DNA of 51,344 nucleotides from Intrasporangiaceae bacterium URHB0013. GTDB lineage: Bacteria > Actinomycetota > Actinomycetes > Actinomycetales > Dermatophilaceae. The position numbers were made by a program, and so were the translations under genes. Below, one piece after another: positions 1 to 51,344 of this stretch. The stretch is from positions 1-51,344 of the forward strand of contig JIBA01000005.1 of assembly GCA_000620545.1 (NCBI GenBank), written 5' to 3'. A model generated the notes under the pieces. The model searched no databases. It had not been told where the DNA came from and saw only the letters and a program-made list of their open reading frames with translations. The stretch's first letter is position 1, and every line of letters begins with the position of its first letter.

Positions 1-64
1 CGGCACGATCGCTCGGAGAGCGGCATGAGCGGTCGGTCCGTCGCGGATGGCACACAATGTCGCC

Positions 65-442
65 ATGGGCCATGACGAGTTGCCGCCGAGGACGATCGAG
101 CATGTCTTCACGGTGGAAGACCGGTTGCGGCAACTCGGAGCGCTCCGGGATCTCTGTGCCCGCATTACGGTGCTGCTGACTGAGCATGGAGATGTGCCCG
201 AGGCCGAGCAGTTCCGGCTACGCGCCGAGACCGCAGAGCGCCTCCTGTCGGTTGGTTTCGTTCGGAGCGACCTCAACGACGTGGGGGGCCAGTTTCCTCC
301 TGGGCCGTGGTGGCTCAACCCGAAGGCCGCCGACTTCAACGCCCCTCGCGAGCCGTGGCAAGACGAGGTGGCCCGCCTCCATGCTGAGGCGAGCGAGACG
401 GCTCAGGAACTCCGCGCCACTGCCACACTGAGCGACCGCTGA
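65..442 (+). CDS. hypothetical protein, 125 aa
   Basis: I do not recognise a family. The product is soluble, mostly helical and charged, with no signal peptide or membrane segment, and a Pro/Trp-rich patch (PPGPWWLNPK) near residues 78-87. I chose the ATG at 65 over the in-frame ATG at 47 because a -10-like CACAAT (53-58) ends six bases before it, the same leaderless spacing seen at several genes in this window; neither ATG has a Shine-Dalgarno. It sits at the left end of the integrated element region, so it may be element cargo; whether it belongs to the element cannot be decided because the left border is not visible. Confidence 0.55.
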   Translation: MGHDELPPRTIEHVFTVEDRLRQLGALRDLCARITVLLTEHGDVPEAEQFRLRAETAERLLSVGFVRSDLNDVGGQFPPGPWWLNPKAADFNAPREPWQDEVARLHAEASETAQELRATATLSDR

Positions 443-840
443 CGCTTCTCCCGAGGCACGCTCATCGGCAGGATCGGAACGTCCCCACATCGGCATGAGC
501 GGAAGACTTCTTCCGGTTTTAGTCGCGACGCTAGGTCGTCAGCATGTTAGTGCTCGCAGGACCTGCAGGCTCACGAGGCCTGTGCAGGGGCCCCGGTGCT
601 ACATAACGATGAGTGCCCCGAAGCTCCGCACGACCGGCTGGGCTGCCCGGGCGCCGCTCTCCTCGTCGGCGCGCAGGCACAGACCTTTGGTGTGCCTATG
701 TGGCTAGCGGGTGGACGGTTCTCCGCGTGTGCGCGCGCGAAAGGAAGCCGCGGAAACCACACGTCAGGCCCGGGGTGCTATGAGCTTCGCGGGCTTCTCC
801 CTGAGCGCGCAGAGCACGCGTCCACGACTGCTGAGCGGAG
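443..840. other. gene-poor stretch inside the element region
   Basis: No convincing gene. Short open frames exist on both strands but lack ribosome binding sites, family motifs and consistent codon bias. An imperfect GC-rich inverted repeat lies near 556-590. It is downstream of the rep-like gene, which ends at 841 on the minus strand, so part of it may be that transcript's 3' region. Confidence 0.4.
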
Positions 841-1662
841 CTACGCGGCGTCGTGCAGCACCCACTCTCCGCGTCCCTGCGCGGCGCGAGCCAGGGTCGT
901 TGCCTCCCTCACCCCAGAGAGGAGCTGGCCGGTGCCGTCACGCCAGAAGCCGCGGGAGGTGTGGACGAGGTGACCGCCGTTGACATCGAGGTATTCCCGA
1001 GCCTCAGGCCACAGGGCAGTCAGGTCCGAGGCCGGCGGCTGGCACGCCTTCATCCCATAGGCGAGCGTGCGAACTTCCGCGTCGTGCTGCCGCTGCCGCA
1101 CGTGCTCCACATGCACCACGTGTCCCATGTCGGCAGATGCCGCCGCTGCGGACAGGGAATCGGCCGTCACGCCACGTCCATGGGCCCACATGTGGACGTG
1201 ATGCCCAGTGGCCTGCGGATTTGCCTCGACGTGCCATGCGCTTTCCATGCTGACACGAGCGCGGTTGAGCGTCTTGTTCAGGTGCTTCATGCGAGCGCGG
1301 ATCTGGGACCAACCACTGCCCACCTGCGTGAGCGTGATGAACCACTGAGGCTTTGCCAGACCGATCGCTGCGCCGGTGCGAAGGGCGCGCGCCCAGATGC
1401 AGGCGTAGCAGGAGATCGAGAGGCACCTGCCAGTCGTGAGTTCGCCGAGCTTGTTGCGCATGGTGACGTGCCCGCGCTTCGGGCAGATCGGCCAGGCCGG
1501 TGCGGACTCGTTGGGTGTCCCCATTTCACTGCAGTAATCAAGATCGGTAGCGCCGGTTGCAGGCAGGGAACGCGGGACGTGCCCAATGGGCCGGTTCCTC
1601 GCGTCGGGCTTGTGCCGGGGGCCGTTCGGCGCGCGAGTGGTGTGGTCGGGGGTGGGGATCAC
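841..1662 (-). CDS. HUH-type rolling-circle replication initiator-like protein
   Basis: 273 aa from a GTG start preceded by GGAAGG at good spacing; longer upstream frames lack a start signal. The layout fits a Rep nicking enzyme: a cysteine cluster (C60, C80, C85, C88), a FITLT motif at about 108-112, the metal-binding HHVHMW motif at about 154-159, and a likely nucleophile tyrosine in AYGMKA at about 202. Rep proteins of this class nick one strand at an origin and stay covalently attached. It is shorter than RepSA of pSAM2 and could be a phage-type or satellite-type initiator. It lies downstream of xis and int on the same strand, the usual order in integrative plasmids. Function is inferred from motifs and context. 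Confidence 0.68.
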   Translation of the reverse strand: MIPTPDHTTRAPNGPRHKPDARNRPIGHVPRSLPATGATDLDYCSEMGTPNESAPAWPICPKRGHVTMRNKLGELTTGRCLSISCYACIWARALRTGAAIGLAKPQWFITLTQVGSGWSQIRARMKHLNKTLNRARVSMESAWHVEANPQATGHHVHMWAHGRGVTADSLSAAAASADMGHVVHVEHVRQRQHDAEVRTLAYGMKACQPPASDLTALWPEAREYLDVNGGHLVHTSRGFWRDGTGQLLSGVREATTLARAAQGRGEWVLHDAA

Positions 1663-1755
1663 TGGGTTTCCTTCCGGTCTGTGCAGAGCCAGGCGGGGTG
1701 CTTGGGTGGTGCGCAGAGTGGAAGGCCGACGGCGGTAGTGTCGCGGCCTCACGAC

Positions 1756-1791
1756 GAAGGGCCCTCCCGCCTGGTGGCGAGAGGGCCCTTC
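1756..1791. terminator. hairpin between xis-like and rep-like genes
   Basis: A perfect 11-bp stem (GAAGGGCCCTC, 1756-1766, with 1781-1791) and 14-nt loop, without a clear T tract. It lies between the stop of the xis-like gene (1810) and the rep start (1662), so it may separate the two transcripts or lower rep expression. Confidence 0.6.
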
Positions 1792-1809
1792 TCGTGTACG
1801 TCGTGGCGA

Positions 1810-2124
1810 TCAGCGATGTCCGAAGCGGTCCAACTGAAGAGGCTGCGTAGCGGGGCGACGGCCGGTGAGGATCATCTCGTCGGCGGTGGACTTCTCAAGC
1901 ATGACCTTGCCCCCGATCTTGACGATGGAGATGCGCCGCTGCTTGATGAGCTGGCGGATGAACTCCGGCTTCATGCTCAGGTACTCGGCGAACTGTTCGA
2001 CGTCCCAAAGCGGGTTGGGGTTGACGTGCGAGGCGGTCGGATCGCTCTGCGGCGCAGGGTGATACGCCCTGGTGGTGTCGCTCGTGCGGGTATTCGTGTG
2101 GACCGGGTGGTCGAGCAGGGTCAT
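1810..2124 (-). CDS. excisionase-like winged-helix DNA-binding protein
   Basis: 104 aa. After a Thr/Pro-rich N-terminal tail of about 38 residues comes a MerR-like HTH_17 excisionase fold: LWDVEQFAEYLSMKPEFIRQ is the helix-turn-helix and IKIGGKV-like residues (ISIVKIGGKVMLEKS) form the wing. The ATG has GAGGAA just upstream. It lies between the integrase and the rep-like gene on the same strand, which is the normal place for Xis in pSAM2-like elements. Proteins of this kind bend DNA at attachment sites and direct excision; some act as transcription regulators instead. Confidence 0.75.
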   Translation of the reverse strand: MTLLDHPVHTNTRTSDTTRAYHPAPQSDPTASHVNPNPLWDVEQFAEYLSMKPEFIRQLIKQRRISIVKIGGKVMLEKSTADEMILTGRRPATQPLQLDRFGHR

Positions 2125-2218
2125 GGTGGTTCCTCAGGTCTTCCGGCGCCGTGGTGGCCGGGCGCCGGAAGACTGGGGTGTGCCGTGGTCTTGTGTCGCG
2201 TCGTCAGGCTTCTTTGGG

Positions 2219-3535
2219 TCAGGAGGCGGCTGCGTGCGCCTCAAGGCGGGCCGCGATCTGGCGGTCGGCCTCCGCGGACGTGTGCTGATAGACCATCGCC
2301 GCCCGCACGGTCGAGTGCCCGAGCCTGCTCTGCAGGTCAGCCATCGTGGCGCCGGTCCTGCCAGCAAGGGTGGCCCCGGTGTGCCGGAGGTCGTGGAAGC
2401 GAAGGTCGTCGCGCCCAGCCGTCTCTGCTGCGCGCCGAAACCAGGTGGTGCGGCGGGACGAAGGCACGGGACGACCGGTCCGGGTAGTGAACAGCAATGC
2501 GTCACGCTCAGGACCGGTGAACTCCTCCATATGGTGGGCGATGGCCTCCATCACCGACGCGGGAAGGTTCACCTTCCGATAACCCTTGTGCGACTTGGGT
2601 TCTCCATAAAAGAAGCCCTGCCCCGTGAGGTATGAGAGGCCCTGGCGCACAGTTACCTGTCCGTTGAGGAAATCTACGCTCCCCCGCTCGAGGGCGAAAA
2701 TCTCACCCGCCCGGAGGCCGCCCCATGCGGCGATGAGGACAGCTACCCGGTAGCGGTGGGGTGAAGCGGCCGCAATTGCTGCCACCTCGGCCGAGGTCGC
2801 CGGGTCGCGCTCGGGCGCCTTGGCCGTGCTTGCGCCCTTGAGCTGGCAGGGGTTGACGTGGACCCGGCCCTCGGCGACGGCCGTCTCGAAGACGGCGTGC
2901 AACAGGCGATATGCCTGGGCCGTCTGCGGCTTGCCGGCCCGGCCGAGGTCGTTACGGGCGTGAACGAGTGTGGGCCGGCCGCACCGCTCCCAGTGATCAC
3001 GCACAGCGTCGGGGATCCGTCCGGTGGCCGCCACTTCGAGTCCTTCGCGCTGGGCCCAGGCCCTAAGCGCCCGATTCCACCGCGGACTCCCCTCGCTGGC
3101 AGGTGCCTGCTTGGCCAGGGATCCACGACGGGATTCGGACTGGACCCACGAGTGCCAGTGCCGGACCGTGGTGGCCGTGATCTGGCGAATGGGCCGATCA
3201 CCGAGCCACTCACTCCTGGGCTGGAGGGCCGGCTGGATGATGAATCGGTTGGCGAGGCTCGTGTAGAGCTCGCGGGTGCGGGGCCGGATGTCGGGATGGG
3301 TCTCGAGCCACGAGATCAGGTAATCCGAGAGCGTTTCGCTGCCTGCGGCGGGGTCGCGCCAGGTCCCACGGGTCAGGTCTGCGTGCTCGGTGGCGAGCCA
3401 CTGCTCTGCCTGCCGGCGGGTCGTGTAGGTAGCGGGGGCCTTGATGGTTGAGCCGTCGGGGCCGGTGTAGCGGGCCTGGAATCGGCCGGACGGGAGCTGA
3501 CGGATGTTGCCGAAGTTGCGCTTCTTGGGGGCCAC
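2219..3535 (-). CDS. int: site-specific tyrosine recombinase (integrase) with Lsr2-like insert
   Basis: 438 aa from a GTG with AGGAG seven bases upstream. An N-terminal arm-binding region is followed by a SAM-like core-binding domain and the catalytic domain. Catalytic residues are visible: R275 in GGLRAGE, a lysine near 314 (PKSHKG), H381 and R384 in HDLRH, H407 in LGHS and the nucleophile Y416 in AMVYQH. Residues about 155-186 (RALRAWAQREGLEV, then TGRIPDAVRDHW) resemble the C-terminal DNA-binding domain of Lsr2, set within the core-binding region. The gene faces tRNA-Gly(CCC), whose 3' end is the likely attachment site. Catalytic assignment is firm; the Lsr2 insert is my reading of the motif. 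Confidence 0.93.
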   Translation of the reverse strand: MAPKKRNFGNIRQLPSGRFQARYTGPDGSTIKAPATYTTRRQAEQWLATEHADLTRGTWRDPAAGSETLSDYLISWLETHPDIRPRTRELYTSLANRFIIQPALQPRSEWLGDRPIRQITATTVRHWHSWVQSESRRGSLAKQAPASEGSPRWNRALRAWAQREGLEVAATGRIPDAVRDHWERCGRPTLVHARNDLGRAGKPQTAQAYRLLHAVFETAVAEGRVHVNPCQLKGASTAKAPERDPATSAEVAAIAAASPHRYRVAVLIAAWGGLRAGEIFALERGSVDFLNGQVTVRQGLSYLTGQGFFYGEPKSHKGYRKVNLPASVMEAIAHHMEEFTGPERDALLFTTRTGRPVPSSRRTTWFRRAAETAGRDDLRFHDLRHTGATLAGRTGATMADLQSRLGHSTVRAAMVYQHTSAEADRQIAARLEAHAAAS

Positions 3536-3571
3536 TGGGTGCTCCTGGGTGCGGGGTCGTCTGACCCGCGC

Positions 3572-3591
3572 ATCTGGCACGATCTGGCACG
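3572..3591. repeat. tandem 10-bp direct repeat upstream of int
   Basis: ATCTGGCACG occurs twice head to tail (3572-3581, 3582-3591), between the int start (3535) and the tRNA-Gly 3' end (3663). Short direct repeats here are typical of integrase or excisionase arm-type binding sites flanking the attachment core. The role is inferred from position. Confidence 0.55.
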
Positions 3592-3622
3592 TTTGTGTCG
3601 CGCTGTCCTTCGAGGATGGCGC

Positions 3623-3649
3623 GGTCAGAGGGCGAATAAGCCTCTGACC
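3623..3649. terminator. hairpin between tRNA-Gly and int promoter region
   Basis: A perfect 9-bp inverted repeat (GGTCAGAGG, 3623-3631, with 3641-3649) with a 9-nt loop. Read on the minus strand it follows the tRNA-Gly 3' end by 13 bases, so it can terminate the tRNA transcript. It could also be a recombination-complex site, since it lies in the attachment region. Confidence 0.5.
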
Positions 3650-3662
3650 TGCGCTTTTCCTG

Positions 3663-3736
3663 TGGAGCGAGCGACGGGAATCGAACCCGCGTATCCAGCT
3701 TGGGAAGCTGGCGCTCTACCATTGAGCTACGCTCGC
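3663..3736 (-). tRNA. tRNA-Gly (anticodon CCC)
   Basis: 74 nt with encoded CCA. The acceptor GCGAGCG pairs with CGCTCGC, the D arm (AGCTCAATGGTAGAGC) is present, the anticodon stem CCAGC/GCTGG holds loop TTCCCAA (anticodon CCC), and the T arm carries GGTTCGATTCC. Its 3' end faces the integrase gene, so the 3' half is the likely attachment site of the element to its left. Confidence 0.96.
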
Positions 3737-3843
3737 ACGGGCCGCCCGGAGGTCCCCCGCGAAGGGTACGTGAGCGGCACGCGGCGTCAGTGTAGCCGAC
3801 ACCGCGCCAGTGCCAGGAACGCGACCCAGGGGCCGAAACCGTC

Positions 3844-4275
3844 ATGGATCTCGCCAAGCAGACCGCCTTCGTCGAGCACGTCCGCGAGCGCGGTGGGGCG
3901 AGCGCGCAGGTCGCTGTCACCCTCGAGCAGTTCTTCGACGGCAACGACTGCGAGTGGTGCATCGCACCCAACCGGCCCGAGGAGCTGCCGCTGGACACCG
4001 TGCGCCGGGTGCTCTTCGAGCTGCGCGAGCATCCCGAGGTGCACGACGTCCGGGTCGAGCTCGACGTGCTCGAGTTCCAGGACTTCCCCGACGACGAATG
4101 GCCCTACGCCAGTGGGGTGGCGGTCATCACGACGCTGCCGCCGGAGGAGGTCGACGCGCTGACGATCGACGCGGACACCGAGCCGAGCGGGGGACCGGCC
4201 GCGAGAGCGGAGTGGCTCGTCGACGGACCTGCCGTTCCCGAGGGTCACCACTACGTCGGGGTGTGGTGGGACTGA
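3844..4275 (+). CDS. conserved hypothetical protein, 143 aa
   Basis: No family recognised. The product is acidic, with no signal peptide or membrane segment; the two cysteines in NDCEWCIAP (residues about 34-42) and the terminal VGVWWD stand out. The ATG has AGGGGCC upstream. Its stop overlaps the ATG of the next gene (TGATG), so it is probably translated with the SMP-30-like gene. It begins a little past tRNA-Gly, so it is the first chromosomal gene to the right of the integrated element. Confidence 0.75.
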   Translation: MDLAKQTAFVEHVRERGGASAQVAVTLEQFFDGNDCEWCIAPNRPEELPLDTVRRVLFELREHPEVHDVRVELDVLEFQDFPDDEWPYASGVAVITTLPPEEVDALTIDADTEPSGGPAARAEWLVDGPAVPEGHHYVGVWWD

Positions 4276-5141
4276 TGGGCGCCGTCAGCCCCCTGGTCGT
4301 CGGCGAGCTCGAGCAGGTCACCGACGCCCTCTGCTACCACGGCGAGGGGCCGGTCTGGTCACCCACGTGGGGCGGCCTGCGCTGGGTCGACCTCCTCGCC
4401 GGAGACGTCCTGACGCTGCGCCGCGACGGCGCCGTCGACCGGATGCACGTCGGCGACGTCGCGGCGTTCGTCCGGCCGCGCGCCACGGGCGGCTGGGTGG
4501 TCGCGACCGAGCGCGGACTGGCGCGCGCGGACGAGCCGGACGGCATACCCACGCCGTGGTTCGACCTGTGGGAAGACGCGGCCGTCCGGATGAACGAGGG
4601 AGGCGTCGACAGCGAGGGACGCCTGTGGGCCGGGACGATGGGCTACGACCGCGTGCCCGGCAGTGCCACGCTCTACCGCGTCGACGCGACCGGCGACGTC
4701 GCGGTCCTGCTGCCCGACGTGACGATCTCGAACGGCATCGACCTCTCACCCGACCACCGTCTGGCCTACTACGACGACACCCCGAGCGGCCGCACGGACG
4801 TCTTCGACGTCGTCGCCGGCGAGCTCACGAACCGGCGCCCCCTCGTGACGCATGACGTCGGCCACCCCGACGGCCTCACCGTCGACAGCGCCGGCAACAT
4901 CTGGGTCGCGCTCAACGGCGCGGGCCGGGTCCGCTGCCACTCACCCGAGGGCGAGGTGCTCGCGGAGGTCACCGTTCCCGTCCGCCTCACGACGGCGTGC
5001 ACGTTCGGCGGCGACGACCTGCGCGACCTCTACATCACGACGTCCCGCGAGAACCTCCAGGACCCAGAACCCGAGGCGGGCGCCGTCTTCCGCGTCCGTG
5101 TCGCCGTGCCCGGCCAGCCGGTGCGGGCCTTCGCCGGCTGA
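4275..5141 (+). CDS. SMP-30/gluconolactonase/LRE-family protein
   Basis: 288 aa, the usual size for a single six-bladed beta-propeller of the SMP-30/regucalcin/YvrE family, which hydrolyses sugar lactones using one divalent metal. Metal-ligand motifs are in order: E24 in GEGPVW, the MNEGGVDSEGRLWAGTM segment, the ISNGID asparagine and the HPDGLTVD aspartate. No signal peptide is seen, so it is cytosolic. Start and previous stop overlap as TGATG, which implies coupling with the upstream 143-aa protein. Substrate cannot be told from sequence. A copy of CGGCATAC lies at 4541 and forces a rare ATA codon. Confidence 0.88.
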   Translation: MGAVSPLVVGELEQVTDALCYHGEGPVWSPTWGGLRWVDLLAGDVLTLRRDGAVDRMHVGDVAAFVRPRATGGWVVATERGLARADEPDGIPTPWFDLWEDAAVRMNEGGVDSEGRLWAGTMGYDRVPGSATLYRVDATGDVAVLLPDVTISNGIDLSPDHRLAYYDDTPSGRTDVFDVVAGELTNRRPLVTHDVGHPDGLTVDSAGNIWVALNGAGRVRCHSPEGEVLAEVTVPVRLTTACTFGGDDLRDLYITTSRENLQDPEPEAGAVFRVRVAVPGQPVRAFAG

Positions 5142-5199
5142 GCCCGTCCGAACGGCCGCGGCCGGCCGAGTACGTATGCCGTGTGCCCGGGTCCGGCGG

Positions 5200-6777
5200 T
5201 CAGCCGGAGTAGGTGATCCCGCCGTCCGAGGAGTAGCCGAAGGTGGCGACCGAACGGCCGGGGCGCGGCAGCCGGCCGGACGGCATACCCCCGTGGTCGC
5301 CGTCCCCTTCCTCGTCGTCCTCGGCCCCCACGCCGAGAAGGCTCCGGGTCAACCGCTGTGCGTCGGACATCAGCTCGTCCAGGGCGACGCCGAGGTGGTC
5401 GTCCGACGGCGGCTCGTCGGCAACGGCGGCGGCCAGCACCGCGCGGCGGACGAGCTCCTTGGCGAACGACGCCGTGGTGCCCTCGGCGCGGGCGGCCGCG
5501 GCCGAGATCGCCTCGGCGCCGAACAGGTGGCCACCGTAGAGCCGGAGCAGCTCGCGCCGCCCCTCGGCATCCGGCAGCGGGATCTCGGCGGCCAGGTCGA
5601 CGCGGCCCGGGCGCTGCGACAGGGCGACCTCGAGGTCCTCGACCCGGTTCGTCGTGAGGACGAAGGCCACGTCCGAGTCGGAGTCGAGGCCGTCTAGGGC
5701 GTCGAGCACCTCGAAGAGCAACGGTGAGGCGCCCATCGGCGCGAAGGAGCGGTCCTCGGCGACGAGGTCGCAGTCCTCGAGGACGACGATCGCCGGCTGG
5801 TGCGCGCGGGCGACCTTCGCGGCGTCGTGGATGAAGCGGAGCGAGCCACCGCTCAGCAGGACCGCAGTCGTGCCCGGTGTCGCCGAGAGCAGGTAGCGGA
5901 CGGTGTGCGTCTTGCCGGTCCCGGGTGGCCCGTAGAGCAGGACACCGCGCTTGAGGTGCTGGCCGTGCGCGACGAGCCGCTCCCGGTGCTCGCCCAGCCC
6001 GATGACGTGGCGCGCCACGCGGTCGAGGACGCCGTCCGGGAGCACGACCGCGGCCGCGTCGACCGACGGCCGTTCGATGAAGCTCACGCCGGCCATGCCC
6101 GGGCCGTAGGGGTCGGAGCCGAACGTCACGACCTGCCCCCGGATGACGCTCCGCTCGTCCATCAGCTCCTGGACCCGGGCCATGAGAGCGTCCGACACGA
6201 CGCGGTCCTGCGAGACGACCTCGATGCTCCCGGACTCGCGGCCGAACTGCCGGTTCATGCCCTGCTGGCGCACCGCGACCGGGTGACCGTCGAAGCGGAA
6301 GAGGCGGATCCCGGACGTCACGACCTGCCGCTGGTCGTCCTTGCCGGGGCCGGTCGGCATACGGTCGTAGTCCACCTGGCCGACCGACATGCCCGGGCCG
6401 TGGAAGTGCTGCACGAGGTCCCCGAGCGACATGTGGTGGCGCGCGTCGCCGGCGATTCCGATGACCGTGGCGTCCGGGTCGACGCCCGAGACCTCGGCGA
6501 GGGCGATGTCGGCGTCGACGAGACGGTGGGGCAGGACCGGCGCGGAGACGACGGCGAGCAGGTGCGGCTCGACCCCGAGGTGCTGGCGGAGGACCTCGGA
6601 GAGGCCCTGCCCACCGCCGGCGGGCGGCAGCTCGTCGAGGATCCGTCGCAGGACGGTGTGGAAGTCCGCGAGCAGTCCATGGGCCGTGTCGGGCGACGCG
6701 CTGGGCTCCGTGGCGGGGTCCGTGGTGGACGCCGTGCTCGCGTCCGTCGTGGTCGGGGTGGCATCCGTGGGGTCCAT
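5200..6777 (-). CDS. AAA+ ATPase, CDC48-like single domain
   Basis: 525 aa. A Thr/Ala-rich N-terminus and a roughly 250-residue domain of unknown role precede one AAA+ module: Walker A GPPGTGKT (283-290), Walker B VVLEDCD (331-337), then LTTNR (sensor 1) and RPGRVD (arginine-finger region). The layout resembles stand-alone actinobacterial ATPases related to the proteasome and CDC48 families, with a substrate-recognition N-domain. An in-frame ATG at 6804 is also possible; neither start has a good ribosome site. It converges with the SMP-30-like gene. The partner or substrate is unknown. Confidence 0.85.
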   Translation of the reverse strand: MDPTDATPTTTDASTASTTDPATEPSASPDTAHGLLADFHTVLRRILDELPPAGGGQGLSEVLRQHLGVEPHLLAVVSAPVLPHRLVDADIALAEVSGVDPDATVIGIAGDARHHMSLGDLVQHFHGPGMSVGQVDYDRMPTGPGKDDQRQVVTSGIRLFRFDGHPVAVRQQGMNRQFGRESGSIEVVSQDRVVSDALMARVQELMDERSVIRGQVVTFGSDPYGPGMAGVSFIERPSVDAAAVVLPDGVLDRVARHVIGLGEHRERLVAHGQHLKRGVLLYGPPGTGKTHTVRYLLSATPGTTAVLLSGGSLRFIHDAAKVARAHQPAIVVLEDCDLVAEDRSFAPMGASPLLFEVLDALDGLDSDSDVAFVLTTNRVEDLEVALSQRPGRVDLAAEIPLPDAEGRRELLRLYGGHLFGAEAISAAAARAEGTTASFAKELVRRAVLAAAVADEPPSDDHLGVALDELMSDAQRLTRSLLGVGAEDDEEGDGDHGGMPSGRLPRPGRSVATFGYSSDGGITYSG

Positions 6778-6846
6778 GGAGTGACGATAGGTGCCGCACG
6801 CCATGCGCAGGGGCAGGAGTGGCCGAGCCGGAGCGCCCCGGCGTTA

Positions 6847-6852
6847 TAGCCT
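6847..6852 (+). promoter_or_regulatory. -10 element of leaderless dcd
   Basis: TAGCCT ends six bases before the GTG of dcd, with no Shine-Dalgarno between them. The spacing puts the transcript start at or next to the start codon, as in leaderless actinobacterial mRNAs. Confidence 0.5.
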
Positions 6853-6858
6853 CGACCC

Positions 6859-7437
6859 GTGCTGCTCTCCGACAAGGACATCCGGGCCGAGATCGCCGCC
6901 GAGCGTGTCGTGCTCGACCCGTGGGACCCGAAGATGGTCCAGCCGTCGAGCGTCGACGTCCGGCTGGACAAGTTCTTCCGGCTCTTCGACAACCACAAGT
7001 ACCCCTACATCGATCCTGCGGCCGAGCAGCCCGACCTGACCCGCCTCGTCGAGGTCGGCCCCGAGGAGGACAGCTTCGTGCTGCACCCGGGAGAGTTCGT
7101 CCTCGGTTCGACGCTCGAGACGGTGACGCTGCCCGACGACCTCGCCGCTCGCGTCGAGGGCAAGAGCTCGCTCGGCCGCCTGGGACTGCTCACCCATGCG
7201 ACCGCTGGCTTCGTCGACCCCGGCTTCTCGGGCCACGTCACCCTGGAGCTGTCCAACGTCGCAACGCTGCCGATCATGCTCTACCCCGGCATGAAGATCG
7301 GCCAGCTGTGCTTCTTCCGCCTCAGCTCGCCGGCCGAGAACCCTTACGGCTCAGCGGCCTACGGTTCGCACTACCAGGGCCAGCGCGGTCCCACGGCGAG
7401 CCGCTCGTTCGCCAACTTCCACCGCACCCAGGTGTGA
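6859..7437 (+). CDS. dcd: dCTP deaminase
   Basis: 192 aa and close in order to mycobacterial Dcd throughout: [12 protein letters not shown] start, [43 protein letters not shown]-like segment with the catalytic glutamate in TLELSN, and the C-terminal [12 protein letters not shown]. It deaminates dCTP to dUTP; the M. tuberculosis enzyme also hydrolyses dUTP to dUMP, and the same may hold here. The enzyme is a cytosolic trimer. The start is a leaderless GTG. Its stop overlaps the GTG of the following hydrolase, so the two are co-translated. Confidence 0.97.
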
Positions 7438-8297
7438 GCGCCGAGCCCGTCCCCGCCGACGAGTCCCCTGTCACCGACGAGCGCCCTGCTTCCGGCGAGG
7501 GCGCTGTCGTCGGGCAGGGCGCTGTCGTCGGCCAGGGCGCTGTCGTCGGCCAGGGCGCTGTCGTCGGCGAGGGCGCTGCCCCCGGCGGTCCCGGGGAGGG
7601 CGCGCTCGCGTCACTCGTCTGGGACACGCGCCCCGCCGGTGCGACCGTGGTCGTCCTCGTCATGCACGGCGGGGCCGTCGACGGACACGAGGCCAACCGT
7701 CCGTGGTCGCACAACGTCGCGCGCCTCGTCCCGTTCGCGCGCGCCCTGAGGAAGGTGCCCGGACCGATCGCCGTGGCCCGCCTGCGGTTCCGCGTCCGCG
7801 GCTGGAACGCAGACGCGATGCCGGTCGAGGACGCCAGGTGGGCGCTGGAACAGGTGCGGGCGGCATACCCCGGCGTCCCGGTGGCCCTCGTCGGTCACTC
7901 GATGGGCGGACGCGTCGCGATGTTCGTCGGCGACGACCCCGACGTGCGCCTCGTCGTCGGGCTGGCGCCGTGGGTCGAGCCGGGCGACCCGCGCCCCGGA
8001 GCCGGCACGCGCACCGTCCTGGTCCACGGCGACCGCGACGTCATCTGCTCGCTGGCCCGCACCCGCCAGGCCGTCGAGCAGATGCAGGCGGAGGGTCTCG
8101 ACGCCTCCCTCGTCCGTGTCGCCCGCGGCGACCACGCGATGCTCGTGCGTGCCCGGCTCTGGACCGCCCTCGTGACCGAGGTCGTCGAGGCGACCTTCGC
8201 GCACGAGCTCGGCGGGACCGGCGAGCCGCGATCCGGCCCGATCGGGGCCGTCGTGGCGCGGGTCGTCCACTCCGGGGGCGTCACGATCGACGTCTGA
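7434..8297 (+). CDS. alpha/beta hydrolase with Gly-Ala-Val repeat N-terminus
   Basis: 287 aa from a GTG that overlaps the dcd stop by four bases. Residues about 22-46 are a GAVVGQ repeat encoded by four tandem 18-bp units. The hydrolase fold follows: VLVMHGG (oxyanion region), GHSMGG with the nucleophile serine, VLVHGDRDV with the acid and GDHAML with the catalytic histidine. The catalytic triad looks complete. Substrate is unknown; coupling to dcd need not mean shared function. The repeat tract is a likely length-variable linker. Confidence 0.87.
7499..7570 (+). repeat. 18-bp tandem repeat, four copies, in frame
   Basis: Four near-identical units of GGGCGCTGTCGTCGGCCA (7499, 7517, 7535, 7553) encode GAVVGQ repeats at the N-terminus of the hydrolase. 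Because the unit is a multiple of three, copy number can change without a frameshift. Confidence 0.9.
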
Positions 8298-8348
8298 CCC
8301 TCGACGAGGTTCGAGGCGCTGTGGGTGCGGACGGGTACGTTGAGGAGC

Positions 8349-9533
8349 ATGATCCGCTTCGAGGGCGTGACCAAGCGATACGTCGAGGCGTCCGGCACCG
8401 GAGGGGGAGCGGAGTCGGTCGCGGTCGACGACCTGACCCTCGAGGCCCCGACCGGCCAGATCACCGTCCTCGTGGGTCCCTCGGGCTGCGGCAAGACGAC
8501 GACCCTGCGCATGGTCAACCGGATGATCACGCCGACGTCCGGCACCATCTCCATCGACGGCCGCGACACCGCGTCGCTCGACGTGGCCGAGCTGCGCCGC
8601 GGGATCGGCTACGTCATCCAGCACGCCGGCCTCTTCCCGCACCGCACGGTCCTCGACAACGTCACGACCGTGCCACGGCTGCTCGGCACCGACAAGCGCA
8701 CCGCGCGGTCGCGCGCCATGGAGCTCATCGAACGCGTCGGCCTCGACCCCGCGATGGCGAGGCGCTATCCCGCCCAGCTCTCCGGCGGCCAGCAGCAGCG
8801 CGTCGGTGTGGCCCGGGCGCTCGCGGCGGACCCGCCCGTGATGCTCATGGACGAGCCCTTCTCCGCCGTCGACCCCGTCGTGCGCGAGCAGCTGCAGAAC
8901 GAGTTCCTTCGGCTGCAGTCAGAGCTCGGCAAGACGATCCTCTTCGTCACCCATGACATCGACGAGGCCGTCAAGCTCGGTGACCAGGTGGCTGTCCTCC
9001 GGGTGGGCGGCATTCTGGCCCAGCTCGACTCGCCGGCCCGGCTGCTCGCCGACCCCGTCGACGACTTCGTCGCCGGCTTCGTCGGGCGTGACCGTGGCTA
9101 CCGCGCGCTGTCCTTCGGGGCGGCACTGGAGCTCTCGCTCGCCGACGAGCCCACCGTGCGTCTCGGGGCCACCGCCGCTGAGGTCCGTGCCGTGGGCACG
9201 GCGTGGGTGCTGTGCGTCGGCGATGCCGGCGAGCCGCTCGGCTGGGTCCGCGCGGCAGCCGTCGAGTCCGAGGTGACGACCCGCGTGCTGCACCGCGGCG
9301 GCACCGTCGCCTCGACCACCGGCTCGTTGCGGGCCCTGCTCGACGCAGCCCTGTCGTCCCCGAGCGGACGCGGTGTCGTGGCCGACGACGACGGCCGGCT
9401 CGTCGGCACCATCCGGGCCGCCGAGGTGATTCCCGCGATCGAGGCCCGGCGTGACGGCGTCGGAGCAACCACTGGGTCGGGGACGCACGCCCAGACCTCC
9501 GCTCGACCGGCCGAGGAGGCGACCGCCCGGTGA
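8349..9533 (+). CDS. osmoprotectant ABC transporter ATP-binding protein (OpuCA/ProV-like)
   Basis: 394 aa. The ABC ATPase shows Walker A GPSGCGKTT, Q-loop, signature LSGGQQQR, Walker B VMLMDEPFSAVD and the switch histidine in FVTHDIDEA. The C-terminal 120 residues have the position of the CBS-type regulatory tail of OpuCA/ProV. The ATG has GAGGAG five bases upstream. It powers uptake of a quaternary-ammonium osmoprotectant such as glycine betaine, choline or carnitine; the exact substrate is not visible. It is the first gene of a four-gene operon in which every junction overlaps by four bases. Confidence 0.92.
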   Translation: MIRFEGVTKRYVEASGTGGGAESVAVDDLTLEAPTGQITVLVGPSGCGKTTTLRMVNRMITPTSGTISIDGRDTASLDVAELRRGIGYVIQHAGLFPHRTVLDNVTTVPRLLGTDKRTARSRAMELIERVGLDPAMARRYPAQLSGGQQQRVGVARALAADPPVMLMDEPFSAVDPVVREQLQNEFLRLQSELGKTILFVTHDIDEAVKLGDQVAVLRVGGILAQLDSPARLLADPVDDFVAGFVGRDRGYRALSFGAALELSLADEPTVRLGATAAEVRAVGTAWVLCVGDAGEPLGWVRAAAVESEVTTRVLHRGGTVASTTGSLRALLDAALSSPSGRGVVADDDGRLVGTIRAAEVIPAIEARRDGVGATTGSGTHAQTSARPAEEATAR

Positions 9534-10171
9534 CCTGGGCCCTCGACCACCTGGGCGAGATCATGTCCCGCGCCGGCCAGCACGCCTGGCTGGCAGGGGT
9601 GCCGCTCGTGCTGGGTCTTCTCATCGCCCTGCCGCTGGGCTGGCTCGCCGCCCGTCAGCCCAGGCTGCGGGCCGTGCTGCTCACGTCGACCGGCCTGCTC
9701 TACACGATCCCGTCGCTCGCGCTGTTCATCCTCCTGCCACCGCTCCTGGGCACGAAGATCCTCGATCCCGTCAACGTCATCGTCGCGATGACCGTCTACA
9801 CCGTCGCCCTGCTGACCCGCACCGTGGCCGACGGGCTGTCATCGGTCGACGGCTCCACGCGGCAGGCCGCCGTCGCCATGGGCTACGGCTCGTTCGCCCG
9901 GTTCCGCGCCGTCGACCTCCCCCTTGCGGTGCCCGTCATCGCGGCCGGTCTGCGCGTCGCCGCGGTGAGCAACGTCAGCATCGTCAGCGTCGCCTCGCTC
10001 ATCGGCATCTCGCAGCTCGGCTACTTCCTCACCGACGGCTACGCCCGCTCGTTCCCCACCGAGGTGTGGGTCGGGATCGTCGCCTGCCTGCTCCTCGCGC
10101 TCGTCTTCGACCTCGTCATCCAGGTCGTGTCACGGTTCCTCACGCCGTGGACCCGGGCGGTGGCGACATGA
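9530..10171 (+). CDS. osmoprotectant ABC transporter permease (OpuCB-like)
   Basis: 213 aa, six or so hydrophobic segments, BPD_transp_1 type. The EAA-like loop reads AAVAMGYGSFARFRAVDLPLA-type sequence around residues 103-123, which docks on the ATPase. Starts at a GTG overlapping the ATPase stop (GTGA) and its own stop overlaps the next permease (ATGA). It forms half of the membrane channel together with the second permease. Confidence 0.91.
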   Translation: MTWALDHLGEIMSRAGQHAWLAGVPLVLGLLIALPLGWLAARQPRLRAVLLTSTGLLYTIPSLALFILLPPLLGTKILDPVNVIVAMTVYTVALLTRTVADGLSSVDGSTRQAAVAMGYGSFARFRAVDLPLAVPVIAAGLRVAAVSNVSIVSVASLIGISQLGYFLTDGYARSFPTEVWVGIVACLLLALVFDLVIQVVSRFLTPWTRAVAT

Positions 10172-11025
10172 GCCTGAGCCTGATCTGGGGCTGGTTCACC
10201 GACCCGGCCAACTGGCAGGGCACCGACGGTGTGCCCAACCGCGTGCTCGAGCACCTGTTCTACACCGGCCTGACGCTGCTCATCGCACTCGTCATCGCGG
10301 TGCCGCTCGGCGCCTGGGTGGGCCACTCGGGTCGTCTGCGCTGGCTCGTCACCGGTGCCAACGCCGCCCGGGCCATCCCGACGCTGGGGCTGCTCTTCGC
10401 CGTGTCGATGTTCGTCGGGCCCCTCATCAAGAGCGACCTCGCGTTCGTCATCCCGAGCATCACCGTGCTCGTCCTGCTCGCCATCCCGCCGCTGCTGTCC
10501 GGCACGTATGCCGGCATCGACAGTGTCGAGCCGGCCGCGCGCGACGCCGCCCGCGGGATGGGCATGACCGGCTGGCAGGTGCTGTCGAAGGTCGAGGCGC
10601 CGTGCGCCCTGCCGCTCTTCCTCAGCAGCCTGCGCAGCGCGACCCTCCAGGTCATCGCCACCGCCACCATCGCGGCCTCCGTCAGCCTGGGCGGCCTCGG
10701 CCGCTACCTCATCGACGGACTCGCCTCGCGCGACTACGTCGAGATGGTCTGCGGGTCCATCCTCGTGGCACTCCTCGCGCTCGTCGCCGACGGCGTCCTG
10801 GCCGTGATCGAGAAGAGGGCCGTCTCACCGGGAATCTCCGGACGGGCCACGCGTGTTGCCCGTTCACGCGCACGAAACTCCGATCCCCACTCCGAACCCG
10901 ACTCCGACGGTGCAGACCGCACGGACCCCGACCCGCGGCAGGCCGCACTCGTCGGCTCCCGCAGCACCGGCCCCGTAGAGGCGACCGCCGCCACGGGCAC
11001 CCCATCCGAAAGGGACCGAACATGA
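10168..11025 (+). CDS. osmoprotectant ABC transporter permease (OpuCD-like)
   Basis: 285 aa. The N-terminal 215 residues are a BPD_transp_1 permease with about six membrane segments and an EAA-type loop (ARDAARGMGMTGWQVLSKVE). The last 60 residues, after VAVIEKRAVSPG-like sequence, are a polar Arg/Asp/Ser-rich cytoplasmic tail unusual for the family, with low-complexity composition. ATGA overlaps on both sides show tight coupling to the other transporter genes. Confidence 0.9.
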   Translation: MSLSLIWGWFTDPANWQGTDGVPNRVLEHLFYTGLTLLIALVIAVPLGAWVGHSGRLRWLVTGANAARAIPTLGLLFAVSMFVGPLIKSDLAFVIPSITVLVLLAIPPLLSGTYAGIDSVEPAARDAARGMGMTGWQVLSKVEAPCALPLFLSSLRSATLQVIATATIAASVSLGGLGRYLIDGLASRDYVEMVCGSILVALLALVADGVLAVIEKRAVSPGISGRATRVARSRARNSDPHSEPDSDGADRTDPDPRQAALVGSRSTGPVEATAATGTPSERDRT

Positions 11026-11954
11026 CACGCACGCGCTTCCTCGCCGCGGGCCTGCTCCTCGCCGCCGTCGTGCCACTCGCCGCCTGCGGGGGCAGCGGTG
11101 ACCCGCTCGCCACCGAGACGTCCGCCGCCGGCGGCTCCACCGGTGGTTCGACCGGCGCAGCCGGCTCGGTCAAGATCGGCTCCGCCGACTTCCCCGAGGC
11201 CGCCCTGCTCGGCGAGATTTATGCCCAGGCCCTCGAGGCCAAGGGGTCGCAGGTCACGCGCCAGTTCAACATCGGCAGCCGCGAGACCTACCTCAAGGCC
11301 ATCACGGGTGGCGAGGTCGACGTCCTCGCCGAGTACACCGGCTCGCTGCTCAACTTCTACGACAAGAACGCCAAGGTCGTGCAGCCCGACGAGGTCTACG
11401 CCGCCCTCCAGAAGGTCGTGCCCCAGGGCCTCACGGTCCTCGACAAGTCGGCGGCCGAGGACAAGAACTCCCTCGCCGTGACGAAGGAGACCGCGGGCGA
11501 GTGGTCGCTCAAGGCGATTCCCGACCTCGCGGCGCACCAGGCCGACCTCACCATCGGCGCACCGCCGGAGTTCAAGACCCGCCAGCAGGGCCTCGTCGGC
11601 CTCAAGTCGGTCTACAACATCACGCCCAAGGAGTTCCGCCCGCTGCAGAGCCAGGCGACGGTCGAGGCCTTGAAGAACGGCCAGGTCAAGGCGGCCAACA
11701 TCTTCAGCACCGATCCCTCGATCGCGGCCAACGGCTTCGTGGTGCTCGATGACCCGCAGAGCCTCTTCGGCTCCGACAACGTCGTGCCCCTCGTCCGGTC
11801 CGACAAGGCCGACAGCGTCAAGGCGGCCCTCAACGCGGTCTCGGCCAAGCTCGACACGACGGCGCTCGCCGACATGGTCAAGCAGGTCGTCGTCGACAAG
11901 AAGGACGCGAACGAGGTCGCCAAGACGTGGCTGACCGGCGCCGGTCTCGCCTGA
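11022..11954 (+). CDS. osmoprotectant-binding lipoprotein (OpuCC/ProX-like)
   Basis: 310 aa. The signal peptide (MTRTRFLAAGLLLAAVV) ends in a lipobox LAAC, so the mature protein is lipid-anchored at the outer membrane face. A Thr/Gly/Ser linker follows, then an OpuAC-type periplasmic-binding fold with KIGSADFPEA, the EVDVLAEYTGS segment and FSTDPSIAANGF, features of glycine-betaine/choline/osmoprotectant receptors. It is the last gene of the transporter operon; a strong hairpin lies 90 bases downstream. Confidence 0.92.
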   Translation: MTRTRFLAAGLLLAAVVPLAACGGSGDPLATETSAAGGSTGGSTGAAGSVKIGSADFPEAALLGEIYAQALEAKGSQVTRQFNIGSRETYLKAITGGEVDVLAEYTGSLLNFYDKNAKVVQPDEVYAALQKVVPQGLTVLDKSAAEDKNSLAVTKETAGEWSLKAIPDLAAHQADLTIGAPPEFKTRQQGLVGLKSVYNITPKEFRPLQSQATVEALKNGQVKAANIFSTDPSIAANGFVVLDDPQSLFGSDNVVPLVRSDKADSVKAALNAVSAKLDTTALADMVKQVVVDKKDANEVAKTWLTGAGLA

Positions 11955-12044
11955 GCCGACGCACGCTGAACCGGCTACGGCCGGTCGGGTCGGTCCGGGC
12001 ACCTGCTGAGCGGCTGACGGCATACGACGGGTAGCGAGGACATC

Positions 12045-12077
12045 CCAGAGGCCCCGCGTCGGGTGCGGGGCCTCTGG
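12045..12077 (+). terminator. terminator of the osmoprotectant operon
   Basis: A perfect 13-bp stem (CCAGAGGCCCCGC, 12045-12057, with 12065-12077) and 7-nt loop, about 90 bases after the last operon stop and just after a CGGCATAC motif at 12018. It also insulates the rpmG promoter downstream. Confidence 0.8.
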
Positions 12078-12127
12078 CGTCCCTGGGCCGCGCCCATGGC
12101 AGCCGGCGGGAATGCGGCTCCGTCGGG

Positions 12128-12140
12128 AATGGTTCTCATT
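12128..12140 (+). promoter_or_regulatory. probable Zur box upstream of rpmG
   Basis: AATGGTTCTCATT is an interrupted palindrome of the AATG-N5-CATT type in an AT-rich patch 42 bases before rpmG. It resembles actinobacterial Zur operators, and zinc-independent ribosomal proteins are classic Zur targets. Binding is inferred. Confidence 0.6.
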
Positions 12141-12182
12141 ATGGTCGCGAACTCCGTGACCCCGAGACCGAAGGAGCACCAC

Positions 12183-12350
12183 ATGGCCAAGCGCACCGAC
12201 CTGCGCCCCGTCGTCACCCTGCGCTCGACCGCCGGCACCGGCTACAGCTACGTGACGCGGAAGAACCGCCGCACCAACCCCGACCGGATGGTGCTGCGCA
12301 AGTTCGACCCCGTCGCACGCGAGCACGTCGACTTCCGCGAGACCCGCTGA
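12183..12350 (+). CDS. rpmG: 50S ribosomal protein L33, zinc-independent (C-minus) form
   Basis: 55 aa: [11 protein letters not shown], the [12 protein letters not shown] core and KFDP near the end match L33. The two CxxC zinc knuckles of the C-plus form are absent; the protein has no cysteine at all, so it is the zinc-independent paralogue. The C-minus form is made when zinc is scarce, freeing zinc from ribosomes. The ATG has AAGGAG at proper spacing. A Zur-like box lies upstream. It stands alone here rather than beside rpmB, rpsN and rpsR, and another L33 gene is expected elsewhere in the genome. Confidence 0.93.
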
Positions 12351-12382
12351 CGGCTGCGGTCGCCGCGCCGCGGCGACCGCCA

Positions 12383-12413
12383 GTGGCCACGTCCGACCTC
12401 CGGACGTGGCCAC
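12383..12413 (+). terminator. rpmG terminator
   Basis: A perfect 13-bp stem (GTGGCCACGTCCG with its complement) and 5-nt loop, between convergent rpmG and the 240-aa gene. A GTATGCCG motif begins four bases after it (12418). Confidence 0.8.
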
Positions 12414-12545
12414 ACGTGTATGCCGTCCGCCCCGATCACGGGAACCGCGGCTGGACTCCTTCGCTTCCGTGCCACCGGCGACGTCCGCATGGCGATCGGC
12501 CCCGGCGTGGGGCGCCGGGACCGGATCAGGATGCAGCCGTGGAGG

Positions 12546-13268
12546 TCAGCGGGCGGATGTCGCGTGCTCGGTTCGGGCGGGCTCGGTGGACGAGGGCTCC
12601 GGAGCGGCCCAGGCGACGGTGATCGGTGCCGGCGCCAGCGGCGCGAACGTGGCCACGACGTCGATGCCGTCACGGAGGAGCTTGATGAGACGCTCCTCGG
12701 GATCGTCGACGCACGCGCGAGCGATGCCGTCCACGGCCAGGGCGACGACCTTGGCGGCGTTGGCGGGACGGACGGCTGCCGTGTTGAAGCCCATGCGTGC
12801 CAAGTGGATCCGCGCCCAACGTTCCGCCGCCGGCGACGTTGCGAGGGCGGCGCGCGACGCCTTGGACAGGTGTGCGGGGGAGCGGCCGTCCTGCTCGGCG
12901 AGGACGCCCTCGGCGTTGAGGATGGCGAGCGCCATGACGTTCTGGCGCTCCTCCGCAGCGACGGGAAGCGCTGCGCGGGCGGTGGTCAGCACGAGCGCCG
13001 TCGTGACCCGTGGGTCGTTCGGGTTGAGGCCGACGACCTCGGGGATCATCGTCACGAGGCGCTGCCGGTGCGTCTCGTCGAGCATGTCGTTGACGCAGCG
13101 CGCCAGGGTCGCAAGCACCGGGTGCGTGCACTCCGGGTGGTCGCTCCAGCGTTCGCCGGCCAGGAACGAGGCCATCTCCATGAAGCAGGCGCCCTTGCGC
13201 GAGCTGCGGTGGCGGCCGCGTGACAGAACCGGCACACCGTCGGGCACGAAGGGGGCTCGTCGTGACAT
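12546..13268 (-). CDS. conserved actinobacterial hypothetical protein, 240 aa
   Basis: Function unknown, but the first 60 residues (RRAPFVPDGVPVLSRGRH, then KGACFMEMASFLAGE) look like a widespread actinobacterial family in which a CFMEMASFLAGE-type segment is conserved. The rest is helical and rich in Ala. No signal peptide or membrane segment. The ATG has GAGGAGCG upstream; an in-frame ATG at 13316 lacks one. It converges on rpmG. Confidence 0.75.
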   Translation of the reverse strand: MSRRAPFVPDGVPVLSRGRHRSSRKGACFMEMASFLAGERWSDHPECTHPVLATLARCVNDMLDETHRQRLVTMIPEVVGLNPNDPRVTTALVLTTARAALPVAAEERQNVMALAILNAEGVLAEQDGRSPAHLSKASRAALATSPAAERWARIHLARMGFNTAAVRPANAAKVVALAVDGIARACVDDPEERLIKLLRDGIDVVATFAPLAPAPITVAWAAPEPSSTEPARTEHATSAR

Positions 13269-13427
13269 CGTCGCTCCTCGGACTTTCCCTGAAGGATCCT
13301 GCGCGGGTCCTTTCATGGTGCGCCTGAATCGGCTGCTTGACCACCCCTTCCGTCGAACCCGAGTGGATGGCGTTCGCAGAGCGGTCTCCTCGCTCGCGTG
13401 CCACCGGCCCCGGCTGGACGCGGGTGC

Positions 13428-14153
13428 TCAGGCGGGCGGGGCGACCGTGGTGCCGGCCTGACCCGAGCGCTCGAGGGCGTCCGCCACGAAGCCGCTGGCC
13501 TTGAGCTCCTCGACGAGGTCGTGCAGGAAGGCGACGGTCGTGCCGGCCCGGGTCCGGGTCGTGCCGACGGCCTGCTCGATCTGCATGAACGCCTCGTCGA
13601 TGACGCGGACGCCGTCCCGGGCGGCGGCGAAGGCGGTGACGGGCCCACGGATCCCGGCTCCGGCCTCGAGCCCCTCGGCGACGAAGACGTCGACCCCTTC
13701 GTCGCCGCGCACGACGCTCGCGCGCTCGAGCGTGCGAGTGAGGTAGAGGTCGTAGGCCGAACCCTCCTTGACCCCGACCCGGACTCCCTCGCGGTCGACG
13801 TCGTCCACGGAGGTCAGCGCCGAGTCCTGCGGCACGACGTAGACGCCCTCGATGACGACGTAGGGAGCCGTGAACGCGACCTCCGTGGCCCGGGCGGGGT
13901 CGACGGCGAGGAAGCAGAGGTCTGCCGCGCCGGTCGCCATGGCCTCGAAGGACTTGCGCGCCGCGTCGAAGCAGAGGAACTCGACCGGGACGTCCAGCCG
14001 CTCTCCGACGGCCCGCGCGATCTCGACCGTGACGCCCCGTGGCGCATCGGGCGTCCCCTGTGCGAGCACGGGGTTCCCGAGGTTGACCGACGCACGCAGC
14101 ACGCCGGTCGGAGCGAGGTCGTCGGCGAGGGAACGGGGTGCGGTGCTGGCCAT
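13428..14153 (-). CDS. type-3 solute-binding-domain protein without signal peptide
   Basis: 241 aa matching the periplasmic amino-acid-binding (SBP_bac_3) fold: LRASVNLGNPVL, RGVTVEIARAVGERL, FEAMATGAADLCF, PYVVIEGVYVV and VGVKEGSAYDLYL follow the family order. There is no signal peptide or lipobox, and no transporter genes lie beside it, so it is probably cytosolic. Such orphan proteins may be sensors or enzymes of the cyclohexadienyl-dehydratase type rather than transport receptors. Its role is not known. The ATG is not preceded by a strong ribosome site. Confidence 0.78.
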   Translation of the reverse strand: MASTAPRSLADDLAPTGVLRASVNLGNPVLAQGTPDAPRGVTVEIARAVGERLDVPVEFLCFDAARKSFEAMATGAADLCFLAVDPARATEVAFTAPYVVIEGVYVVPQDSALTSVDDVDREGVRVGVKEGSAYDLYLTRTLERASVVRGDEGVDVFVAEGLEAGAGIRGPVTAFAAARDGVRVIDEAFMQIEQAVGTTRTRAGTTVAFLHDLVEELKASGFVADALERSGQAGTTVAPPA

Positions 14154-14229
14154 GGGGTCACGTTAGGCCAGCAAGAGGACGGTGGACCCAAACCTTGGCA
14201 ACGTCGGTCCCCAGGTGGAGAGTGTCCTC

Positions 14230-15264
14230 ATGGCAACCCGAGTCTTCGTGTGCGGCGTCGCTGCCGCTGCGTCGCTGGCTGTGGCCGGCGTCGCCCTCCC
14301 GGCCCAGAGCGCGCCTGCGCCCTTCAACCGGACCGCGTCCGGCACCGTCTTCCTGCCCAACCCGGTGCAGGACCTCGGCATCGAGACGCTCACCGACCAG
14401 AAGGACGCCGACTACGCGGCGCTCGCACCGGCGTACCACCGCGTGACGCTGACCGACCTCGACGGGTCCGGGACGCTCACCGGGGCCTATGTCCGCGTCA
14501 AGAGCTCCACCGGCAAGCCTGCCGTCTCCGTCGGCGGCTCCTTCCCGGCTTTCCATCGTGACACCGACCAGTTCGAGCAGGTGATGGGCTACCACTGGGT
14601 GACCACGGCCCAGGCCTACCTCCAGCACCTGGGCTTCGGCTCGACGCTGCGGCCGGTCAACCAGCGCCAGATCGAGGTGCGCATCAACCAGTTCGGCGGT
14701 GACAACTCCTTCTTCCGGCCGGACAAGGCGAACATCACTCTCGGCAAGGGCGGCGTGGACGACGCCGAGGACGCCGAGGTGATCGTCCACGAGTACGGCC
14801 ACTCCGTGCAGGACGGCCAGGTGGGCGGCTTCGGCACGAGCCTCGAGTCCGGCGCGATCGGCGAGGCGTTCGGCGACTACCTCGCCGTCGTCGTGACGAG
14901 CTGGGCTGCCGGCGCCCCGACCGACCCGCCAGAGGCCTGCGTGGCCGACTGGGACTCGGTCTCCTACACCCGGCTCGTGCCCCACTGCCTTCGCCGCCTC
15001 GACGGGGTGAAGCACTACCCGGAGGACGTCATCGGCGAGGTCCACGCCGACGGCGAGATCTGGTCGCGAGCCCTATGGGACATCCGCACCGCCGTCGGCG
15101 ACACGAAGGCGTCGACGCTCATCGTCGAGGCGCAGTTCGCCTTCGCGCCCGACACGTCCTTCCGCGCCGCTGCGCTCGACACCGTCGCGGCGGCGCGCCG
15201 GCTCTACGGCGCGTCGGCCGCGAACGCCGTGACCAAGGCTTTCCAGGCACGCGGCATCCTCTGA
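14230..15264 (+). CDS. secreted gluzincin metalloprotease (HEYGH)
   Basis: 344 aa. A Sec signal peptide of about 28 residues (cleavage near AQSA) is followed by a zinc protease domain with HEYGH at 187-191 and a second-site glutamate near 212 (GEAFGDY), the spacing of thermolysin-like and fungalysin-like enzymes. A propeptide-like segment fills residues 30-110. The ATG at 14230 fits the signal peptide; an in-frame ATG at 14182 would add 16 charged residues in front. It probably degrades extracellular protein. Family assignment between M4- and M36-like groups is open. Confidence 0.82.
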   Translation: MATRVFVCGVAAAASLAVAGVALPAQSAPAPFNRTASGTVFLPNPVQDLGIETLTDQKDADYAALAPAYHRVTLTDLDGSGTLTGAYVRVKSSTGKPAVSVGGSFPAFHRDTDQFEQVMGYHWVTTAQAYLQHLGFGSTLRPVNQRQIEVRINQFGGDNSFFRPDKANITLGKGGVDDAEDAEVIVHEYGHSVQDGQVGGFGTSLESGAIGEAFGDYLAVVVTSWAAGAPTDPPEACVADWDSVSYTRLVPHCLRRLDGVKHYPEDVIGEVHADGEIWSRALWDIRTAVGDTKASTLIVEAQFAFAPDTSFRAAALDTVAAARRLYGASAANAVTKAFQARGIL

Positions 15265-15307
15265 GGCGGCCGCGCCCGCGCCCCGGCCACCACACGGCAT
15301 ACGCACA

Positions 15308-15337
15308 CAGGCCCGTCCCCGAATGGGGACGGGCCTG
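15308..15337. terminator. terminator between convergent protease and Fe-S reductase genes
   Basis: A perfect 13-bp stem (CAGGCCCGTCCCC with its complement) and GAAT loop, bounded by CGGCATAC (15295) and its inverse GTATGCCG (15352). It can serve both convergent genes. Confidence 0.85.
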
Positions 15338-15369
15338 CTGCGTCGCCGAAGGTATGCCGTCCGGCGTGG

Positions 15370-17736
15370 TCAGGCGACCGGAGCGGGTTCCGGATCGGGT
15401 TGGGGCTCAGGCGTTTTCGCCTCGTCGGACTCGTGGCCGCCGTCTCCGCGGCGCACGGCCGCGAGGAGCATCTGGGCGACGTCGACCACCTCGACGGCGT
15501 CGGTGGCCTTGCCGTCCTGGATCGCGGCGTTGAGGCCGTCGGAGAGCATCACCTTGCAGAAGGGGCAGCCGACCGCGATGCGCTCGGCGCCCGTGGCGAG
15601 GGCCTCCTCGGTGCGGTTGGTGTTGATCCGCGTGCCGAGCTTCTCCTCCATCCACATGCGGGCCCCACCCGCGCCGCAGCAGAAGGACTTCTCCTTCGAC
15701 CGCTCCATCTCGGCGTACTCGACACCGGGCAGGATCTGGAGCAGCTCGCGCGGCGGCGCGTAGACCTGGTTGTGCCGGCCCAGGTAGCAGGGGTCGTGGT
15801 AGGTGACCTTGGCACCGGTCGAGGCCGCGCCGGTGGTCACGGCATCGCCGGGGCGCGCCACGGGCGTCAGCCGCTTCTCGCGGACGAGCCGGTTGAGCAG
15901 CTGCGTGTGGTGCAGCACCTCGTACCGGCCGCCGAGCTGCGGGTACTCGTTCTTGATGGTGTTGAAGCAGTGCGCGCAGGTGACCACGATCGTGCTCGCG
16001 CCGACCTCGTTGAGGGTCTCGACGTTCTGCTGCGCGAGCATCTGGAAGAGGAACTCGTTGCCGGCGCGCCGGGCCGAGTCGCCCGTGCAGGCCTCGCCGT
16101 CGCCGAGGACGGCGAAGGTGACACCGGCGGTGTCGAGCAGCTCGGCGACCGCACGCGTCGTCTTCTTGGCGCGGTCCTCGTAGGCCCCGGCGCAGCCGAC
16201 CCAGAAGAGGTAGTCGACCTCGGAGAGGTCCTCGACGTCCTGGCCGACCTGCTTGACCTCGAAGGGCAGGTCCTTGGCCCAGTCCATTCGCAGGCGCGGC
16301 GCGAGACCCCAGGGGTTGGAGTTCTTCTCGAGGTTCTTGAAGAGACCGTTGAGCTCGGCGGGAAAGGCCGACTCGATGAGGTTCTTGTAGCGACGCAGGT
16401 CGACGATGGCGTCGACGTGCTCGATGTCGACGGGGCACTGCTCGACGCAGGCTCCGCACGTCGTGCACGACCAGAGGACGTCCTCGTCGATGACGGCATC
16501 CGGACCGTGCGGGTTGTAGGCCTGCAAGGGGTTGCGGATGTCGTAGCCCGTCTCGCCGACGAGCTGCTCTGTCGCAACGGCCCCCCGGGTGGCTTCGCTG
16601 AACCCGTCGGCGGCGTCGGCACCCTCCTTCAGAGCAGCCGCGCGCACCTCCTCCGAGGCGAGCAGCCACGGCGACTTGGCGTACGCGTGGTCGCGCAGGG
16701 CCATGACGAGCAGCTTGGGCGAGAGTGGCTTGTCGGTGTTCCACGCCGGGCACTGGCTCTGGCAGCGACCGCACTCGGTGCAGGTCGAGAAGTCGAGCAG
16801 GCCCTTCCACGTGAAGTCCTCCACCTTGCCCACGCCGAGCGCAGCGTCCTCGTCGAGGTCATCGACGTTCTCGAAGTCGAGCACCTCGCCGCCCACGCGG
16901 ATCGGCTGGAGCTCGCCCAGGCTCGTGCGCCCGTCGGCATGACGCTTGAAGAAGATGTTGAAGAAGGCGAGGAAGCGGTGCCAGGCGACACCCATCGTCG
17001 GCTGCAGCGCGATGGTGATCATCCACGCGAACGAGATGAGGATCTTGACCGCGGCCACGACGACGATGGTGTTGGCGAGTGTGTCGACCGACAGGCTCGT
17101 GAAGAGCTCGCCGATCCAGGCAGTCATCGGGTAGTGCAGCGCGCTCGCGTCGCCGACCGCGGTCGTGCCGGTCGTGCCACCCTTGGACTCGAGGGCGTAC
17201 TCCAGTCCGCGCAGGGTCAGGATGCACACCGTGACGCCGAGGATGGTGAGCTCGACGTAGTACGCCTGCCACCAGGTGGAACCGAAGAAGCGGCTGCGGC
17301 GCCCGTGCTCTCCCGGGGCCGACCGAGGGTGGTTCTTCTGGCGGATCACGATGAGCGCGAGGATGCCGAGCAGGCCCGTCCAGGCGAAGAACTCGGTGAC
17401 CCACTCGTACGGCGGGAAGTGTCCGATGAGCGGCAGCGTGAAGTCCGGCTTGAAGAGCTGTCCGAAGGCATTGAGCAGCGTGAAGACGAGGACGCCGAAG
17501 CTGACCATCGTGAACCAGTGCGCCACCGCGACGACAGGCAGCCGCGACATGCGCGTGTGACCGAGGAACTCGCGCAGCAGGGTGCGGGTGCGTGCGCCCT
17601 TGTCGTCACCGCGGTCCTCGGGCTGGCCGAGCCGGAAGGTCGCGAGGAAGTGGTTGACCGTCTTGACGAGCAGGGCCACGGCGACGGCCGTGACGCCGAA
17701 GCACACGACGACGGCCACGATCTGGAGCGCACTCAT
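15370..17736 (-). CDS. membrane (Fe-S)-binding reductase, HdrD/Rv0338c-like
   Basis: 788 aa. The N-terminal 270 residues hold about six membrane helices, like a NarI/cytochrome-b-type quinone-side domain. Then come two ferredoxin-like 4Fe-4S motifs (CTECGRCQSQCP and CTTCGACVEQCP), and two CCG domains (VGCAGAYEDRA to CAHCFNTIKNEYP, and HDPCYLGRHN to CCGAGG) that bind a further cluster in heterodisulfide-reductase-type proteins. The C-terminus is Pro/Glu-rich. This layout matches mycobacterial Rv0338c. It likely moves electrons between a membrane quinone and a soluble partner; substrate unknown. Confidence 0.9.
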   Translation of the reverse strand: MSALQIVAVVVCFGVTAVAVALLVKTVNHFLATFRLGQPEDRGDDKGARTRTLLREFLGHTRMSRLPVVAVAHWFTMVSFGVLVFTLLNAFGQLFKPDFTLPLIGHFPPYEWVTEFFAWTGLLGILALIVIRQKNHPRSAPGEHGRRSRFFGSTWWQAYYVELTILGVTVCILTLRGLEYALESKGGTTGTTAVGDASALHYPMTAWIGELFTSLSVDTLANTIVVVAAVKILISFAWMITIALQPTMGVAWHRFLAFFNIFFKRHADGRTSLGELQPIRVGGEVLDFENVDDLDEDAALGVGKVEDFTWKGLLDFSTCTECGRCQSQCPAWNTDKPLSPKLLVMALRDHAYAKSPWLLASEEVRAAALKEGADAADGFSEATRGAVATEQLVGETGYDIRNPLQAYNPHGPDAVIDEDVLWSCTTCGACVEQCPVDIEHVDAIVDLRRYKNLIESAFPAELNGLFKNLEKNSNPWGLAPRLRMDWAKDLPFEVKQVGQDVEDLSEVDYLFWVGCAGAYEDRAKKTTRAVAELLDTAGVTFAVLGDGEACTGDSARRAGNEFLFQMLAQQNVETLNEVGASTIVVTCAHCFNTIKNEYPQLGGRYEVLHHTQLLNRLVREKRLTPVARPGDAVTTGAASTGAKVTYHDPCYLGRHNQVYAPPRELLQILPGVEYAEMERSKEKSFCCGAGGARMWMEEKLGTRINTNRTEEALATGAERIAVGCPFCKVMLSDGLNAAIQDGKATDAVEVVDVAQMLLAAVRRGDGGHESDEAKTPEPQPDPEPAPVA

Positions 17737-18067
17737 GCCGGAAAGTCTACTGACGAGTTAGCAAGCGCTTAGTGATTGTGACGGCCGTCGCGGCGTGACG
17801 CTCGTCCCCTTCGTCCCTGCTCCGGCTTCCCGGTCGGCGTCCGCTCATCACTCCCGAACTCGCCGGACGGCATGCATCTGGGGCAGGCGGGGCCGGCTGC
17901 GTGTGCGGCGGCGCCAGCTGTCCGGGCACCCTCGTGACGACCGCATCATGGGCGAGACCTTGGCAACGGATAACGACGTGTTGGAATATGCATAACAAGA
18001 ACTCGGTTGTCGCAGACAATCGAGGCGACCGACCGTTCGACCGTTCCCTGCCGAAAGGGCTTCAGCA
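17737..18067. promoter_or_regulatory. divergent control region of the Fe-S reductase and cysK
   Basis: 331 bases with no gene. It must carry promoters in both directions. The right half is unusually AT-rich (17958-18020, with TTGGCAACGGATAAC and GAATATGCATAAC). An imperfect palindrome lies at 18003-18023 (TCGGTTGTC, GCA, GACAATCGA), 44 bases before cysK, a candidate operator. The left half includes GTTAGCAAGCGCTTAGTGA next to the reductase start. No riboswitch was recognised. Confidence 0.5.
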
Positions 18068-18997
18068 ATGCCGATCTACGACGACGTGACCAAGCTGATC
18101 GGCAACACGCCGCTCGTGCGCCTCAACAAGGTCACGGATGGAGCCCAGGCGACCGTCGCCGCGAAGCTCGAGTTCTACAACCCCGCCAGCTCGGTCAAGG
18201 ACCGCATCGGCGTCGCGATCGTGGATGCGGCCGAGGCGAGCGGGCAGCTGGAGCCCGGCGGCACCATCGTCGAGGCGACCTCGGGAAACACCGGCATCGC
18301 CCTGGCCATGGTCGGCGCAGCCCGCGGCTACAAGGTCGTGCTGACGATGCCCGAGTCGATGAGCAAGGAGCGCCGTGCGCTGCTGCGCGCCTTCGGCGCC
18401 GAGCTCGTCCTCACCGACCCGTCGACCGGCATGAAGGGTGCGGTCGCCAAGGCCGACGAGATCGCCGCCGAGCGCGGCGGCGTCCTCGCCCGGCAGTTCG
18501 CCAACGAGGCCAACCCCGAGATCCACCGCAAGACCACCGCGGAGGAAATCTGGAAGGACACCGACGGAGAGGTCGACATCGTCGTGGCCGGCATCGGCAC
18601 CGGCGGCACCATCACGGGCGTGGGCCAGGTTCTCAAGGCGCGCAAGCCGAGCATCCAGATCATCGCCGTCGAGCCCGAGGAGTCCGCCATCCTCAACGGC
18701 GGCCAGCCCGGCCCGCACAAGATCCAGGGCATCGGCGCCAACTTCGTCCCCGAGATCCTCGACACCGAGGTCTACGACGAGGTCATCGACATCAACGCCG
18801 GGACCTCCGTGACGTGGGCCCGCCGGGCCGCCACCGAGGAGGGCCTGCTCGTCGGGCTGTCATCGGGAGCCGCCATCGCCGCCGCCGTGCAGGTCGCCCA
18901 GCGTCCCGAGAACGCCGGCAAGACGATCGTCGTCATCATCCCGTCGTTCGGCGAGCGCTACCTGTCCACCATCCTCTTCGAGGGTCTCGTCGACTGA
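18068..18997 (+). CDS. cysK: cysteine synthase A (O-acetylserine sulfhydrylase)
   Basis: 309 aa, the standard length. PLP-lysine motif NPASSVKDR, the TSGNTG substrate loop, GTGGTITG phosphate-binding loop and SSGAA are all in place. It makes L-cysteine from O-acetylserine and sulfide in the cytosol. AAAGGG lies upstream of the ATG. cysE follows 41 bases later, giving a two-gene cysteine operon whose products usually form the CysE-CysK complex. A palindrome just upstream may be the operator. Confidence 0.97.
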
Positions 18998-19038
18998 CCT
19001 CCGTCCGTCTGACCTGAACCCTCTCCTAGGAGTCGTCG

Positions 19039-19797
19039 ATGAGCACCGCGCCACAGGTCCACCATGAGACCAGGGCGGCCGAGAAGCCGCTGACGCTCGT
19101 GCGCGGTGACGCCGCGCCTGAGGTGCTGCAGGTGCCACAGGTGCCACAGGTGCCACAGGTGCCGGCAGCGTCCACCGTGTCCGACGGCGCTCCAGCCGGG
19201 CGTTCGTATGCCGGCCCGCTCGGTCTCGTGCGCAAGCTCGCCGACCGCGTCCGCGAGGACGTCGACGGCGCGATCGAGCGGGACCCCGCGGCCAACTCCA
19301 GGGTCGAGCTGGTCCTGACGTCCCCCGGACTGCACGCCATCTGGGCGCACCGCGGCCTGCACGAGCTGTGGAAGCGCCCGGGTGGACGGCTTCCGGCGCG
19401 GGTGCTCGCCACGGTGGCGCGCTCCGTCACCGGGGTCGAGATCCATCCGGCGGCCCGGCTCGGACGACGGTTCTTCATCGACCACGGCATGGGTGTCGTC
19501 ATCGGCGAGACGGCCGAGGTCGGCGACGACGTCATGCTCTACCACGGCGTGACGCTGGGTGGCCGGTCCATGGAGCACGTCAAGCGCCACCCCACGGTGG
19601 GCAACCGTGTCACGATCGGCGCCGGCGCTCGCGTGCTCGGTCCGATCCACGTCGGTGACGACGTCCAGATCGGCGCCAACTCCGTGGTGGTCAAGGACGT
19701 CCCGGCCGGTGCTGTCGCCACCGGCATCCCGGCGGTCATCCGCTTCCCCAAGAGCGATGCCACCAACCAGTGGCTCGACCCGGCGATGTACATCTGA
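19039..19797 (+). CDS. cysE: serine O-acetyltransferase with repeat N-terminal extension
   Basis: 252 aa. The catalytic part starts near residue 55 and has the left-handed beta-helix hexapeptide repeats: [37 protein letters not shown] and [12 protein letters not shown]. It acetylates L-serine to feed CysK. The family length from GLVRKLADR to the end matches short-type CysE. Residues 1-54 are an extension holding a VPQ repeat encoded by four 9-bp units. The end residue is isoleucine (MYI), as CysE C-termini insert in the CysK active site. AGGAG precedes the ATG. Confidence 0.95.
19129..19164 (+). repeat. 9-bp tandem repeat, four copies, in cysE
   Basis: CAGGTGCCA is repeated four times (last copy CAGGTGCCG) and encodes QVP units in the CysE N-terminal extension. 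Copy number could change in frame. Confidence 0.9.
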
Positions 19798-19845
19798 GGA
19801 GCCGGCTGCACCGGAGCGGACCGGCTCCGGCGGTCATCAGGCGAG

Positions 19846-19891
19846 TCGAACGCGTTCCGGTGGGGTGATCACCCCACCGGAACGCGTTCGA
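19846..19891. terminator. 46-bp perfect palindrome between convergent genes
   Basis: Left arm 19846-19868 and right arm 19869-19891 are exact reverse complements with no loop: 23 bp from TCGAACGCG to the centre GTGATCAC. It lies between cysE and the acidic repeat gene and can terminate both. A smaller hairpin precedes it (CCGGAGC 19811-19817 with 19824-19830). Confidence 0.75.
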
Positions 19892-19912
19892 TGACGTCGA
19901 CGAAGGCGCAGG

Positions 19913-20896
19913 TCAGCCGTCCTCGCGGTCAGGGCTCTCCAGCCGGAAGAAGTTCGACTGGTGCCCGTCGCGTCGCTGCTCCTGGTAGATGAAGTTGAGC
20001 CGGCGGGCGTCGAAGGTGTCAAACCACTCCTCCCAGCTGACCTGGCGCAGGTTCTTGTTGTCGCCGCCGAAGTCGAAGCGCAGGACCCCGAGGTGGTCGC
20101 CGTGCTCAGTGCCGTCCACCGTCGCTGGGGTCCCGCCGCGTTCCTCGGCCCACTGCTTGATGACCTCGTGGTGGGTGGTGGCCAGGCTGCGTCCCTGGCG
20201 CTCCGGCTCGTCCTCGGGGGAGGTGATCTCCTGGGAGTACTTCAACGACTTCGACGTCTCCTCGCCGGTCCGGATCCGCCCCCCGTCCGGACCGGCACCC
20301 ATGTCGTCGCTGTCCGAACCCGGCACGTCGCCTGCCTCAGCAGTGTCCGTGCTGTCGACCTCGCCGCGCACCTCATCGCCGGCGGCACTGTCGGCGGCAT
20401 CGTCGGTCTCGCCGCCGGACACCGTGCTGCTGCCCGCGGCAGTGCCGACGGTCTCGTCGCCCGCGGCAGTGTCGACGGTCTCGTCGCCCGCTGCAGTGTC
20501 GACGGTCTCGTCGCCCGCTGCAGTGCCGATGGTCTCGTCGCCCGCCGCAGTGTCGACGGTCTCGTCGCCCGCTGCAGTGTCGACGGTCTCGTCGCCCGCG
20601 GCAGTGTCGACGGTCTCGTCGCCCGCGGCAGTGGCGACGGTCTCGTCGCCCGCGGCAGTGCCGATGGTCTCGTCGGCCGCCATGCCGCCAGCGGCTGCAT
20701 CGGTGTCGTCGGCGGCGTCAGCGGCGGGGTCCGGGACCGTGATGACTTCGCGGACGGGCTCCGTGGCCACGTCAGCGGTGTTTGGGACCTCGGCCGTCGC
20801 GGGCTCCTGCCGTCGGTCCCTGACCGGCCTGTCGCGGACCTCGGTCCCCCTCACGTCCGGAGTGTTCGGCGTCTGGTTCCCCGGCTGCTCAGCCAT
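19913..20896 (-). CDS. acidic repeat protein with conserved C-terminal domain
   Basis: 327 aa. Residues about 75-155 are nine or more copies of a GDETVDTAA nonapeptide, acidic and probably disordered. The last 90 residues form a compact domain with THHEVIKQWAEERGG, GVLRFDF, WEEWFDTFD and FIYQEQRRDG, seen in many small bacterial hypothetical proteins (often mislabelled as glucan branching enzyme). No signal peptide or membrane segment. The ATG has AAGGAAG. It follows the GvpA-like gene on the same strand by 152 bases. Function unknown. Confidence 0.82.
   Translation of the reverse strand: MAEQPGNQTPNTPDVRGTEVRDRPVRDRRQEPATAEVPNTADVATEPVREVITVPDPAADAADDTDAAAGGMAADETIGTAAGDETVATAAGDETVDTAAGDETVDTAAGDETVDTAAGDETIGTAAGDETVDTAAGDETVDTAAGDETVGTAAGSSTVSGGETDDAADSAAGDEVRGEVDSTDTAEAGDVPGSDSDDMGAGPDGGRIRTGEETSKSLKYSQEITSPEDEPERQGRSLATTHHEVIKQWAEERGGTPATVDGTEHGDHLGVLRFDFGGDNKNLRQVSWEEWFDTFDARRLNFIYQEQRRDGHQSNFFRLESPDREDG
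20433..20675 (-). repeat. 27-bp tandem repeat, nine copies
   Basis: Nine head-to-tail units of 27 bases begin at 20433 and run every 27 bases to 20675, each starting CCCGC(G/T)GCAGTG on the plus strand. They encode the nonapeptide repeat. Units differ at a few positions, mostly synonymous or V/I and D/G/A changes. Confidence 0.93.
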
Positions 20897-21048
20897 GGTG
20901 CTTCCTTTGCTCGTCGTTCGCGTGCGCCGCCCCCTTACCCCGGACAGGCGAAAGGTTGCACTGGGGCGGGCCGCCCGCGACGGAGCCACTGCCGGCGTAG
21001 AACCGTTGATGGGCCTTGGGTCTAGGTCGAGCCCGAGCGGTCAGGAGC

Positions 21049-21498
21049 TCACTCCTCGTCGGTGCCGGCGACCTTCTCTGCCAGACCAGCCAGCTTGTCC
21101 CCGACCCCCATCGCAACGTTCTCGACCGTCTCCTTCGCGGAGTCGATCACGTCCTCGACCGTGTCCTTCGCGGAGTCGATCACGCCCTCGACCTTGTCCT
21201 GCACCACCGTGGTCGCCACGCTCTCGATTGCCCTGCCGGCCCCCTCGGTGAGCAGCTCGACGGGTGTCGGACCTCCCTTGCCGTCCAGGTCCAACCGGTT
21301 CGTGGCCTCTGCGAAGCGCAGGTACGTGTCGACGCTGGCTATGGCGATGCGTGCGTCGATGGTCACGAGCTCGATGCCGAGGAGAGAGACGCGGGCGTAG
21401 GCGTCGATGACGACGCCCTTGTCGAGGATGATGTCGATCACGTCGGCGAGGCCACTGGGTGCCGGCCGCGCCAGGTAGCCCGATCCTTGCTCGCGCAT
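21049..21498 (-). CDS. gas vesicle GvpA/GvpJ-like protein with repeat tail
   Basis: 149 aa. Residues about 14-63 match the GvpA family core: [34 protein letters not shown] and [11 protein letters not shown]. GvpA forms the ribbed protein wall of gas vesicles; GvpJ and GvpM are minor relatives with longer C-termini. The last 60 residues hold amphipathic 11-residue-like repeats ([20 protein letters not shown]), similar to LEA-type proteins. No other gvp gene is in the window. GAGGGAG precedes the ATG; longer in-frame upstream sequence lacks a start signal. Confidence 0.85.
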
Positions 21499-21709
21499 CC
21501 CGGCTCCCTCACTCGTGGGTGCTCGCCAGCCGAACTGTCGGTACGGGCCTCCGATGATCAACGTACCCACGCCCGGCCCCGTCTCATCGCGGACCGGTGG
21601 GTCGCCGTCCACCTATCCGGTGGGAGACGGCTGTCCTGACGCATGGATATGACGCACGAGCCCGCGGTCGCTACGGTTGCCTCTGACGTCCTGAGGTTGG
21701 TGTACGTCT

Positions 21710-21797
21710 GGAGGGCTCGCATAGTGGCCGAGTGCGGCGGTCTTGAAAACCGCTATGGGTTCATAGCCCATCGTGGGTTCGAATCCCACGCCCTCCG
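21710..21797 (+). tRNA. tRNA-Ser (anticodon TGA)
   Basis: 88 nt with long variable arm. Acceptor GGAGGGC pairs with GCCCTCC; anticodon loop CTTGAAA gives TGA; T loop GGTTCGAATCC. CCA is not encoded (CCG follows the discriminator). Confidence 0.96.
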
Positions 21798-21877
21798 CCG
21801 AAGTTCCCTCCGGAGCGCTGCCGCGACTGTGACTTCCTGATGGGAGGCGCTGAGGCGGTCCGGCCCTCTGGTGGGCG

Positions 21878-22297
21878 TCAGCTCGTCTCGGGGATCCTCG
21901 CGCGGTCCTCGGGCGAGAGCCACCCCTCTGCGCGGGGGCGGCCGCCGGCGGCGCCGATCGCGTCGACCAGAGGCCCCGCCCAGAGGTGCTCGAGCAGTGC
22001 CACCGCCGCCACCTCGCCGGGCGGGACGGCGTCCGCGAGCGACCAGGTCGAGGGCCCGCCCGTGGCCTCGTCCTCGCCCCCGCCGAAGATCGCCGCAGCG
22101 AGGCTGCCCAGGGCCGGGTCGGCACCGGGTGGGGGCGGCAGGGTGTCGAAGCCGCCGTCCTCGTCGCGGCGGACGAGGAGCACGTCGACCAGTCGGACGA
22201 GGCCGGCCTCGCGGAGCCGGTCCAGCTCGGCCAGCAGCTGTCCCGAGAACGACGGCTCGTCGAAACCGACCACCAGCACCTGCACCGGGCCGGTCAT
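21878..22297 (-). CDS. DUF6325-like / DUF1269-like protein
   Basis: 139 aa, cytosolic. The N-terminal half (QVLVVGFDEPSFSG, LLAELDRLREAGLVRLVDVL) matches a family of small actinobacterial proteins that usually sit beside a SHOCT-domain protein, as here. The second half carries a Pro-rich turn and a WSLADAVPPGEVAAVALLEH segment. Its ATG overlaps the stop of the SHOCT gene by four bases (ATGA), so the two are coupled. Biochemical role unknown; context in other genomes suggests envelope or stress functions, which is only a guess. Confidence 0.75.
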   Translation of the reverse strand: MTGPVQVLVVGFDEPSFSGQLLAELDRLREAGLVRLVDVLLVRRDEDGGFDTLPPPPGADPALGSLAAAIFGGGEDEATGGPSTWSLADAVPPGEVAAVALLEHLWAGPLVDAIGAAGGRPRAEGWLSPEDRARIPETS

Positions 22298-22593
22298 GCG
22301 CCCACCCGCGCGCGCAACCGGTCGAACTCCTCGCGCGTCACGACGCCGGTCGCATAGAGGTGCTCGAGCGCCAGCAGCGACCTCTGCGGGTCGGCGGTGG
22401 GCGCGTGAGGCGCCGCGGGCGGTGGTGGTGGCGGTGGTGGCGGCGGTGGTGGCGGTGGCGTCGGCGGTGGCGGGGCGGCTTGGGGAACGTGGGAGGCGGC
22501 ATACGCCTGCGCCGGCGTCAGCCGCCCTCCGTAGTAGGGCACGTTGCCGGTGATGCCGGTCATCCGCAGCTGACGGGGTACCAGAAGAACCAT
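22294..22593 (-). CDS. SHOCT-domain protein with polyproline linker
   Basis: 99 aa. The C-terminus (LLALEHLYATGVVTREEFDR) is a SHOCT domain, a short helical pair found at the ends of many proteins and thought to mediate oligomerisation. A linker of about 16 prolines precedes it, from a GGTGGC-rich tract at 22417-22477. The N-terminus (NVPYYGGRLTPAQAY) is short and tyrosine-rich. Start could be the ATG at 22593 or the in-frame ATG ten codons later. Coupled to the DUF6325-like gene. Confidence 0.72.
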   Translation of the reverse strand: MVLLVPRQLRMTGITGNVPYYGGRLTPAQAYAASHVPQAAPPPPTPPPPPPPPPPPPPPAAPHAPTADPQRSLLALEHLYATGVVTREEFDRLRARVGA

Positions 22594-22747
22594 CCGTCCA
22601 GCATGGCGCAGGCGCGGCCGCCGGGAGCCACTTGTCGTCAGGCGTGCGGGGCGCAGAGGCGACCTCCCTCGGCGAGCCGGCGTCCGGGGGAGTGGGATCG
22701 CGGAGAGGACCGAGGATGACGGGGCGGTGGGCATGGATCCGGGCATG

Positions 22748-22780
22748 AAAAAAGGGCCTCCGGAGATCCGGAGTCCCTTT
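22748..22780 (-). terminator. intrinsic terminator of the 36-aa gene
   Basis: A 14-bp stem with one mismatch (22751-22764 with 22767-22780) followed on the minus strand by six T residues. It is the most canonical terminator in the window and shows a transcript ends here from the right. Confidence 0.85.
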
Positions 22781-22828
22781 CGTTCTCATGCGCTGACTCG
22801 ACGGTGAGACCAGCAGTGCACGCGCATC

Positions 22829-22939
22829 TCAGAACAGGCCGAGCCTCTCCTCGAACGTCGTGCTGGAGTTGTACTGACCGACCCGCACTGACGTGGACGG
22901 GCGGTTCATGGCCGCGAAGAACGACACGATGTACGACAT
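22829..22939 (-). CDS. small protein, 36 aa
   Basis: Reads MSYIVSFFAAMNRPS, then SVRVGQYNSSTTFEERLGLF. AAGGAA lies 11 bases before the ATG in a locally AT-rich patch, most codons end in G or C, and a canonical terminator for this strand lies 48 bases past the stop. An isolated gene with its own ribosome site and terminator is therefore likely. The N-terminus is hydrophobic but short; no family is recognised. A shorter start at the second ATG (MNRPS) is possible. Confidence 0.62.
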   Translation of the reverse strand: MSYIVSFFAAMNRPSTSVRVGQYNSSTTFEERLGLF

Positions 22940-23127
22940 CTCTGTATTCAGTTTCCTTGCTGGCAAAGCCCACGCCGACATCGTCGCCGAGGGCTCGGAG
23001 GTCGACCGTCATTGCGGGACGATCAGGACCGGCAGACCACCCGCGACCCGGCCGGGAGCGTGGCCGGGCCGTGGGTGATGTCTGCTCGATCATGGTAACA
23101 GTTCGGCAACCATGTCGCCGCCCCGCG

Positions 23128-23156
23128 TTGACCTTTGTCCGACCCCGTGAGATACG
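23128..23156 (+). promoter_or_regulatory. folP2 promoter, leaderless
   Basis: TTGACC (23128-23133), 17 bases, then GATACG (23151-23156); the GTG at 23162 falls where transcription should start. No Shine-Dalgarno is present. Confidence 0.65.
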
Positions 23157-23161
23157 ACAGT

Positions 23162-24145
23162 GTGACCAGAGATTCCGGCTCGGATCCCGTGCCCGACACC
23201 GCCGAGATCCTGAGCCGGCTGGCGCCCCTCCAGCTTCCCGAGGTGAGCCCGCTGATCCTGCGCGGCCAGCGCTTCGACGCCGCGTCGCCCGCTGTCATGG
23301 CGATCGTCAACCGCACCCGCGACTCCTTCTTCAGCGGTAACCGCCATGCCGACCTGGAGTCGGCGAAGACTGCCTTCGTCGACGCGGTCGAGCTGGGCGC
23401 CGACCTCGTCGACGTCGGCGGCGTGCGCGCCGGACAGGAGGGTGAGGTTGTCGACGCCGACGAGGAGATCCGACGCGTCGTGCCGTTCCTCCAGTGGGCG
23501 CGGGCGGAGCGCCCCGACGTGCTCCTCAGTCTCGACACCTGGAGGTCGGCGGTGGCCCGTGAAGCGGAGGGCGTCGTCGATCTGGTCAACGACACGTGGG
23601 CTGGGCACGACCGGGGGCTGGTCCACGTCGCATCCGACATCGGCGCCGGATACGTCATCTCACATACCGGCGGCCTTCCGCCTCGGACCGATCCGGTCGA
23701 CGTCTCCTACGGCACCGAGCCCCTCGACGTCGTGCGGGACGTCGTGCGCACCCTCGCCGACGGTGCCCGTGCCGCCGAGCAGGCCGGCATACCTCGTGAG
23801 CGCATCCTCGTCGATCCGACCCTCGACTTCGGCAAGACCACGGCACACTCGCTGGAGGTCCTGCGGCACACGGCCGACGTCGTTGCACTGAACTACCCTG
23901 TGCTGCAAGCTTTGTCGCGCAAGGACTTCGTCGGCGAGTCGCTCGACCTTCCCCCTGAGGAGCGCCTCGAGGGCTCACTCGCAGCCACGGCGGTCGCGGC
24001 CTGGCTCGGTGCCACCGTCTTCCGTGCGCATGACGTCCGGGCCACCCGACGGGTGGTCGACATGGTGGCCACGGTCCGCGGGGACCGGCCTCCACGCCTC
24101 GCTCTCCGAGGGGTGCGTCGTGACGACGTGGCGAACGGTTCGTGA
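23162..24145 (+). CDS. folP2: dihydropteroate synthase-family protein (FolP2-like)
   Basis: 327 aa. TIM-barrel motifs of the DHPS family are visible: MAIVNRTRDSFFSGN, GADLVDVGGVRAG, LSLDTWRS and ILVDPTLDFGK. Actinobacteria often hold two copies; this sequence is divergent at the usual pABA and pterin sites (VNRTRDSFF in place of VTPDSFSDGG), as in mycobacterial FolP2, for which DHPS activity has not been found in M. leprae. So it may not make folate. The GTG start at 23162 sits at the predicted transcription start. Confidence 0.85.
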   Translation: MTRDSGSDPVPDTAEILSRLAPLQLPEVSPLILRGQRFDAASPAVMAIVNRTRDSFFSGNRHADLESAKTAFVDAVELGADLVDVGGVRAGQEGEVVDADEEIRRVVPFLQWARAERPDVLLSLDTWRSAVAREAEGVVDLVNDTWAGHDRGLVHVASDIGAGYVISHTGGLPPRTDPVDVSYGTEPLDVVRDVVRTLADGARAAEQAGIPRERILVDPTLDFGKTTAHSLEVLRHTADVVALNYPVLQALSRKDFVGESLDLPPEERLEGSLAATAVAAWLGATVFRAHDVRATRRVVDMVATVRGDRPPRLALRGVRRDDVANGS

Positions 24146-24372
24146 ACGCACAAAATACGGCCCCGTCCGACGGGCCGACAGGCCCGTATTCTGCTAGGTT
24201 CGTCGCGGTTGCAGTTGCAGTTCCTCGCAGTCGAGCAGGTGCCCGTCATCCGCAACGGTGACGGGATTTCTTTTCGGCTTCGGTGGGTTCGCCCGTCGAG
24301 TGGAGTCAAGGCGGCAGCTTGGGAAACGCGAGGTGCGTTGTCCCACACGCTAAAGAAGGAAGAGTTACCCGT

Positions 24373-24576
24373 ATGGCACAGGGCACCGTCAAGTGGTTCA
24401 ACGCTGAAAAGGGCTTCGGCTTCATCGCCCAGGACGGCGGCGGCCCCGACGTTTTCGTCCACTACTCGGCGATCCAGTCGAACGGCTACCGTTCGCTGGA
24501 CGAGGCGCAGCGAGTCGAGTTCGAGGTCACGCAGGGTCCCAAGGGCCCGCAGGCCGACGCAGTTCGCCCGCTCTGA
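24373..24576 (+). CDS. cspA: cold-shock protein
   Basis: 67 aa single OB fold. RNP1 GFGFIAQ and RNP2 VFVHY are intact and the start [14 protein letters not shown] is typical. It binds single-stranded RNA or DNA and melts RNA structure. AAGGAAG lies upstream. A gene-free 227-base leader precedes it, as is usual for cold-shock mRNAs; a -10-like TATTCT near 24187 would give a long 5' UTR. The symbol marks the family, not orthology with E. coli cspA. Confidence 0.96.
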
Positions 24577-24625
24577 TCACTCGAGATCAACAGCAACGAG
24601 CGACACCCAACCCCAGTCGTTTGTG

Positions 24626-24658
24626 ACAAAGCCCCCGGCCATCGGCCGGGGGCTTTGT
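24626..24658 (+). terminator. cold-shock gene terminator
   Basis: A 15-bp perfect stem (ACAAAGCCCCCGGCC with its complement) and ATC loop, ending TTTGTTAT. It lies between convergent csp and LCP genes and can serve both. Confidence 0.88.
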
Positions 24659-24686
24659 TATGTGGCCCGTGCTGCAGGGCGCGGAC

Positions 24687-26231
24687 TCAGCAGGTCTCGT
24701 AGGAGTCGGCCGACGACGTCGTCGGGGCGGTCGTCCTCGTCGGGGTGCTGGTCGACGTCGGTGTGCTCGTGGACGTCGACGACGGCTTCGGCGTCGCCTT
24801 CGGCGGCGCGATGCCCTTCTGGACCAGCTCGCGGATCAGCGCGTAGTCGGGATCGTTGGAGAAGACCTTCTGCTTCTGCGTCAGGGCCACGCTCGCGATC
24901 TTCGACTTCTGCACACGCTCGACGAGCTCGACGAACGCCGGGAGGTTCTGCACCGGGATGTCGGTGTAGATGTTGTCCTTGAGGATGCTGGCGACCTCGG
25001 GGTACTTCCTGACCATCTGGGCCGGGTTGACCTGCTGGACGATGGCCTGGACGACGCAGCGCTGGCGCATCTGTCGGAACGTGTCGCTGTCCGCCGCGCG
25101 GGTGCGGGCGTACCAGAGGGAGTGGTAGCCGTCGAGGTGCTGGCGCCCGGGCTCGAAGTAGCCCTTGACGCCGAACATGCGGCCACTGGCGTCGTGCTCG
25201 CCACCGATGGTCAGCTTCGTGCCGTAGCCACTGAGCTTGACGTTGATGTCGAGCCCGCCCATGGCGTCGATGAGCCGCGAGAAGCCCTTGAGGTCGATGA
25301 CGACCATCTGGTCGACCTCGAGCCCGGTGATCTGCTGGACGGCCCCGCGCAGCTCCACACGGCCGGGCTGGTCGCCGGCCGGGTAGGCGCCGGGGTGCGC
25401 CTTGGCGTAGTTCTCTGCGTCGACGTAGAGGTTGGTCAGCATGCACTGGCCGGGGCCCTGGTCGCAGGCGCTGTCGGGCGCCCCGAAGCTGCCAGAGGGG
25501 TAGATGGCGCGCAGAGGGCTCTCCGGCGCCAGTGGTGCCTTGAGCAGGTTGCGGGGCATCGAGATGAGCGCGGTGCGGCCGGTCTTGGTGTCGATGCTCG
25601 CGAGGATCATCGAGTCGGTGCGGATGCCGATGCGGTCGGCGCCGGCGTCGGAGCCGAGCAGCAGGATGTTGACGCGCGCCTGGTCGGCCCAAGGATCCTC
25701 ACCGTCGGCGACCTGCGCACCGGCGCCCGGGTCGGTGGAGGTCACGCCGAAGACCTTCGCCACGGTGCTCTGCGTGATCGTGGCGTACTCCGCGAACTTG
25801 AACGACGAGCCGGCGACGAGGAAGACCATCAGCGTGGTGAAACCTGCGAGCAGGCGCGTGCGGGCGCGGTCGAGTCGCGTGGGACGGGACTGGACCGCGG
25901 TGAGGATGATCGAGCCGCACCAGAGGATGCCACCGACGACGAAGGCGACGGCGATGAGCTGCAGGATGCTCGGGCGCGCGACGATCGCCAGCACCGCGTT
26001 CGTCACGCCGGTTCGCATCACGTAGTAGGCGCCGACACCGAGGCTCGCGATGGCCACCACGAGCAGCAGCCAACCCACCTTGCGGCTGCGGGTCTGGGTC
26101 AGACCTGCTCCCGGGACGACGGTGCCGAGCGCCGTGAGCCCGACTGCGCGACGGAAGCCGGACCGGAGCTCGCGTCGCAGCGCCTCGCGGGTCGGGGACG
26201 CAGCCGGACCTCGCGTGTTCGGGTAGGTCAT
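24687..26231 (-). CDS. LytR-CpsA-Psr (LCP) family cell-wall transferase
   Basis: 514 aa. A basic cytoplasmic N-terminus and three or four membrane helices (residues about 50-165) precede the extracellular LCP domain: NILLLGSDAG, RTDSMILASID and LISMPRNL in the front, ARTRAADSDTFRQMRQR near the active-site end. LCP enzymes attach secondary wall polymers to peptidoglycan from lipid-pyrophosphate donors. The C-terminus is a Thr/Ser/Pro tail ending in a cysteine. AGAGAGGA precedes the ATG. An 18-bp palindrome lies in the leader. Confidence 0.92.
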   Translation of the reverse strand: MTYPNTRGPAASPTREALRRELRSGFRRAVGLTALGTVVPGAGLTQTRSRKVGWLLLVVAIASLGVGAYYVMRTGVTNAVLAIVARPSILQLIAVAFVVGGILWCGSIILTAVQSRPTRLDRARTRLLAGFTTLMVFLVAGSSFKFAEYATITQSTVAKVFGVTSTDPGAGAQVADGEDPWADQARVNILLLGSDAGADRIGIRTDSMILASIDTKTGRTALISMPRNLLKAPLAPESPLRAIYPSGSFGAPDSACDQGPGQCMLTNLYVDAENYAKAHPGAYPAGDQPGRVELRGAVQQITGLEVDQMVVIDLKGFSRLIDAMGGLDINVKLSGYGTKLTIGGEHDASGRMFGVKGYFEPGRQHLDGYHSLWYARTRAADSDTFRQMRQRCVVQAIVQQVNPAQMVRKYPEVASILKDNIYTDIPVQNLPAFVELVERVQKSKIASVALTQKQKVFSNDPDYALIRELVQKGIAPPKATPKPSSTSTSTPTSTSTPTRTTAPTTSSADSYETC

Positions 26232-26247
26232 GGAGTCCTCTCTGATG

Positions 26248-26265
26248 GGCTCGTGCGCACGAGCC
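26248..26265. promoter_or_regulatory. 18-bp palindrome in the LCP leader
   Basis: GGCTCGTGCGCACGAGCC is a perfect palindrome 16 bases upstream of the LCP start codon. It may be a repressor site or an mRNA hairpin affecting translation. Confidence 0.4.
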
Positions 26266-26407
26266 GATGCATATTGTGCCCTGCCAACCTGTTATGTGCC
26301 GCATCGACCTGGGTAACGCGCCCCCCGGTTTGGGTCGGGCGGACCGGTGCCGGTAGCCTGTGCTCGCCCGTGCATCCTGCCCGCTTCGGCGGCCGCGTCA
26401 TGGGCAC

Positions 26408-26497
26408 GGAGGCGTCGCATAGTGGCCTAGTGCGCCCGCCTGCTAAGCGGGTTGAGGATAAAACCTCTCGCGGGTTCAAATCCCGCCGCCTCCGCCA
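26408..26497 (+). tRNA. tRNA-Ser (anticodon GCT)
   Basis: 90 nt with encoded CCA and long variable arm. Acceptor GGAGGCG pairs with CGCCTCC; anticodon loop CTGCTAA; T loop GGTTCAAATCC. Confidence 0.96.
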
Positions 26498-26504
26498 GCA
26501 CGAC

Positions 26505-26543
26505 ACAGAAGGACCCCGACGTTTTTCGTCGGGGTCCTTCTGT
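26505..26543 (+). terminator. tRNA-Ser(GCT) terminator
   Basis: A 17-bp perfect stem (26505-26521 with 26527-26543) and TTTTT loop, eight bases after the tRNA. Confidence 0.9.
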
Positions 26544-26568
26544 CTTGTCGTGATCGAAGGAGGGGAGG

Positions 26569-26690
26569 GGCCGCGAAGTTTGGCCTTTCGACGGTGGCTG
26601 GGCCGCGAAGTTTGGCCTTTCGACGGTGGCTGGGCCGCGAAGTTTGGCCTTTCGACGGTGGCGAGGCCGCGAAGTTTGGCCTTTCGACGG
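26569..26690. repeat. 32-bp tandem repeat, 3.8 copies, intergenic
   Basis: Units start at 26569, 26601, 26633 and 26665 and begin GGCCGCGAAGTTTGGCCTTT. They are almost identical with no spacers, so this is not a CRISPR array. The last, partial copy ends one base before the stop codon of the DUF6328 gene. Role unknown. Confidence 0.95.
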
Positions 26691-26691
26691 G

Positions 26692-27213
26692 TCAGGTGGG
26701 GGAGCTGCCGCGCTTCTGCTGGTCGTCCGGGTCCGCCGGGCGGCGTCCCCGGCGTTGCATCAGCGGCAGGACGACCCAGAGGGCCACCGCGAGCACGGCG
26801 AGGGCGACGCCGATCCAGAACGCGGTGGTGTTCGAGAGCACCACGTCGAGCACGAGCACGACCCCACCGAGGATGCCGACCACGAGGAAGAACAGGCCGG
26901 TGCCGATGAGGGTGTCGGTGTGCCGCACGACGTAGTCCTTGAGCCCCTGTCGGAAGAGGATGCGGTGCATCGCGACCGGCGCCATGAAGACGAGCGTGCT
27001 GATCGCGACCGAGAGCAGCGTGGTGATGTAGATGCCGCGCTGGAGGTCGGTGAGGGTGGTGAACCGCTGCTGGAACGGGATCGTCAGCAGGAAGGCGAAG
27101 AGGATCTGGACGCCGGCCTGGACGATGCGCAGCTCCTGCAGCTGCTCACCGAAGTTGCGGTCGAGCCGCTGGGCCTCACTCTCGTCGCGGCTGTAGCGGT
27201 GTGAGTTGCTCAT
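26692..27213 (-). CDS. DUF6328 family membrane protein
   Basis: 173 aa. A polar, charged N-terminus (RYSRDESEAQRLDRNFGEQL) precedes four membrane helices (residues about 35-155) and a basic tail. ELRIVQAGVQILFAFLLTIPF matches the conserved first helix of DUF6328 proteins. It is an inner-membrane protein of unknown function. The ATG at 27213 is preceded by GTACAAG and no clear ribosome site, so it may have a very short leader. Its 3' end touches the 32-bp tandem array. Confidence 0.85.
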   Translation of the reverse strand: MSNSHRYSRDESEAQRLDRNFGEQLQELRIVQAGVQILFAFLLTIPFQQRFTTLTDLQRGIYITTLLSVAISTLVFMAPVAMHRILFRQGLKDYVVRHTDTLIGTGLFFLVVGILGGVVLVLDVVLSNTTAFWIGVALAVLAVALWVVLPLMQRRGRRPADPDDQQKRGSSPT

Positions 27214-27297
27214 GGACGTCTTGTACCCCGCCGGCCACCGGAAGACCCGGCGGACGAGGTGAAGTGGTCGAGCGGCATACGTCCTCGGGAACGACGG

Positions 27298-27373
27298 AGG
27301 GCCCGGCACCTCTCGGTGCCGGGCCCTGCATCACGTCACCCCGTCGCCGCCCGCCGCCCAGCAGGCGGCGGGC
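27298..27373 (-). terminator. double hairpin after pckG
   Basis: Two perfect hairpins: 13 bp (27298-27310 with 27315-27327, AGGGCCCGGCACC) and 10 bp (27349-27358 with 27364-27373, GCCCGCCGCC). They lie just past the pckG stop on the minus strand. Confidence 0.8.
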
Positions 27374-27391
27374 TGACGACGGGACCACCGC

Positions 27392-29236
27392 TCAGCTCGC
27401 GCCGATGCGGGCCTTGAGGCCGTCGAGCTCGGCCCACAGCTCCGCGGGGAGCCGGTCGCCGAACTTGTCGAACCACTCCTGGATGAGCGGCAGCTCCTTC
27501 TCCCAGTCGGACGCGTTGACCGCGATGGCCTTGGCGACCTGCTCGGGCGTCATGTCGAGGCCGTCGATGTCGAGGGAGTCCCCGGTCGGCACGAACCCGA
27601 TCGGGGTCTCCACGGCATCGGCATCCCCGTCGAGGCGCTCGACGACCCACTTGAGCACTCGGCTGTTCTCGCCGAAACCCGGCCACAGGAAGGAGCCGTC
27701 CTCCTCGTCGCGGCGGAACCAGTTGACGCCGAAGATGCGGGGGAGCTTGGACGCGTCCGCGCTCTTGCCGATCTCGAGCCAGTGGTTCATGTAGTCGCCG
27801 GCGTGGTAGCCGATGAAGGGCAGCATCGCCATCGGGTCGCGGCGCACGACACCGACAGCGCCGGTTGCGGCCGCCGTGGTCTCCGAGGAGAGCGTCGCGC
27901 CGATGAAGGTGCCGTGGGTCCAGTCGCGTGACTCGTAGACGAGCGGCACGGTCGTCTTGCGGCGGCCGCCGAAGAGGATCGCGTCGATCGGCACGCCGTC
28001 GGGGTTGTCGTACTCGGGAGCGATCATCGGGCACTGCGAGGCCGGCGTGCAGAAGCGGCTGTTCGGGTGGCTCGAGGGAGTGCCGGCCTTGCCGTCCTCG
28101 GGTGTCCAGTCGTTGCCGTGCCAGTCCGTGAGGTGCGCCGGCGGCTCGTCGGTCATGCCCTCCCACCACACGTCGCCGTCATCGGTCAGGGCGACGTTGG
28201 TGAAGACCGAGTTGCCCTTCTCGATGGTGGCCATCGCGTTGGGGTTGGTCGACGCGCCCGTGCCGGGCGCGACGCCGAAGAGACCGAACTCCGGGTTGAC
28301 GGCGTAGAGCCGACCGTCCTCACCGAAGCGCATCCAGGCGATGTCGTCGCCGACCATCTCGGCCTTCCAGCCGGGCACGGTGGGCGTGATCATCGCGAGG
28401 TTCGTCTTGCCGCAGGCCGAGGGGAACGCGGCCGCGATGTAGTGGACGGAGGCCTTGGGTGAGGTGAGCTTGAGGATGAGCATGTGCTCGGCCATCCAGC
28501 CCTCGTCGCGGGCGATCGCGGACGCGATGCGCAGCGAGTAGCACTTCTTGCCCAGGAGGGCGTTGCCGCCGTAGCCGGAGCCATAGCTCCAGATGGCGCG
28601 CTCCTCGGGGAAGTGGACGATGTACTTCGTGTCCGAGCACGGCCACCTCACGTCCGCCTGGCCCTCGGCGAGCGGTGCGCCGACGGAGTGGAGCGCCGGG
28701 ACGTAGTCCGCGTTGGTCTGCTCGATCTTGCGCAGCACCTTGTCGCCGCAACGGGCCATGACGAGCATCGAGACGACGACGTAGGCGGAGTCGGTGATCT
28801 CGACTCCGAACATCGGGACCTTGGCGTCGAGGTGACCCATGACGAACGGGATGACGAACATGGTGCGTCCCTGCATGGAGCCGCGGTACAGCTCGGTCAT
28901 CCGAGCCTTCATCTCGTCAGGCGCCATCCAGTTGTTGGTGGGGCCGGAGTCCTTCTCGTCGACGGAGCAGATGTAGGTCTGGCCCTCGACGCGCGCGACG
29001 TCGCTGGGGTCGGAGGCGCAGTAGAAGGAGTTCGGCTTCTTGCTCTCGTCGAGCCGGACGAAGGTGCCGGACGCGACGAGCTGGTCGGTCAGCTCGGTCC
29101 ACTCCTCGGGGGAGCCGGTGATCCAGCGGATGTCGCGCGGCTGCGTCAGCTCGGCGACCTGCTCGACCCATGCGGAGAGTCCCGCGTGCGTCGTGTGTCT
29201 CTGTGTGTCGTGGGTCGTGGTCAAGTCGGGGCCCAT
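27392..29236 (-). CDS. pckG: phosphoenolpyruvate carboxykinase (GTP)
   Basis: 614 aa from the ATG at 29236, near the family norm of 605-610. P-loop [24 protein letters not shown], the GTP-PEPCK-specific [12 protein letters not shown] segment and [12 protein letters not shown] are all present. It converts oxaloacetate and GTP to PEP in gluconeogenesis. An in-frame GTG at 29293 would add 19 residues but has no ribosome site; GAAGGG next to the chosen ATG is rather close. A 440-base upstream region carries a long palindrome. Confidence 0.96.
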
Positions 29237-29676
29237 CCCTTCGCGCGCGGTGCCGCCGGCACCACGTCGTGCCGGTGTGAAGCTGCTCCCCACGTGGAGC
29301 CGGGGCAGGCCCGGATCGGGCTGCAGGTGTCCACATGCTGAACAGATGACGTGATGACTTCAAGGTACGCGCCGCCGCAAGCGCAGTTCACCCCCAGCGG
29401 GCGCCCCAGCGGTGAGACGGCTCACACCACGGTCGGGCCGCAAGAAATACGACAATTCTCTGTCGGTTTCTTGCAGGACTTTCACTACTCCTCCGTAGGA
29501 CCCGGACCGGTCGGGAGGGGCGTGCGGAGCCGATCACGTATGCCGCGTGCGCACCCTTGTGGGTCGGCGCGGCGGGGGAACCAGGCCGCGTCCGCATGGC
29601 CGGCGCGGGGCCGATTTCGTGGTGGCGGACCCGAGGCGCTAAGGTAACTTTTCGTTCCTCCGCGTGACGGAACGAC
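29237..29676. promoter_or_regulatory. pckG and tRNA-Arg upstream region with AT-rich palindrome
   Basis: 440 bases with no gene. It contains an interrupted palindrome at 29440-29474: GCAAGAAA, two bases, CGACA, a 6-nt centre ATTCTC, TGTCG, one base, TTTCTTGC. A GTATGCCG motif lies at 29538 and TAAGGTAACTT near 29640 may be part of the tRNA-Arg promoter. The palindrome is a candidate operator for pckG. Confidence 0.5.
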
Positions 29677-29749
29677 GCACCCGTAGCTCAACGGATAGAG
29701 CATCTGACTACGGATCAGAAGGTTAGGGGTTCGAATCCCTTCGGGTGCA
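29677..29749 (+). tRNA. tRNA-Arg (anticodon ACG)
   Basis: 73 nt, no encoded CCA. Acceptor GCACCCG pairs with CGGGTGC; anticodon loop CTACGGA; T loop GGTTCGAATCC. A34 would be deaminated to inosine by TadA, whose gene is at 50422. Confidence 0.97.
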
Positions 29750-29790
29750 CTCTGTGTTGAGACAGAGAACAGCAGTTCAGAGCACGAACG

Positions 29791-29821
29791 GGGCCCGCCG
29801 CGCACTGTGCGCGGCGGGCCC
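29791..29821 (+). terminator. tRNA-Arg terminator
   Basis: A 14-bp perfect stem (GGGCCCGCCGCGCA with its complement) and CTG loop, followed by TTTGT, 42 bases after the tRNA. Confidence 0.85.
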
Positions 29822-29980
29822 TTTGTCTGCCCAGGGTGTGCCCCATCGCGCCCTCCGTCGGGTTCGAACGAATCCACGACCATGGCCGCGCGGCGTGGGT
29901 AACCTCGAGTCTCAAGCACCTCGTGAGGTGCTCGAGGGCCCCTCAAAGCGTGAGTGACCCTGCAGCGGGAGGGGACAGCC

Positions 29981-30535
29981 ATGAGGTCACCTGGCGCACG
30001 TCACAGGCGTCCGGGCCTGCTCGTTGCGACCCTTGCTCTGGGCCTCGGCGTCACCGCAGGAATCGGCGCATGCGGGTTGCCGGACACCTCGAGGCCAGCG
30101 GCCCCAAGCCCTTCTGGCGGGCCTCAGGCCCCGACCGGTGCAGTGCGGTCTCCGGCGACCGGCCCAGAGCCGACGGGCGCGGCGCCGCAGGCCACGGGGA
30201 AGCGGCTGCCCGGCATGAGCCTCACGGAGCTGGAGGAGCGCGCGGCAGGCAAGCAAGCGGGCGCTCAGCCGGCGCCGACTCAGACGTCGCCGCTCAAGGG
30301 CACGTGGTTCATCGGTGAGCTGGGCACCTATCTCGTCGGCCGAGGCATCCCGGCAGGGACGTACGAGTCGGCAGGAGCCATCGGTGGCGGCACATGCCAA
30401 TGGACGCGGTTGAAGGGTGGCAACGCCGCCGTCCTGGCATCCGGCTCCGCCACCGGCCGCACCAAGGTGACCATCCAGAAGACAGATGGCTTCTTCGCGA
30501 CCCAGGACTGTGCGAACTGGCAGAGGATCTCCTGA
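29981..30535 (+). CDS. putative lipoprotein, 184 aa
   Basis: A basic n-region (RSPGARHRRPG), hydrophobic stretch LLVATLALGLGVTAGIGA and cysteine near residue 32 suggest lipid anchoring, though the lipobox (AGIGAC) is not perfect. A Pro/Ala/Thr-rich linker to about residue 110 leads to a small domain with GTYLVGRGIPAGTYES and a paired Cys (CQW and DCANW), like the small all-beta domain at the end of many actinobacterial surface lipoproteins. GGGAGGGG precedes the ATG. Function unknown. Confidence 0.78.
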   Translation: MRSPGARHRRPGLLVATLALGLGVTAGIGACGLPDTSRPAAPSPSGGPQAPTGAVRSPATGPEPTGAAPQATGKRLPGMSLTELEERAAGKQAGAQPAPTQTSPLKGTWFIGELGTYLVGRGIPAGTYESAGAIGGGTCQWTRLKGGNAAVLASGSATGRTKVTIQKTDGFFATQDCANWQRIS

Positions 30536-30585
30536 CGAGACCGCGCTCGGCCGATCAGGCGGTCACCCCATCCGCTCCACCCGAG

Positions 30586-31845
30586 TCATCGGGGACCTGC
30601 CGGAGGGGTGGACGCGTGCGCGGCTCTGCTGGCCGAGGGCAGCCGCTCGGTCGCGAGCAGGCCGACGGCGAGCGAGATCGCGACCGACGGCATCTGGACG
30701 AGGAAGTCACGAAGGTCGCCGAACCCGGAGACGACGTCGTCGCCGAGCAGCGCGGTGGTGCCGCGCAGCCCGAGGCCTCCGACGGTGAGCACGAAGAAAC
30801 CGCCGAGGAGGAGCACGAGGCGCGGTGGCCGACCGGCCGGCCTCGACGCGATCCCCGCGAAGGTGCCGAGTGCGACCCCGGCCAGGAGGGCGCCGGTGAT
30901 GTCTCCCACGAGGCGCGTGGCGCCCTGCTGGACCAGGTACGTGCCGATGACGGTCGGGACGAGCCAGGGCAGGACCGACAGCGGGGCGTTGAACGCGAGG
31001 ACGAGCCCCACCGAGAACGGCACCCATGCCAGCACCACCGCGATGAACGGCAGGGTGGGTTCGACCGGAGTCTCCGTCAGGAGACGGTCGTTGCCCGTGA
31101 GCTCGGCGGCCGCTGCGATGCCGACGACGAGCAGGGCGAGGACGAGCGCGGCGTAGACCAGACGCGTGGCGCCGGACGTGATGCGGCCGGCGATGAGCTC
31201 TGCGGCCGCTGCCGAGAGGTAGTCGCCGGGAACGACGATGAAGAGAGCCGGAACGACGACGAGCACCACCCCCGACCTCGTCGCGAGGCCGGACAGCAGC
31301 AGGGCGGCGATCATCGTGAGCAGGAAGGCGCCGATGAACGGGGTCAGCGCCTCGAAGCGACGCCCTTCCAGCGAGACGAGCAGAACGCCCATGACGGTGC
31401 CGAGCACGACGGTCGCCGCGACCTCACCGAGTGTGGCGACCACGCTGGGCGCGAAGCCGACCGTGAAGAGCACGACGCCGACGACCCGCAGCCACCGGGG
31501 CCACCGCGGTGCGCTGGCCTCGACGGTGTCGAGGCGGCGGGAGGCCTCCGGTACCGACAGGCCCCGCTCGATGTCCGAGACGAGGGCCTCGAGCTCCACG
31601 ACCTGGTCCAGCCGTGAGAGGCCGGGCGCGGCCCTGACCACCGCGACGCGGGCGGAGGCGCCCGTGTCGCCGTCGGTGAGCAGCACCTGCTCGGGGAGCA
31701 CGAGGATCTCGACCTCGACGCCGAACGCGGTCGAGACGCGGCCCACTGCACGCTCGAGCATGATGACGCCCTCGCCGCTCGAGCGCAGGAACAGCGCCGC
31801 GATCCTCACCGTGACGCCGAAGGGGTCAGCAACGGCATGGTCCAC
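30586..31845 (-). CDS. threonine/serine exporter (ThrE) family protein
   Basis: About 419 aa. A soluble N-terminal part (ALFLRSSGEGVIMLERAVGRV, ILVLPEQVLLT) is followed by about ten membrane helices in two blocks, the DUF1212 and DUF3815 fusion of ThrE, which exports threonine and serine. The start is uncertain: I chose the GTG at 31845 with GAGG six bases upstream; the open frame runs on to 32187 but that part is Pro/Arg-rich and has no ribosome site. The 3' end converges with the lipoprotein gene. Confidence 0.8.
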   Translation of the reverse strand: MDHAVADPFGVTVRIAALFLRSSGEGVIMLERAVGRVSTAFGVEVEILVLPEQVLLTDGDTGASARVAVVRAAPGLSRLDQVVELEALVSDIERGLSVPEASRRLDTVEASAPRWPRWLRVVGVVLFTVGFAPSVVATLGEVAATVVLGTVMGVLLVSLEGRRFEALTPFIGAFLLTMIAALLLSGLATRSGVVLVVVPALFIVVPGDYLSAAAAELIAGRITSGATRLVYAALVLALLVVGIAAAAELTGNDRLLTETPVEPTLPFIAVVLAWVPFSVGLVLAFNAPLSVLPWLVPTVIGTYLVQQGATRLVGDITGALLAGVALGTFAGIASRPAGRPPRLVLLLGGFFVLTVGGLGLRGTTALLGDDVVSGFGDLRDFLVQMPSVAISLAVGLLATERLPSASRAAHASTPPAGPR

Positions 31846-32028
31846 GTCGGCCTCGGGCGCCGCGCGAGCGACCGCGTCACCCGGACGGGATGAGACTCCG
31901 GTGGCCGAGACGGCAAGGGGTGGTCGCGGATGTTGCTCGGCCCGCGAGCGTCCGTGAATCTCGGGGACTCGGCCCCGGTCCCCCACCGTGGTGGGTAGCG
32001 TCGAGGCACCCCGAGGTGAGGAGTGCCC

Positions 32029-32133
32029 ATGTCGACCCAGTCGCCCGCTCGGACCGGTGCCGGCCTGCCGCTCGCGCTGACTGCCCTGTTGACGTCCGGG
32101 TGCGCCGTGCTCCACAGGGGCAGGACGGTGTGA
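32029..32133 (+). CDS. possible small lipoprotein or leader peptide, 34 aa
   Basis: MSTQSPARTGAGLPLALTAL, then LTSGCAVLHRGRTV. A strong GAGGTGAGGAG ribosome site precedes the ATG by seven bases. A short hydrophobic stretch ends in TSGC, a weak lipobox. One base separates its stop from the GTG of the hydrolase, so its translation may be coupled to that gene. Codon content does not settle whether the peptide itself has a role. Confidence 0.42.
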   Translation: MSTQSPARTGAGLPLALTALLTSGCAVLHRGRTV

Positions 32134-32134
32134 C

Positions 32135-33004
32135 GTGCTGACCCGCTCGGCACTGGCCGGGAGATGGACGTCGAACGACGGCGTCAAGGTCTTCTACCGC
32201 GAGTCGTCGGGGCCGCCGGGTGCGGCTCCGATGATGCACCTGCACGGCTTCGGGCTCTCGGGCCGCTACCTGGTCCCGACGGCCGAGCTGCTCGCGGGCG
32301 AGTTCCGGACGCTCGTGCCCGACCTCCCGGGCTTCGGGCGCAGCGGCCGGCCCCGGCTCCCGCTCGACGTGCCCGAGCTCGCCCAGGCAGCGGCGGCGTT
32401 CCTCGACGACCGAGGCATCGAGAAGGTGACGCTCGTCGGCAACTCGATGGGCTGCGCCGTCATCTGCGAGTTCGCTCACCTCTACCCCGAGCGGCTCGAG
32501 CGGGCGGTGCTCGTCGCGCCCGCGGGCGGTCTCCACAACCAGCCGCTGCACCGCGCGCTCCAACAGCTCGCGCGGGACGGCATGCGCGAGCCGTTGGGGC
32601 TCATGCAGGTGGCGGTGCCGGACTATCTGAGGTTCGGCGTGCCGAGCACGATGCGGATGTTCCGCGCCCTGACCCGCTACCCGGCGCTCGACCGGCTGCT
32701 GCAGCTGCGCATCCCGACCCTCGTCGTGCTGGGGAGCGCCGACCCCCTCATGCCCGCTCCGACGCGCATCAAGGAGGTCGCCGGGCAGATCGACAACTCG
32801 GTCCTGCTCGTCGTGATCCACGGAGCCGCCCATGCCATCAACTTCAGCCACCCGGGCGAGCTGGCCAACGTCATCCGGCAGTTCATGTCCGACGAGCCGA
32901 TCGTCGACGACCCCGACTCACCGGGGCAGGCCCGCGTCTACGAGATCCACCGTGGTGTCCACCTGCCCGGCCCGAGGGACGGAGAGGTGGACGGCTCGAC
33001 CTGA
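32135..33004 (+). CDS. alpha/beta hydrolase, 289 aa
   Basis: A complete alpha/beta hydrolase of the MhpC/haloalkane-dehalogenase-like type: HLHGFGLSGRY (oxyanion), PDLPGFGRSGRP, nucleophile GNSMGC, acid in VVLGSADPL and histidine in HGAAHAINF. It is cytosolic. The 35 C-terminal residues are acidic and Pro-rich beyond the fold. The GTG start lies one base after the small upstream open frame. Substrate unknown. Confidence 0.88.
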   Translation: MLTRSALAGRWTSNDGVKVFYRESSGPPGAAPMMHLHGFGLSGRYLVPTAELLAGEFRTLVPDLPGFGRSGRPRLPLDVPELAQAAAAFLDDRGIEKVTLVGNSMGCAVICEFAHLYPERLERAVLVAPAGGLHNQPLHRALQQLARDGMREPLGLMQVAVPDYLRFGVPSTMRMFRALTRYPALDRLLQLRIPTLVVLGSADPLMPAPTRIKEVAGQIDNSVLLVVIHGAAHAINFSHPGELANVIRQFMSDEPIVDDPDSPGQARVYEIHRGVHLPGPRDGEVDGST

Positions 33005-33117
33005 CCCAGGCGCGGCTGTCCAGCCGGAACGAGCCCGAGTCGGCGGCCCGCACCTGCTGACCGGTGAACCCGCGGTTGGCCGCCGTCGCCGTCGTGCCCA
33101 GCGTGACGACAGTCGGC

Positions 33118-33561
33118 TCACGCGTCGTCGCGGTAGGGGTCGGTGATCTCGCGCAAGAGGGTGAGCGACTCGCGGAGCGCGCGCATCCGCCGTGGCCCGA
33201 GGTGCGCCTCCCACTCGCGCTCGATCCGCGCTTCCTCGGCGCGGGCGACCGGCAGGAGGGATGCGGCCTTGTCGGTGAGCCGGACCAAGCGGGCCCGTCC
33301 GTCCGTCGGGTCCGGTACGCGCTCCACGTAGCCGGCGATCTCGAGCCGGTCGACGAGGGCCGTCGCCGTCTGCTTCGTCACCTGGGCCTGCTCCGCGAGG
33401 TCGGTCAGTCGAGTGCCATGGGGTCCGATGCGCGCGGCGACGCGGGCCTGGGCGAGGGTGATGTCGTCGACGCCGGCGCGGCGCATCGCCGCCACGACTC
33501 GCCTCTCGACCTCTCGCGCCGCGACGAACACGAGGAGGCCGACGAACGGCTCAGATGCCAT
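33118..33561 (-). CDS. MarR-family transcription regulator
   Basis: 147 aa. Winged helix with ITLAQARVAARIG, the recognition helix LTDLAEQAQVTKQTATALVD and wing DRLEIAGYVERVPDPTDGR, flanked by dimerisation helices. AAGAGG precedes the ATG. It is divergent from a broken DsbA-family reductase across an 80-base AT-rich gap holding likely operators. MarR proteins near thiol-redox genes usually sense oxidants or toxic small molecules; the ligand is unknown. Confidence 0.92.
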   Translation of the reverse strand: MASEPFVGLLVFVAAREVERRVVAAMRRAGVDDITLAQARVAARIGPHGTRLTDLAEQAQVTKQTATALVDRLEIAGYVERVPDPTDGRARLVRLTDKAASLLPVARAEEARIEREWEAHLGPRRMRALRESLTLLREITDPYRDDA

Positions 33562-33574
33562 GACACCTCTTGAA

Positions 33575-33628
33575 ACTAGTCATACAGTCGAACTATATTG
33601 GTCAGACTATCGAACCAGATGATAGTGA
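33575..33628. promoter_or_regulatory. AT-rich MarR operator region
   Basis: The gap has an island of low GC with half-sites such as TCGAACTATAT and TCAGACTATCG and a nearby GATGATAGT. On the minus strand TATGAC is a plausible -10 for the marR gene. This is the natural place for autoregulation. Confidence 0.5.
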
Positions 33629-33641
33629 GGGGAGTGGGCCG

Positions 33642-33981
33642 ATGAGCACTCGACCTGCCGTCGTCGACTTCTGGTTCGACCCCGTGTGCCCGTACTCGTG
33701 GACCGCGTCGCGCTGGCTCGAGGAGGTCCGGGCGCGCCTGCCCCTCGAGCTCCATCACCACGTCATGAGCCTCTACTCGCTCAACGAGCACCGCACCGAC
33801 GTCGCCCCGGAGTACCGCAGGAACGTGGAGGACTCCCGGGGACCCTCACGCGTGGCCGCTCAACGCGATCCCGCGTGGCGACGACGCCCTGCGAGTCTTC
33901 GAGGGAACGCGGCTGCTCGCCGGCTACCCCGAGTTCTTCGAGCTGAAGCGGACCCGGCTGCGGCCTCCGGTCTTCACCTGA
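33642..33981 (+). pseudogene. disrupted DsbA-family mycothiol-dependent reductase (Rv2466c-like)
   Basis: The first 70 or so codons read as the N-terminus of the Rv2466c/FrnE-like family: [40 protein letters not shown]. Downstream, in another frame, [16 protein letters not shown] and [18 protein letters not shown] match the C-terminus of the same family and end at TGA 33981. The middle, about 100 codons with the helical insert, is gone, and the frame shifts at the join near 33838-33865. The intact ribosome site shows the gene was once expressed. It is divergent from marR. Confidence 0.82.
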
Positions 33982-34042
33982 TCCTGAGCCCGCCGCACGC
34001 CCGTGGCCGACGCGCCACGATGACAGCCAGAAGGGGATGGAC

Positions 34043-34726
34043 ATGGGACCTGACGTCACACCACCGGACCTCGACGAGATCTGGGCCGCGATCGACGACC
34101 AGCGCGTCCGCACCCTGGGCATGCTCGAGGAGCTCACGGACGAGCAGTGGGAGCACCCGTCGCTCTGCGAAGGTTGGTCCGTGCGGCACGTCGCGGCGCA
34201 CCTGACCCTCCAGCGTCAGCACCTGTCGGACGTCGCCCGTCTCCTGGTCGAGCACCCGCGCCTGCTGCGCAGTGTCGGTCTCAACCGCATGATCCACGAC
34301 TCGGCCGTGCTCGTGGCCGCGCTGCCGACCGACGAGATCATCACGCGTATCCGCGCAGGTGTGGGGTCACGACGCCACAACTCGTTCGTGACGCCGCGCG
34401 AGACCTTGACCGACACTCTCGTGCACGCCCAGGACATCGCGATCCCACTCGGCATCGACCTCGAGATGCAGCCGCGCGGCGCGCTGATCGCCCTCGACCG
34501 GACGTGGGCGACCAGACGCACCTGGCTCGGAACGGTGAACCGACAACTGCCGATCGACGGCTACCGGCTGGTGGCCACCGATGCGAACTGGACGGCAGGC
34601 AGGGGTCCACGGGTCACCGGACCCGTCGCCGCACTCCTGCTGCTCGTCACCGGTCGTCCCGTCGCCCTCGCCCGCCTCGACGGGGACGGCGCCGCCCAGC
34701 TGAGGATGCAGGCGCAGCCCGCCTGA
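34043..34726 (+). CDS. MDMPI/DinB-like maleylpyruvate isomerase-family protein
   Basis: 227 aa. The N-terminal helical bundle with WEHPSLCEGWSVRHVAAHL and DTLVHAQDIAIPLG has the DinB/MDMPI three-histidine metal site (H near 51 and 55 and H133). Members include mycothiol-dependent maleylpyruvate isomerase and bacillithiol/mycothiol S-transferases. AAGGGG lies six bases before the chosen ATG. It follows the broken reductase on the same strand and may share its promoter. Substrate unknown. Confidence 0.83.
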   Translation: MGPDVTPPDLDEIWAAIDDQRVRTLGMLEELTDEQWEHPSLCEGWSVRHVAAHLTLQRQHLSDVARLLVEHPRLLRSVGLNRMIHDSAVLVAALPTDEIITRIRAGVGSRRHNSFVTPRETLTDTLVHAQDIAIPLGIDLEMQPRGALIALDRTWATRRTWLGTVNRQLPIDGYRLVATDANWTAGRGPRVTGPVAALLLLVTGRPVALARLDGDGAAQLRMQAQPA

Positions 34727-34835
34727 CGGCATACCACCGGGTGGCGACGGCCCCCGGCTGACATCCCTTGCGCCCGCGAGGACGCGGCGGTTGGGTGTGG
34801 TGAGACCGTCCACCGCGCACGCCGGGAGGCCACCC

Positions 34836-36479
34836 ATGACCACCGCACAGCCCGCCACGCTCGACCCGAGCCTCTCGCACACCCGCGGTGAGACCGACAC
34901 CCCTCTCCTCGAGACGACGATCGGTGACAGCTTCGACGCCACCGCCGAGCGGTTCGCTGACCGCGAGGCGCTCGTCGACGTCGCGCAGGGCAAGCGGTGG
35001 ACGTATGCCGAGCTGCGGGCCGACGTGGACCGGCTGGCTCGCGCGCTGATGGCCACCGGTGTCCGGACGGGCGACCGCGTCGGCATCTGGGCACCGAACT
35101 GCTCGGAATGGACGCTCGTGCAGTACGCGACGGCCAAGATCGGGGCGATCCTCGTCAACATCAACCCGAGCTATCGGGCGCACGAGCTCCAGTACGTCCT
35201 GGATCAGGCCGGCATCTCGACACTCATCGCGGCGGAGTCGTTCAAGTCCAGCAGCTACCGGCAGATGGTGGACGAGGTGCGGGACGCGGTCGACGGGCTC
35301 GAGCGGGTCGTCTACATCGGCACGTCGGACTGGGAGGAGGTCCTCGCTCGCGCCGACGAGGTGGCTGCCGAGGAGCTCGTGCGTGTGCAGTCGGGACTCT
35401 CGAACACCGAGCCGATCAACATCCAGTACACCTCAGGCACCACGGGATTCCCCAAGGGCGCGACGCTCAGCCACCGCAACATCCTCAACAACGGCTACTT
35501 CGTCGGCGAGCTGTGCGACTACACCGAGGCCGACCGGGTCTGCATCCCGGTGCCCTTCTACCACTGCTTCGGCATGGTCATGGGCAACCTCGCGTGCACG
35601 ACGCACGGCGCCTGCATGGTGATCCCGGCGCCAGGCTTCGACCCGGCGGCGACGCTCCGGGCGACGCAGGACGAGAAGGTCACCTCGCTCTACGGCGTGC
35701 CGACGATGTTCATCGCCGAGTGGAACCTGCCCGACTTCGCGTCGTACGACCTGTCGACCGTGCGGACCGGGATCATGGCCGGATCCCCTTGTCCCGCAGA
35801 GCTGATGAAGAAGCTCATTGCGGCCGGCATCGAGGAGATGACGATCTGCTACGGCATGACGGAGACGTCGCCGGTGTCGACGCAGAACCGCACGAACGAC
35901 ACGTTCGAGCAGAAGGTCGGCACGGTCGGTCGCGTGGGACCGCACCTCGAGATCAAGATCGTCGACCCCGTGACGGGAGAGACGCTCCCGCGCGGCACTG
36001 CTGGTGAGTTCATGACCAAGGGCTACTCGGTGATGCTCGGCTACTGGGAGCAGCCCGACAAGACGGCCGAGGCCATCGAGGACGGCTGGATGCACACCGG
36101 CGACATCGGCGTCATGCACGACGACGGTTACGTCGAGATCACCGGCCGCATCAAGGACATGGTCATCCGCGGTGGCGAGAACGTCTACCCGCGCGAGATC
36201 GAGGAGTTCCTCTACACGCACCCGGACATCCTCGACGCGCAGGTCATCGGCGTCCCGGACGAGAAGTACGGCGAGGAGCTCTGCGCGTGGCTGCGGATGA
36301 AGGACGGTGCGACGCCACTGACCGCCGAGTCGTTGCGGGAGTTCTGCACCGGACAGCTCGCGCACTACAAGATCCCGCGCTACGTCGAGATCGTCGACGA
36401 GTTCCCGATGACTGTGACGGGCAAGATCCGGAAGGTGGAGATGCGCGAGACCACGGCGAAGAAGCTCGGACTCGTTTGA
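34836..36479 (+). CDS. fadD: fatty-acyl-CoA/AMP-forming ligase (FadD-like)
   Basis: 547 aa. The AMP-binding motif YTSGTTGFPKG, FYHCFGMVMGNL, YGMTETSP, GWMHTGD, RIKDMVIRGGENVYP and the C-terminal lysine in TVTGKIRK define an adenylate-forming acyl-CoA synthetase, close to the medium/long-chain FadD35 type. It activates a carboxylic acid to its CoA thioester through an acyl-AMP. GGGAGG precedes the ATG. Chain-length preference cannot be read off. A motif pair and terminator-like hairpin lie downstream. Confidence 0.93.
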   Translation: MTTAQPATLDPSLSHTRGETDTPLLETTIGDSFDATAERFADREALVDVAQGKRWTYAELRADVDRLARALMATGVRTGDRVGIWAPNCSEWTLVQYATAKIGAILVNINPSYRAHELQYVLDQAGISTLIAAESFKSSSYRQMVDEVRDAVDGLERVVYIGTSDWEEVLARADEVAAEELVRVQSGLSNTEPINIQYTSGTTGFPKGATLSHRNILNNGYFVGELCDYTEADRVCIPVPFYHCFGMVMGNLACTTHGACMVIPAPGFDPAATLRATQDEKVTSLYGVPTMFIAEWNLPDFASYDLSTVRTGIMAGSPCPAELMKKLIAAGIEEMTICYGMTETSPVSTQNRTNDTFEQKVGTVGRVGPHLEIKIVDPVTGETLPRGTAGEFMTKGYSVMLGYWEQPDKTAEAIEDGWMHTGDIGVMHDDGYVEITGRIKDMVIRGGENVYPREIEEFLYTHPDILDAQVIGVPDEKYGEELCAWLRMKDGATPLTAESLREFCTGQLAHYKIPRYVEIVDEFPMTVTGKIRKVEMRETTAKKLGLV

Positions 36480-36565
36480 CGGCGTATGCGCCTCGACTGG
36501 TCCGTGCTCGAAGGGAATTCGCGAGTCACGACGGTTGCGGGACGTCCACCGAACGATCCGATGAC

Positions 36566-36633
36566 GTATGCCGTCCCGCCGCCCGCACGGCATACCTGCG
36601 GCTGTCGGATGGGCCAACCCATCCGACAACCGC
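36566..36633 (+). terminator. fadD downstream hairpins including a motif pair
   Basis: GTATGCCGT (36566-36574) and its inverse ACGGCATAC (36587-36595) can pair across 12 bases. Next is a perfect 11-bp hairpin (TGTCGGATGGG, 36603-36613, with 36618-36628), extendable by GCGG/CCGC with one mismatch. One or both end the fadD transcript. Confidence 0.7.
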
Positions 36634-36745
36634 ACAACCCGGACGCGTCCGGACGACGGCGGCGCGCTACGCCTCGCCGGGTTGCCCCGCGCAGTAGGTT
36701 TCGGGGGAAGTGGTCGTCAGGGTCCGTAATCCGTGAGGGGATGGC

Positions 36746-38311
36746 ATGTCCGACACAGGCAAGACGATTCTGTGGATCGTGGTGGCGATCGTCGTCATCG
36801 CAGTGATCATCCGGTTGTTCGTCTCGGCAGGGCGGCGCCGCGAGGCGGAGGCGCGCCGCTTCGAGGCCGGCGAGCTCCGGGCCAGGGTCGAGGAGCGTCT
36901 GCCCGTGGTGCAGGACACCCAGGACCGCGCGTCGGTCACGGCCGTGATGGCTGCAGACGCGCGCGTCGAGGCCGAGCGCACGGCCGCCGAGGCCGAGCAG
37001 AAGGCTGCTGAGGCGAGGCGACTCGAGGAGCAGGCACGGGCCCACCGAGCCGCGGCCGAGGCCGCACGCGTCGAGCAGGCGGGTCTCGCCCGCGAAGCCG
37101 ACCGCGTCGACCCTGACATCTCCACCGACGACGAGGGCTACCGAGTCGACGACGAGGGCAGCCGTCTGCCCGGCCAGGGGCCGTCGAGAGGTGTCGGCTT
37201 CACCGCGGGTGCAGCCGGTGCGACACCGGCTGCCGCCTTCACGCACGATGACGACGACCTCGACGACGACGACCTTGCCGACGCCGAGAACCCCTTCGCG
37301 CCCCCCGGCGCCGGCACGGCTCCCGAGACAGCGGTCGAGCCGGCCCCGGCGCACCATCGCGGCAACGAGGAGTCCCGGGCGGACGAGCCCCGTGCCGAGG
37401 AGAGCCGCGCTGCCGATGCGGGTGCGGACGACGAGGACGACGCGGACGTGGAGCAGACCGGCGTGGCTGACGCCGCACCAGCGGCAGGTGCGCTGGGTAC
37501 GGGAACTGCAGGGGATCAGCACCCAGATGAAAGGTCCATGACCGTGAGTGACACACCGTCCACCGACACCACCGACACCACTGGCACCTCCAGCGCCGCC
37601 GGGACCGATGACGCCTTCGGGTCGAGCGCCACCCCGCAGGTTGCCGACGCCGAGCAGCCGACGGAGGTCGTCGTGCCGGCCCTCGCCGACCGCGACGACC
37701 TCATCGCGGGCGGCGGCACCCCGGACGGGGACCCGGGCGACCATCGTGGCCAGCCGTGGGCGACGACGCCCGGTGCGCCCGGCCCGGGCGAGAGCGAGGA
37801 GCCGGCCAACGAGGGTGTCGACGTCGACATGGCTCCGCACTCGCACGCCAGTGACGAGACCGACGAGCCCGACGAGGCCGTCGGCTCCGAAGCGCAGGCA
37901 CCGCGCCGGCAGGAGGCCGAGCCCGCCCCCGACGCGGCGTCCGCGGCCTACCCCGACGAGGAGGACCCCTCCACCGGTGGCACGGTCGGCGTGGCGACCG
38001 GAGCCGACGATGGAGACGGCGTTGGCGGCAACCGGGGCGACGGCGGCGGCCACTCGGGCGCACCAGAGGAGCGGAGCACGGGCCGGCGCGTGTCGGGCTT
38101 CGACGAGGTCGTCGACGGCGGCTTCGGCATCGGGTCTGCCGCGCCGCTCGCCGACGGAGGCCAGCCGCTGGGCCACGACGTCAAGGGCATCAGCCAGGGC
38201 AAGACCTTCGTCGGTCCCGGCGACGCCGGCTACGACGACATCGAGCCCGACGTGTGGTTCTACAACGAGGAGGCGGCCCGACGCGCGGGCTTCCGCCGCG
38301 AGGGGGAGTGA
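36746..38311 (+). CDS. membrane-anchored acidic protein with C-terminal sunset domain
   Basis: 521 aa. One N-terminal membrane helix (ILWIVVAIVVIAVIIRLFV), then a coiled coil with Glu/Ala-rich heptads to about residue 125, and about 330 residues of acidic, Gly/Pro/Asp-rich low complexity. The last 45 residues (HDVKGISQGKTF, DIEPDVWFYNEEAARRAGF) look like the sunset domain that ends many actinobacterial cell-surface or secreted proteins. Topology is probably N-in with a cytoplasmic or envelope tail; this is not settled. GAGGGG precedes the ATG. Function unknown. Confidence 0.78.
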   Translation: MSDTGKTILWIVVAIVVIAVIIRLFVSAGRRREAEARRFEAGELRARVEERLPVVQDTQDRASVTAVMAADARVEAERTAAEAEQKAAEARRLEEQARAHRAAAEAARVEQAGLAREADRVDPDISTDDEGYRVDDEGSRLPGQGPSRGVGFTAGAAGATPAAAFTHDDDDLDDDDLADAENPFAPPGAGTAPETAVEPAPAHHRGNEESRADEPRAEESRAADAGADDEDDADVEQTGVADAAPAAGALGTGTAGDQHPDERSMTVSDTPSTDTTDTTGTSSAAGTDDAFGSSATPQVADAEQPTEVVVPALADRDDLIAGGGTPDGDPGDHRGQPWATTPGAPGPGESEEPANEGVDVDMAPHSHASDETDEPDEAVGSEAQAPRRQEAEPAPDAASAAYPDEEDPSTGGTVGVATGADDGDGVGGNRGDGGGHSGAPEERSTGRRVSGFDEVVDGGFGIGSAAPLADGGQPLGHDVKGISQGKTFVGPGDAGYDDIEPDVWFYNEEAARRAGFRREGE

Positions 38312-38328
38312 CTCCTCCCTGACGGACA

Positions 38329-38362
38329 GTGGCCACGTGCACAACGGTGTGTACGTGGCCAC
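38329..38362 (+). terminator. terminator of the sunset-domain gene
   Basis: A 14-bp stem with one G-U pair (38329-38342 with 38349-38362). Its outer GTGGCCACGT/ACGTGGCCAC is the same as in the rpmG terminator. Confidence 0.75.
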
Positions 38363-38498
38363 GCCTTCGGGGAGCCTGTGGTGGCCGCCCGGCTGAGAGC
38401 ACGTGCGCCCGTGGTCCGGGCCACACGGCATACGCAAGCGGTGGAGCCCGCCGAAACGGTGGCGCGGGCACCCGGCCCGCGCAAATAGACTTGCCGTC

Positions 38499-40259
38499 AT
38501 GGTTTCCCCGCTCGTCGCGCTCACACCCAAGGTCCAGTCCGCGATCGCCACCGCGCTCGGTGACGACTACCGCGAGGCGGACCCGGTGCTGCGCCCGTCG
38601 CAGTTCGCCGACGTGCAGGTCAACGCTGCGCTCGCGCTGGCCAAGAAGGTCGGCATGCCGCCCCGCGAGCTGGCGGCAAGGATCGTCGACGCCCTCGAGC
38701 TCGACGGGGTGTGCGACTCCGTCGAGGTGAGCGGCCCGGGGTTCATCAACCTCACGTTCTCCGACGCGTGGATCGCCGAACTGCTGCAGGACGTCGAGGC
38801 CGACGAGCGGAGCGGTGTCGCCCTCCAGGCCACCCAGAACATCCCGATCGACTACTCCGCGCCCAACGTCGCCAAGGAGATGCACGTCGGGCACCTGCGC
38901 ACGACCGTCGTCGGCGACTCGCTCGCGCGCACGCTCGAGCACCTCGGCCACCACGTCATCCGGCAGAACCACATCGGTGACTGGGGCACGCCGTTCGGCA
39001 TGCTCATCGAGCACCTGCTCGACGTGGGTCGGGACTCCGAGGAGGCCGAGCTCCTCGTGACCGACCCCAACGCCTTCTACCAGGCGGCCCGGGTCAAGTT
39101 CGACCGCGCCGAGAAGGCCGAGCCCGCGGGCAGCGGGGGCGACTTCAACGTGCGGGCCCGCACGCGGGTCGTCCTGCTCCAGGCCGGTGACCCCGACACG
39201 CTCGCCCTTTGGCGCGAGCTCGTCGACCTGTCGAAGATCTACTTCAACAAGATCTACTCGACGCTCGGCATCACGCTCACGGATGACGACCTCGCCGGCG
39301 AGTCCACCTACAACGAGGTGCTCGCCGATCTTTGCGCCGAGCTCGAGGCCAAGGGCATCGCGACCGTCTCGGACGGTGCGCTCTGCGTCTTCCTCGACGG
39401 CTACACCGGCCGTGAGGGCAAGCCGGTCCCGCTCATCATCCGCAAGAGCGACGGCGGCTACAACTACGGCACGACCGACCTCGCGACGATCAAGCACCGC
39501 GTCGAGGACCTCAAGGCGGACCGGGTGCTCTACGTCATCGGAGCGCCCCAGGCCCTGCACCTCAACATGGTCTGGGACACCGCGCGCAAGGCCGGCTGGC
39601 TGCCGGACGACGTCGTGCCCGTGCACGTCCAGATCGGCAACGTGCTGGGCGAGGACCGCAAGATCCTCAAGACCCGTTCGGGCAAGCCCCTTCGGCTAAT
39701 GGCGCTTCTCGACGAGGCCGTCGAGAAGGCCCGCACCGTCATCGACGGCACGCGGCCGGATCTCGACGACACCGTGCGCGCGACCATTGCCCGCCAGATC
39801 GGTATCGGCGCGGTGAAGTACGCCGACCTGTCCGTCGCCCACGACAGCGAGTACGTCTTCGACCTCGACCGGATGGTCGCGCTCACCGGCAACACCGGCC
39901 CGTACCTCCAGTACGTCGTCGCCCGAGTCCGGTCGATCTTCCGCCAGATCGGGCTCGACCCGATCGCGCAGCACGCGCCGCTCCTGCTCGGTGAGCCGCA
40001 CGAGCGCGCCCTGGCGATGCACCTGCTCGGGTTCGGCGACGTCGTGGCCGAGGTCGGCGACACCTACGAGCCGCACCGGCTCGCCGGCTACCTGTTCGAG
40101 CTGGCCCAGGCGTTCTCCGCGTTCTACGAGAACTGCCCCGTCCTCAAGGCCGAGCGCGACGAAGTCAGGGAGTCGCGACTGACCCTGTGCGCGCTCGTCT
40201 TCCGCGTCATGACGACGGGTCTCGACCTGCTCGGCCTGGAGGCCCCCGAGCAGATGTGA
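38499..40259 (+). CDS. argS: arginyl-tRNA synthetase
   Basis: 586 aa. N-terminal additional domain, then the class I HIGH signature as SAPNVAKEMHVGHLR, the RQNHIGDWGTPFG segment and KTRSGKPLRL in place of KMSK, as in many ArgS. The C-terminal helical anticodon domain ends in TTGLDLLGLEAPEQM, as usual. It charges tRNA-Arg, one gene of which is at 29677. The start appears leaderless: TAGACT (38486-38491) ends seven bases before the ATG. Confidence 0.97.
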   Translation: MVSPLVALTPKVQSAIATALGDDYREADPVLRPSQFADVQVNAALALAKKVGMPPRELAARIVDALELDGVCDSVEVSGPGFINLTFSDAWIAELLQDVEADERSGVALQATQNIPIDYSAPNVAKEMHVGHLRTTVVGDSLARTLEHLGHHVIRQNHIGDWGTPFGMLIEHLLDVGRDSEEAELLVTDPNAFYQAARVKFDRAEKAEPAGSGGDFNVRARTRVVLLQAGDPDTLALWRELVDLSKIYFNKIYSTLGITLTDDDLAGESTYNEVLADLCAELEAKGIATVSDGALCVFLDGYTGREGKPVPLIIRKSDGGYNYGTTDLATIKHRVEDLKADRVLYVIGAPQALHLNMVWDTARKAGWLPDDVVPVHVQIGNVLGEDRKILKTRSGKPLRLMALLDEAVEKARTVIDGTRPDLDDTVRATIARQIGIGAVKYADLSVAHDSEYVFDLDRMVALTGNTGPYLQYVVARVRSIFRQIGLDPIAQHAPLLLGEPHERALAMHLLGFGDVVAEVGDTYEPHRLAGYLFELAQAFSAFYENCPVLKAERDEVRESRLTLCALVFRVMTTGLDLLGLEAPEQM

Positions 40260-40348
40260 GCGCCGCCCAGGATCGTGGCCCACGCTGGTGGCCCGACATC
40301 TGGGGCATTCCACCGCGTCGGCGGCCGTGACGGAGGACAGTCGGTTGC

Positions 40349-41059
40349 ATGACCGACTGGGACTTCACCGGCCTGAGGGCCACCTACGTCAACTGCACCC
40401 TCAAGAAGAGCCCCGAGCCGAGCCACACGCAGGGACTCGTCGACGCGAGCGCCGCCATCATGCGTGCCCACGGGGTCGCGGTCGACGAGATCCGACTCGT
40501 CGACCACGCCGTCGCCACGGGGGTCTACCCGGACATGCGCGAGCACGGCTGGGAGGCCGACGCCTGGCCGGATCTCTACCCCGGGATCCTCGAGAGCCAG
40601 ATCCTCGTCGTGGCGGGCCCCATCTGGCTCGGCGACAACTCGAGCGTCACGAAGCGCTTCATCGAGCGCATCTACTCCCTCAGCGGGCTGCTCAACGACA
40701 AGGGTCAGTACCTCTTCTACGGCAGGGTCGCCGGGTGCCTCATCACCGGCAACGAGGACGGCATCAAGCACTGCGCGCAGAACGTGCTCTACAGCCTCCA
40801 ACACGTCGGCTACACGATCCCGCCCAACGCCGATGCCGGCTGGATCGGCGAGGCGGGTCCCGGGCCGAGCTACCTCGACCCGGGCAGCGGCGGTCCCGAG
40901 AACGACTTCACCAACCGCAACACGACGTTCATGACCTGGAACCTCATGCACCTGGCGCGGATGCTCCAGGAGGCGGGCGGCGTGCCGGCGTACGGCAACC
41001 TGAGGTCCGCCTGGAACGACGGCGAGCACTTCGGCTGGCACAACCCCGAGTACCGCTGA
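40349..41059 (+). CDS. flavodoxin-fold NAD(P)H-dependent oxidoreductase
   Basis: 236 aa. YVNCTLKKSPEPSHTQGL and VVAGPIWLGDNSSVTKRFIER are FMN-contact loops of the NADPH-dependent FMN-reductase/flavodoxin superfamily, and GRVAGCLITGNEDG is the third. No signal peptide. It probably reduces a quinone, azo compound or FMN; exact substrate unknown. It follows argS on the same strand with 89 bases between, so may have its own promoter. Confidence 0.85.
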   Translation: MTDWDFTGLRATYVNCTLKKSPEPSHTQGLVDASAAIMRAHGVAVDEIRLVDHAVATGVYPDMREHGWEADAWPDLYPGILESQILVVAGPIWLGDNSSVTKRFIERIYSLSGLLNDKGQYLFYGRVAGCLITGNEDGIKHCAQNVLYSLQHVGYTIPPNADAGWIGEAGPGPSYLDPGSGGPENDFTNRNTTFMTWNLMHLARMLQEAGGVPAYGNLRSAWNDGEHFGWHNPEYR

Positions 41060-41177
41060 GTCACCGTGGCGCACCGTGCCCCACTGCGGATGGCGTCGCA
41101 GGCGCCGGCCTTCGCACGGGAGACGTCGCCCGGGAGGTGAGGACGTGCGTGCCGCCCACCTTCGACCCTTCGCCCGA

Positions 41178-42596
41178 TCAGATCCCGTGGGTGCGGGCGA
41201 CGAGGTCCCGGTAGCGCGCCACGACGTCGGCGTGCGCCTGTTCGTCACCGGGCGGGACGGCATACTCCGAGTCGACGTCGAGGCGCCACGTGGGCGGGTC
41301 CTGTTCTCCGGACAGGGCCCAGGCGGCCTGTCGTGCGGCGCCGACGCCGACGTACTCGGCCGGCGCCGGCACCACGACGGGGGCGCGGAAGAGGTCCGGT
41401 GCGAGCTCGCGGACCGCGCGCGAGGCCGCCGCTCCGCCGATGAGCAGGACGCGTCGGACCTCGACGTCGTGGTCGCGCAGCGCGTCGACACCGGCGACGA
41501 GGTTGCACAGCATCCCTTCCACGGCAGCGCGGGCGAGGTTCTCGGGTGTCGCGTTCGAGCGCGTGAGCCCACTCAGCGTGCCGGTGGCGTCGGGCAGGTC
41601 GGGGGTCCGCTCGCCGTCGAGGTAGGGCAGGAGGCTGAGGCCGCCGGCCCCCGGACCTGCTTGCAGCGCAAGCCGGTCCAGCTCCGCGAGGTCGACACCC
41701 AGCATCGAGGCGGCGGCCGTCAGCACGCGAGCCGCGTTGAGGGTGCACATGAGCGGGAGGTGGTGGCCCGTCGCGTCGGCGAAGCCGGCGATGGCACCGG
41801 TCTCGTCGCGAATGGCCGAGCGGTGCGGGGTGAAGACCGTCCCGCTCGTACCGAGCGACACCACGACGTCGCTCGGCTCGAGCGTCAGGCCGAGGGCGGC
41901 GCCCATGTTGTCGCCCGTACCGGCGGCGACGAGCAGGTCGTTCGCGGTACGTCCTGCCGCGGCGGCCGGTGCGAGCACCTGCGGCACGTCGATGACCCGG
42001 CCGAAGGATCGCTCGAGCAGGTCGAGGCGGTAGTCGTCGTCGGCCGCCGACCAGTAGCCGGTCCCGGACGCGTCTCCACGGTCGGTGGTCCAGCGCTCGA
42101 AGCCGCTGCCCTGCTGGAGGATCCGTCCGGTCAGCCAGTCGTGCGGGAGGACCACCCGTGCGACGCGGGCGGCGTTGTGCGGCTCGTGCTCGGCGAGCCA
42201 GCGCAGCTTCGTCACGGTGAAGCTCGCGACGGGCACCAGGCCCACGGCGTCGACCCACGCGGCGACACCCCCGAGCTCCTCCGTCAGGTCGCGGGCGGCC
42301 CCTGCGCTGCGGGTGTCGTTCCAGAGCAGTGCGTCGCGCACGACACGGTCGTCCTCGTCGAGCGTGACCATGCCGTGCTGCTGGCCACCCACGGCGAGGG
42401 CGGCGACGCCGTCGAGGATGCCGCCGCTGCTGGCCTGCTGGTACGCCTCCCACCAGCGGTCCGGGTGCACCTCGGTGCCGTCGGGGTGCGGGGCCCGTGC
42501 CGTGCGCACCACCTGTCCCGTCGCGGCGTCGCAGACGACGATCTTCGTCGACTGGGTCGAGCTGTCGACCCCTGCGACGAGAACGCGGTCGTTCAT
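41178..42596 (-). CDS. xylB: xylulokinase
   Basis: 472 aa. The FGGY kinase features are in order: [15 protein letters not shown] (phosphate-1), GGQQHGM, the LWNDTRS ribulose/xylulose loop, LPHDWLT, SLGTSGT (phosphate-2) and [12 protein letters not shown]. It phosphorylates D-xylulose to xylulose 5-phosphate for the pentose phosphate pathway. No xylose isomerase or transporter is beside it, so it may serve another xylulose source or be regulated elsewhere. The ATG is at 42596 with GGAGGA just upstream. Confidence 0.92.
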
Positions 42597-42900
42597 TCGT
42601 GTTCCTCCAGTCGTGCATCGGCGGCGTTGCCGGCCCCGGGGCAGCGCCCGGTCACGAGGGGCCTCGGCAGTCCGGTCGAGCGTATGCCTTGGGGCGCCTG
42701 GCGTGGTCGTGATGTCCGCTGCCGGCAGGTCGCTGACGTGGGGTGCCCCCGCCGCCCGGGCGATGTGCCCACCATCAGAGACGGGTGGGCCATGCCGCAG
42801 CCCATTTGTGTGACGTGCCCGGCAGAGGCGGCGCCAACCGAGGGTCGTGCTCTAGGTTCGTGAACCAGTGCCCACAGCCCTCAGCGCGAAGGAGCCCAGC
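42597..42900. promoter_or_regulatory. divergent region of xylB and pntA
   Basis: 304 bases with no gene that I can support. It must hold promoters for both. A near-copy of the window motif (GTATGCCT) lies at 42682. No clear repressor palindrome was found. Confidence 0.4.
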
Positions 42901-44466
42901 GTGCAGATCGGTGTCCCCCGTGAGACCCGCGCCCGAGAGACACGTGTCGCCGCGACGCCCAAGACCGTCGAGCAGCTCGTCGCGCTGGGCTATGACGTCG
43001 CCGTCGAGCGTGGAGCGGGAGAGCTGGCGAGCTTCTCCGACGAGGCGTATGCCGTCGCGGGCGCTCGCGTCGTCACCGCCGATGAGGCGTGGGGCTCGCC
43101 GATCGTCCACCAGGTCAACGCGCCCTCCGACGAGGCGATCGCGCGGCTCCGGCCGGGCACCGTCCTCATCTCCCTCATGGCGCCGGCCATCAGTCCGGAC
43201 CTCGTCGAGAAGCTGCGTGCAGCCGGAGTCACCGCGATGGCGATGGACGCGGTCCCGCGCATCAGCCGGGCGCAGTCGCTGGACGTCCTGTCGTCGATGG
43301 CCAACATCGCCGGCTACCGCGCCGTCATCGAGGCCGCTCACGAGTTCGGCTCCTTCTTCACCGGCCAGGTCACGGCGGCCGGCAAGGTGCCACCTGCCAA
43401 GGTGCTCGTCGCGGGGGCCGGCGTCGCCGGGCTCGCAGCCATCGGCACGGCCCGTTCGCTCGGGGCCATCGTCCGGGCGACCGACGCCCGCGCCGAGGTG
43501 GCCGAGCAGGTCGAGTCGATGGGTGCCGACTTCCTCGCTGTCCAGATTCCCGAGGTCGATGCCGCCGCCGCGTCGAGCGACGGCTACGCCAAGGAGATGG
43601 GGGAGGAGTACAACCGGCGCGCCGCCGAGCTGTATGCCGCCCAGGCCCCCGACGTCGACATCATCGTCACGACGGCGCTCATCCCCGGACGCCCTGCGCC
43701 ACGACTCATCACCGGTGCGATGGTCGCCACGATGAAGCCCGGCTCGGTCATCGTCGACATGGCCGCGGCCAACGGTGGCAACGTCGAGGGTGCGGTCGCC
43801 GACGAGCTCGTCGTCACCGACAACGGCGTGACGATCATCGGCTACACGGACCTCGCGGCGCGGCTGCCCACGCAGGCGTCGCAGCTCTACGGCACGAACC
43901 TCGTCAACCTCATGAAGCTTGTGACGCCGGGCAAGGACGGTCAGCTCGTCCTCGACTTCGACGACGTCGTGCAGCGGAACATGACGGTCGCCCGTGACGG
44001 GGAGCTGCTCTGGCCCCCGCCGGCGATCCAGGTGAGCGCGGCCCCCGTGGCGCAGACGGCCGCCGGCAAGCGCTTGGCCAAGGAGCCCGAGCCACCGAGG
44101 GACCCGCGGCGCCGATACGCCGGGATGGCCATCGGTGCGGTCGTCTTCGCGGTGGTCGCGGCCGTCTCGCCGCCGAGCTTCCTCGGCCACTTCACGGTCT
44201 TCGCGCTCGCGGTCGTCATCGGCTACTACGTCATCGGCAACGTCCACCACGCGCTGCACACGCCCCTGATGTCGGTCACGAACGCGATCAGCGGCATCAT
44301 CATCGTCGGCGCCCTGCTCCAGCTCGGCTCAGCCGGCTCGATCGGGGGCACGAAAGGCGTCGTCATCATGGTGCTGGGCTTCGTGGCCGCGCTGCTGGCG
44401 AGCATCAACATCTTCGGTGGGTTCACCGTCACCCGCCGCATGCTGACGATGTTCCGGAAGGGCTGA
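42901..44466 (+). CDS. pntA: NAD(P) transhydrogenase subunit alpha
   Basis: 521 aa from a GTG with AAGGAG six bases upstream. Residues 1-385 are domain I, which binds NAD(H): [41 protein letters not shown] and the [13 protein letters not shown] segment. The last 125 residues are four membrane helices of domain II. Having both in one chain matches the E. coli-like PntA layout rather than split PntAA/PntAB. With PntB it couples proton entry to NADPH formation from NADH. Confidence 0.95.
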
Positions 44467-44472
44467 CCGCAC

Positions 44473-45861
44473 ATGGACACGGCACTCATCCAGGCGGCAT
44501 ACATCGTCGCTGCGCTGCTCTTCATCATGTCGCTCGCCGGGCTGTCGAAGCACGAGACCGCGCGCGAGGGCAACGTCCTCGGCATGGTCGGCATGGGGAT
44601 CGCTCTCGTGGCCACGCTGTGGCTCTCCCTGCGTGGTGCGGCGTGCTCGGCCTGGCTGCTCATCGCCTTCGCGATGGTCGTCGGCGCCGCCATCGGCATC
44701 GCTCGTGCGCGCAAGGTCGAGATGACGGGCATGCCCGAGCTCATCGCCATGCTGCACTCGTTCGTCGGGGCGGCGGCGGTGCTTGTCGGCATCAACACGT
44801 TCGTCGCCACGTCCGATGCCGTCGGGGTCGAGGGTGAGGCGGTCCACCTCGTCGAGATCTTCCTCGGTGTCTTCATCGGGGCCGTGACGTTCACGGGCTC
44901 GATCGTCGCGTTCCTCAAGCTGTCGGCGCGCATCTCGAGCAAGCCGCTCATGCTGCCCGCCCGACACTGGCTCAACCTCGCTGCGCTGGTCGTGTCCGCC
45001 GGCCTGCTCGGGTGGTTCGTGGCGGCGGACTCGATCGTGCCGCTGCTCGTCATGACCGCGATCGCGCTGGCGTTCGGCTGGCACCTCGTCGCCTCGATCG
45101 GCGGGGGGGACATGCCCGTCGTCGTCTCGATGCTCAACAGCTACTCGGGCTGGGCAGCCGCCGCGGCGGGCTTCATGCTCGGCAACGACCTGCTCATCGT
45201 CACCGGGGCGCTCGTCGGCTCGTCCGGTGCGTACCTGTCGTACATCATGTGCAAGGCCATGAACCGGTCGTTCGTCTCGGTCATCGCCGGCGGCTTCGGG
45301 TCCGACGGGACCGTGTCCGACTCCGACGTCGACTACGGCGACCACCGCGAGACGAACGCGGCCGAGGTCGCCGACCTGCTCAAGAACGCGTCGACGGTCG
45401 TCATCACGCCCGGCTACGGCATGGCGGTGGCCCAGGCCCAGTACCCCGTCGCGGACCTCACCTCGAAGCTGCGCGAGCGTGGCGTCGACGTGCGGTTCGG
45501 CATCCACCCGGTCGCAGGCCGCCTCCCCGGCCACATGAACGTCCTGCTCGCGGAGGCGAAGGTGCCGTACGACATCGTCCTCGAGATGGACGAGGTCAAC
45601 GACGACTTCCCCGCCACCGACGTCGTGCTCGTCATCGGCGCCAACGACACCGTCAACCCCGCCGCCGCCGAGGACCCGACCTCGCCGATCGCCGGCATGC
45701 CGGTCCTCGAGGTGTGGAACGCCAAGGACGTCATCGTGTTCAAGCGCTCGATGAACGCCGGCTACGCCGGGGTCCAGAACCCGCTCTTCTTCCGCGACAA
45801 CTCCGCGATGCTCTTCGGCGACGCCAAGGAACGCGTCGAGGACATCATCAAGGCCCTCTGA
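44473..45861 (+). CDS. pntB: NAD(P) transhydrogenase subunit beta
   Basis: 462 aa. About eight or nine membrane helices (residues 5-260) are followed by domain III, which binds NADP(H): [35 protein letters not shown] and [12 protein letters not shown] are the signature motifs. It starts six bases past the pntA stop and needs PntA to function. A 40-bp perfect palindrome lies downstream and separates it from the convergent permease gene. Confidence 0.97.
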
Positions 45862-45916
45862 CCACCCTGCGCCACACACCCCGCCTGTCCGGGCCCTCGG
45901 CGCCCCCGCAACGTGA

Positions 45917-45956
45917 ACGCGGCGTTCGTCCTCGAGCTCGAGGACGAACGCCGCGT
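45917..45956. terminator. 40-bp perfect palindrome between convergent genes
   Basis: Arms 45917-45936 and 45937-45956 are exact reverse complements with no loop, centred on CTCGAGCTCGAG. It lies between pntB and the APC permease and can terminate both transcripts. Confidence 0.8.
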
Positions 45957-45982
45957 CTCAGCCGGCGAGGAGGGGTCAGCGG

Positions 45983-47479
45983 TCAGGGGACCGCATCACG
46001 TTCCGCCTCGGTCCACTTGTCCCCGGTGGCCAGCCTGCTGTGCTGGCGCGAGTAGAGGAAGTAGATGACGAAGCCGAGAACCATCCAGACGATGAAGCGA
46101 AGCCACGTCTCGAGGCTGAGGTTGAGGATCAGGTAGAAGCACATCGCCGCCGAGAGCCACGGGACCCACGGGTTGCCCGGCACCTTGAACGAGCGCTTGA
46201 GGTCGGGTCGCTTCTTGCGCAGGATCGGCACGGCGAGGGACACGAGGACGAAGGCCGCCAGCGTCCCGATGTTCACCATCTCCTCGAGCGTGCCGATCGG
46301 CGTGATGCTCGCGGCCACGGCAACGGCGGCTCCGATGATCAGGGTCAGCTTCACGGGGGTGCCCGTGTTGGGGTTGGTGACGCCCAGGCCCGGGGGCAGG
46401 AGCCGGTCGCGGCTCATCGCGAAGGTCACGCGCGTCGCGCCGATGATGAGCGTCATGACCACGGTCGTCAGACCTGCCACCGCGCCGGCCGAGATCAACG
46501 TCGCATAGCCGTCCTTGCCGACAGCGACGAAGGCGTTGGCGAGAGCGGCCTTCGGGTCGATCTCGCTGTACTTCTGCATGCCCGTGATGACGAGGGAGAC
46601 GGCAACGTAGAGGATCGTGCAGATGACGAGCGAGCCGATGATGCCCCGGGGGAGGTCGCGCTGCGGGTTCTTGGCCTCCTCGGCCGTGGTCGCGACGACG
46701 TCGAAGCCGATGTAGGCGAAGAAGACGAGCGCGGCCGCCGACATGATGCCGAGCACGCCGAACGTGGCTGGGGTCACCCCCGTGATGAGCTGTAGGACGG
46801 GTGCGTGGATCCCCTCGGAGCCCTTGGCGCCGGGCGCTGACGGAGGGATGAAGGGCGTCCAGTTGTCGCGGTTGATGAAGCCGATGCCCGCGATGATCAC
46901 GAAGAGGACGATGAACAGCTTGATCGCAACGAGGACCAGGTTGACCCGGAGCGACTCCTTGATCCCCTTCGCGACGAGCAGGGTCAGGCCGGCCACGAGG
47001 ACGAAGGCGGGAAGGTCGAAGTGCCATCCATCGGCTGGGCCCAGCGACGCCGGCCAGGTGATGCCGAGCTGATCGAGCAACGTGACGAAGTAGGTGGACC
47101 AGCCCTGGGCGACGACGCTGGCGCCGAGCATCAGCTCGAGGAGCAGGTCCCAGCCGATGGCCCAGGCGACGATCTCGCCCAAGGTGGCGTAGGAGAACGT
47201 GTAGGCCGAGCCGGACACCGGCACGGTGGAGGCGAACTCTGCGTAGCAGAGAGCGGCCAGACCGCACACCACGGCACCGAGGATGAAGGAGTAGACGACC
47301 GACGGGCCGGCATACTGCTGGGCCGCCCGTCCGGTCACGGTGAAGATGCCGGCGCCGATGATGACGCCGATGCCGAAGACCGTGAGGTCGAGCGCCGACA
47401 GGCGCCGTTTCAGGTGGTGGTCTGCTTCGTCCGCAGCGGCCAGGGACTGCTCGACAGACTTGGTGCGGAAGACACTCAT
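45983..47479 (-). CDS. APC-family amino-acid permease (CAT/YfnA-like)
   Basis: 498 aa and about 12-14 membrane helices. The first helix motif GIGVIIGAGIFTVTGRAA, GSAYTFSYATLGEIVAWAIGW and FFAYIGFDVVATTAEE are typical of cationic-amino-acid/YfnA-type transporters. It imports an amino acid with protons; basic amino acids are the usual substrate for this branch, but that is only inferred. It converges with pntB. Confidence 0.9.
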   Translation of the reverse strand: MSVFRTKSVEQSLAAADEADHHLKRRLSALDLTVFGIGVIIGAGIFTVTGRAAQQYAGPSVVYSFILGAVVCGLAALCYAEFASTVPVSGSAYTFSYATLGEIVAWAIGWDLLLELMLGASVVAQGWSTYFVTLLDQLGITWPASLGPADGWHFDLPAFVLVAGLTLLVAKGIKESLRVNLVLVAIKLFIVLFVIIAGIGFINRDNWTPFIPPSAPGAKGSEGIHAPVLQLITGVTPATFGVLGIMSAAALVFFAYIGFDVVATTAEEAKNPQRDLPRGIIGSLVICTILYVAVSLVITGMQKYSEIDPKAALANAFVAVGKDGYATLISAGAVAGLTTVVMTLIIGATRVTFAMSRDRLLPPGLGVTNPNTGTPVKLTLIIGAAVAVAASITPIGTLEEMVNIGTLAAFVLVSLAVPILRKKRPDLKRSFKVPGNPWVPWLSAAMCFYLILNLSLETWLRFIVWMVLGFVIYFLYSRQHSRLATGDKWTEAERDAVP

Positions 47480-47599
47480 CGGGACCTCCGAGCGCGGCGA
47501 ATGGTCGTGGTCAGAACAACGTAGACCCGATGAGTGCCCGCGGCGAGCCCGCTCTCGCCGTGTCGTCCGCGCGGACCTCGGCGCCGGAGCGACCGTGGG

Positions 47600-48394
47600 T
47601 CAGGGCGGCGGCCAGATCGGGCCGGTGTCGGCGCCACGGCGCCGCTGCTTGCGGTCGTCGCTCTCGTAGACCGTCTCCGAGCCTTCGGCGGGCCGCTGGA
47701 TCGGAACCGCCCGGGAGTAGGAGTCGAGGCGGTCCTGGATCGGGTTGCGGGTGCGGTGCACGTCCGGGTAGGCGGGATCGGAGCCCGGGGCGATCGGGTC
47801 CATCGGCGGGGTCGGGCCGCCGGGCTGTCTCGTGTCACCGGTGAGGTCGCCGTAGAGCTCCTCGAACTCCTCGTCGCCGGGAGGCGGCACGATGTGGAAG
47901 ATCTCGGCGCAGATGTCGCGGTAGGTCTGGTCCGGGTGCGGCACCCACTTGACCTCGCGAAGAGCCTGGTCCTGGCCGGCGCTCTCGAGGACGAACTTGC
48001 CGTAGCCGAGGAACTGGCCGGGGAGGGAGCGGGCGTAGCTCATGTCGGTGACCTTGAGCAGCGGCATCATCGCGACCTTGTGGGAGATGAGGCCGTAGCG
48101 CAGCAGCAGCCGCTTGTCGGTGGCCACGAACCAGTTGTGGCTCCAGTCGAGCAGGCACCAGAGGAGGCGTACGAGCAGTGCGAGGAAGAGCCACCAGAAG
48201 ACCGTGCCGACGGCCTGGGTGGACGTGGTGACGTTGGAGTCGACCCACACGGCGGCGGTGAGGGCCAGGAGGACCGTGGCCACGGGCTCGACGAGCTTGG
48301 CCCAGTGCGCCCGCACCGCGGTGACCAGCCTCTCGCCCGGGAGCAGGATCGGCGCCAGTCCGAGCGGGACCTCCGTGCTCCGTAGCAGCGCCAT
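47600..48394 (-). CDS. PH-domain (bPH2) membrane protein
   Basis: 264 aa. Two membrane helices (residues about 33-80: VATVLLALTAAVWV and VFWWLFLALLVRLLW) are followed by the bacterial PH-like domain (NWFVATDKRLLLRYGLIS, ALREVKWVPHPDQ), and a Pro/Asp-rich 90-residue tail. Such proteins are common in actinobacteria with unknown roles at the membrane. It precedes the 56-aa gene in position but is separated from it by 18 bases on the same strand, so they form one operon. Confidence 0.82.
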   Translation of the reverse strand: MALLRSTEVPLGLAPILLPGERLVTAVRAHWAKLVEPVATVLLALTAAVWVDSNVTTSTQAVGTVFWWLFLALLVRLLWCLLDWSHNWFVATDKRLLLRYGLISHKVAMMPLLKVTDMSYARSLPGQFLGYGKFVLESAGQDQALREVKWVPHPDQTYRDICAEIFHIVPPPGDEEFEELYGDLTGDTRQPGGPTPPMDPIAPGSDPAYPDVHRTRNPIQDRLDSYSRAVPIQRPAEGSETVYESDDRKQRRRGADTGPIWPPP

Positions 48395-48412
48395 GGGCTC
48401 AGTCTGCTCGCA

Positions 48413-48583
48413 TCATCGGTTGAGCAGTGAGTTGAAGAACGTGAGGATGGCGTTGAAGCCGTCGACGAGGAGACCCCAGATGTTGTTCACGATGTCGGCC
48501 GCCTTGTCCGGGGAGGTGAACACGGCGTAGACGAAGAACGCGAGCACGACGATCAGGACGATCTTCTTGGCCTTGGGGCCCAT
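48413..48583 (-). CDS. small membrane protein, 56 aa
   Basis: MGPKAKKIVLIVVLAFFVYA then a short loop (FTSPDKAADIVNNIWGLLVD) and a second amphipathic helix. One clear membrane helix with a basic N-terminus. AAGGAGCG precedes the ATG at good spacing. It lies just upstream of the PH-domain gene. It resembles short actinobacterial membrane proteins often found beside PH-domain genes. Function unknown. Confidence 0.75.
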   Translation of the reverse strand: MGPKAKKIVLIVVLAFFVYAVFTSPDKAADIVNNIWGLLVDGFNAILTFFNSLLNR

Positions 48584-48731
48584 GGTGTGTCGCTCCTTGG
48601 AGGGAAGGTGCTGGGGCTGCCTGGCAGCCCCACGGCACAGGGGTGCGACCAGTGTGCCGTACGTGGCTGGTGGGGTGCGCGACCCGGCGCCCGCGTGTCG
48701 ACCCGGCACCGACGGTGGGCTGGCGCGTCGC

Positions 48732-48737
48732 TATCCT
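48732..48737 (+). promoter_or_regulatory. -10 element of leaderless rsm22-like gene
   Basis: TATCCT ends six bases before the GTG at 48744, with no ribosome site. Confidence 0.5.
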
Positions 48738-48743
48738 CCTCGC

Positions 48744-49733
48744 GTGACGCGAACGCCAGCGTATGCCGCCGAGCTGCGCGCCGCGCTGACCCGCGCCGTG
48801 CGTGGGATCGACGAGCGTGAGCTGGTTCGGGCGACCGAGGCGCTCGTGGCGCGCTATCGGTCGGTCGCCCCCGCGCCGGTGCCGATCCTCGCGTCCCGGG
48901 TGCACGTGATGGCCTACGCGGCCTACCGGATGCCGGCGACGCACGCGGCTCTCGCGCGCGTGATGGACGAGCTCGCGGACCGGGGCCTGGCGCCCCGCTC
49001 GCTGCTCGACCTCGGCGGCGGCACGGGCGCCGCGGCGTGGGCGGCGGCAGGCACCTTCGATTCGCTCAAGTCGATCACGGTCCTCGACCAGGTCGAGGAC
49101 GCCCTCGTCCTCGGACGCGAGCTCGTCGCCGATGCGCCGTCAGGGGTCCTGGCGAGGACGACGTTCCGGCAGGCTGTCGCCGGGTCCTGGCCCGACGTCG
49201 GGGCCGACCTCGTGACGGTGTCGTATGTGCTCAGCGAGCTCGACGAGGCACAGCAGGAAGCGCTCGTCGCCGATGCGATGCGTCGGGGTCGCATCGTCGT
49301 CATCGCTGAGCCCGGCACGCCGGACGGGTACACCCGCGTGCTCCGCGTCCGGTCGGCTCTCCTCGCTGCTGGCTGGACCCTCGTCGGACCGTGCCCGCAC
49401 GCCGCGGACTGCCCTCTCGGACAAGGCGACTGGTGTCACTTCGCGGCCAGGGTGAGCCGCTCCGCGGAGCATCGTCGCCTCAAGGGCGCGGAGCTGTCGT
49501 ACGAGGACGAGAAGTTCTCGTGGCTCGCCGCCGCGGCGCCGGGCGTCCTCGAACCGCAGGCAGCGCACGCGCGCTCGGGCCGCATCCTCCGCCATCCCCT
49601 GAAGCGCAAGGGCTTCGTCGAGTTCCAGGTGTGCCGGCCAGACGGGACGGCCGGCCGCGAGGTGATCTCGAAGAAGGCAGGTGAGCGCTACCGGAAGGCG
49701 CGCGACGCCGAGTGGGGCGACGTGCTGCCCTGA
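48744..49733 (+). CDS. Rsm22-like small ribosomal subunit methyltransferase
   Basis: 329 aa. SAM-binding motif LLDLGGGTGAAAWAA, then VSYVLSEL and the cysteine set CPHAADCPLGQGDWCHF, which binds a metal or Fe-S cluster in Rsm22 proteins, followed by KGAELSYEDEKFSWLA. Rsm22 proteins act in small-subunit rRNA methylation or assembly in mitochondria and bacteria. The C-terminal lysine/arginine-rich part suits RNA binding. The GTG start is leaderless. Confidence 0.88.
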   Translation: MTRTPAYAAELRAALTRAVRGIDERELVRATEALVARYRSVAPAPVPILASRVHVMAYAAYRMPATHAALARVMDELADRGLAPRSLLDLGGGTGAAAWAAAGTFDSLKSITVLDQVEDALVLGRELVADAPSGVLARTTFRQAVAGSWPDVGADLVTVSYVLSELDEAQQEALVADAMRRGRIVVIAEPGTPDGYTRVLRVRSALLAAGWTLVGPCPHAADCPLGQGDWCHFAARVSRSAEHRRLKGAELSYEDEKFSWLAAAAPGVLEPQAAHARSGRILRHPLKRKGFVEFQVCRPDGTAGREVISKKAGERYRKARDAEWGDVLP

Positions 49734-49765
49734 CCCGGCGGCATACGCAAGCATGGCGGCAGTGC

Positions 49766-50404
49766 TCACACGACGCCGTAGAGGCGGTCGCCGGCGTCGC
49801 CGAGGCCGGGGACGATGTAGCCCTTCTCGTTGAGCTTCTCGTCGATGGTGCCGAGCACGACCTTGACGGGGATGTCGCTGTCGGAGAGCTCGTCCTCGAG
49901 GTGCTTGATGCCCTCGGGCGCCGCGAGCAGGCAGACGGCCGTGATGTCGCGGGCCCCCCTCGCGGTGAGGTAGTCGATCGCCATGACCAGCGTGCCGCCG
50001 GTCGCGAGCATCGGGTCGAGGATGAAGACCTGGCGGCCCGTGAGGTCGTCGGGCAGGCGGTTCGCGTACGTCGAGACCTCGAGGGTCTCCTCGTTGCGGA
50101 TCATGCCGAGGAACCCCACCTCGGCGCTCGGGAGCAGCTTGACCATGCCGTCGAGCATCCCGAGACCGGCGCGCAGGATGGGGACGATGATCGGCTTGGG
50201 GTTGGAGAGCTTGATGCCCGTGGTGGGCGCGACCGGCGTCTCGATCTCGAAGCGCTCGACGCGGACGTCGCGCGTGGCCTCGTAGGCCAGGAGCGTGACG
50301 AGCTCCTCGGCGAGGCGACGGAACGTGGGGCTGTCGGTCCGCTTGTCGCGCAGGTAGGTCAGCTTGTGGGCGATGAGCGGGTGGTCTGCGACATGGACGT
50401 CCAT
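49766..50404 (-). CDS. upp: uracil phosphoribosyltransferase
   Basis: 212 aa, the standard size. [14 protein letters not shown], the PRPP motif [11 protein letters not shown] and the C-terminal [15 protein letters not shown] are intact. It salvages uracil to UMP. The ATG is followed back on the minus strand by TAAGTT ending eight bases away, so it is probably leaderless. It is divergent from tadA across only 17 bases. Confidence 0.97.
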
Positions 50405-50421
50405 GGGTGGAAACTTAGCGC

Positions 50422-50925
50422 GTGGCGAAGAGATCCGAGACCCCCGGCAAGGGCGTCGTGCCGACGCCGGAGACGTATGCCGCCTGGCTCGGCCAGGCCC
50501 TCGACCTGGCGACGGCGACCGCCGGCTCACAGGACGTGCCGGTCGGCGCTGTCGTCCTCGACCCCGACGGCGCAGCCGTCGGTCGCGGTCGCAACGTGCG
50601 CGAGGAGCTGGGCGACCCGACGGGGCATGCGGAGGTGGTCGCCCTGCGCGAGGCGGCGCAGTCCTTGGGCTCGTGGCGGCTCGACGGCTGCACGCTCGTC
50701 GTGACGCTGGAACCCTGCGTCATGTGCGCGGGGGCGGCCATGGCGGCGCGCGTCGAGCGGGTCGTCTTCGGCGCCTGGGACGTCAAGGCAGGGGCGTGCG
50801 GGTCGGTCTGGGACCTCACCCGCGACCCGCTCGCGACGCACACCGTGGACGTTGTCGGAGGTGTGCGGGCGGAGGAGTCGGCGGCCCTCTTGGTCGATTT
50901 CTTCGAGGGCCGAAGGCTCGGGTAG
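50422..50925 (+). CDS. tadA: tRNA adenosine deaminase TadA-like
   Basis: 167 aa. Cytidine-deaminase-fold zinc site: [11 protein letters not shown] (His and catalytic Glu) and [10 protein letters not shown] (two Cys). [10 protein letters not shown] at the front and [15 protein letters not shown] match TadA, which converts A34 of tRNA-Arg(ACG) to inosine; that tRNA is at 29677. The GTG is 17 bases from the divergent upp start. Confidence 0.93.
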
Positions 50926-50935
50926 GGTCTCTCCC

Positions 50936-51025
50936 GGTGGCGTGTCCGAGCGGCCTAAGGAGCACGCCTCGAAAGCGTGTGTGGGGGTAACTCCACCGTG
51001 GGTTCAAATCCCACCGCCACCGCCA
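50936..51025 (+). tRNA. tRNA-Ser (anticodon CGA)
   Basis: 90 nt with encoded CCA and long variable arm. Acceptor GGTGGCG pairs with CGCCACC; anticodon loop CTCGAAA; T loop GGTTCAAATCC. Confidence 0.96.
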
Positions 51026-51049
51026 GTGTGATGTCGCAAGACATCGGCG

Positions 51050-51081
51050 ACAGTGGCCCTACGGAAACGTAGGGCCACTGT
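51050..51081. terminator. hairpin after tRNA-Ser(CGA)
   Basis: A 14-bp perfect stem (ACAGTGGCCCTACG with its complement) and GAAA loop, followed by TTGTTTTG on the plus strand. It overlaps the 3' end of the transposase gene, so it can end transcripts from both sides. Confidence 0.8.
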
Positions 51082-51344
51082 TGTTTTGTCGGGGGTGTTG
51101 TGGCTGGTAGTCGCGGCTGGGGTCGAGGGTCAGCTCGCGCAGGATCTCGCCGGTTGCGGTGTCGACGATGGTGATGTCGAGGTCTTGGACCAGGAGCCGG
51201 ACGTAGGTTCCGGCGTGGGTCCGGCCGATCCCGATGTGGTGCAGCCGGCCGTTGTGACGAAGGGTGAGGTTGCCGGTCTTGGAGACCTTGTCGGCGCGGA
51301 CGCGGTCGTGGGTGTCGCTGGTGCGGTCCCCGGGGGCGGCTTTG
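51059..51344 (-). CDS. IS481-family transposase, C-terminal part
   Basis: About 94 codons are visible, truncated by the window end. KVSKTGNLTLRHNGRLHHIG, GIGRTHAGTYVRLLVQDLD and EILRELTLDPSRDYQP match the C-terminal region after the DDE core of IS481 transposases. Stop is TAG at 51059-51061. The DDE catalytic part lies outside the window, so activity cannot be judged. Confidence 0.85.
   Translation of the reverse strand, partial: KAAPGDRTSDTHDRVRADKVSKTGNLTLRHNGRLHHIGIGRTHAGTYVRLLVQDLDITIVDTATGEILRELTLDPSRDYQPQHPRQNNSGPTFP

Follow-up and report, generated by a model that had tools for sequence, protein, structure and literature searches.

Two families, both diderm, have been named as having a strong uptake-word preference (PMC7811141). 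The uptake signals of Neisseriaceae and Pasteurellaceae occur in terminator hairpins, form dialects and originate by point mutation (PMC1852404, PMC3630211, PMC7811141). In Neisseriaceae, the DUS is a short non-palindromic word with about a thousand or more copies, which lies within genes and as inverted pairs at gene ends, is reduced in genomic islands and has several dialects in one family (PMC3630211, PMC1852404, PMC7371117); all dialects share a CTG core (PMC3630211, PMC12616744), and single-mutation forms are numerous (PMC3630211). The USS of Pasteurellaceae occurs about once per kb, evolves by point mutation, is found in terminator hairpins and falls into two main family types (PMC7811141, PMC1852404, PMC12616744). 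It reaches into AT-rich flanks, and a type IV minor pilin has been put forward as the receptor that binds it (PMC12616744). Among actinobacteria, Micrococcus luteus takes up DNA with ComEA, ComEC and Flp pili, and the available part of that report mentions no uptake sequence (PMC6370729). Abundant octamers with other roles are also described: Chi is non-palindromic and common in the E. coli genome (PMC3784561), and HIP1 (GCGATCGC) of cyanobacteria is palindromic, extremely frequent and linked by the authors to orphan methylases (PMC4390886).

Here, we analyzed a stretch of 51,344 nt (the window) from a Terrabacter (Intrasporangiaceae), a soil bacterium, in which a sequence-only reading had pointed out the octamer CGGCATAC. 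We consider CGGCATAC to be probably the core of an uptake sequence in Terrabacter and in much of the Intrasporangiaceae. It resembles the DUS in being short, non-palindromic and present in more than a thousand copies in the host genome, within genes and, in Terrabacter, also at gene ends, where some copies form inverted pairs, and in having several dialects in one family. However, the words are unrelated to the DUS, the hosts are monoderm actinobacteria, the host genome gave no match to PilM, and no ComP-like receptor is known.

Abundance of the octamer in the window and the host genome

All 28 exact copies listed by the sequence-only reading, 16 on the plus and 12 on the minus strand, were found (Table 1). 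Its claim of an excess over about two expected copies also stands, since 100 dinucleotide shuffles gave a mean of 0.57 copies (largest, 3), an order-3 Markov model expects 1.45, and CGGCATAC ranks top among the 8-mers of the window. The host genome (4,567,713 bases) contains 1,988 copies, or about one per 2,300 letters, compared with 248 of the reversed control; the genome-wide count is therefore far above the near-Markov value that the reading had named as a refutation. In the window and contig C1 of the same genome, 84 of 111 copies lie inside genes, where shuffling of synonymous codons left a mean of 8.7 (largest, 17; 200 runs), so that coding copies are about tenfold in excess. Taken together, the shuffles, the Markov model, the genome control and codon shuffling rule out chance or composition as the origin of the copies. 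The copies share only weak preferences in their flanks, which otherwise differ, and this rules out descent from one shared repeat family, the other refutation that had been named. One-mismatch variants of CGGCATAC are mostly not enriched, unlike the single-mutation forms of the DUS.

Table 1. Exact copies of CGGCATAC in the window, with strand and gene context
Positions	Strand	Location	Remark
4541..4548	+	in gene 4275-5141	
5174..5181	-	convergent gap 5142-5199	
5281..5288	+	in gene 5200-6777	
6355..6362	+	in gene 5200-6777	changed in 3/3 aligned congeners
7861..7868	+	in gene 7434-8297	
10506..10513	-	in gene 10147-11025	
12018..12025	+	tandem gap after gene 11022-11954	
12418..12425	-	convergent gap 12351-12545	
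15295..15302	+	convergent gap 15265-15369	flanks strong hairpin together with copy at 15352
15352..15359	-	convergent gap 15265-15369	orientation opposite to copy at 15295
19206..19213	-	in gene 19039-19797	intact in 5/5 aligned congeners
22497..22504	+	divergent gap	
23785..23792	+	in gene 23189-24145	intact in 6/6 aligned congeners
27273..27280	+	gap 27214-27391 flanked by two minus-strand genes	
29538..29545	-	divergent gap	
34727..34734	+	immediately after gene 34037-34726	
35003..35010	-	in gene 34836-36479	
36566..36573	-	after gene 34836-36479	left arm of inverted pair; intact in 5/5 aligned congeners
36588..36595	+		right arm of inverted pair; begins 22 bp from the start of 36566
38426..38433	+	tandem gap 38312-38498	intact in 6/6 aligned congeners
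41258..41265	+	in gene 41178-42596	
43047..43054	-	in gene 42901-44466	
43632..43639	-	in gene 42901-44466	
44495..44502	+	in gene 44473-45861	
47308..47315	+	in gene 45983-47479	
48761..48768	-	in gene 48744-49733	
49739..49746	+	convergent gap 49734-49765	
50475..50482	-	in gene 50422-50925	

Strand balance and spacing

The two strands carry the octamer about equally. C1 holds 36 plus and 46 minus copies, seven 20-kb samples of the genome G455 hold 70 plus and 71 minus, none of them strongly skewed (origin position not mapped), and the plus-strand fraction is 0.469–0.526 in every one of the 106 family genomes that carry the word (see below). Because G455 shows no replichore skew, CGGCATAC is not KOPS-like; the origin-to-terminus polarity of the FtsK-orienting KOPS was not seen in these samples. 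For the alternative words described below, the counts come from thin samples: 18 plus and 12 minus for CGAAGGGGG, and 46 plus and 28 minus for CGCCGTAC in seven stretches of G376.

Such counts bear on the idea that the octamer, like Chi, regulates a helicase-nuclease, in this case a non-RecBCD enzyme (AdnAB or AddAB), shielding self DNA during break repair, with the recognized word changing by lineage. CGGCATAC shares with Chi its abundance and non-palindromic form, the one-strand preference of CGCCGTAC would fit, as would a moderate depletion in prophages, and drift of the enzyme could produce dialects. However, the G455 samples lack a strand skew, RecC (PF04257) was unmatched in eight of nine Terrabacter genomes, including the host's own (within the family, it occurs in 89 of the 186 genomes), and a one-way signal predicts neither enrichment in convergent gaps nor inverted pairs. 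We therefore regard this explanation as unlikely. The sequence-only reading had offered Chi-like and replication-segregation sites as alternatives; the strand samples and the RecC search disfavor RecBCD-Chi and polar sites, while a Chi for a non-RecBCD enzyme, or another binding or modification site, is a possible identity.

The spacing along C1 is relevant to a second explanation, in which CGGCATAC is the dense and even binding site of a protein that organizes or segregates the chromosome. At a scale of 5 kb, only 2 of 500 random runs were as even as C1, and the largest gap was short (8 of 500 runs); the strong conservation of the octamer would also be expected. However, the evenness was not significant at 10 kb (84/500) or 1 kb (59/500), G455 shows no replichore skew, and replacement of the word in sister genera and within the genus g145 would demand rewriting of the whole system. 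This makes a role in chromosome organization quite unlikely, and slightly more so than a Chi-like one.

Location relative to genes and conservation among congeners

With our own gene caller, 13 copies in the window lie between genes and 15 within genes. Of the 13, five are in convergent, six in tandem and two in divergent gaps, so that 11 of them are in gaps with a gene 3' end; the reading had counted 12 intergenic copies, 11 of them in gene-end regions. In the host's own DNA, the density is 2.48 per kb in convergent gaps (10 copies), 0.89 in tandem gaps, 0.33 in divergent gaps and 0.39 in genes, and the congeners give 2.32, 1.30, 0.74 and 0.31, respectively. This preference for convergent gaps is clear in Terrabacter only: in other carriers, it was tandem or divergent gaps that held more copies, with small counts, and a sample of g153 shows little gap enrichment (0.28 per kb in genes, one copy in a convergent gap and two in tandem gaps). 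Pairs at most 40 bp apart were oppositely oriented in 13 cases and in the same orientation in 4, compared with 4.1 expected in all; one of the 13 is in the host's own DNA and 12 are in congeners, several probably orthologous. Of two pairs in the window, 15295/15352 flanks a strong hairpin (fold of 15285-15370, z –4.85), and 36566/36588 shows no folding advantage over shuffled sequence (z –0.97).

Gene-end enrichment in Terrabacter and the inverted pairs are what would be expected if the word were a terminator element only. However, most copies on the window and C1 lie in genes, far beyond codon shuffling, and relatives use other words; that CGGCATAC is merely such an element, or a compositional habit, is very improbable.

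The octamer is kept at orthologous sites, and the changes in it fit gain and loss by point mutation. In aligned congeners, CGGCATAC is intact in 70 of 92 cells, and 15 of the 22 changed cells differ by one substitution. Orthologous coding copies are intact in 35 of 48 cells, compared with 0.31 for phase-matched flanks, and intergenic copies in 35 of 43 cells, compared with 0.16 for flanks. The remark that coding copies force rare codons holds for TAT: the 219 genes called on the window and C1 contain 141 TAT codons, 54 of them inside GTATGCCG, and Tyr TAT is retained in 24 of 30 cells where it lies in the word but in 4 of 31 elsewhere.

The reading had also suggested testing whether prophages and islands lack the octamer. 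Of 26 capsid matches in genomes with at least 400 copies, we used 15; many of the others are on short contigs. Within 6 kb of these capsid genes we found 39 copies, compared with 83.4 expected, a count that is uneven between elements whose borders are unmapped. Prophage neighborhoods are thus about twofold poorer, although some are at normal density. The octamer is indeed absent from positions 1-3736 of the window, as had been observed, but this is uninformative because the genome density predicts only about 1.6 copies there.

Competence and pilus genes

The host genome encodes ComEA, ComEC, Flp, TadE, CpaB, a TadZ-like ATPase, TadA, TadB and TadC; genes of the kind used by M. luteus are therefore present. 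The com genes, which had been suggested as a check, are thus found, but they do not discriminate: among the 186 genomes of the family, 180 have ComEC and 183 have T2SSF (Tad), and by a motif pattern ComEA stands beside ComEC in 27 of 30 loci; these include both carriers and non-carriers. Because ComEC and Tad are common to both groups, they cannot account for which genomes have the word, and we rejected the presence of ComEC, ComEA or Tad as its reason. PilM is present in only 7 of 186 family genomes; as it had no match in the host genome, we rejected a PilM-type type IV pilus as the uptake route there. The one pilus locus observed in the host is of the Flp/Tad type, whereas a type IV minor pilin is proposed for the USS. 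Family-wide profiles, which covered ComEC, PilM and T2SSF, yielded no candidate receptor for the word.

From these data we infer competence, uptake, a receptor and a drive behind the spread of the word. The receptor would be at the surface, with a minor pilin of the Flp/Tad pilus as the likeliest candidate, and would bind double-stranded DNA bearing the word in whichever orientation and hand it to ComEA and ComEC. Kin DNA taken up with this bias and recombined, time after time, would increase the word and keep it at numerous positions, as far as coding permits, with gene ends taking extra copies, some as inverted pairs. If the specificity of the receptor drifts, the genome would slowly be rewritten in a new word, giving rise to dialects. 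Several observations weigh against this reading: competence genes are shared with non-carriers, PilM had no match in the host and no receptor was found, prophage neighborhoods are only about twofold poorer, the preference for convergent gaps is clear in Terrabacter alone, the inverted pairs lie almost all in congeners, one-mismatch variants are mostly not enriched, and 36566/36588 lacks a folding advantage. The reading's likening of this profile to uptake sequences is partly supported as an interpretation, by abundance, strand symmetry, gene ends in Terrabacter, orthologous conservation and clade-specific words.

Distribution of the octamer and alternative words in the family

In a survey of the family, 106 of 186 genomes (30 of 53 genera) have at least 400 copies of CGGCATAC (404–4,724); Terrabacter tumescens is a non-pathogenic carrier. 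Outside the family, 290 genomes sampled from the class showed no comparable enrichment, and the highest count among them was 386 in 7.5 Mb (control, 176). Genomes without the octamer can use other words, that is, dialects. CGAAGGGGG occurs in 797–1,939 copies in all 19 genomes of g139 and g5, and in at most 80 copies in the other 167 family genomes; CGAAGGGGG and CGGCATAC have no evident shared core, unlike the DUS dialects. GACGCCGTAC occurs in 770 copies in G376 (genus g145), which has 19 copies of CGGCATAC, whereas two congeners hold 3,681 and 1,062 of the latter. The dialect of G376 is less clean because GGCGTCGTAC is over-represented there as much as GACGCCGTAC. In each of g145, g3 and g153, the octamer is missing from single species.

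Of all the observations, this replacement of the word by lineage points most strongly to a self-recognition signal. It could also be accommodated by a methylation or self-marking motif (of an orphan methylase, a restriction system or another modification), given that modification specificities shift quickly between relatives. However, restriction sites are usually avoided rather than accumulated, and a non-palindromic word of eight contiguous bases, such as CGGCATAC, is unusual for methylases. The association of the very abundant HIP1 with orphan methylases offers a precedent (PMC4390886), although HIP1 is palindromic and CGGCATAC is not. We consider a modification motif improbable, even more so than an organizing site.

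Returning to the uptake sequence, we see about an even chance that sequence-specific uptake had a separate origin in monoderm actinobacteria, probably run by Flp/Tad, with family-wide dialects, among them a nine-base word of no relation to the octamer and a change of word inside one genus. In one open-licence library, searched without preprints, we found no report of uptake sequences in monoderm bacteria and no literature joining Intrasporangiaceae with natural transformation or Terrabacter with an uptake sequence; among the matches listed there, none concerned actinobacterial uptake words by title or start of abstract, or CGGCATAC/GTATGCCG as a genomic motif by title. If true, the presence of several words in a third and distant family would mean that self-recognition for DNA exchange across whole genomes evolved a further time, the 186 genomes would be a natural experiment in which the receptor could be found by matching word to protein, and the words would show between which soil bacteria genes can be exchanged. 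Were the word instead Chi-like or a modification mark, its fast turnover among relatives would be a surprise in that case as well.

Further words were weaker. Among the 22 genera with a genome of fewer than 150 copies, at least 20 kb was read from 10, and the remaining 12 were covered by pattern counts of CGGCATAC, CGAAGGGGG, GACGCCGTAC and GAGCCGGTCG only. GAGCCGGTCG, suggested as a fourth word by DNA of g157, was rejected, as carriers and non-carriers both have it, in 12–557 copies and no more than about fivefold over control. GCCGCTAC in G405, CGGCAACG in Arsenicicoccus piscis G301 and candidate words in g4, g118, g124 and g163, from genomes without the octamer, were weak and did not stand out. 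Two 20-kb stretches of g5 held 0 and 6 copies of CGAAGGGGG, where the whole-genome counts imply about 11–12 each.

Abundance and conservation of the octamer

The sequence-only reading had placed 28 copies of the octamer CGGCATAC (reverse complement GTATGCCG) in the window, and all of them were found where it had placed them, compared with 0.57 in dinucleotide shuffles and 1.45 expected from an order-3 Markov model. The excess it had described extended to the whole source genome, a Terrabacter, with 1,011 forward and 977 reverse copies against 248 of a control word (the letters of CGGCATAC read backwards). Because copies of CGGCATAC followed by GGC create the control word, the control is inflated, and the contrast of 1,988 with 248 is therefore probably conservative.

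Within genes, CGGCATAC occurred 84 times, compared with 8.7 after gene-by-gene shuffling of synonymous codons; of 141 TAT codons, 54 lay inside it. Flanking preferences were weak: A or G on the 5΄ side and G on the 3΄ side in the source genome, a preceding CG in genera g2 and g158, and a preceding CA with a trailing CC in genus g142. We aligned 10.7 to 36.1 kb from each of seven congeners and found that coding copies were kept in 35 of 48 aligned cells (0.31 for phase-matched neighbours) and intergenic copies in 35 of 43 (0.16 for neighbours), the cells being non-independent because the congeners share history. Likewise, the tyrosine codon TAT was kept in 24 of 30 cells within CGGCATAC, compared with 4 of 31 outside it.

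Distribution and replacement by other words

We counted CGGCATAC in 186 genomes from 53 genera of the family of Terrabacter (Intrasporangiaceae in NCBI, Dermatophilaceae in GTDB). At least 400 copies (404 to 4,724) were present in 106 genomes from 30 genera, 150–399 in 14 genomes, and fewer than 150 in 66 genomes from 22 genera; genera g3, g145 and g153 each contained both strong carriers and near-background species. No comparable enrichment was observed in the 290 genomes outside the family among a class sample of 296 (the other six belonging to it), where the highest count was 386 in 7.5 Mb (control 176). Similarly, 64 of 80 loci, judged from their titles to lie outside the family, contained 46 copies in 1.24 Mb (reversed control 21). 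Loci from named species agreed with the family-wide counts: Humibacillus xanthopallidus (13 in 21.8 kb), Ornithinimicrobium sp. F0845 (11 in 21.1 kb), Arsenicicoccus bolidensis (13 in 20.5 kb) and Humibacillus sp. DSM 29435 (1), with none in the examined stretches of A. piscis, Mobilicoccus caccae and Intrasporangium flavum. One 20-kb stretch (L045, positions 1–20000 of contig C1) of the weak carrier G326 had 13 copies, and five other stretches of that genome had 2–5; the rich stretch is perhaps an imported segment or remnant.

We searched the DNA of genomes without CGGCATAC for words that were over-represented, dispersed and close to gene ends. CGAAGGGGG was present in 797–1,939 copies in all 19 genomes of genera g139 and g5, and in at most 80 copies in each of the remaining 167 family genomes. 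In 120 kb from g139, 34 of 43 copies lay within genes, compared with 5.0 after codon shuffling (largest value 11 in 100 runs). GACGCCGTAC occurred 770 times in genome G376 of genus g145, whose two congeners had 3,681 and 1,062 copies of CGGCATAC; a milder excess (97–218) was found in g147, g120 and parts of g117 and g118. Its core, CGCCGTAC, appeared at 0.49 per kb in genes and at 2.25, 0.74 and 0.51 per kb in convergent, tandem and divergent gaps, closely resembling CGGCATAC in the source genome (0.39, 2.48, 0.89 and 0.33), with small counts of 4 and 10 convergent-gap copies. The coding excess of CGCCGTAC was smaller (61 compared with 15.7 after codon shuffling). A further candidate word failed the family-wide test and was rejected; the alternative-word test can therefore return a negative.

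Strand, spacing and mobile DNA

CGGCATAC was strand-balanced in seven spread samples of the single-contig genome G455 (70 plus, 71 minus; strong skew in none, the origin position being unmapped) and on source contig C1 (36 plus, 46 minus), which speaks against Chi- or KOPS-like polarity. Sampling of the other two words was thin: four stretches of G344 gave CGAAGGGGG 18 times on the plus and 12 times on the minus strand, and seven of G376 gave CGCCGTAC 46 and 28 times.

Adjacent copies of CGGCATAC at most 40 bp apart were inverted in 13 of 17 pairs, 12 of these in the order GTATGCCG then CGGCATAC, and 11 of the 12 were 21–23 bp apart. One inverted pair came from the source genome (289 kb) and 12 from congeners (354 kb); several look orthologous by position, so the independent cases may number four to six. 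One inverted pair in the window folded no better than shuffles. The spacing of copies on source contig C1 was more regular than expected by chance at 5 kb, where 2 of 500 random runs were as even, and less markedly so at 2 kb (29 of 500), with no excess evenness at 1 kb (59 of 500) or 10 kb (84 of 500). The distribution of uptake sequences (USS) in H. influenzae is described as uneven (PMC7811141).

Within 6 kb of 15 of the 26 HK97 capsid gene matches in strong carriers, we counted 39 copies of CGGCATAC, compared with 83.4 expected from genome means. The capsid-gene survey also found a stretch of ~14.7 kb without CGGCATAC on source contig C12, and normal density in the capsid neighbourhoods of G458 and G325. 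The integrated element of the window is too short for judging depletion.

Features of the window
Feature	Position	Strand	Remarks
Contig-end element	1–3736		Adjoins tRNA-Gly
Tyrosine integrase	2219–3535	–	Phage_integrase domain; weak Lsr2 DNA-binding match (28.9 bits, cut-off 26.9)
tRNA-Gly	3663–3736		
Palindrome GTGGCCAC	5527 to 48276		12 sites; ~fivefold over order-3 Markov (24 vs 5.1, counting both strands)
CGGCATAC pair	15295/15352		Flanks strong hairpin
GTCTCGTCGCCC repeat	20451–20651		Eight copies, 27-bp pitch, within called gene 19913–20896
tRNA-Ser	26408–26497		
Repeat containing AAGTTTGGCCTTT	26576–26684		Four direct copies 32 bp apart; shortly after tRNA-Ser

A putative uptake sequence and competence genes

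The source genome encodes ComEA (SLBB and helix-hairpin-helix domains), ComEC and a Flp/Tad locus containing Flp pilins, TadE, CpaB, a TadZ-like ATPase, TadA, TadB and TadC, the Tad names being assigned here from domain content. As the actinobacterium Micrococcus luteus is reported to take up DNA via Flp pili, ComEA and ComEC (PMC6370729), a DNA-uptake route would be available in principle. Profile searches of the 186 genomes matched ComEC in 180, T2SSF in 183, PilM in 7 and RecC in 89, with no PilM or RecC match in the source genome, and none of the machinery searched for distinguished carriers from non-carriers.

We consider it fairly probable, short of proof, that CGGCATAC is a DNA-uptake sequence, a judgement resting mainly on conservation and dialects. 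This reading appears to fit best because of the genome-wide density, the strand symmetry, the conservation at synonymous and intergenic sites, the preference for gene ends in one genus and, most of all, the replacement of the word between close relatives. Among the hallmarks of uptake sequences, we found abundance, strand symmetry, point-mutational conservation, dialects and the presence of competence genes. Published work on the uptake sequences of Neisseriaceae and Pasteurellaceae describes a comparable set: terminator hairpins (PMC1852404), division into dialects (PMC3630211), origin by point mutation together with molecular drive (PMC7811141), lower frequency in genomic islands (PMC7371117) and a pilin put forward as the receptor (PMC12616744). 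CGGCATAC may alternatively be a Chi site for an enzyme other than RecBCD, a site for a chromosome-binding protein or a modification mark; the observed features fit uptake sequences better than such alternatives.

Two pilus-related observations were also made. Locus L111 (9005–10993) encodes a TadB-like protein with a von Willebrand factor A domain ahead of the T2SSF domain. The carrier G378 (loci L097 and L104) has the sole near full-length PilM match among the 186 genomes, with strong T2SSF matches ~7 kb away in a type IV pilus-like cluster.
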